DNA of 34,965 nt from Nitrospiria bacterium (lineage in GTDB: Bacteria; Nitrospirota; RBG-16-64-22), in the NCBI GenBank assembly GCA_919903025.1, contig CAKKSE010000148.1, positions 1-34,965 on the forward strand, read 5' to 3'. Below, piece by piece: positions 1 to 34,965 of the stretch. The notes under the pieces are model-generated. The model searched no databases. It was not told where the DNA came from and was given only the letters and a program-made list of their open reading frames with translations. The translations under genes were made by a program, and so were the position numbers. Position 1 is the stretch's first letter. The number at the start of each line of letters is the position of its first letter.

Positions 1-28
1 GCCGGCCGCAACCCTCAATCCCTTCCTT

Positions 29-107
29 CCCTTACCCCCTACCCCCTAATCCCTATCCCCGTTCTTCTTCTGCCCTTTCCTTCCCCTAGCCCCTACCCCC
101 TAATCCC
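29..107. repeat. Degenerate heptamer repeat TANCCCC, two blocks (29-60, 83-107); G-rich on the coding strand
   Basis: TACCCCCTACCCCCTAATCCCTATCCCC and TAGCCCCTACCCCCTAATCCC. Confidence 0.85.
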
Positions 108-1168
108 GTTCTCTTTCTGTCTGCTCGATACACGTAAGCCAGGACCTCCGCCACCGTCTGGTACAGGGCGGCGGGAATCTCCCGCCCGATCTCGACAAGC
201 TTGTGAAGCGTCCGGGCGAGGGGCGCGTTCTCCACGACCGGCACGCCGGCGGCGCGGGCCGTCTCGCGGATCCGCTCCGCGATCAGCCCCGCCCCCTTCG
301 CTACGACGGTCGGCGCGCGCATCTCTCCCGCCTTGTACTGGAGCGCGACGGCGAAGTGCGTCGGGTTGGTGATGACGACGTCGGCCTTCGGAACCTGGGA
401 CATCATCCGCCGCCGGGCCGCCTGCATCTGGAGCGAGCGGATCCGGCTCCGGATCAGCGGGTCCCCTTCCTGCTGGCGGTGCTCGTCCTTGACCTCCTGC
501 TTCGTCATCCGGAGGTTCTTCTCGTAGTCGAACCGCTGGTAGGCGTAGTCGAGCGCCGCAAGAACAATGAGAACGAGCGAGCAGGCGCCCAGGATCCTGA
601 GCGTCACCCGGAGAAAGAAGAACGCGACTGTCGCCGCGTCCGACTGAACCAGGCCGGTCAGCTCCGGAACGAGCCCCCGGACGGAGAGGTAGGCCGCGTA
701 CGAAAGGACGAAGATCTTCACGATCGATTTCGCGAGTTCCACGGCCGCCGTAAGGGAGACCAGCCTCTTGAACCCGGCGATCGGGTTGATTCTGCTCCCC
801 TTCGGAGCCAGCGGCTCGCCCGTCCACAGAAAGCCGACCTGGGCGACGTTCGCCGTGACGCCCGCCAGCAGGGCGGCGCCGAGGAGCGGCGCGAGGATCA
901 GACCCACCTGGGACGTCGTTGCGATCAGCATCTCGTGAAGCGACCGCGTCGTGAGGGAGACGACGCCGGCGCCGTCGAGGATCCGCCGGGTGAGGTCCGC
1001 CATTCCCGAGCCGAGGCCGGTCGCGCCCGTGGCGAGGACGAGAAAGGAGGCGATGAGAACAGCCACGGAGCCGACTTCCCTGCTCCTCGCGACCTGCCCC
1101 TTCTGCCGCGCTTCGGAGCGCCGTTTGCCGGTCGCTCGTTCGGTTTTTTGATCGCGATCTTCAGCCAT
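86..1168 (-). CDS. flhB: Flagellar biosynthesis protein FlhB
   Basis: 360-aa ORF with the FlhB N-terminus (AEDRDQKTERATGKRRSEARQKGQVARS), TM segments and the NPTH autocleavage motif (ITNPTHFAVALQY). Confidence 0.97.
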   Translation of the reverse strand: MAEDRDQKTERATGKRRSEARQKGQVARSREVGSVAVLIASFLVLATGATGLGSGMADLTRRILDGAGVVSLTTRSLHEMLIATTSQVGLILAPLLGAALLAGVTANVAQVGFLWTGEPLAPKGSRINPIAGFKRLVSLTAAVELAKSIVKIFVLSYAAYLSVRGLVPELTGLVQSDAATVAFFFLRVTLRILGACSLVLIVLAALDYAYQRFDYEKNLRMTKQEVKDEHRQQEGDPLIRSRIRSLQMQAARRRMMSQVPKADVVITNPTHFAVALQYKAGEMRAPTVVAKGAGLIAERIRETARAAGVPVVENAPLARTLHKLVEIGREIPAALYQTVAEVLAYVYRADRKRTGLGGRG

Positions 1169-1186
1169 TGAGTCCTAACCCCAAGT

Positions 1187-1260
1187 CGCAGTCAGCAGTC
1201 AGCTTTCAGCACTCAGCTTTAGGCCGTAAGCCGACCGCTGAACGCTGACTGCTGAGAGCT
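1187..1260. repeat. Inverted heptamer arrays TCAGCNN / GCTGANN
   Basis: TCAGCAGTCAGCTTTCAGCACTCAGC ... GCTGAACGCTGACTGCTGA; TCAGCAGTCAGC and GCTGACTGCTGA are perfect reverse complements. Confidence 0.85.
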
Positions 1261-1272
1261 TCCCCGCTTCTC

Positions 1273-1320
1273 CATTCACCGATTCACCGCTTCACCGATT
1301 CACCCATTCACCGCTTCACC
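1273..1320. repeat. Octamer tandem repeat (NNTTCACC), 6 copies, at the fliR 3' end
   Basis: CATTCACC GATTCACC GCTTCACC GATTCACC CATTCACC GCTTCACC. Confidence 0.9.
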
Positions 1321-2090
1321 GACTCTAGGATCGCCATGCTGTCGCGCAAGGCGCCCATCAAGGCGGCCTCCACGACCGGCCCGAAGAACGGGAGAGTCGC
1401 GCCGAGGACGACGAGCCCCAGGGCGATCGTGATTGGAAATCCCACGATCAGAAGGTTGATCTGCGGCACCGTCCGCGCCACGACGCCCAGCACCACGTTC
1501 GCGAGGAAGATGGCAGCCACGACGGGAGCGGAGAGCTTGAGTCCCAGTCGGAAGATCTCCCCGCCCGCCTGGACCAGGTCGCCCGCGATCCCGGAAGAAA
1601 GACCGGCCCCCAGAAGAGGAAGGCTCTTGAACGAATGGCCCACGAGCCGGAGGAACTCGTGATGGGCGTTGGTCCCCAGGAACAGCAGGAACGCGAAGAG
1701 CATCTGGAGCTGGCCGACGAGCGACACCTGGGCGTTGTTCTGCGGGTCGATCGCGCTCACGATCCCGAACCCCATGTTGAACCCCATGAGCGTTCCGGAC
1801 AGCTCGATCCCGGCGAAGACCGCGCGGACCATGAGTCCCAGCGCCGCGCCGACGAGGACCTCGCCGAGCAATCCGACGACAACCGCCGCGGGCTCCGACA
1901 TGAACCCATGCGGCAGGGGCGGAACGGCCGGAAAGAGGACGACAGCCATAGCCAAGGCAAGACCCGCCTTGATCCTGACGGGGACCGAGCGCGCGCCCAG
2001 GAGGGGAATGGCCGCGATCAGGATCGACACCCGCGCGAAGATCAGCCCGAACCGGAGAAACCCCTCGATCGGAAGCGTCAGAGAGATCAT
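1308..2090 (-). CDS. fliR: Flagellar biosynthetic protein FliR
   Basis: 260-aa multi-TM ORF between fliQ and flhB; FliR-like segments (GFNMGFGIVSAIDPQNNAQVSLVGQLQ). Confidence 0.95.
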   Translation of the reverse strand: MISLTLPIEGFLRFGLIFARVSILIAAIPLLGARSVPVRIKAGLALAMAVVLFPAVPPLPHGFMSEPAAVVVGLLGEVLVGAALGLMVRAVFAGIELSGTLMGFNMGFGIVSAIDPQNNAQVSLVGQLQMLFAFLLFLGTNAHHEFLRLVGHSFKSLPLLGAGLSSGIAGDLVQAGGEIFRLGLKLSAPVVAAIFLANVVLGVVARTVPQINLLIVGFPITIALGLVVLGATLPFFGPVVEAALMGALRDSMAILESVKR

Positions 2091-2103
2091 CGTGTCGGCG
2101 CCT

Positions 2104-2373
2104 TCACCGGATCATGGCCGGAAGGTTCTGAAAGACCTGCGCCGTGTACGACACGAGCGTCTCGGTCATCCAGGGGAAGAAGAACAGGAGCGCCGCGGCC
2201 ACGGCCAGGATCTTCGGGATGAAGGTGAGGGTCATCTCGTTTATCTGGGTAACAGCCTGGAAGATGCTGATGGCAAGCCCCACGACCAGGGAGAGAAGGA
2301 GCATCGGCGCCGAGACTAGGAGCGTCGTCGTGAGCGCCCGCTGACCGATGTCGAGGACCATCTCCGGCGTCAT
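2104..2373 (-). CDS. fliQ: Flagellar biosynthetic protein FliQ
   Basis: MTPEMVLDIGQRALTTTLLVSAPMLLLSLVVGLAISIFQAVTQINEMTLTFIPKI is a canonical FliQ sequence; the ORF-track start at 2451 is probably too long. Confidence 0.95.
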   Translation of the reverse strand: MTPEMVLDIGQRALTTTLLVSAPMLLLSLVVGLAISIFQAVTQINEMTLTFIPKILAVAAALLFFFPWMTETLVSYTAQVFQNLPAMIR

Positions 2374-2392
2374 TCGTGTCTCCGCCGCGGTC

Positions 2393-3157
2393 TCACGCGA
2401 AGCTCCGGACGAGCGTCCCGACGTGGAGGGCCCACCAGTCCACCAGGACAAACAGCATCAGCTTGAACGGAAGAGAGATCACTATCGGCGGCAGCATCAT
2501 CATTCCCATCGACAGGAGAACGGACGCCACGACCATGTCCAGGATCAGAAACGGGATGTAGATCATGAACCCGATCTGAAAAGCCGTCTTCAGCTCGCTC
2601 ACGATGAAGGCGGGGATGACGACGCGGATCGGAAGATCGGCCTCCGTCGACGGGACGGAAATGTTCGCCATCTCCACGAACAGGAGAAGGTCTTTCTCCC
2701 TCGTCTGCCTCAGCATGAACTCCTTGAGCGGGCCGGCCGCGGCGATGAGAGCCTGCTCCTGGCTCATCTCTTTTTTCAAATACGGCTGGAGGGCCGTCTG
2801 GTTCACCGTCTCCCACACCGGCCCCATGATGAAGATCGTCAGGAAAAGCGCCAGGCCGACCAGGACCTGGGTGGGGGGAGACTGCTGGGTTCCCAGCGCC
2901 TGCCGGAGAAATCCCAGGACGACGACGATCCGGGTGAACGACGTCATGAGAATCACGAACGCGGGGGCGAGCGTCAGAGCGGTCAGGAGAAGGAGGATCT
3001 GGACGGTCACCGCCAGGTTCGCCCCGCCGGTCGGCGCCAGCGGGAGCGTCCCGCCGGGCGCCGGCGGCGGCGCCGCCCCGGCCTGTCCGGCCGTGACGGC
3101 CAGAAGAAGAATGGCGGCGGGGATGAGGGCCTTTCCCGGCGTTCTCGCCTGGCTCAT
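2393..3157 (-). CDS. fliP: Flagellar biosynthetic protein FliP
   Basis: Signal peptide plus FliP signature ([24 protein letters not shown]...[25 protein letters not shown]-like). Confidence 0.96.
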
Positions 3158-4350
3158 CGCCTCCCTCCCTCGCCGCCCATCGCCCCCCGCCCGACCAGAT
3201 TCACTCTTTCCTGAATGCCGGCCAGGGCCGCTTCGAGGGCGTCGTCCGGGGAAGAGGCAGTGCCCGCGCGCGTTGTTCCGTCACCGTGGTCGTCACGGCG
3301 GCCGCCGCGCCGGACGGACCGGCCGAGGATCTTGCCAAAGAGATCGTTGCTTTTCGTCTGCGGAGGCGTTTCCCGGCGCGGAGACGGATCGTGACGAACG
3401 TCGGCCTGCGGGACCGGTCCGTCCTCGACGCGCGAGAGGAGCTGGACTTCTCCGGGCGTGACGCCCAGGACGAGCGTCTCGCCGCCGACTTCCACGACGG
3501 CGACCGACACCTTGGGCCCCAGTCCATGCCTTGCGACCACGCGGATTCCCGGCCCCGATCGGGCGGCCGTCCCGTTCGAGAGGACCCGCTTCGCTCCGTA
3601 GGCGAGGGCGGCCAGAAGGGCCAAGACGAGCGCCAGGCCCGAACCCATTTTGATCAGGGCCCGGCCGAAGTCGGGCGGACCCGCGCCCGCCGCCGGCTCT
3701 TTCGCCGTCCCCTTGTCTTCGCTCGGGCGGGTGCCGAACGCGCCGCGCTTGTCTCCGGCCGCGCTCGCGGATGAAGCGGGCAAAAGCCCCTCCGGAACGG
3801 AGAGCGATCGGGTGTCGACGGCAGGCAGGACCACGGCCCCGGCTGGCCCCCCGGCTGGCCGGGGCTGGACATCGGCAACCCTCGATGCCGCCGGCTCTTC
3901 CCCCGCCTTTGGATACGGGAAGTCGATCAGGAGCCGGCCCTTCTTCGCGTGGACGCTTCCGCGACCAATGAGCCGCCGCCCTTCGGGCGTCAGCAGGAGG
4001 CGGACGCGCGCGATCTCGTCCTCGTATTGGTAGACGAAGACCTGCCGGACGAACGGCGAGTCCACGTCGATCGTCCGCTTCGGCGGATGCACGATCACGC
4101 CGGGAAGCTCGATCTGGATTCGATCCTCTCTGTAGTCGATCTCGGGAAGCGGCTGGCCCACCGGCCGGCGGAAATGGAGAAAGACGCCCAAGGCGGATTC
4201 GGCCGGCTGGACCGACACGTCATCCAGGTGGTTGACCCCGCCCCCGGCCCACGCCTCCCCGCCGATCATCCATCCCGCGAGTATCGTCCCAACCAGCGCC
4301 AGAAGCCTTGTTCCGTTCTTCTTGTCTCTTCGATTCACCGATTCACTCAC
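3154..4350 (-). CDS. fliO: FliO-like flagellar assembly protein with an N-terminal AMIN-like exported domain
   Basis: 398 aa. Signal peptide, then a beta-rich AMIN-like region ([20 protein letters not shown]...[13 protein letters not shown]), then TM and a FliO-like domain ([35 protein letters not shown]). Stop overlaps the fliP start (ATGA). Confidence 0.82.
4332..4350. repeat. Octamer repeat (about 2 copies) at the fliO start
   Basis: GATTCACCGATTCACTCAC. Confidence 0.7.
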
Positions 4351-4363
4351 CAGCCGTAGGCAG

Positions 4364-4418
4364 TCGGCTTTCAGCTTTCAGCCCCAAGCTGACCGCTGAA
4401 CGCTGATTGCTGAATGCT
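4364..4418. repeat. Inverted heptamer arrays TCAGCNN / GCTGANN (fliO-fliN gap)
   Basis: CTTTCAGCTTTCAGCCCCAAGCTGACCGCTGAACGCTGATTGCTGAATGC. Confidence 0.85.
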
Positions 4419-4423
4419 TCCCC

Positions 4424-4479
4424 GTTTCACCGATTCACCCATTCACCTATTCACCGTTTCACCTATTCACCGACTCACC
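4424..4479. repeat. Octamer tandem repeat, 7 copies, abutting the fliN stop
   Basis: GTTTCACC GATTCACC CATTCACC TATTCACC GTTTCACC TATTCACC GACTCACC. Confidence 0.9.
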
Positions 4480-4480
4480 G

Positions 4481-4912
4481 TCACGCAAGCTGTTTGATTC
4501 TTTCGATCGGGCTCACGATGTCCGTCAGGCGGATCCCGAACTTCTCGTTCACGACGACGACCTCTCCGCGGGCCACCAGTTTCTCGTTCACGTAGACCTC
4601 CATCGGCTCCCCCGCGAGCTTGTCGAGCTCGATCACCGAGCCCTGGCCGAGCTGGATCAGATCCTTGATCACCATTCGGGTCCGGCCGATCTCCACCGAC
4701 ACGTGGAGAGGGAGGTCGAGGACGAAGTCGAGATTCCCCGGCGCGCCGGCCGCCTCCGCGGAAGGGGCGATCGGCGCGAACGCCGCCGGCCGAAGCTGGG
4801 GCTGGGGGGACTTGGGGGCCTCGGCTGCGGGCGGCGCGGGGCTTTCCGAAACCTGGGCCTCCCAGGCCGCGGCCATGTCTTTTTCCTTGTCGCTCACCGA
4901 TTCACTCGCCAT
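4481..4912 (-). CDS. fliN: Flagellar motor switch protein FliN
   Basis: C-terminal SpoA domain ([68 protein letters not shown]); start chosen at MASESVSD, overlapping fliM. Confidence 0.95.
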
Positions 4913-5894
4913 CGTCCGCCCCCTTTGCCGCGAATTCCGCAATTTTCAGCGCGTAGTTTCCCCGGACGATGCCCGGATGCGCCCGCCACTTGGTGACTCC
5001 CTGGACATCGACCTCCATCGGCATGCCCACTTCCCGGTCCAGCGTGATGACGTCGCCCACGCGCAGATCAGTGACCTCTCGGACCGTCAGACGCGCCCCG
5101 CCAAGCCGCGCGCGGATGGCCACGGGAACGTCGACGAGCCGGCGTCGGAGGAGCTGCATCCACCGCGTGTCCACATCGAGCTGATCGCTCTGGAACCCGG
5201 CGTACAGCTTGTCCTTGATCGGCTCGACCGTGGAGTAGGGAATCATCAGACTGAAGGTCCCCAGAGAGTTCTCCAGCTCGAGCTCGTAGGTCACGACGAT
5301 GACGACCTCCGTCGGCACGACGATCGTGGCGAACTGGGGATTGATCTCCGAGCGCGTGTGGACCATCTTCACCTCGTGGACCGGCTTCCACGCCCTATCC
5401 AGGTCGTCCAGAATCATCGTGAGCGTCTTCTTGATGATCCGCTGCTCGATCGCCGTGAAGTCGCGTCCTTCCACTTTCATGTGAGTCTGCCCGAATCCGC
5501 CGAAGAAATTGTCGACGAGGGAAAAAACGAGCCGGGCGTCGACGACGAGGATGACGAATCCGCGCAAGGGCTCCATCCGACAGATGTTGATGCTCGTCGG
5601 AACGGGGACCGTCTTCATGAACTCCCCGAACTTCATCATCTCGATCCCCTTGACGTTCACGTCGATCACTTTCCGGAGGGCGGAGGAGAGGGTGACGCGG
5701 AAGATGCGCGAGAACCTCTCGTTGACGATCTCGAGTGTCGGCATCCGCCCCCGGATGACCCGCTCGTGGCTCGCCAGATCGTACTGACGGACGCCGGACT
5801 TGTCGGCTTCCTCGGTCTTTTCCGTCTCGATCTTGCCGGACGAGACGCCGCGAAGCAGCGCGTCGACTTCTTCTTGGGAGAGAATGTTGGCCAT
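4902..5894 (-). CDS. fliM: Flagellar motor switch protein FliM
   Basis: [18 protein letters not shown]-terminus and FliM core. Confidence 0.97.
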
Positions 5895-5903
5895 CGCCTT
5901 ACC

Positions 5904-5927
5904 GATTCACCGATTCACCGATTCACC
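5904..5927. repeat. Octamer tandem repeat, 3 copies, fliL-fliM gap
   Basis: GATTCACC x3. Confidence 0.85.
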
Positions 5928-5936
5928 GTCTCTCGC

Positions 5937-6503
5937 TCACTGGATCACAAAATCCGTGAAGTAGACCGACTTGGCCTTTCCATGGGCGAGGAGTTGGTCG
6001 ATCCGGGCGATGATCTCCGACCTCAGCTGGCTCTTTCCCTGGGCCGAGGATATCTGTTCGTACGTTTTGCTGGAGAGGAGCGTGAGGAGGGAGTCGCGGA
6101 TCTGCGGCACGCGGACCTCCGCTTCCTGCTTCGCGGACGGAGAAGAAAGCTCGACGTGCATGGCGATCTTGAGGTAGCGGGTCCCCTGGTCGTCGGCCAG
6201 ATTGATGATGAACGGCTCCAAGGGGAACATCTCGCCCGCCAGCTTCTTGGCTTCCTCGGGGGTGAGCTTCGCGTCCGGCTTCTTGGCCGGCTTCTCCGGC
6301 GCCGCCTGCGCCGCGCCGCCTTCTTCGCCCTTCGGGTGGGAGAAGAACTTCACGTAGGCGAATGCCCCGCCCCCGCCCAGAACAAGGACCAGGACGGCCG
6401 AGATGATGATCCACTTGAGCGCCCCCCCCTTCTTCTTGGGGGCCTCCTCGCCCTCTTTCTTCTCGTCTTCCTTTTCCTTCTCGGCCACGCCCCTGTCCTC
6501 CAT
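5937..6503 (-). CDS. fliL: Flagellar basal body-associated protein FliL
   Basis: Single TM plus FliL domain (PLEPFIINLADDQGTRYLKIAMHVEL). Confidence 0.93.
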   Translation of the reverse strand: MEDRGVAEKEKEDEKKEGEEAPKKKGGALKWIIISAVLVLVLGGGGAFAYVKFFSHPKGEEGGAAQAAPEKPAKKPDAKLTPEEAKKLAGEMFPLEPFIINLADDQGTRYLKIAMHVELSSPSAKQEAEVRVPQIRDSLLTLLSSKTYEQISSAQGKSQLRSEIIARIDQLLAHGKAKSVYFTDFVIQ

Positions 6504-6533
6504 TTGACGATCCGTTGAGCAACAAGGGTAAGA

Positions 6534-6548
6534 GCAACCGCGGTGCCA
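6534..6548 (-). promoter_or_regulatory. Sigma-54 (-24/-12) promoter for the fliL-flhB operon
   Basis: Minus strand reads TGGCACC-GCGG-TTGC, matching TGGCACG-N4-TTGC, ~31 nt upstream of the fliL ATG. Confidence 0.85.
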
Positions 6549-6690
6549 CGGCAGTCCAGCGTCAAGAAAACAGAAAACCTTGATTGTTCAATCGGTTGCA
6601 TATCGCAGACGAGAGGGATGGAGAGAGGGGCAAAGGCGCGTCCGTCATAAGATTGACTGGCCGTCGGTGGAGCCGTGACGAGGGGAGAAG

Positions 6691-6715
6691 AGTTTCGAGT
6701 TTCGAGTTTGGAGAG
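6691..6715. repeat. Heptamer repeat GAGTTTC-like, downstream of the flgE terminator
   Basis: GAGTTTCGAGTTTCGAGTTTGGAG. Confidence 0.65.
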
Positions 6716-6741
6716 TGGAGTGGGAGCGCGAGGGAGTCGCG

Positions 6742-6800
6742 AAAAAAAGGCCTCAGACCCGGGCCTCGGGGATTGTCCCCGAAGCCCGAAGCCTGAGGCC
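6742..6800 (-). terminator. Intrinsic terminator downstream of flgE
   Basis: Minus strand: GGCCTCAGGCTTCGGGCTTCGGGGACAATCCCCGAGGCCCGGGTCTGAGGCC followed by TTTTTTT; long GC stem and U-tract. Confidence 0.9.
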
Positions 6801-6819
6801 GGAGAGGGAAGCCGCTCCC

Positions 6820-8049
6820 TTACCGCTTCAGATTCACGAGCTCGTTCAGAAGTTCATCCGTCGTCGTGATGATTCGGGAGTTGGCCTGGAAGCCCCGCTG
6901 GAACGTGATCATCTTCACGAACTCCGCCGCGAGATCGGTGTTCGACAGCTCCAGGGAGTGGGACAGGACCCGGCCCTTCCCGCCCGTCATCGGCGCCGAG
7001 ACGATCGGCTGGCCCGAATCGCTCGACTCGGCGTAGAGGTTCTTTCCCATCTTCGTGAGGTAGACGGGAGCCTGGAACGTGGCGAGAGCCACCTGGCCCA
7101 GCGTCTCCGTCTGGCCGTTGGAGAAGAGGCCGGTGATGATTCCGTCCTGACCGATCGAAATGGACGAGAGCGACCCGGAAGACGAACCGTTCTGGGTCAG
7201 GTAGGTCGTCGCCGAGGGCGCCCCGTACTGCGTGAAGTCCGAGAAATCGACGGCCACCGACTGGGGCGAGGTGGCGCCATTCGTGAGAGTAAATGCGAGC
7301 GTCTGCGACCCGCCCGCTGTCACGGCCCCGGCCGCGCTGAACGTCATGGCCGTCCCGGCCGTTCCGCCCGCCGGCAAACCGTCGACCTGGTAGTAGGTCG
7401 CCCAGGCGTTGGCCGCGGTCTTCCGGAAGTAGTAGGTCACCGCGTGCGACGTCCCGAGGGAGTCGTAGACGGTCAAGCCCGTCGAGAAGTTGTAGGTCGA
7501 GGGGTCCGAAGGACTGAAGGCGGCGGCCGGAACCGACGCGGCCGCGTCGAGGTTCGCGTCCACGCGGGCGGTCGAGGTCGGCGTCGGCGTGGTCGAGACG
7601 GTCGTCAACTGCATGTCCCCGATCGTCCCGGTCAGCGACCCGGTCGCGGAAACCGTGTACCCCTGGAGCTTCGCGCCCTCCGGCGTCACGATGTAGCCGT
7701 CCTTGTCGGTCCGGAACTGGCCCGCCCGCGTGTAGAACGTCCCCGTCGTATCCTGGACGAGGAAGAAACCGTTCCCGTCGATCCCCATGTCGAGGACGGA
7801 GTCCGTCGTCTCGAACGAGCCCTGCGTGAACTGGGGAGTCACGGCCGAGAGGTTGACGCCGCGGCCGATCTGCCCGCCGCCCGACGCGCCGCCGCCGATC
7901 GTCTGGGAGAGAATGTCGGAAAAAGCGACCGTCGAGCCCTTGTACCCGACCGTGTTGGAGTTGGCGATGTTGTCGCCGACCACCGACAGGGCAGACCCGT
8001 TGGCGTTGAGCCCCGAAACACCCGAAAACAATGAAGTCAAGATGGCCAT
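6820..8049 (-). CDS. flgE: Flagellar hook protein FlgE
   Basis: N-terminal MAILTSLFSGVSGLNANGSALSVVGDNIANSNTVGYKGS and C-terminal NTDLAAEFVKMITFQRGFQANSRIITTTDELLNELVNLKR. Confidence 0.96.
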   Translation of the reverse strand: MAILTSLFSGVSGLNANGSALSVVGDNIANSNTVGYKGSTVAFSDILSQTIGGGASGGGQIGRGVNLSAVTPQFTQGSFETTDSVLDMGIDGNGFFLVQDTTGTFYTRAGQFRTDKDGYIVTPEGAKLQGYTVSATGSLTGTIGDMQLTTVSTTPTPTSTARVDANLDAAASVPAAAFSPSDPSTYNFSTGLTVYDSLGTSHAVTYYFRKTAANAWATYYQVDGLPAGGTAGTAMTFSAAGAVTAGGSQTLAFTLTNGATSPQSVAVDFSDFTQYGAPSATTYLTQNGSSSGSLSSISIGQDGIITGLFSNGQTETLGQVALATFQAPVYLTKMGKNLYAESSDSGQPIVSAPMTGGKGRVLSHSLELSNTDLAAEFVKMITFQRGFQANSRIITTTDELLNELVNLKR

Positions 8050-8071
8050 GGTGAATCCTCCTCTATCGCGA

Positions 8072-8803
8072 TCAGAACAAACTGCTCAGGTTCGCCGACT
8101 CGCCGGAAGTCTCGGGCGCGGGCGCCGCTTCCGTCACCTGCCCGAGCGGAATCTTGCGCCCGCCCACGCTCAGGTAGGCCCCGCTCTCGTCGTATTCAAC
8201 GGCCGTGACGATCCCGGCGGACTCGGTCGTGGCCGTCACGGACTTCCCGCCGGCGTCCATGCCGCCCACCGTGTACCGGTACTCGCCCGCGGACACGGCG
8301 GTTCCGGCGTCATTGCGTCCGTCCCACGTCACGCGGTGGCTCCCCGCCGGGCGGATTCCCTCGTCGATCTTCCGCACGGGCCGTCCGTCCGGCCCGTAGA
8401 TCTGGACCGTCACCTGCTGGGCGCTCGTCGGAAGAGAATACCCTATCGAAGAGCTCCCTCCCGCCGCGTGGGTGACAGTGTCGCCGCTGAACCGGACCTG
8501 CTTCCCGAGAAACGAGACCGCGGCGCTCCGCTCGGCGTTCCTCTGCGCGCCAACGAGCGCCTGGATCCCCTCGTTGATCCCGTAGAGCTGTTCGAGGGAC
8601 GAGAACTGGGCGAGTTGCGCGATGAACTCCGTGTCCTTGAGGGGATTAAGCGGGTCCTGGTTCTCCATCTGCGTGACCAACAGCTTCATGAAGTCGTCTT
8701 TCCCGAGGACCATCCCGTTCGCCCCGGCCCCGGTCTTCGCGCTTGTCCGCGCCCCGGCCCCGGAGGCCGGCATTGTTGTCTGAATCTCGCTCGTTGTCAC
8801 CAT
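8072..8803 (-). CDS. flgD: Flagellar hook assembly protein FlgD
   Basis: [41 protein letters not shown] signature. Confidence 0.96.
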
Positions 8804-8825
8804 GGTCTTCTCTCCTCGCTCTGCC

Positions 8826-8856
8826 GACTCACCGATTCACCCATTCACCGATTCAC
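8826..8856. repeat. Octamer tandem repeat, 4 copies, fliK-flgD gap
   Basis: GACTCACC GATTCACC CATTCACC GATTCAC. Confidence 0.88.
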
Positions 8857-10076
8857 ACCCGGATGTCGATTCCCGTTCCCGCGGGGCGGGTCGCTTCCAC
8901 AAACGTCGCTTCTTCCGTCACCCCGGCGTTGTCGGCGGACTCTCCCGACGCCCAGGCCAGTTCCTCCCTCTCCCGCGGACTGCCCTGTTCCCCTCCCACG
9001 AGGACGGTGAACTGGTCGACCGTGAATCCCTGCTCCCTCAGCGCGTCGCGGAGCTGCTGTCCGCCCGCCTCCAGGATCGCCCGCGACAGGATGTTGTCAG
9101 TCACGAACGTCGCCCGGACCGACTGGTCGTCCACAAAGAGCGTCACTCTCACGGAACCGAGCGCCTCGGGAACGAGCTGGAGACGGACTTCCGTCGTCCC
9201 GGCGCGGGCCGGCAGGGCCCGGATCGTTTCGACGACCTGGGAGACGGCGGAAGGGCGGGATACGGACGCCGTCTCCTTCGTCCCGTCGGCGCCCACCGCA
9301 GTCGACGCCGCGGATGTCCCGCCCGGCACATTCGCGGGTGACGATTCCGTCTGGGGGCCGCCGCCCGCCTGGGATTCAGCGATGCCCGCGACTTGTCCGA
9401 GGGATCCTTCCAGACCTTCCAGGGCCGCCGCATCGGTCGCGGCCTGGCTCTCGCTTCTCGCCGCCGCGTGGAAATAGGCGCGGATTCTCTTCACGAAATC
9501 CGCGACCTCCGACGGCGGGAGCCCCATGCCGTCAAGGATCTTCGCCAGCTCGGGAGGAGGCGCGTTCTCCTCCGGAGACGCCAGCCAATCGGCGACGCTC
9601 TTTCTGAGAATCGCCCCCGGCGTCGACGCCGGGCCGGAAGTGTCGCCCTCAAGAGCGGCCGCTTCCCCCTGCGCCCCTTCGGATCCCTCGGCTGTCTGCG
9701 GGGCTTGCGCCCCCTGCCCGAGGACAAGGGCCAGGATCTCCCACATCAACCCCTCCCAGTCCACTCGGCTCGCCGTGTCGGTCCCTTCCGCCTGTCCCTC
9801 GACCGGTCCCGTCCCTTCGCCTTCGCTCACGGCCTGGTCGAGTGTCTCCGTGAAGCTCGATCCGCTCGTCCGGTCCGCCGCATCCGCGCCTGTCGAGGAA
9901 GCCGCCGGCACCGCCGATTCCCCCGGTGCGGCGGATGGTTCGGCCGACCGCCCCTCGATCTCCCTCGCGAGAACGGTGTCGAACGCCTCCCCCCCGGATG
10001 TTCGTGACGGACTCTGCGGCCCCGCTTGCGGAAGAACCGCCTCCAAACCCGATCCGATCGCGCTCACCTGCGCCAT
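8853..10076 (-). CDS. fliK: Flagellar hook-length control protein FliK
   Basis: Low-complexity N-terminus and FliK C-domain (TTEVRLQLVPEALGSVRVTLFVDDQSVRATFVTDNILSRAILEAGGQQLRDALREQGF). Confidence 0.9.
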   Translation of the reverse strand: MAQVSAIGSGLEAVLPQAGPQSPSRTSGGEAFDTVLAREIEGRSAEPSAAPGESAVPAASSTGADAADRTSGSSFTETLDQAVSEGEGTGPVEGQAEGTDTASRVDWEGLMWEILALVLGQGAQAPQTAEGSEGAQGEAAALEGDTSGPASTPGAILRKSVADWLASPEENAPPPELAKILDGMGLPPSEVADFVKRIRAYFHAAARSESQAATDAAALEGLEGSLGQVAGIAESQAGGGPQTESSPANVPGGTSAASTAVGADGTKETASVSRPSAVSQVVETIRALPARAGTTEVRLQLVPEALGSVRVTLFVDDQSVRATFVTDNILSRAILEAGGQQLRDALREQGFTVDQFTVLVGGEQGSPREREELAWASGESADNAGVTEEATFVEATRPAGTGIDIRV

Positions 10077-10086
10077 CTCTGCCCCC

Positions 10087-10110
10087 GATTCACCGATTCA
10101 CCCATTCGCC
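10087..10110. repeat. Octamer tandem repeat, 3 copies, upstream of fliK
   Basis: GATTCACC GATTCACC CATTCGCC. Confidence 0.85.
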
Positions 10111-10121
10111 AATGCAATGAC

Positions 10122-10297
10122 GCCCGAGGGTGCGTTCATGGAGGGGTGCGCCTCCGGAGCAACCTCTGAGCGAAACAACCAGCGGCCCCTGGCATCTCCC
10201 GTTTGGTGCATAGCCACGCGCTTGGCTGCCGCGCCGGCCCGGCCGGACCTGAGAAAAGATCGACTGGCGCGCCCCGGAATGGACGCACCCTCGGGCG
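10122..10297. repeat. Intergenic element bounded by ~18-nt inverted repeats, motE-like/fliK gap
   Basis: Left GCCCGAGGGTGCGTTCAT (10122-10139), right ATGGACGCACCCTCGGGC; reverse complements with one mismatch. Confidence 0.75.
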
Positions 10298-10303
10298 CCC
10301 CAT

Positions 10304-10927
10304 TCATCTTCTCTTCTTCTCCGCCAGCGCCTCCGAGAGGCGGGCCGCCCGCGTCGCATCGACGGCCGCCAGAATCTTCCCGGCCGTCTTCCCCTTCATC
10401 CGCGAAAGGAGCGCGAGAGCGACCTTGTCGTCCAGCTTCTCCATCCGCGCGGCCGCCTCCTCCGGCGGCATCGATTCGTAGACCTTGACCAAGTGCCTGA
10501 AGTTCTGTTCCCTCTCGTCCTCGACCTTCTTGAGAGAGGCTTCGACGTCCGTTTTCAGTTTCTCAAGATGGGCGATCCTCTGCTCCATCTCCTTCTTGAG
10601 ATCCTTCAGCTTCTCCTCTTCCCGCTTGACGGCCGCCTCGCGGCGTCCGATCTCTTCGGCCCTCTGCGTCAAGCCCGCCCCGCCGCCCGCTTCGTCCGCC
10701 CCGGCCCTCGCCGGGGCTTCCTTTTCCCCTCCTTTCGAGGAGGCGGCGGCCGTGCGGTCCGCCAGGGACGCCACGTCGACCGCTCCCGAACCGAAGAGAC
10801 CGAGTCCCGCCGCCCCAAGGGCGGCCAGGAGAACGAACGTCTTCAGGCGTCCCGAGCTTCCCCGTCCGCGGGGGGGCCCGGCTTTGCCCGTCTTCGCGTT
10901 GCGGTTCTCAGACCATGGGAAGCTCAC
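10304..10927 (-). CDS. MotE-like / MgtE N-terminal domain protein in the fliJ-fliK position
   Basis: TM, coiled coil, then VYESMPPEEAAARMEKLDDKVALALLSRMKGKTAGKILAAVD (MgtE_N-like); overlaps the fliJ end. Confidence 0.85.
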   Translation of the reverse strand: MSFPWSENRNAKTGKAGPPRGRGSSGRLKTFVLLAALGAAGLGLFGSGAVDVASLADRTAAASSKGGEKEAPARAGADEAGGGAGLTQRAEEIGRREAAVKREEEKLKDLKKEMEQRIAHLEKLKTDVEASLKKVEDEREQNFRHLVKVYESMPPEEAAARMEKLDDKVALALLSRMKGKTAGKILAAVDATRAARLSEALAEKKRR

Positions 10928-11381
10928 GAGGCCTCCTCCGGCCGGCTTCGTCCATCTGCCGTTGATCCTTTCGCGCTTCTTCCTTCCGCCGAACGCGGAC
11001 GTCGCGCGAATGGAGGTTCTCCATCATCCTGGCGTCCGTCTCCGCCTTCAGGACCTCGTCGCGTTTTGCGTCGAACTGTTCCTGGATCTGTCCGACCTTC
11101 ACCCGCTGGCGGCCGATCTCCTTCTGCAGTTCGTGGAGAAACGTGTAGAAGATCCCCGCCTCCGGCGCGGTCATTCCCTCCATCTGCCGGGCTTCGAGTT
11201 CGCCCATCGACTTCTCGCGAACCTCCTCGAGGACGTAGAGTCTCCCTTCCGCCTCGTCCAGACTGTGCCGGATCCCGGCCAGGTCCTGCCGCAGTCCGTC
11301 CCGGACCTTCCGCCGGTAGTCGAGGACCGCCTTCAAGCGGAACTTCTCCTCTTCCGGATCCTTGCGGGAACGCGGCGTCAT
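10908..11381 (-). CDS. fliJ: Flagellar export chaperone FliJ
   Basis: 157-aa coiled-coil product MTPRSRKDPEEEKFRLKAVLDYRRKVRDGL..., located within the longer ORF 10908..12461; start overlaps the fliI stop (ATGA). Confidence 0.85.
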   Translation of the reverse strand: MTPRSRKDPEEEKFRLKAVLDYRRKVRDGLRQDLAGIRHSLDEAEGRLYVLEEVREKSMGELEARQMEGMTAPEAGIFYTFLHELQKEIGRQRVKVGQIQEQFDAKRDEVLKAETDARMMENLHSRDVRVRRKEEARKDQRQMDEAGRRRPRELPMV

Positions 11382-12709
11382 CACGCGGTCTCCTCGCGCC
11401 ACAGGTCCGAGAGTCCCGCCAGGGAATCGGCGTATGGGGCTTGTTCCGTGAGATCCTGGCGAAGGTACCGGCGGATGGCGTCGTTCCGGCGGATGGCGTC
11501 GTCGACCTTGGGGTCGCTTCCCGCCTTGTACGCCCCGATGTGAATCAGGTCCTCCGCTCCCTTGTAGGTCGCGAGGACGGAGAGCGTCCGGCGGGCCAGC
11601 TCCAGGTGCTCGGGGGAAACGACGTCGATCATCACGCGCGAGTTGGACGCGAGCGGATCGACGGCCGGAAAATGGTTCTGATTGGCGAGGTCCCTCGACA
11701 GGACGATGTGTCCGTCCAGGGTGGCGCGGACGGCATCGGCGACCGGGTCCGCCATATCGTCTCCCTCCACCAGGACCGTATAGAGGCCCGTGATGCTTCC
11801 GCTTCCGGAGCCCATTCCGGCCCGCTCCAACAGCTTGGGGAGGAGGGCGAACACGGACGGCGTGTACCCCTTCGTCGTCGGCGGCTCCCCGACAGCGAGC
11901 CCCACCTCCCGCTGGGCCATGGCGAAACGCGTGATCGAATCCATCATGAGGAGGACTTTTTTCCCTTCGTCCCGGAAGTATTCCGCGACCGTGGCCGCCA
12001 GGTAGGCCCCCCTCAGCCGGAGAAGGGGGGATTGGTCGGACGTCGCGACGATTACGACGGACCGCGCGAGGCCCTCTTCCCGCAGATCCTTTTCCAGAAA
12101 CTCCCGGACCTCCCGCCCCCGCTCCCCGATGAGGGCGATCACGTTCACGTCCGCCTCCGTGTAACGCGCGATCATCCCCATGAGGACCGACTTGCCGACC
12201 CCGCTGCCGGCCATGATCCCGAGCCTCTGCCCCCGGGCGCAGGTGAACAGGCCGTTCAGAACGCGGACGCCCAGGTCGAGCGGTTCGGTGATGCGGTTGC
12301 GGAGAAGGGGCGGAACGGGAGGCGCGTAGAGCGGATACTCGGCTGAGGCGCGGACGGCCCCTTTTCCGTCGATCGGCTGGCCCATGGCGTCGAGGATCCG
12401 GCCCAGGAAGGCCGGCCCCACGCCGACGGCCGGCTTCTGCCGCCGGGAAACGATCTTGCATCCAGGCCCGATCCCGCGGACCTCGCCGATCGGCATCAGC
12501 AGGATCTGGCCCTCGCGGAACCCGACGACTTCCGCCGGCACGGTCCCCCGCCCGTCAGGGAGCTCGATCTCGCAGATCTCGCCGACGGTCGCCCCCGGGC
12601 CGTGCCCTTCCAGGATCAGGCCCACGACCTTCGTCACCCGCCCGTGGATCCGGATCGGCGTCGACTCCGCGACGCTCTCGACGTAGCGATCCAGCGCGAC
12701 CACGCTCAT
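11381..12709 (-). CDS. fliI: Flagellum-specific ATPase FliI
   Basis: Walker A GSGVGKSVLMGMIAR, GERGREVREFLE, MMDSITRFAMAQREVGLAVGEPPTTKGYTPSVF. Confidence 0.97.
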   Translation of the reverse strand: MSVVALDRYVESVAESTPIRIHGRVTKVVGLILEGHGPGATVGEICEIELPDGRGTVPAEVVGFREGQILLMPIGEVRGIGPGCKIVSRRQKPAVGVGPAFLGRILDAMGQPIDGKGAVRASAEYPLYAPPVPPLLRNRITEPLDLGVRVLNGLFTCARGQRLGIMAGSGVGKSVLMGMIARYTEADVNVIALIGERGREVREFLEKDLREEGLARSVVIVATSDQSPLLRLRGAYLAATVAEYFRDEGKKVLLMMDSITRFAMAQREVGLAVGEPPTTKGYTPSVFALLPKLLERAGMGSGSGSITGLYTVLVEGDDMADPVADAVRATLDGHIVLSRDLANQNHFPAVDPLASNSRVMIDVVSPEHLELARRTLSVLATYKGAEDLIHIGAYKAGSDPKVDDAIRRNDAIRRYLRQDLTEQAPYADSLAGLSDLWREETA

Positions 12710-13377
12710 TGTGCGTCCCCGCCGGCCGATTGAGCCTCGCTCTCGCGCCACACGGCCCCCAGGTCACGGGCGATCTCGATCAACTGCTGGTCGATCCTCG
12801 CGTCGATGTCCCCCATCGCGGACTCCACGATGCACCCGCCGGGGAGAACGGACTTGTCCGCCTCGACGGAAACCGCCTTGAGCCCCTCAACCGACAGGGC
12901 AAGGTCTTTCTTCATCGCCATGGCCCGCTCGAGATCGTCCGGATTCACGCGGATCGTCAGGTGCTCGCGCTCGACAGCCTGGGCGACGGCCTCGACAGCG
13001 ATCCGCCTGAGAACGTCCCCCCGCGCGGAGATCTCCCGAACCAGGATCCGCCTCGCGATGGCGATGGCTAACTTGAGCGCCTCCCCCTCCGCCCGGGCGA
13101 GGATCTTGCGCTTGACCCCGTCGAGCTCGTCGAGGAGATGGAACAGGCCCGCCGCGGCAGCTTCGATCTTCTCGCGGCCGAAGACCGTTCCCGCCGCCTC
13201 TCCCGCCGCCCAGCCGCGCTCGTACCCCGTGCGCTCGGCGAGCATGATCCGCTCTTCCTCGTAGAGGACGCGGTCGGACCCGCCGTGCCCCGATCCCCGC
13301 GGATGGACGAGAACGGGGGAGACCGCCGGATCGAGGGAGCCCGGCCTGAGAACGCTAGACAACCATTTCTTCTCCAC
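12706..13377 (-). CDS. fliH: Flagellar assembly protein FliH
   Basis: FliH-like C-domain (IRVNPDDLERA...ADKSVLPGGCIVESAMGDIDARIDQQL) between fliG and fliI. Confidence 0.92.
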   Translation of the reverse strand: MEKKWLSSVLRPGSLDPAVSPVLVHPRGSGHGGSDRVLYEEERIMLAERTGYERGWAAGEAAGTVFGREKIEAAAAGLFHLLDELDGVKRKILARAEGEALKLAIAIARRILVREISARGDVLRRIAVEAVAQAVEREHLTIRVNPDDLERAMAMKKDLALSVEGLKAVSVEADKSVLPGGCIVESAMGDIDARIDQQLIEIARDLGAVWRESEAQSAGGDAQ

Positions 13378-14359
13378 CCTTGCCTCCGATGACGATCTTT
13401 CCCTCTTCCTCGAGACGGCGCGCGGCCTTCACGATGTTCTGCTGGGCCTTCTCCACTTCCGAGAGCTTGACCGGCCCCTTCGCCTCCATGTCCTCCTTAA
13501 GGATCGTCGCCGCCCGGGACGACATGTTCTTGAAGAACTTGTCGCGGACCGGCTCCGACGCCCCCTTCAGGGCGAAGAGGAGCTCCTCGCTCGTGACTTC
13601 CTTCAGGATCATCTGGGTTCCCCGGTCGTCCACGTTGACGAGGTCGTCGAAGACGAACATGAGCTGGCGGATCTGCTCGGCCAAGTCCGGGTTCGTCGCC
13701 TCGAGGGACGAGAGAACGTTCGATTCCACCGACTTCTCCAGTCGGTTCATGATCTCGGCCACCGACTCGATCCCCCCCACGATGTTCGACTGCACGGTCC
13801 CGGACGATTTGAGCTCGTCCTGGAGCGCCTCGTCCAGGTCCTTGAGGATCCCAGGCGGGATCGATTCGAGCGTCGCGACCCGGAGGACCACGTCGCCGCG
13901 AAGCTTGGCCGGAAGGAGGGACAAAACCTCCGACGCCTGATCGGGATCGAGATGGGCCAGGACGATGGCGATCGTCTGGGGATGCTCGATCTTGAGGAAG
14001 TTGGCGACCGTCTTCGCGTCGAGCCACTTGAGGGTCTCGAAGCCGGAGTCTTCCCCGGAGCTCGACGTGAGGGTCTCCATGATCCTGTTCGCTTTCTCCT
14101 GACCCAGGGCCTTGAGCAGGATCTTTCTCACGTACCCCTCGTCGGCCGTGATGAATCCCCCTTCGCTCGAGAGGGACTGGTGGTACTCGGCGATGACTTG
14201 CCCGGCCGTCTCCGAGGAGATCGACCCCAAGTGGGACATATGACTGCTGATCGCCCGGACATCGCGGACGTCCATGTGCCTCAGCACCTCGGAGGCAATC
14301 TCTTCGCCCACGGTCGTGAGGAGGATGGCCGCCTTGTCCCGTCCCGTCAGCTTCGCCAC
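13355..14359 (-). CDS. fliG: Flagellar motor switch protein FliG
   Basis: FliG core (EHPQTIAIVLAHLDPDQASEVLSLLP; MFVFDDLVNVDDRGTQMILKEV). Confidence 0.97.
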   Translation of the reverse strand: MAKLTGRDKAAILLTTVGEEIASEVLRHMDVRDVRAISSHMSHLGSISSETAGQVIAEYHQSLSSEGGFITADEGYVRKILLKALGQEKANRIMETLTSSSGEDSGFETLKWLDAKTVANFLKIEHPQTIAIVLAHLDPDQASEVLSLLPAKLRGDVVLRVATLESIPPGILKDLDEALQDELKSSGTVQSNIVGGIESVAEIMNRLEKSVESNVLSSLEATNPDLAEQIRQLMFVFDDLVNVDDRGTQMILKEVTSEELLFALKGASEPVRDKFFKNMSSRAATILKEDMEAKGPVKLSEVEKAQQNIVKAARRLEEEGKIVIGGKGGEEMVV

Positions 14360-14360
14360 C

Positions 14361-15944
14361 CTACTTCTCCTTCATCCAGGACTTGACCAGGAGCGCGGTC
14401 TCCTGGGGCCGTGTCTTCGCCAGCTCGACCGCCTTCTCGCGGCTCACGCCCGGCGCCGGAAGGGCGCCACCTCGCATCTCCGCTTCAAGCTCCCCAACCG
14501 TCCGGGGAAGCCCCCCCGGGTACGGGAACGCGGGCGCGCGGCGAATCGCGTCCATCATAGGCCGGATGACGAAGAGGAACGCGAGCGCCAGGAAGACCGG
14601 AATGGCAGCGATCCGCCCCACCCGGAAGGCAAGCGACTTCCAGTCGGTGCCGGCCGGTTCCGCCTCGACCGGCGACGAGCCGGTGTCGAAGGCGACCTGG
14701 GCGATCTCCACCTGGTCGCCGCGCTCCGGGTTGAAGCCGATTGCCTTCTTCACGAGGTTCTCGTACGTCTTGATCGCCTCGGCCGGCCGCGCGACGAACT
14801 TGCGGACCTCTTCTCCCTTCTCGTTCTTGGCCGCCTCGTAGTTCCCGTCCACGAGGACGGCCACGGACAGCTTCTTCACCACGCCCGACGGCTCGACTAC
14901 GTGGGAGACGACCTTGTTGATCTCGTAGTTGATCGTCTCGTTCTGGCGCTGGGACTGGGACGTGCTCCCTCCGCCCGCCGCGGCCGGCGTCGCGCGCCTC
15001 GGCAGGTTCGCGGCGACGCCCGGAACGCCGGCCGGTTGTCCAGACGCGCCCGACGTCTTCTCCTGTTGCCGCGATTCGCTCCGGGGAACGGCCGAATCGG
15101 GATCGAACTTCTCTTCCGTCCGCTCGATGCGGGTGAAATCCATCACGGCGGCCACGCGGGTCACGGCCCGCCCTTCGCCCACCGCCCGTTCCAGCATCGA
15201 CTGGATCCGCGATTCGAGGTCGCGCTCGAAGGAGCGCTGGAACTCGGTCTGGCTGGCCGTCATCATTCCCGTGCCCGATTCGTCCGGAGGCCGGGAGAGG
15301 ATCTTGCCGTGGTTGTCGACGACCGTCACGCTGCCGGGCGCGAGATCCTCCACGCTCGACGCGACGAGATGAACGACCCCCTGGACCTGGCCCGAATTGA
15401 GAGACCGCCCCGGATGGAGCTTCAGGACGACGGACGCCCGGGCGCGCTGCTTGCCCCGGTCGAAGAGGGACTTCTCCGGCGAGGCGATGTGGACGCGCGC
15501 CTGCTCGACTTCCGAGATCTGCGCGATCGTTCGGGCCAGTTCCCCCTGGAGCGCCCGCCGGTAATTGACCTTCTGTACGAACTCGGTCGTCCCCAGGCCG
15601 GTCCTGTCGAAAATCTCGAAGCCGACCCCGCCCTTGTGGGGGAGGCCCGCCGAGGCCAGATGGAGCCTCAGCTCGTGAACGCGCTCGCTCGGAACGAGGA
15701 GAGCGTCGCCCGAGCCGCCCACCTGGTAGGGAATCTTCTGCTCGCGGAGCTTTTCGATGATCTGGTTCGCGTCATCGGCGTCGAGCTTCGAGTAGAGGAC
15801 CTGGTACTCGGGCCGCTGGGCCCAGTCCGACACGTAGTACCCTCCCGCGACGAGGATCGAGAGGAGGAGGGCCAGCGAGACCTTCCGCCCCAGCGTCAGG
15901 GAGTTGAAGAACTGGATGAACTGCTGAACCGTGCCCGGCATCAT
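14361..15944 (-). CDS. fliF: Flagellar M-ring protein FliF
   Basis: FliF N-terminal domain (YQVLYSKLDADDANQIIEKLREQKIPYQV...LARTIAQISEVEQARVHIASPEKSLF). Confidence 0.96.
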   Translation of the reverse strand: MMPGTVQQFIQFFNSLTLGRKVSLALLLSILVAGGYYVSDWAQRPEYQVLYSKLDADDANQIIEKLREQKIPYQVGGSGDALLVPSERVHELRLHLASAGLPHKGGVGFEIFDRTGLGTTEFVQKVNYRRALQGELARTIAQISEVEQARVHIASPEKSLFDRGKQRARASVVLKLHPGRSLNSGQVQGVVHLVASSVEDLAPGSVTVVDNHGKILSRPPDESGTGMMTASQTEFQRSFERDLESRIQSMLERAVGEGRAVTRVAAVMDFTRIERTEEKFDPDSAVPRSESRQQEKTSGASGQPAGVPGVAANLPRRATPAAAGGGSTSQSQRQNETINYEINKVVSHVVEPSGVVKKLSVAVLVDGNYEAAKNEKGEEVRKFVARPAEAIKTYENLVKKAIGFNPERGDQVEIAQVAFDTGSSPVEAEPAGTDWKSLAFRVGRIAAIPVFLALAFLFVIRPMMDAIRRAPAFPYPGGLPRTVGELEAEMRGGALPAPGVSREKAVELAKTRPQETALLVKSWMKEK

Positions 15945-15954
15945 GAACTCCCGG

Positions 15955-16029
15955 CTTTCAGCTCTCAGCGATCAGCAAAGATGCCCTTTCGGGCATTTGC
16001 TGAACGCTGACGGCTGATCGCTGACCGCT
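15955..16029. repeat. Inverted heptamer arrays flanking a perfect hairpin, fliE-fliF gap
   Basis: CTTTCAGCTCTCAGCGATCAGCAAAGATGCCCTTTCGGGCATTTGCTGAACGCTGACGGCTGATCGCTGACC. Confidence 0.87.
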
Positions 16030-16342
16030 AGATTTGCGTCCGCATGACCTCTTCGTACGCTTGGACGACCTTGTTCCGGATCTGCATCATCAGCTTGAAC
16101 GAAAGGGACGCCTCCTCGACGGCGATCATCGTCTCATGCACGCTCACCGGCTTCCCCGCCACGAGTTCCGCCGCCCTGCGGTCCGCGTCCTGCTGAATCT
16201 CGCTCACTTTCTGGATCGACTCGGCCAGGAACTCGCCGAACCCTTTTCCCGAAGGAGGCGCATCGCTCACGGCGCCCGCGCTCCCCGGCGCGGAAGCACC
16301 GGGAGGCTTGATGACCATCGGATTGATCGTCAGATCGTCCAT
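16028..16342 (-). CDS. fliE: Flagellar hook-basal body complex protein FliE
   Basis: VHETMIAVEEASLSFKLMMQIRNKVVQAYEEVMRTQI; start placed at MDDLTINP because the upstream extension is repeat sequence. Confidence 0.93.
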   Translation of the reverse strand: MDDLTINPMVIKPPGASAPGSAGAVSDAPPSGKGFGEFLAESIQKVSEIQQDADRRAAELVAGKPVSVHETMIAVEEASLSFKLMMQIRNKVVQAYEEVMRTQI

Positions 16343-16375
16343 CTGCTCTCGCCCTTCACCGATTCCCCCATTCTT

Positions 16376-16484
16376 CTTCACCCCCACCCTGGCCCTCCCC
16401 CATCAAGGGGGAGGGGATTTCCTGGTTCGCCCGTATGCTCTTATCCTCCCCCCTTGCGGGGGAGGATGAAGGTGGGGGGGGGGT
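16376..16484. repeat. Palindromic C-rich/G-rich repeat, two units, flgC-fliE gap
   Basis: CACCCCCACCCTGGCCCTCCCCCATCAAGGGGGAGGGG and CCTCCCCCCTTGCGGGGGAGGATGAAGGTGGGGG. Confidence 0.85.
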
Positions 16485-16485
16485 C

Positions 16486-16941
16486 CTACCGTCCGATCTC
16501 CAGCGCCTTCAGGGCCATCCCCTTGGCGGCGCTCATCGCCGTCACGTTCGCCTCGTACGAGCGGGTCGCGGCGATCATATTCACCATCTCCTCGATGACG
16601 CTCACGTTGGGATACCGCACGATCCCCTTCTCGTCCGCGTCCGGGTGGCCCGGCGAGTAGACCTCGCGCGCGGGGCGGTCGTCCTCGACGATCTCTGAGA
16701 CGCGCACTTCGGAGACTCCTCTTCCCATCGCCGATCCCAGCGCCGCGGCGAAAGGAGCGCCCGCGGGCTGCGGGTTGAAAGCCGGCTGGGCCGTGAAGAC
16801 GACGTCGCGGCGGCGGTACGCCCCCCCTTCCTCCGTCCGGGTCGACTGGGCGTTGGCGAGATTTGACGAGATCGTGTTCATCCGCGTTCGCTGGGCGTCG
16901 AGGCCGGAAGCGGAAATGCTCATGGCGGAAAAAAGGTCCAT
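16486..16941 (-). CDS. flgC: Flagellar basal-body rod protein FlgC
   Basis: MDLFSAMSISASGLDAQRTRMNTISSNLANAQSTRTEEGGAYRRR. Confidence 0.95.
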   Translation of the reverse strand: MDLFSAMSISASGLDAQRTRMNTISSNLANAQSTRTEEGGAYRRRDVVFTAQPAFNPQPAGAPFAAALGSAMGRGVSEVRVSEIVEDDRPAREVYSPGHPDADEKGIVRYPNVSVIEEMVNMIAATRSYEANVTAMSAAKGMALKALEIGR

Positions 16942-16944
16942 CGG

Positions 16945-17352
16945 CTACCTCGTCGTGTCGATGGCCTCGCGGATCCCCTGGAACTTCCTGGCCAGGATCT
17001 GCGCGGCGGCGTTGTATAGGATCGTGTTCTCGGCGAGGGCTTCCATCTCGCGCTCGATGTTCACGGCGTTCAAGTCGTTTCCCGGCGAGGAATCCGGGTT
17101 CGGCTCGATCACGGCGCCCGAGTCTCCCCCCGCCCCGCTCCCGGCCAGGTGACGCGGATGCGTCCGGACCAGGACGCCGGCGCCTTTTCCCATGGCCTCG
17201 GCCAGCGACCGGTCGAACGACACGGCCGACGGAACGAACCCGGGCGTCTCAACGTTCGCCAGGTTTGAGGCCACCACCCGGTGCGCGGCGCTCCGAAGGT
17301 TCAGCGCCTGGGACAGATGGCGGATCGCTGGGTTGTTTCTAATCCAGTCCAT
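16945..17352 (-). CDS. flgB: Flagellar basal-body rod protein FlgB
   Basis: MDWIRNNPAIRHLSQALNLRSAAHRVVASNLANVETPGF; AAGGAG RBS upstream of the chosen start (ORF-track start is upstream). Confidence 0.93.
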   Translation of the reverse strand: MDWIRNNPAIRHLSQALNLRSAAHRVVASNLANVETPGFVPSAVSFDRSLAEAMGKGAGVLVRTHPRHLAGSGAGGDSGAVIEPNPDSSPGNDLNAVNIEREMEALAENTILYNAAAQILARKFQGIREAIDTTR

Positions 17353-17404
17353 TCCGTTCACTCCTTGTGGAGGAGGTCCGGCATACAGCCTCGAACCCAG
17401 TTTC

Positions 17405-17419
17405 GCAAGAGATGTTCCA
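17405..17419 (-). promoter_or_regulatory. Sigma-54 (-24/-12) promoter for the flgB operon
   Basis: Minus strand TGGAACA-TCTC-TTGC, ~52 nt upstream of the flgB ATG. Confidence 0.75.
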
Positions 17420-17550
17420 CTTCCCCCCCTGGAGTCGGGGCGACCTCTCATCCCTTGTCTTTCAATGAGATACAAGGAGCCTTCGATGCCCCTCCCCTGA
17501 GAACAATCGCGATGATCGTCCAGGGGTCGGCAAATTCTTCCCGCTCCGCG

Positions 17551-18897
17551 TCAAGGAACCGGATACCCGGCATCCCGGTACTCGCGAATCTTGTTCCGAA
17601 GGGTCCGGAGGGAGATCCCCAGACGGCCGGCCGCGTGCGTCCGGTTCCCGCCCATCTCATCGAGCGTCTTCAGGATAAGGTCCCGCTCCATCTCCCAGAC
17701 GGAATTCCCGGCCTTCCCATGGACCGGCTTTGCCCCCAGCCGGGCGACGCCGTCCGCGGCGAAATGGGCCGGCAGAAGCTCCCTCCCCTCGGCCAGGAGG
17801 ACGGCGCGCTCGACGGCATTCTCGATCTCCCGCACGTTCCCGCGCCAGGACTCCTGGGAAAGAAGAAAAAGGACGTCTTCCTGAACGTGGTCGATCTGCT
17901 TTCCGTGGCGGAGGGCGTGCTTCTTCACGAAGTGGCGGACCAACAGCGGGATGTCCGCCCGCCGCTCCCGAAGGGGAGGAATCTCGATGGGAAAGACGTT
18001 GATCCGATAGAAGAGGTCCTCTCGGAACCGCCCCTCGGCGACCTCGCGCCCGAGGTCCCGGTTCGTCGTGGCGATGACCCGCGCGTCCACCGGCGTCGTC
18101 GCTTGGGCGCCCACGCGGTCGATCTCGGACTCCTGCAGAACGCGCAACAGCTTCGACTGGAGAACGAGCGGCATCTCCCCGATCTCGTCCAGCAGGAGCG
18201 TTCCCCCGTTGGCCCGCTCGAACTTGCCGACGTGGCGGGCCACGGCCCCCGTGAACGCCCCCCGCTCGTGTCCGAACAACTCGCTCTCGAGCAGTCCTTC
18301 CGGGAGCGCCGCGCAGTTGACGGCCACGAACGGCTTTTCCCGGCGGGGCGAATTCTCGTGGATGAAGGCGGCCAGGAGTTCCTTCCCGGTGCCGCTCTCG
18401 CCCGTGATCAGGACCGTGGCGCGGGAGGGCGCGACGTTCTTCGCCCGGGCCAGGATCTTCTGCATTCCAGGGTCCTGCGTCACGAACTCACGCCTGCGGG
18501 ACCGGCCGTTCCCGCCGCCCGGCATCGCGTCCGGCCGGTCTCCTTCCACGGCGCGGCGGACAACCGTGGAGAGCATCTCCCGGGTGAACGGCTTCAACAC
18601 GTAGTCGCGCGCCCCTTCCCGCATCGCCTCCACGGCGTCTTCGATCGTCCCGTACGCCGTCATCATGAGGACGGGCAGGGCCGGGGCCTGCCGCCGGACC
18701 TCGCGGAGAAGCTCCAGGCCGTTCATCCGGGGCATTTTCACGTCCGTAATGAGCAGGGCGAACGGCCGCTCGTGGACTTTCTTGAGGGCGTCCGAGCCCG
18801 AGGAGACCGCCTCGACGTCGTACCCGTCGCGGGACAGGACTTCCGTCAGGGCGGCCCGCATCTCGAATTCGTCGTCCACGACGAGGATCGGATTCAT
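17551..18897 (-). CDS. Sigma-54-dependent response regulator, FlrC/FleR-like
   Basis: Receiver (ILVVDDEFEMR..LLITDVKMPRMNG), AAA+ with GESGTGKE and GAFTGA, C-terminal Fis-type HTH. Confidence 0.93.
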   Translation of the reverse strand: MNPILVVDDEFEMRAALTEVLSRDGYDVEAVSSGSDALKKVHERPFALLITDVKMPRMNGLELLREVRRQAPALPVLMMTAYGTIEDAVEAMREGARDYVLKPFTREMLSTVVRRAVEGDRPDAMPGGGNGRSRRREFVTQDPGMQKILARAKNVAPSRATVLITGESGTGKELLAAFIHENSPRREKPFVAVNCAALPEGLLESELFGHERGAFTGAVARHVGKFERANGGTLLLDEIGEMPLVLQSKLLRVLQESEIDRVGAQATTPVDARVIATTNRDLGREVAEGRFREDLFYRINVFPIEIPPLRERRADIPLLVRHFVKKHALRHGKQIDHVQEDVLFLLSQESWRGNVREIENAVERAVLLAEGRELLPAHFAADGVARLGAKPVHGKAGNSVWEMERDLILKTLDEMGGNRTHAAGRLGISLRTLRNKIREYRDAGYPVP

Positions 18898-20288
18898 CGG
18901 TTTGCCTCGGAAAGGCGGGGCGGACGGCTCCCTGCGGGAGGAACGGACGTCTCCCCCCTGGGCAGGAGGAGGGTGAACGTCGCTCCCTTTCCGGGACCCG
19001 CGCTCTCGACGCTGATCGTCCCCCCGTGGGAGTGGATGATGCCGTGGACGATCGCCAGCCCCAGACCGGTCCCCCTCTCCTTCGTCGTGAAGAATGGATG
19101 GAAGACGCGGTCCCTGTGGTCCGGCGCAATCCCCGAGCCGCTGTCCGCGACCGCAATTCCCGCAAAGTCACTGGATGATTCGCCGTTGGCCCCCGGGCCG
19201 CGCGCCAGGGAGACGCGGAGGACGCCCCCGTCCGGCATGGCCTGGACGGAGTTGAGGAACAGGTTCAGGAAGACCTGGCGGAGAAGCTCCGGGTCGGCGT
19301 AGACCCGCTCGTCCCGCGGAACGTCCATCGCCAGCGAGACCCCCTGCGACTGGGCCAGGGGCTGAACGAACTCGAGCGACTCGCTGATGATCGGCGCGAT
19401 CGGGACGGTCGCGAACGCGGGCAAATGGGGCCGGACGAACGCCAGCATGTTCGTGACGATATGCGAAAGGGCCCGGACGCCGTTCACGACGTGATCGACC
19501 AGGTTCCGCGCGCCCGGGCGGTCCTCCAGGTCTTCCCTCAGCATTCCCGCGAAGAGTTCCATGCTCGCGAGTGGATTGCGAATCTCGTGGGCAAGCTGCG
19601 CGACCATCTCCCCCATCGCGGCGATTCTCTGCTGGCGCTCCGCCTGATCCTCCAGGCGCCTGAGATGCGTCACGTCCTGGACGAGGACGACGGCCCCGGG
19701 GCTCTCCCGGCGAGAGAGCGATCGACCGTCTTCCCGAAATCCCCCCTCCCCCCCCTTTGTCAAAGGGGGGATGGGGGGATTTTCAGCCCGGACCGATGCG
19801 CCCCCTTCCAACCTTGAGAGCGTCACTTGCAGCGTCCGCTCCTCGCTTTGTCCCCCGCCCACGGTGCACTCAATCGAAACCGGTCCGTCCGCCGCGGCGG
19901 ACGCGGACGGATAGAACCGGTCCCAGACCGCGATGCCGAGGGCCTCGTCGATCGAAAGGCCCGCCGCTCCACGCCCCGCGCCGAGAATCCGTTCGGCCGC
20001 CTGGTTGACCGTGACGATCCGGCCGGACGCGTCCGTCGAGATGACGCCCGTCGCCAGCGAGTTGAGGAGGCGGGAGAGGTAGGCCCGCATCGCCTTGTTC
20101 TCAGTGAGCGACTGCTCGAGCGCGTCCCGCGAAACGGCCAGCTCCTGGCGAAGCTCGCGGACCCGTTCCTCCAGCCCCTGGTAGTTGTGGGCGAGGCGTT
20201 CGGACGCCTCCGTAAAGAACCGAAACGCGTCGTTCAGGAGATGGATCCTCTCCGCCCCGGGTTGTCTTCCCGCCAGTCTTTCGCTCAT
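18894..20288 (-). CDS. Sensor histidine kinase, FlrB/FleS-like (cytosolic, PAS + HisKA + HATPase)
   Basis: PAS segment, H-box GEMVAQLAHEIRNPLASMELFAGML, N/G boxes (NLFLNSVQAMPDGG, DSGSGI, GTGLGLAIVHGIIHSHGG); ATGA overlaps with both neighbours. Confidence 0.92.
   Translation of the reverse strand: MSERLAGRQPGAERIHLLNDAFRFFTEASERLAHNYQGLEERVRELRQELAVSRDALEQSLTENKAMRAYLSRLLNSLATGVISTDASGRIVTVNQAAERILGAGRGAAGLSIDEALGIAVWDRFYPSASAAADGPVSIECTVGGGQSEERTLQVTLSRLEGGASVRAENPPIPPLTKGGEGGFREDGRSLSRRESPGAVVLVQDVTHLRRLEDQAERQQRIAAMGEMVAQLAHEIRNPLASMELFAGMLREDLEDRPGARNLVDHVVNGVRALSHIVTNMLAFVRPHLPAFATVPIAPIISESLEFVQPLAQSQGVSLAMDVPRDERVYADPELLRQVFLNLFLNSVQAMPDGGVLRVSLARGPGANGESSSDFAGIAVADSGSGIAPDHRDRVFHPFFTTKERGTGLGLAIVHGIIHSHGGTISVESAGPGKGATFTLLLPRGETSVPPAGSRPPRLSEANR
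19738..19783. repeat. C-rich/G-rich palindromic repeat inside the histidine kinase ORF
   Basis: AATCCCCCC(C)TCCCCCCCCTTTGTCAAAGGGGGGATGGGGGGATTTT; translates as NPPIPPLTKGGEGGF. Confidence 0.85.
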
Positions 20289-22462
20289 CTTCCTTCCCCT
20301 GGTCCCGAACCCGCTTTTTCTCCGAACCCCAGCTCCCTGGCCCTGTCGATCAGCGCCGCCTCCGCGCGCCGCGACTGCGCGAGCCTTCCCCAGAGATCGG
20401 CCGGCCCGGCCCCGGCGGGATGAGCGAGACCGTCCCAGATCTTCATCGCCCTCGCCCGATCTCCCGTTCGCTCATAGCACCGGGCAATGTCGAACTGCGT
20501 TCGCCGAACGGTCTCCAGCGGAAGCGGCGTCTTCCTGGCGGCTTCGTACGCTTCGCGGGCCATCTCGCACTTCCCCGCCTTGGACCAGATGTCCCCCAGA
20601 GTCACGGCCTGTTCGGCCCCCCACCCGGCCAGGTCTTTTCTCCCCGCGGTCTTCGCGATCGCCTCCGCCATCAGCCGGCCGGCCCTTTCCGTCTCTCCGA
20701 CCGTGTCGAAAAAGAGCGCGGCTTGGGCGAGGCGGACCGGATCTGCGCGGACGGACGGATCGTTCTTCAAGATGAGGGAATAGACAGCCGCCGCTTCGCG
20801 GAAAGCCTCCCCAGCCTCCGTTTTCCTCCCGGCCAGGAAGAGCGCGTCGCCGGTCCATTTGAGCGACTTGGCCGCGCCCTCCGTCGCCGGAAAAGGCCGG
20901 GCGATCCCCCGGAATATCCTCGCTCCCTCATCGGTCTTGCCCAGGGCCAGAGCCGACTCGACCAGCGCCAGTGAGATCTCGGTGCGCTCGTCGCGCGTCA
21001 GCTCGGCCCGCCCTGCGAGGGCCTTCGCCCACGCGTGGGCGTTCTCGACGCGCCCGGCCTCACGGTACGCGCGGGAAACGATGAGCGCCGTCGCCGTGCC
21101 GGTCTTGGAAGGCGGTCCGATCCGCTCATCGATCACGCGCACGGCCTCGGCCGCGTCCCCGCGTCCGCGGAGGAAAGAGACCCATCGTGGAACGAGCCGT
21201 TCGAGGCCCTTGCGCGCGGCGGCGTGACTGCCGCCAATCTCTTCATGGAGGAGGAGCGCATCATAGATTTCGGCCGCTTCCTTGTGCGCGCCCTGCGTCT
21301 CCTTCTCGCCCGCCAGTTTGAGCCCGGCCTCGACTGTCACCCGGCTCGGCTTTTCCTTCGTAAGGTCTTTGACGAAGAATCTCTCCTTCAAGGCTTCGGC
21401 CGAGAGAGGCTCTCTGGGAGCGTTGCGGCCGTGGACGGTGGCGAGGCCGAGCCTGGCGAGCTTGCCGGCATACCCGTCCGGATCGAGCTTGAGCGCGTCA
21501 TGGTAGAGCCGCTCCGCCTTGACGTCCTTCCCCAGCTCGGTCTCCAGGTCGCCCAGCCGGACCATGCCAAGGAGGGCGAGCGGGTCGCGCGGATGGATAT
21601 TGATGAGCAAAAGGTAGAGATTGCGGCCCTCGCCAAAGGCGCGGCTGACAAACGACGCTTCGGCCGCCCGAAAGAGGAGGACGGGGAATCTCCTGGCCTC
21701 CCCCGGCCAGTCCGACAACAGCTTGGCGTAGACGCGCCGCGCCTCGCCGAAACGCCCGTCGGCCATCAGGCACTCCGCCATTCCGAAGAGGCCGGCCGCC
21801 ACGACGCTCGGATCGCGGCCGGTCTTGTGCGCCGACTCGAAAACGGCGTGAGCCAGGTCCGACCGCCCCTGCCTGAGAAGGAGGAACCCTTTCAGGAGCT
21901 TCGACCGGCCCGCGGACGGACTCTGGGGGAACTCGGCGGAGACGCGATCTAGCGCCCCGACCGCCTCGACATTGAAATCAAGGGTCGCATAGATTCCTCC
22001 GATCTGCTCGAGTGCCAGCGCCGTCAGGTCGTCCGGGGGAAGCTTGTTGACAACGTCGCGGAGATCGGCCAGCGCTTCGTTAAAAGCCTTCTTGTCGGCC
22101 GCACCCAGACCTGCGTAGGCGGTCCCCCGGATGAAGAGGGCCGTTCTCCTGGCCGGGCCTGCCAAGCCTCCCGACTGCTCGAAGACGCCAACTCGGCCGA
22201 CGGCGAGGGAAAATGAGCCGTCGAGGACAAGACGGCGGGCCTCGTCCAGAATCGGAACGTCCCGCACGGAACTGCTCTCCGGCAGGGCGAACCGCCCGGG
22301 CCGGACCCGCTGAAATACCGGAAGGATGTCGTACCCTTCGAGGATCAGCGGTCTAGTCACGAAGAGGCCGTCCAGGCTCGGCGCGGCCATTCCCGCTTCC
22401 GGCCCGAGGAGGGAAAGCGCGGACAAGAGGAGACCGCTAGCGATCGCGCCGCGAAATCCCAC
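20285..22462 (-). CDS. Exported TPR-repeat protein
   Basis: Signal peptide-like N-terminus, 725 aa of TPR-like helical repeats; GTG start; overlaps both neighbours. Confidence 0.75.
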   Translation of the reverse strand: MGFRGAIASGLLLSALSLLGPEAGMAAPSLDGLFVTRPLILEGYDILPVFQRVRPGRFALPESSSVRDVPILDEARRLVLDGSFSLAVGRVGVFEQSGGLAGPARRTALFIRGTAYAGLGAADKKAFNEALADLRDVVNKLPPDDLTALALEQIGGIYATLDFNVEAVGALDRVSAEFPQSPSAGRSKLLKGFLLLRQGRSDLAHAVFESAHKTGRDPSVVAAGLFGMAECLMADGRFGEARRVYAKLLSDWPGEARRFPVLLFRAAEASFVSRAFGEGRNLYLLLINIHPRDPLALLGMVRLGDLETELGKDVKAERLYHDALKLDPDGYAGKLARLGLATVHGRNAPREPLSAEALKERFFVKDLTKEKPSRVTVEAGLKLAGEKETQGAHKEAAEIYDALLLHEEIGGSHAAARKGLERLVPRWVSFLRGRGDAAEAVRVIDERIGPPSKTGTATALIVSRAYREAGRVENAHAWAKALAGRAELTRDERTEISLALVESALALGKTDEGARIFRGIARPFPATEGAAKSLKWTGDALFLAGRKTEAGEAFREAAAVYSLILKNDPSVRADPVRLAQAALFFDTVGETERAGRLMAEAIAKTAGRKDLAGWGAEQAVTLGDIWSKAGKCEMAREAYEAARKTPLPLETVRRTQFDIARCYERTGDRARAMKIWDGLAHPAGAGPADLWGRLAQSRRAEAALIDRARELGFGEKAGSGPGEGR

Positions 22463-22796
22463 GATTGAGCTCCTCGAGTTGGCGGATGATCTCGTTGTTC
22501 TGCTTGATTATCAACAGTTGGAGCTTCGCTTGGGTCCGCGAGGCGATTGCGATCTGCCGAAAGAGGTCGGACCGGGATGTGGTGAGAACCTCCTCGGCCT
22601 CGGAACCCTTCTCGGCATGTTGCCCCTGTGTCCAAAGTCTGTCGAGTTCCTCCGTGAGGAGGAGGATGGTCTTGTCTGGAACGACGGCAGGCGCCCCCCC
22701 CTTAACGGCCACGGGGCCGGCCCCCCAAGCGGGTGCCCCGCCGAAAAGGAGAAGGACGGCGGCAACTAGATGGAAAGGGCGCGAGCGGATGAGCAA
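22437..22796 (-). CDS. Small exported coiled-coil protein, function unknown
   Basis: Signal peptide (LVAAVLLLFGGAPAWGA) plus helical region; TTG start with GGAGG RBS; 26-bp overlap with the TPR gene. Confidence 0.65.
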   Translation of the reverse strand: MLIRSRPFHLVAAVLLLFGGAPAWGAGPVAVKGGAPAVVPDKTILLLTEELDRLWTQGQHAEKGSEAEEVLTTSRSDLFRQIAIASRTQAKLQLLIIKQNNEIIRQLEELNRGISRRDR

Positions 22797-22988
22797 GAAG
22801 GCACCTCCAGCGTTGGGAACGGAGAAGGACTAAATCAAGACTTATGCCGGGATATTGCAGGGACGACGAATGAAAGGAAGGATCGAAAAGTCAGTTACTT
22901 ATGAGGATACGAGCGTTGCAGGGCTGATGTTGGAAGTGGGCGCCGCGTCAGGAATATGACTACCGCGCGAAACAACTGGCGGACGCTC

Positions 22989-24401
22989 TCATACTTCCGT
23001 GCCCGTCGTCTGCCTGGCGTTCGATTCGGATTGAAGGTTCCGCCGCTTCATCTTCTCTACGAGCGTCGTCCGGTTCAGGCGCAGATACTGGGCGGCCTTG
23101 TTCTTGATCCCGGCCGCCTTCTCCATCGCCTGAACGATCAGACGGTTCTCGAAATCCTCCACGAGCTTTTCAAAATCGACTCCCTCGTCCGGAATCGATA
23201 CGAAAGGAACGCCCTGGTCGCGGCGCCGGCCCAGGATCTTGTCCGGCAGGTCCTCGACGCCGATGACGCCCTCGCCCTTGAGAATGACGAGGCGCTCGAC
23301 CAGGTTCTCCAGCTCCCGGACGTTCCCGGGCCAGTCGTACATCTTGAGCACCTGCATCGCCTCCGGCGCGATGCCGCTTACCGAGCGCCGCTTGTCGGCC
23401 GACAGCCGCTTCAGGAAATGGTCGAGCAGGAGGGGGATGTCCTCGCGGCGCCGGCGCATGGGCGGAAGCGTGACGGGGATGACGTTCAGCCGGTAGAAGA
23501 GGTCCTCGCGGAAGCGGCGCTGTTCGACCGCCTCCTCGAGATTCTTGTTCGTCGCCGAGATGACGCGCACGTCGACCCGGATCGACCGCGTCCCGCCCAC
23601 GCGCTCGAACTCCCTCTCCTGAAGGACGCGCAACAGCTTCACCTGGAGGTTCGGGCTCATGTCGCCGACTTCGTCGAGGAAGATGGTCCCGCCGTGGGCA
23701 AGCTCGAAGCGGCCCATTCGCATGGCGTGGGCGCCCGTGAAGGCCCCCTTCTCATGCCCGAAGAGCTCGCTCTCCAGAAGGTCTTCGGGGATCGCGCCGC
23801 AGTTCACGGGGATGAGCGGACGGTCCCGCCGCGGGGAATTGAAGTGGATCGTGCGGGCCACGAGCTCCTTTCCCGTCCCCGACTCCCCGTAGATGATGAT
23901 CGTGCTGTCGCTGTCGGCGACCCGTTCGATCATCCGGTAGACCTTCTGCATCTCGTCGCTGTCGCCGATCAGGTTCTCGAACCGGTACTTGCGCCTGAGC
24001 TGGCGCTTGAGCGAGCGGTTCTCAATCTGGAGTTGACGGAATTCGATGGCCCGCTGGACGGTCAGCACGACCTCGTCCACCTTGAAGGGCTTGGTGAGGT
24101 ATTCGAACGCGCCGGCCTTGACGGCCCTGACAGCCGTCTCGATCGTCCCGAACCCGGTCAGGACGATTCCGACGATGTCGGGATTGATGTCCCGAACCGC
24201 CTCCAGGACCTCGATCCCGTCCTGGTTGGGCATCCGGAGATCGGTGAGGAGAATGTCGAAGGGCGATTCCCGGGCGGCCGCGATGGCGGCCTCACCGCCG
24301 TCCGCGGTGACGACTTCGTACTGGTTGCGTTCGAGGATCTCTTGAAGAACCTCGCGGGAATGGGGATCGTCGTCAACGACGAGAGCGCGATGCCGGTTCA
24401 T
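22989..24401 (-). CDS. Sigma-54-dependent response regulator (NtrC family; HTH resembles FleQ/FgrM-type)
   Basis: Receiver (ALVVDDDPHSREVL..LLTDLRMPNQDG), GESGTGKE, GAFTGA, C-terminal KAAQYLRLNRTTLVEKMKRR. Confidence 0.93.
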   Translation of the reverse strand: MNRHRALVVDDDPHSREVLQEILERNQYEVVTADGGEAAIAAARESPFDILLTDLRMPNQDGIEVLEAVRDINPDIVGIVLTGFGTIETAVRAVKAGAFEYLTKPFKVDEVVLTVQRAIEFRQLQIENRSLKRQLRRKYRFENLIGDSDEMQKVYRMIERVADSDSTIIIYGESGTGKELVARTIHFNSPRRDRPLIPVNCGAIPEDLLESELFGHEKGAFTGAHAMRMGRFELAHGGTIFLDEVGDMSPNLQVKLLRVLQEREFERVGGTRSIRVDVRVISATNKNLEEAVEQRRFREDLFYRLNVIPVTLPPMRRRREDIPLLLDHFLKRLSADKRRSVSGIAPEAMQVLKMYDWPGNVRELENLVERLVILKGEGVIGVEDLPDKILGRRRDQGVPFVSIPDEGVDFEKLVEDFENRLIVQAMEKAAGIKNKAAQYLRLNRTTLVEKMKRRNLQSESNARQTTGTEV

Positions 24402-24455
24402 GGCGGAACCCTCCAGGGTTCTGACACACCATCATGGTCGAGTCAATTCTTTGAC

Positions 24456-24484
24456 ATTATAAGAAACTTCCAGGGACTTTTCAA
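24456..24484 (-). promoter_or_regulatory. Sigma-70-type promoter upstream of the NtrC-family regulator
   Basis: Minus strand TTGAAA-N17-TATAAT. Confidence 0.75.
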
Positions 24485-24575
24485 GAAATTGTTGGGTGGA
24501 AATTGTTGGAGGAGGGTTCCTCGCTTTCAAGAAATTGGATCTCGTCCTTCGAACAGTGGAGGATTTGTCGGAAGA

Positions 24576-24620
24576 CTCCCCTCCACCTTGATGGGGGAGG
24601 GTGCGGGGTGGGGGTGAGAG
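24576..24620. repeat. Palindromic C-rich/G-rich intergenic repeat
   Basis: CTCCCCTCCACCTTGATGGGGGAGGGTGCGGGGTGGGGGTGAG. Confidence 0.75.
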
Positions 24621-24705
24621 ACGAGGAGACAGAACGACACTTACGCATAAGCCCATCCTTGGGCCAAAGGGCGCTCGCCGGACAGAATTCCTGGAGGGCG
24701 GGTCG

Positions 24706-24885
24706 TTACTTTTTCGCTAGAACCTGCTTCTCGCTCATCCTCGCCCGGTTGGTCATGATCACCGGATCAAGAACGCAACCACAGAAGATGCAATGCCAAC
24801 CGTAGCACGACAGGCTCAGGCTGTCCTCTTCATGGTTGTGGTACCTCTCCCTTACCATCGAACCTTGGCACTTGGGGCATTTCAT
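24706..24885 (-). CDS. Small zinc-ribbon protein (59 aa), absent from the supplied ORF track
   Basis: Manual translation MKCPKCQGSMVRERYHNHEEDSLSLSCYGWHCIFCGCVLDPVIMTNRARMSEKQVLAKK*; two CxxC pairs (CPKC, CIFC); GGAAGGAG RBS. Confidence 0.8.
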   Translation of the reverse strand: MKCPKCQGSMVRERYHNHEEDSLSLSCYGWHCIFCGCVLDPVIMTNRARMSEKQVLAKK

Positions 24886-24932
24886 TGGCTTTCTCCTTCC
24901 GATGCGAGCCCCGCGCGACGGGGTCTCGGATC

Positions 24933-24938
24933 ATTATA
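24933..24938 (-). promoter_or_regulatory. -10 element (TATAAT) upstream of the zinc-ribbon gene
   Basis: Perfect TATAAT on the minus strand; no convincing -35 at 17 nt. Confidence 0.5.
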
Positions 24939-25252
24939 ACAGCAACCGACCTGGCATTATTCCAATTCTGCCACGCGGATAACCTTTGCACACCCCGTAC
25001 CATGCCGGCAAATGCACGAATCCGCTATATTATCAATATGTTATACTTAAACAGGACGTCTAGGTCGTCCAACAACGCGTTTCGATATTGAAACATGGCG
25101 CTGGGTAGAACGCCGTTTTCGGACGTAACTATGCTATTTTTCTGGGATAGCGCCGCGTCACGAAGTTGAAACGAGCCGTCAGAGAAATGGATGCAGGGGC
25201 TGAGCGGTGGTTGCGACGGAGGGATCTCTGTAACTATTTGCTCGGAAAGGGA

Positions 25253-26647
25253 TTATGGCCGATTGGGCCGATCTATACCCAATTCCCTCATTCGACGCCA
25301 AAGAGTTGACCGGCTCATGCCGAGCCTCTTGGCCGTGGGAATGATGTTCCACCCGGACTGGTCCAGCGCCCTCTTGATGAGTTCGCGCTCGAGCGACCTG
25401 AAAGGATGCGGCTCCCGCAAGGCCACGTCGATGACGCTGGCGTTCGGATGGTAGATCGTCAAGGGAAGGTCCTCGGGCAGGATCGTGTTCCCGTCACAGC
25501 AGGCGAAGGCATGCTCGATGACGTTCTGGAGTTCGCGGATGTTTCCGGGATAGTCGTAGTTGAGAAGGAACTTCATGGCCTCCGGGGAGATGTTGTTGAT
25601 CTTCGCCGGATGAGTCTCCTGGAAGCGAGAGACGAAGTGGCGGATGAGAAGCGGGATATCGTCCCGCCTCTCCCGGAGCGGCGGCAAAGGGATCGGCACG
25701 ACATTGAGCCGGTAGAACAGATCCTTCCTGAACTCTCCGGTCTCGACGGCGCGCGCAAGGTCCTTGTTCGTCGCCGCGATGAGCCGGACGTCCGCCTTGA
25801 TCCGCCGGGAGTCGCCGACCCGCTCGAACTCGCCGTTCTCCAGCACGCGCAACAGCTTGGCCTGCGTCTTCGGGGGGATCTCCCCCGCCTCGTCGAGGAA
25901 GAGGGTCCCCCCGTCGGCCATCTCGAACCGGCCCACCTTGTCGGCGATCGCCCCCGTGAAAGCGCCGCGGACGTGGCCGAACAGCTCGCTCTCGATGAGT
26001 CCCTCGGAGAGCGCCGCGCAGTTGACCTTTACCAGCGGCCGGCCTTTCCGCGGGGAATGCCGGTGGATGGCCTCGGCGATCAGTTCCTTGCCCGTGCCGG
26101 ATTCACCCGTGATCAGGACGGTCGACCGCGTCTGGGCGATCTGCGGAATGACGCCCAGGATCTGGGCCATCCGGCCGTTCTTCGAGACGATCCCGTGGGT
26201 CTCCGCGCTCCCGTTGGGGCGGGCCGACAGTTCCTTGATGAGCGAGATGTCGCGGAAGATCTCGACGCCGCCGATCACCTCCCCCGACTCGTTCCGGATG
26301 AGGGCCGTCGACAGAGAGACGGGGATCTCCGTCCCCGCCTGCGTCCGAAGGACCGTCTCGAAGTTGGCCAGCGGCTCCCCCCGGTCGATCGTCCGGCGAA
26401 GGACGCATCCGCCCATGCAGGCGTGCGTCCGCACCATCTCCCGGCAGGGGCGGCCGAAGATCTCGATCCGCTCGCCGCACCCCAACAGCTCCTTGGCCGC
26501 GCGGTTCATGTAGAGAAGCTGGTAGTCGAGCGAGACGGCCACGATCCCGTCGGCGATCGAGTCGAAGATGATCTGATGGTCCAGCCGGTCGAGGATCGGG
26601 CGGGGCGGGGCGGACGAAAGAGAAGCGTCCGTTCGGGCGATATTCAT
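25253..26647 (-). CDS. Sigma-54-dependent transcriptional regulator with N-terminal PAS domain (Cys-containing)
   Basis: PAS (IFDSIADGIVAVSLDYQLLYMNRAAKELLG) with CREMVRTHACMGGCVLRRT, AAA+ GESGTGKE and GAFTGA, C-terminal HTH. Confidence 0.93.
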   Translation of the reverse strand: MNIARTDASLSSAPPRPILDRLDHQIIFDSIADGIVAVSLDYQLLYMNRAAKELLGCGERIEIFGRPCREMVRTHACMGGCVLRRTIDRGEPLANFETVLRTQAGTEIPVSLSTALIRNESGEVIGGVEIFRDISLIKELSARPNGSAETHGIVSKNGRMAQILGVIPQIAQTRSTVLITGESGTGKELIAEAIHRHSPRKGRPLVKVNCAALSEGLIESELFGHVRGAFTGAIADKVGRFEMADGGTLFLDEAGEIPPKTQAKLLRVLENGEFERVGDSRRIKADVRLIAATNKDLARAVETGEFRKDLFYRLNVVPIPLPPLRERRDDIPLLIRHFVSRFQETHPAKINNISPEAMKFLLNYDYPGNIRELQNVIEHAFACCDGNTILPEDLPLTIYHPNASVIDVALREPHPFRSLERELIKRALDQSGWNIIPTAKRLGMSRSTLWRRMRELGIDRPNRP

Positions 26648-26715
26648 GGCTCCATTATAGGAACCACGCTCGGCCGGCCCGCAACAGGAATCTCAGCGGC
26701 GGAAGCCGATAAGGT

Positions 26716-28200
26716 TCAGCCCGCTTTCCACCTCAGATCCGGCTCGCGGACGGCGCGGGTGTCGTCGAGCCTGCGGACGGGGGTGGTGTGGGGAGCGGTC
26801 CTGACGACGTCGGGGTTATTCTCGGCCTCGTCGGCGATGGCGGTCATCGCGTCGACGAACCGGTCGATCTCCTCCCTGCTCTCCGTCTCCACCGGCTCGA
26901 TCATCAGGGCTTCTTCGACGACGAGCGGGAAGTAGACGGTCGGGGCGTAGAAGCCGTAGTCGAGGAGGCGCTTGGCGATGTCGCGCGCCTTGACGCCGTG
27001 GGCCGCCTGGTTCCTGGCCGAGAAGACGGCCTCGTGCTGACAGATCCGGTCGTAGGGAAGATGATATCGGCCGCGGAGCTTGACGCGGAGGTAGTTGGCG
27101 TTGAGCGTCGCGATCTCCGCGACCCGCCTCAAGCCCTCCGCGCCGAGGGATCGGATGTACGCATACGCCCGGATGAGGATGCCGACGTTCCCGTAGAAAG
27201 CGTGGACCTTCCCGATCGACTTCGGCCGGTCCCAATCGAGCCGGTATCGGTCTCCCTCCTTTTCAACCAGAGGAACGGGGAGATACGGAACGAGCGATTC
27301 CGCGACCCCAACCGGGCCCGCGCCCGGCCCGCCTCCGCCGTGCGGCGTGGAGAAGGTCTTGTGGAGGTTGAAGTGGACGACGTCGAACCCCATCTCGGCG
27401 GGGCGCGCGACGCCCAGGAAGGCGTTCAGGTTCGCGCCGTCGAGGTACATGAACCCCCCGGCCTCGTGGACGATCCGGGCGATCTCGACGACGTTCTCCT
27501 CGAAGAGGCCGAGCGTGTTCGGGTTGGTGAGCATGAAGGCGGCCGTCTCGGAGGAGACTTTCTTCCGGAGGCCGTCCAGATCGACCAGGCCGCGGCCGTC
27601 CGACTTCACCTCGATCATCTCAAACCCGGCGATGGCCGCCGACGCGGGGTTCGTCCCGTGGGCGGAGTCAGGGATCAGAACGATGCGCCGCGGCTTCTCT
27701 CCGGGTGATTGGCCCCGTTCCGCGAGCGCCTTCCGGATCATGAGCATGGCCGTGAACTCGCCGTGTGCCCCGGCCGCCGGCTGGAGCGTCACCCTCGCCA
27801 TACCGGAGAGCTCGCAGAGCGAACGTTCGAGACGATGGAGAAGCTCCAGCAATCCCTGGATGTCGTCCTCGCTCTGAAGCGGATGGACGCCGGCGAGACC
27901 GGCCAGCCGCGCCGCCTCCTCGTTCACCTTGGGGTTGTACTTCATCGTGCAGGAGCCGAGCGGATAGAAGCCGGTATCGACGCCGAAGGAGCGGGTGGAG
28001 AGCTTTGTGTAATGCCGGACGACGTCGATCTCGGAGACTTCGGGAAGGGCCGGGGCGTCATCGGCCAGATGGCCGGAGAAGATCTCCCCCAGCGGCTTTT
28101 CCGGGACATCCAGCACGGGCAGACGGAACGCCCGCCGTCCGGGCCGGGACAGCTCGAAGATCGTCGAAACGGACGCCGTTCTCGGATCGACGTCAGGCAT
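26716..28200 (-). CDS. gcvPB: Glycine dehydrogenase (decarboxylating) subunit 2
   Basis: [75 protein letters not shown]. Confidence 0.97.
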
Positions 28201-28213
28201 CAATCAACCCTCC

Positions 28214-28303
28214 TCGTCCCCCTCACCCTACCCTCTCCCCAAGGGGAGATGGGTCTCTCTTTTGTCCCCTCCCCCTTGACGGGGGAGGGCCAGGGTGGGG
28301 GTG
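28214..28303. repeat. Palindromic C-rich/G-rich repeat, two adjacent units, between/into gcvPA and gcvPB
   Basis: CCCCTCACCCTACCCTCTCCCCAAGGGGAGA... and CCCCTCCCCCTTGACGGGGGAGGGCCAGGGTGGGGGTGAG. Confidence 0.85.
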
Positions 28304-29664
28304 AGCTTGCGCTTGGAAACAACAGCCGAGACGACATCGACCATCCGGTCGATTTCTTCCCGCGTCCGCTTCTCCGTCACGGCGACGAGCCAGAGTCCCT
28401 TCATCTTCTTGTCCAGGGTCCCGGCGTCGAGGCCGCCGACGATCCCGGCTTTTGAGAGCGCCCTGTTCAGGACCGCGGGCCGGACCGGCGTCCGGACGGC
28501 GAACTCCTTGAAGAAAGGAACGCCGGGGAACGCGAGTGAAAACCCCGGAATCGCCGAGAGGCGTTCGGCGGCGTAGCGGGCCTTCTGCGCGCACTGGACG
28601 GCTGTCTCACGCAGACCGCCCTTCCCCAGGGCCGCCATGTGGATCGTCGCCGTGAGCGCGACGAGCGCCTGGTTCGTGCAGATGTTCGAGGTTGCCCGCG
28701 CCCGGCGGATGTGCTGTTCCCGCGTCTGGAACGTTAGGACGTAGCCGCGCCGGCCCTCCGCGTCGACCGTTGCGCCGACGATCCGCCCGGGCATCTGCCG
28801 GATGTCTTTCATCCGAGCGGCCAGAAAACCGAGATACGGCCCGCCGCCGGACATCGGGATCCCCAGGCTCTGCCCCTCTCCCACGACGATATCGGCCCCC
28901 AGGTCGCCCGGCCTCTTGAGGAGACCCATGGCGACGGGATCGAGGGAGACGACGACGCGCGCGCCTCTCTCGCGGGCGATGGAGATGATTTCCGTCAGCG
29001 GCTCCAGGTTCCCCAGCCAGTTGGGATACTGGACGAGAACGCAGGCCGTCTTGGACGATACCCTCTTCCCGAGGTCGGTCAGATCGACGGCGCCGCCATC
29101 CATGCGCGCGTCGACAACCTGAACGGGGAGCCCTTCCACGTATGTTTCGAGGACCCGCCGGTACAGCGGGTTCACGCCCGGAAGGACGACGACCCTGTGC
29201 CTGTCGTCCGCCGCCAGGCGGAGGGCCATCATCGCTCCTTCGGCGACAGCGGAGCCGCCGTCGTACAAGGACGCGTTGGCGGCCTCCATGCCCGTCAGTT
29301 CGCAGACCATCGTCTGAAACTCGTAGATCGTCTGCAGGACGCCCTGGCTGATCTCGGCCTGGTACGGCGTGTAAGAGGTGACGAACTCCGACCGGCCCGC
29401 GAGAGCGGGCACGACGGAAGGAATGGCGTGATCGTAGATCCCGCCGCCGAGGAAGGAGGACCTCGATCCCGCGGCGCGGTTCCTGTCCGCCAGCGCCGAG
29501 ATGTCCCGCAGGACTTCGATTTCGGACTCGGCCGGAGGAAGATCGAGCGGCCGCGCAAGCCGGAGACCTTCGGGGATCGCGCCGAAGAGATCCTCGATGC
29601 GGGAAACGCCGACCGCCGCCAGCATCGCCTGGATGTCGTCTTGTGTGTGGGGAATGTAGGTCAT
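28228..29664 (-). CDS. gcvPA: Glycine dehydrogenase (decarboxylating) subunit 1
   Basis: MTYIPHTQDDIQAMLAAVGVSRIEDLFGAIPE..., FLGGGIYDHAIPSVV, SLYDGGSAVAEGAMMALR; start corrected to 29664. Confidence 0.96.
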   Translation of the reverse strand: MTYIPHTQDDIQAMLAAVGVSRIEDLFGAIPEGLRLARPLDLPPAESEIEVLRDISALADRNRAAGSRSSFLGGGIYDHAIPSVVPALAGRSEFVTSYTPYQAEISQGVLQTIYEFQTMVCELTGMEAANASLYDGGSAVAEGAMMALRLAADDRHRVVVLPGVNPLYRRVLETYVEGLPVQVVDARMDGGAVDLTDLGKRVSSKTACVLVQYPNWLGNLEPLTEIISIARERGARVVVSLDPVAMGLLKRPGDLGADIVVGEGQSLGIPMSGGGPYLGFLAARMKDIRQMPGRIVGATVDAEGRRGYVLTFQTREQHIRRARATSNICTNQALVALTATIHMAALGKGGLRETAVQCAQKARYAAERLSAIPGFSLAFPGVPFFKEFAVRTPVRPAVLNRALSKAGIVGGLDAGTLDKKMKGLWLVAVTEKRTREEIDRMVDVVSAVVSKRKLTPTLALPRQGGGDKRETHLPLGRG

Positions 29665-29676
29665 CAGAGGAACCTC

Positions 29677-29763
29677 GGTGAATGGGTGAATCGGTGAATC
29701 GCTTTCAGGAACAGCCGTGCGGGCCTGACCCTCTTCACCCATTCACCTATTCACCGATTCACC
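29677..29763. repeat. Octamer arrays in inverted orientation in the gcvT-gcvPA gap
   Basis: GGTGAATGGGTGAATCGGTGAATC (29677-29700) facing TTCACCCATTCACCTATTCACCGATTCACC (29734-29763). Confidence 0.88.
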
Positions 29764-30863
29764 TTCTTATAGAACGGCATCGTCACGATGTTCGCGAGGC
29801 CGGCCTTGCCGCGGATGTCGATCCAGACCTCCATCCCCGGCTTCGAGTATTTCGCCGCCACGTACCCCATGCCGATCGGCTTCCGGAGCGTGGGAGAAAT
29901 GTTCCCCGACGTCACCTCTCCGATCGTCGATCCGTTCGAGTGAATCGAGTACCCTTCGCGCGGGATTCCCTGCTCCACGGAAAGCATCTCGAAGCCGACC
30001 AGCACACGGCTCGGCGCCGCCGCCGTCTGCGCCTCCAGAGCCGACCGGCCGACGAACTCCCCCTTCTTGAAGCTCACGCCCCGCAGGAGGCCCGCTTCGA
30101 CCGGCGTCGTGCGCTCGTTCAGCTCGTGGCCGTAAAGCGGGAACCCCATCTCCAGGCGGAGCAGGTCTCGAGCCGAAAGTCCGGCCGGAACCAGGCCGTT
30201 GAACTCCCCCGCCTCCATGAGGCTGTCCCACAGCTCCGCGGCCTTTGGGCCGGGCATCCAAATCTCGTACCCGCGCTCGCCCGTGTACCCCGTCCGGGCG
30301 AGCCAGGTCTTCTCGCCCATGATCGTCGTCCGGCGGATGTGGTAGAGGGCAAGCTTCTTGAGGTCGAAATCGACGAACGTCTGCAGGATGAGGAAGGAGG
30401 ACGGCCCCTGAAGGGCGATCAGGGCGTCTCGCGCCGTGACGTCTTCCACGAACGAGGCGTCTCCCCCGTGCTTCCCGAACCAGCGCGCGAGCTTCTCGCT
30501 GTTCGATGCGTTGCAGCAGACGATATAGAGGAGCGGCTCCGCCCGGTAGATGACGATGTCGTCGAGGATCCCCCCGTCGGGATTGAGGACGAACGAGTAG
30601 TGCGCCTGCCCGGTCTTGAGCGCCGCCACGTCGTTCGACGTGACCACGTCGAGGAACTCCTTGGCCCGCGGCCCGCGGACCTCGATCCGGCCCAGGTGCG
30701 AGACGTCGGTCAGCCCCGCCGCCGTCCGCACGGCCTTGACCTCGTCCGCCGCGCGCTGGTATTGGAGGGGCATCTCCCATCCCGAGAAGTCGACGAGCTT
30801 CGCCCCGGCCGCCTGATGGACGGCGTAGAGCGGCGTTCGTTTGAGCGTTGATTCCCGCGTCAT
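29751..30863 (-). CDS. gcvT: Aminomethyltransferase (glycine cleavage T protein)
   Basis: LKRTPLYAVHQAAGAKLVDFSGWEMPLQY, DVSHLGRIEVRGPRAKEFLD, RTGYTGERGYEIW. Confidence 0.97.
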   Translation of the reverse strand: MTRESTLKRTPLYAVHQAAGAKLVDFSGWEMPLQYQRAADEVKAVRTAAGLTDVSHLGRIEVRGPRAKEFLDVVTSNDVAALKTGQAHYSFVLNPDGGILDDIVIYRAEPLLYIVCCNASNSEKLARWFGKHGGDASFVEDVTARDALIALQGPSSFLILQTFVDFDLKKLALYHIRRTTIMGEKTWLARTGYTGERGYEIWMPGPKAAELWDSLMEAGEFNGLVPAGLSARDLLRLEMGFPLYGHELNERTTPVEAGLLRGVSFKKGEFVGRSALEAQTAAAPSRVLVGFEMLSVEQGIPREGYSIHSNGSTIGEVTSGNISPTLRKPIGMGYVAAKYSKPGMEVWIDIRGKAGLANIVTMPFYKKVNR

Positions 30864-30916
30864 CGTGATTGAGTCCGGATTAACCGACGACCTAGTAAAA
30901 ACCCGTGGATTCTAGG

Positions 30917-30976
30917 AAAAAAAGGGCGGGACGAGACCCCGCGGACAAGCGGGTGGAACTATACAAATTCCGCCCC
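30917..30976 (-). terminator. Terminator-like hairpin plus U-tract downstream of the 31022 gene
   Basis: Minus strand GGGCGG ... CCGCCC stem with inner GC-rich hairpin, followed by TTTTTTT. Confidence 0.65.
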
Positions 30977-31021
30977 GGCGAGTCCACGGGAAAATAAACG
31001 GGAAGGGGCGTCCGAACCGCT

Positions 31022-32854
31022 TCATCGGCGGATCGCATCCAGGACGGCTTGATCGATCTGGTTGACCTCGCAGTAATCCCGCTCCAGCTCTTCCACGTAG
31101 AACCGGTCGAGGCCGCTGTTCTGGATGAAGTCCTCCCGGAGAACCCCGTTCCGAGCCGACAGGATCTGGGGAAAGAACTGGTTGACGTAGAAGGCCTCCT
31201 TCTTGAGGTCGAGGATGACCCGTTGAACGAGGCTTAAGGAAATCTCGCGGCCGATCAGCTTCTTGGCCATCAGGACGTTGGTCAGGTCGTGGAGGAACGC
31301 GTCGAGCTCATCCTTCGCCAGCAGTTCGGCGTACGTCGTCTGGACGCGCTCCTTGACGTACTGGCGGATCCGCCCGTAGAGCCTCTCTTCCTCGGCGGTC
31401 TTCCCGGTTTCTCCGACCACGTCCCGGACCGAAAGGTCGCCGCGGACGAGCCCGGCGAGACCCGAGACGAGGGCTTCGATCTTCCGGGCGCCGTAGCGCG
31501 TCAGATATGCGTCGCGGCGGATCGGGTCGACAAAGAGCGCCTGAAAGATGCCGGCCTGGATCGCCTCGAACGCCTGCCGGTGCCCCAGCAGGCCCCGGAG
31601 CGCCGGCTCGGAGAGGTCGGACCCTTCGATGAAAGCGAGGCGATTGATCAGGTTCGACGTCTGGTCGAAGCGGTCGAAGTAGGTCACAATCTCGCCGAAC
31701 GACTCCAGGAACGACGCGTCGTCCTCCACCTGCTGTTCGTCCGCCACCCGGCAGGTGTGCAGGAGGATCTCCTCGAACGACAGGTCCCTGGAGACGACGG
31801 CCTGCTGTTTCGCCTTCAGGAGCTTGAGAAGGTCCTCGGCCGAGATGCGGTCGGAGACGCCCCGCCTCCGGAGGAACAGCCCCTCCAGGATGGCCCGCGT
31901 CTCTCGAAGGTAGGCCGGCTCGGACGCGGGAGCGACTTCCTTGCCCGTCAGGAGCCGCTCGTCCAGCGAGTCGAAGAGGGCGCTCGGCACTTTCTGGCGG
32001 ATGGCCAGGGTCCGCAGGCGAGAGAGCTGCGCCACGGCCTTCGAGTCGGCGCTCTCCTTTCCCCGGAGCTGGATCAGGATCTCCCGGTACTGGTCGACCA
32101 GGACGCGGTTCTCCGGGATCCGGTAGATCGCGTCGATGTTGATCCTCTCCTGCTGGTAGAGGTCGATCGTGTGGCTGGACGCGAGCGTCTCGGCTCTCTC
32201 CCCCGGTTTCCCGCTCCCTTCCCGCGCCATGCCGTCCCGGACCGCCTGGGCGTATTGCTGATGGGGAATGTGGGTCAGGCGGAAGAGGAAGAGGAGAGCC
32301 CGCGGATCGCCGATCTCCGAGAGGATCTCCTGGGCCAGCGCCGTGTCGTTTCCATGCTCGACGCTCGGCGTCCGCTTGAGAACGCGCCCGACGCGGCGAA
32401 GAAGGATCTCCTGCTGGTAGCGAAGCCTCCCCCCCACGTTCCATTGGACGAAGAAGTAGTAGTTGACGAGCGCGTTGCCGTTCAGGAAGATCTGGTCGTA
32501 CGAGTCGATTCCGTCCGTCCGGTCGGTGAAGATGATCCGCTTGAGGATCGGGGCGAAGTAGGCGCCGAAGATGACCAGCCGGTTCTTGACGTCGGGCCTC
32601 ATCAGGTCGGTCAACGACTGCTCAACGCCGAACATGTATTCGCAGAACGCCCCCCCGTTCCCCCTGTAGGAAACGCCCCGCTGTCCCAGAACGATCTCGT
32701 TCCCGCCGGAGAAGAAGCGCGTCGCCGGCTCCCCCCCCACGTCGATCGCCTCGTGGAAGAAACGGGACCCAAGGTCCGCCCCGGCGATCGTCGCGTGGTA
32801 GGAGATCGCCGTGTCCACCTGGCCGTGGAGACAGATGTCGAGGAGGCCGCTCAT
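31022..32854 (-). CDS. Conserved-looking protein of unknown function (~610 aa, mostly helical)
   Basis: Long ORF with coding character; start placed at MSGLLDICLHGQVD, whose ATG overlaps the stop of the upstream debranching-enzyme gene (ATGA). Confidence 0.75.
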   Translation of the reverse strand: MSGLLDICLHGQVDTAISYHATIAGADLGSRFFHEAIDVGGEPATRFFSGGNEIVLGQRGVSYRGNGGAFCEYMFGVEQSLTDLMRPDVKNRLVIFGAYFAPILKRIIFTDRTDGIDSYDQIFLNGNALVNYYFFVQWNVGGRLRYQQEILLRRVGRVLKRTPSVEHGNDTALAQEILSEIGDPRALLFLFRLTHIPHQQYAQAVRDGMAREGSGKPGERAETLASSHTIDLYQQERINIDAIYRIPENRVLVDQYREILIQLRGKESADSKAVAQLSRLRTLAIRQKVPSALFDSLDERLLTGKEVAPASEPAYLRETRAILEGLFLRRRGVSDRISAEDLLKLLKAKQQAVVSRDLSFEEILLHTCRVADEQQVEDDASFLESFGEIVTYFDRFDQTSNLINRLAFIEGSDLSEPALRGLLGHRQAFEAIQAGIFQALFVDPIRRDAYLTRYGARKIEALVSGLAGLVRGDLSVRDVVGETGKTAEEERLYGRIRQYVKERVQTTYAELLAKDELDAFLHDLTNVLMAKKLIGREISLSLVQRVILDLKKEAFYVNQFFPQILSARNGVLREDFIQNSGLDRFYVEELERDYCEVNQIDQAVLDAIRR

Positions 32855-34776
32855 TCGACCGCCTCCGACCTCGTCAAGACCGTCCGCCCGGCCGCCGTCA
32901 CCGCCGCGGGCCGGGCGCTTGTCCGCTTCTTGGCCGAGAGGACCTCCGCGACGGCCAGGGCGTACGCCGGCCGGCCGGCCGGGACCCAAGCCCCCGCCTC
33001 GCGGTAGGCGGATGGAAGGCACCCGAGCATCCCTTCGCGGAGCCGCTCGCCCAGCGGTTCTAGAAAAAGGGAAACGACCGCCTCGGCGTCCGGCTCACCG
33101 CCAAAAGCCGTGAGGTAGGCCGAGAGGAACGTGCCCCAGAAGGAGGTGGTCGCGTCCGCCTTGTGCGGCAGGTTGTCGTTTCCCCCCCCGTGCGGCCTGG
33201 GCCAGAGTCCGACGGGCGCCACGAGAAGGCGATGAACGGCCGTGACCAGCCGCTGTTCCCGAAGTCCGGGAAGGACCCGGAACGGAAGCGTAACGGCGAG
33301 CAGTTGACACGGCGTGACGGTCAGCACCGGCTCGCCGTTCTCGATTCGGGCCGCGAGACACCCTTCCGCATCATTCCAGAACTCCTTGTTCACGCCCAGG
33401 CGGACTTTCTCCGCCAGGAGGGAACAGCCCCGCCCCGGCCATCGGCTCCGGTCGGCCAGGTCGACGAATCCCCGGAGCACGCTGTACCACAAAAGGGAGA
33501 GGTCGACCGGAAGGTGCGCCCCGGCCGGAGCGCCCGCGGGAGCGGCGTGGAGAAGGTCGCACGTGGTCCGGATGTCCGGGCCGGCGGCCTCCAGCAGTCC
33601 ATTGCCGCCCATCCGAATCTTCCCAACGCCGGTCGCGAGGAGGTCGACGATGTCGTCCAGGATCGGCAGAAAAAACCGGCGGACGAACTCGGCGTCTTCC
33701 GATTCTCCCGCGTACAGGTACCCGGCGAGGGCAAACCACAGCGGCCCGTCGGCGCAGAACGTCCCGCTCCCCCCCGGGAGGCGGGGAAAGGGATCGCTCC
33801 GAATGCGCCCGCCCTCCCTGATGAGAAGATCTTTCATCTCCTCGTATCGCCCAGTGGCGAGCAGGAGTCCCGGCGCGGCCGCGAGCGTCTCCGCCCCCGT
33901 CTCGGCCCGGGCGTAGTAGCCCGTCCGGATGAGCGTGCCTTCGGAATCCCGCAGGATGAACTGATCGGCGGCAAGAACAAGCTCCCGCTCCACGTCGTCC
34001 CGCGCGCTCGCCCGTTCGAGGAGCGCGTCCCGCCGGGCGATCTCCCGGAGGAACGCCGTCTCGACGTCGAGCTCCTCCCGAGGACCGGCCGACGCGACGA
34101 ACGCCAGGACCGCCCTCCCCTCCACCGTGGCCGTGAAGCGCCCCGGCCGGAAGAGATCTTCCTCCCCTGCCCCGGCATCGGCCGGATACGCGACTCTCCT
34201 GTTCCAGCACGGCTCGGGCGCAAAGGAAAACCCGGGCGCGTAAAACCAGACCGACTCGTCCCGATCCGAGACGACGCGCCCCTCTTCCCAGCGAAAGCCT
34301 TCCCTCTCGCGCGAGAGCTCGCCGGCCTCCCGGCAGGCGGCGAAGGGCTCGATCGTCAGGGTGGCGGGGCCCGTGCGTGCGTGAACTGTGTATTGGATGA
34401 CCACCGTCTCCTCTCCATGGAGCATGAGGATCGTCTTGACAACCATCGTGGTCCCGCAGACGAACGTAAACGTGGGAAAGAAATAGCGGGAAAACCGGCG
34501 AAGGTTCTTGTACCCCTCCGGAAAGACCGCATCCGGATAGAACCGCGTCGAGAGATCGTACTCCTGGCCGCCCGACGAGATCGTTTCGGAAATCGCCGAA
34601 AGAAGGACGCGATCCTTTCCATCGGCCCCCGGGACCACGAGGAGACCGTGCTCCCGGCGCGTGTTGGCCCCCAGAACAGAGGCGGCGCAGTACGCCCCCC
34701 GGCCGTTTGTTGCGACCCACTCCCGCCGAACGGCGCGTTCCAGCGGAAGGAAGGAGTCCTGCCCAAAGGAGATCAC
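32851..34776 (-). CDS. Amylo-alpha-1,6-glucosidase / glycogen debranching enzyme-like protein
   Basis: N-terminal REWVATNGRGAYCAASVLGANTRREHGLLV; C-terminal (alpha/alpha)6-like segments (LPRLPGGSGTFCADGPLWFALAGYLYAG; GLWPRPHGGGNDNLPHKADATTSFWGTFLSAYLTAF); GTG start. Confidence 0.87.
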   Translation of the reverse strand: MISFGQDSFLPLERAVRREWVATNGRGAYCAASVLGANTRREHGLLVVPGADGKDRVLLSAISETISSGGQEYDLSTRFYPDAVFPEGYKNLRRFSRYFFPTFTFVCGTTMVVKTILMLHGEETVVIQYTVHARTGPATLTIEPFAACREAGELSREREGFRWEEGRVVSDRDESVWFYAPGFSFAPEPCWNRRVAYPADAGAGEEDLFRPGRFTATVEGRAVLAFVASAGPREELDVETAFLREIARRDALLERASARDDVERELVLAADQFILRDSEGTLIRTGYYARAETGAETLAAAPGLLLATGRYEEMKDLLIREGGRIRSDPFPRLPGGSGTFCADGPLWFALAGYLYAGESEDAEFVRRFFLPILDDIVDLLATGVGKIRMGGNGLLEAAGPDIRTTCDLLHAAPAGAPAGAHLPVDLSLLWYSVLRGFVDLADRSRWPGRGCSLLAEKVRLGVNKEFWNDAEGCLAARIENGEPVLTVTPCQLLAVTLPFRVLPGLREQRLVTAVHRLLVAPVGLWPRPHGGGNDNLPHKADATTSFWGTFLSAYLTAFGGEPDAEAVVSLFLEPLGERLREGMLGCLPSAYREAGAWVPAGRPAYALAVAEVLSAKKRTSARPAAVTAAGRTVLTRSEAVE

Positions 34777-34907
34777 GCGTCCGCCACCCCGCGTCCATCA
34801 ATGTCGGCCCGAAGGACGGGAAAAGCCGTGGAGGAAGGTCCAGCGTCCCGCTCGGCCCGTCCCCCGCCGATCTTGGAAAACCCCCTAGGAGGCCGTAGCA
34901 AAAGTCC

Positions 34908-34952
34908 CCTCTCCCCCTGGCAGGGGGAGAGGGCGAGGGTGAGGGGGTGATG
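34908..34952. repeat. Palindromic C-rich/G-rich intergenic repeat
   Basis: CCCCTCTCCCCCTGGCAGGGGGAGAGGGCGAGGGTGAGGGGG. Confidence 0.8.
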
Positions 34953-34965
34953 CAAGGCTCCGATT

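Follow-up and report, generated by a model that had tools for sequence, protein, structure and literature searches.

The window analysed here is a stretch of 34,965 nucleotides that makes up the whole of contig C148 in a 2.86 Mb, 230-contig assembly (completeness 98.7%) of a subsurface Nitrospirota genome. Its genes, mostly on the minus strand, include a flagellar operon and gcvT-gcvPA-gcvPB of the glycine-cleavage system, and the junctions between these genes hold arrays of short tandem repeats. One family is an 8-nt octamer whose unit on the coding strand is NGGTGAAT, also given as (N)GGTGAAT. The focal genome (G000) was pooled with its closest named relatives from the same genus, the Nitrospirae MAGs NC_groundwater_891_Pr1_S2p5_65_34 (G001) and RBG_16_64_22 (G002). 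The stretches sampled amount to 814 kb in the focal genome and, for the two congeners together, 588 kb; part of them were selected for array content, which biases array density and leaves the position of arrays relative to their neighbours unbiased. Genes were called with a simple codon-usage caller made for this analysis, tRNA genes were located independently with ARAGORN, and the loci of the congeners are mutually non-independent. A gene-caller artefact is unlikely to be the sole cause of the pattern described below, because stop codons do not depend on the choice of start, the tRNA genes come from ARAGORN, and the pattern recurs in two congeners.

The octamer is a genuine repeat family. Its first base is C in 497 units, G in 232, A in 102 and T in 39 across the three genomes, and conservation at the other positions is about 89-98%. 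After the first base the two T positions vary most, with the GG, the G and the A kept as well or better. The first base is thus C, G or A and seldom T (39/870), though C to T is usually a frequent change. A 15-mer of the octamer, allowing at most one mismatch, has 354 matches in the 2.86 Mb focal genome and 943 and 726 in the congeners, with none for the reversed control in any of the three genomes; searches of further genomes from the phylum gave few matches to the 15-mer or none. The 814 kb of the focal genome hold 81 octamer arrays and no array of the reversed unit, and these reversed controls, together with the placement nulls given below, rule out a chance origin of the arrays. The unit includes a TGA, and its 8-nt period shares no factor with 3, so that every frame of an array closes with one identical cycle, GESVNR-stop-I. 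Antisense copies leave the frames open, giving ATTCACCG read-through ORFs with IHRFTDSP. The only tracts of relevance to quadruplex formation in the octamer are GG or GGG.

The initial annotation held that such repeats supply the termini of several proteins in the window and the linker of another. The peptides and repeats that it quoted are all present and the repeats do run into the ORFs, with corrections concerning GcvPA, the histidine kinase and FliN. At the end of FlhB (ORF 86-1168, stop at 86-88), a CCCCTAN heptamer block on the minus strand (29..102; sense TTAGGGG/GTAGGGG) spans the stop and yields the terminal GLGGRG, bearing out the reported TGLGGRG end within a TANCCCC block. The ends of FliR and GcvT, which were said to have the TGA stop inside the octamer, likewise proved to be as described. 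A minus-strand array with sense NGGTGAAT at 1271..1325 provides the final FliR codons, ESVKR plus TGA, and occupies the same place in G001, where the protein ends in ESVNR; another minus-strand array at 29734..29765 provides KKVNR plus TGA of GcvT.

Both arrays belong to larger structured spacers. Downstream of the FliR array lie inverted AGTCAGC/GCTGACC heptamer arrays (1184..1255, minus strand) that form a strong hairpin, and the 147-nt FliR spacer has a fold of -65.5 kcal/mol (z -5.6). In the hairpin between GcvT and GcvPA, the GcvT array provides the G-rich 5' arm, and an inverted octamer array on the plus strand (29674..29704), ending about 9 nt ahead of the GcvPA start, provides the C-rich 3' arm; the fold of this 109-nt spacer is -48.9 kcal/mol (z -4.5). 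Octamer arms alone have weak structure, a short one at 5898-5932 being stronger (-7.6).

Distant FliR orthologs without an array end (in VMVR, ASMRG or AMGKG) within about one residue of the ESVKR column, and GcvT orthologs usually end with PFYRK plus a few residues. The array therefore swaps the terminal residues and the stop, and the gene end is unmoved. The initial annotation had itself named identical terminal residues in repeat-free orthologs as evidence against its proposal; ends at nearly the same column come close to this, and point to arrays that were laid onto pre-existing ends.

The remaining flagellar junctions, with all their arrays on the minus strand, show the same arrangement with a few variations. 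An octamer array at 4418..4481 begins at the FliN stop (TGA, then CGGTGAGTCGGTGAAT and further units), and a second, short one at 4327..4349 contains the only usable in-frame starts of FliO, which are GTG codons. The G001 ortholog of FliO begins with an ATG (MKTPWEW) after an ordinary spacer. The claim of a FliO start inside the octamer is correct, and the array has genuinely captured the start of this gene, a rare event. For FliN, the proposed start (MASESVSD) was confirmed and is octamer-like; however, the stretch involved, GTGAATCGGTGAGCGA at 4888..4907, also contains the FliM stop TGA and is largely common to G001, which shares the N-terminus as MANESVSE. Of the other arrays, that at 5898..5932 lies between a FliL-like gene (5937-6503) and FliM, 4 nt past the stop, and that at 8823..8858 lies over the stop of a FliK-like ORF (8853-10076) ending in IDIRV. 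A short degenerate array (16355..16373) is found immediately upstream of the likely FliE start, and one at 10082..10110, within a 392-nt gap, is among the few that have no called stop as anchor.

The repeat-derived pieces reported for GcvPA and the histidine kinase are also present in the window, but they come from palindromic families and not from the octamer. Palindromic CCCTCTCC-type repeats (28220..28306, minus strand) encode the GcvPA tail, LTPTLALPRQGGGDKRETHLPLGRG followed by the stop. This tail, missing in G001 and G002, is a true extension of the protein. At the other end of the gene, GcvPA orthologs begin M-x-Y-I/V-P-H/N-T, which places the start at 29664 (MTYIPHT). The longest GcvPA ORF (start 29742) reads across the antisense octamer array, and automatic callers could misplace the start. 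In the histidine kinase, in-frame read-through of a CCCCTTTGTCAAAGGGG palindrome (19738..19783, minus strand) produces the linker NPPIPPLTKGGEGGF; the linker is inherited, as G001 carries a diverged form, PPSIPPLKNGGEEGF, at the same place (locus L204). A further palindrome, CCCCTTTGTAAGGGG, which is intergenic in the three genomes, is gene-oriented too, with 19 sense and 5 antisense copies in co-directional gaps.

Beyond the window, the arrays follow a rule of position and strand. Co-directional gaps of the three genomes pooled contain 138 sense and 20 antisense octamer arrays, and 99 of the 138 sense arrays start over the upstream stop codon or within 7 nt of it, against a null mean of 36.4 and a maximum of 55 in 5000 draws. 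The focal genome by itself has 45 of 63 sense arrays anchored at a stop, and 5 antisense arrays. Anchoring persists where gaps reach 100 nt or more, with 72 of 106 arrays stop-anchored and 13 beside the start, and in convergent gaps, where 8 of 11 arrays lie no more than 7 nt from the stop codon of whichever gene the array is sense to. On the side of the downstream start in co-directional gaps there is no array excess (26 of 138 observed, 36.5 expected). Antisense arrays are placed differently, 8 of the 20 having the start of the following gene at a distance of 8-20 nt. Gene ends with an array are a minority, most having none.

The explanation first offered for this placement was that arrays are retained at tight junctions as portable translation cassettes, with stops in all frames and GTG starts. 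Several of its premises are sound. The predicted enrichment at gene ends exists at stops (99/138), though not at starts; the octamer period does close every frame, so that the median distance to the next stop beyond the gene end is 7, 4 and 3 codons in the three frames with an array and 37, 50 and 43 elsewhere; the stop codon lies inside the array in 50 of 107 anchored cases (TGA in 45 of these); and FliO of G000 can start only within its array. In the other 57 of the 107, however, the stop is outside the array, which follows or merely touches it. GGTGA is also not the Shine-Dalgarno word of this organism, being found in 13 of 336 windows upstream of starts and 10 of 336 background windows, with GGAGG at 80 versus 10. 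A Shine-Dalgarno or standby-site role for GGTGA was rejected on this lack of enrichment before starts; no 16S gene for a check of its tail was found in this assembly. Nor was extra selection seen on the TGA within the unit, which is kept no better than the GG or the following A. Furthermore, the same position is occupied by GGAGTTC-type heptamer families, whose usual units contain no stop codon.

The tRNA genes provide evidence of a different kind. Six octamer arrays, all sense, lie 7-12 nt 3' of tRNA genes: two behind tRNA-Ser, three behind tRNA-Leu (these being orthologous) and one behind tRNA-Gln. Periodic stretches of 7 or 8 nt are present in 18 of 95 tRNA 3' flanks and in none of the shuffled controls, and 16 of the 18 are G-rich and none C-rich. 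They also occur in 15 of 98 tRNA 5' flanks, partly because clustered tRNA genes share the same spacers. The spacer between tRNA-Ser and tRNA-Arg (locus L243) is built like the GcvT-GcvPA spacer, with a G-rich array, a loop and a C-rich array. Start and stop codons are meaningless at tRNA genes, and therefore translation cannot be what places the arrays there; finding the same orientation behind tRNA genes and behind stop codons separates explanations at the level of transcription from those at the level of translation. Arrays behind tRNAs already contradict a general cause in translation, and we regard retention of the arrays as cassettes as highly improbable. The idea describes a real by-product and not the cause, and it does not hold as a general account. 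Stop codons and protein tails contributed by arrays probably arise incidentally, as the arrays mark gene ends, and are not what the arrays are for.

The rule of polarity extends to other repeats. Among non-octamer arrays with units of 7-9 nt, the G-rich ones are nearer a stop in 64 cases and nearer a start in 14, and the C-rich ones are nearer a start in 22 and nearer a stop in 16. Inverted pairs within one intergenic gap have the G-rich arm first in 19 cases and the C-rich arm first in 2, with 3 balanced. An antisense (C-rich) octamer array without a sense octamer partner upstream is found in 9 of 20 cases, and a hairpin between octamer arms is therefore not universal. Relatives can carry CACAGAGG, GGATTAG, GCGGATT or AAGTCCG-type arrays in place of the octamer at a given post-stop site.

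One way to account for a G-rich-first rule across several unrelated families is avoidance of Rho-dependent polarity. Sense arrays are G-rich and C-poor; inverted, they would read as the C-rich reverse complement (ATTCACC) and place exposed rut-like RNA after the stop, such that only one orientation would survive. We regard this explanation as very improbable. The orientation persists beside convergent neighbours (8/11), where downstream polarity is irrelevant, and the 9 of 20 C-rich octamer arrays that have no upstream G-rich octamer partner also argue against it.

The reading that we prefer, while holding the case for it to be evenly balanced, is that the arrays are oriented boundary repeats of gene 3' ends that act, or are tolerated, at the level of RNA. 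We infer such a role from position and strand alone. Placed directly behind the preceding gene, whether protein or tRNA, with GGTGAAT nearly always on the sense strand, the arrays would be transcribed as a trailer between adjacent parts of a transcript. In many cases the array would supply the G-rich 5' arm of a hairpin between cistrons. What commonly comes next is a palindrome, or a C-rich array complementary to the first, ending short of the next gene. Unrelated heptamer families of the same polarity use the same slots, and copy number varies by species. Arrays may be kept or tolerated through an effect on intercistronic RNA at the gene 3' boundary, on its spacing, processing or stability, and not through translation. 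Creep of an array over the final codons would be possible without lengthening the protein, and an occasional start capture, as in FliO, would be incidental.

Ranking close behind this RNA-level reading, and a serious possibility although short of an even chance, is that the arrays have no function and that transcription biases the insertion or expansion of such repeat DNA toward gene 3' ends and toward one strand, which would leave much the same pattern. Possible routes include single-stranded non-template DNA or cDNA intermediates, and the slot behind a gene may be the safest landing site in compact operons. The turnover of families at one slot favours biased insertion, as do the differences in array copy number between congeners and the nesting of palindromes in arrays. 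At one junction, stop and start overlap in G000, an octamer array with differing internal palindromes is present in G001 and G002, and a heptamer hairpin of unrelated sequence is found in G003. The array-bearing element that separates stop from start in G001 and G002 is also in line with biased insertion; in G002 it has (A)TGA at both ends, which fits either insertion with a short duplication or deletion between the copies in G000. At the junction represented by loci L210 and L211, the congeners have unrelated palindromes within the octamer array, as if arrays were landing sites for palindromic elements. Safe landing alone, however, does not predict that arrays stay close against the gene end when the gap measures 100 nt or longer (72/106), and the presence of an array is common to 32 of the 40 congener comparisons that have one, which also speaks against biased insertion.

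Short tandem heptamer families in intergenic DNA are known from cyanobacteria as STRR heptamers, which in broad outline differ from the octamer in unit sequence and lineage. The closest parallel is with the GGGGA(C/T)T / GGGAATC arrays of Nostoc and Xanthomonas, 7-nt tandem repeats located between aligned ORFs, with sense arrays at most 50 bp from stop codons and overlapping them, antisense arrays near starts, and lengths that differ between congeners (PMC4692102). The arrays described here share the placement of sense arrays near a stop and antisense arrays near the next start. They differ in that the unit is the 8-nt NGGTGAAT rather than a heptamer, with only GG(G) tracts and tighter anchoring (within 7 nt), and in that arrays are also found 3' of tRNA genes, which PMC4692102 does not mention, and several families share slots. 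The octamer arrays are best seen as a variant of the Xanthomonas/Nostoc pattern, and the placement at tRNA genes is apparently new: no earlier report of this placement or of slot sharing was found in the open-access library searched, and among the papers listed for this lineage and its repeats none dealt with repeats.

Two other systems share some of these features. The TAACTGA heptamers of marine Beggiatoaceae have a period coprime with 3, and their forward copies stop every frame while reverse copies leave frames open (PMC4679880). The octamer behaves in the same way, and the reading-frame argument was already made in 2015 for the TAACTGA repeats. These are mostly found just upstream of start codons, some overlapping the ends of upstream ORFs (PMC4679880), whereas the octamer sits behind stops and is not start-proximal (26/138, null 36.5). 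The REP/BIME elements of E. coli and other bacteria are described in PMC12306157 as intercistronic, often stop-proximal, hairpin-forming and mosaic, and the same paper, citing Liang 2015, reports a translation effect for REPs within 15 nt of a stop. REPs are palindromes of 20-40 bp, unlike the octamer arm, which is a tandem, non-palindromic array that by itself has little structure. Typical of REP/BIME elements are also a GTAG or CGTC tag in the palindromic unit and a linked RAYT transposase.

Reports of heptamer and octamer arrays from bacterial spacers recur, with no function generally accepted, and the exchange of families at a single slot provides natural replicates. More tentatively, as a possibility that we consider rather unlikely, a lineage-wide rule independent of sequence may operate, in which intercistronic boundaries are marked by tandem-repeat hairpins, the G-rich arm following the preceding mRNA or tRNA at its 3' end and the C-rich arm lying before the next gene, with interchangeable families. 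If true, this rule would imply an as yet undescribed transcription-coupled maker of such arrays or an undescribed function at RNA 3' boundaries. For annotation, caution is needed in such genomes, where repeats supply the C-terminal residues of many proteins as well as certain starts. If the rule holds, a role at RNA 3' boundaries would be testable in culturable carriers of such arrays, for example Xanthomonas or Nostoc.
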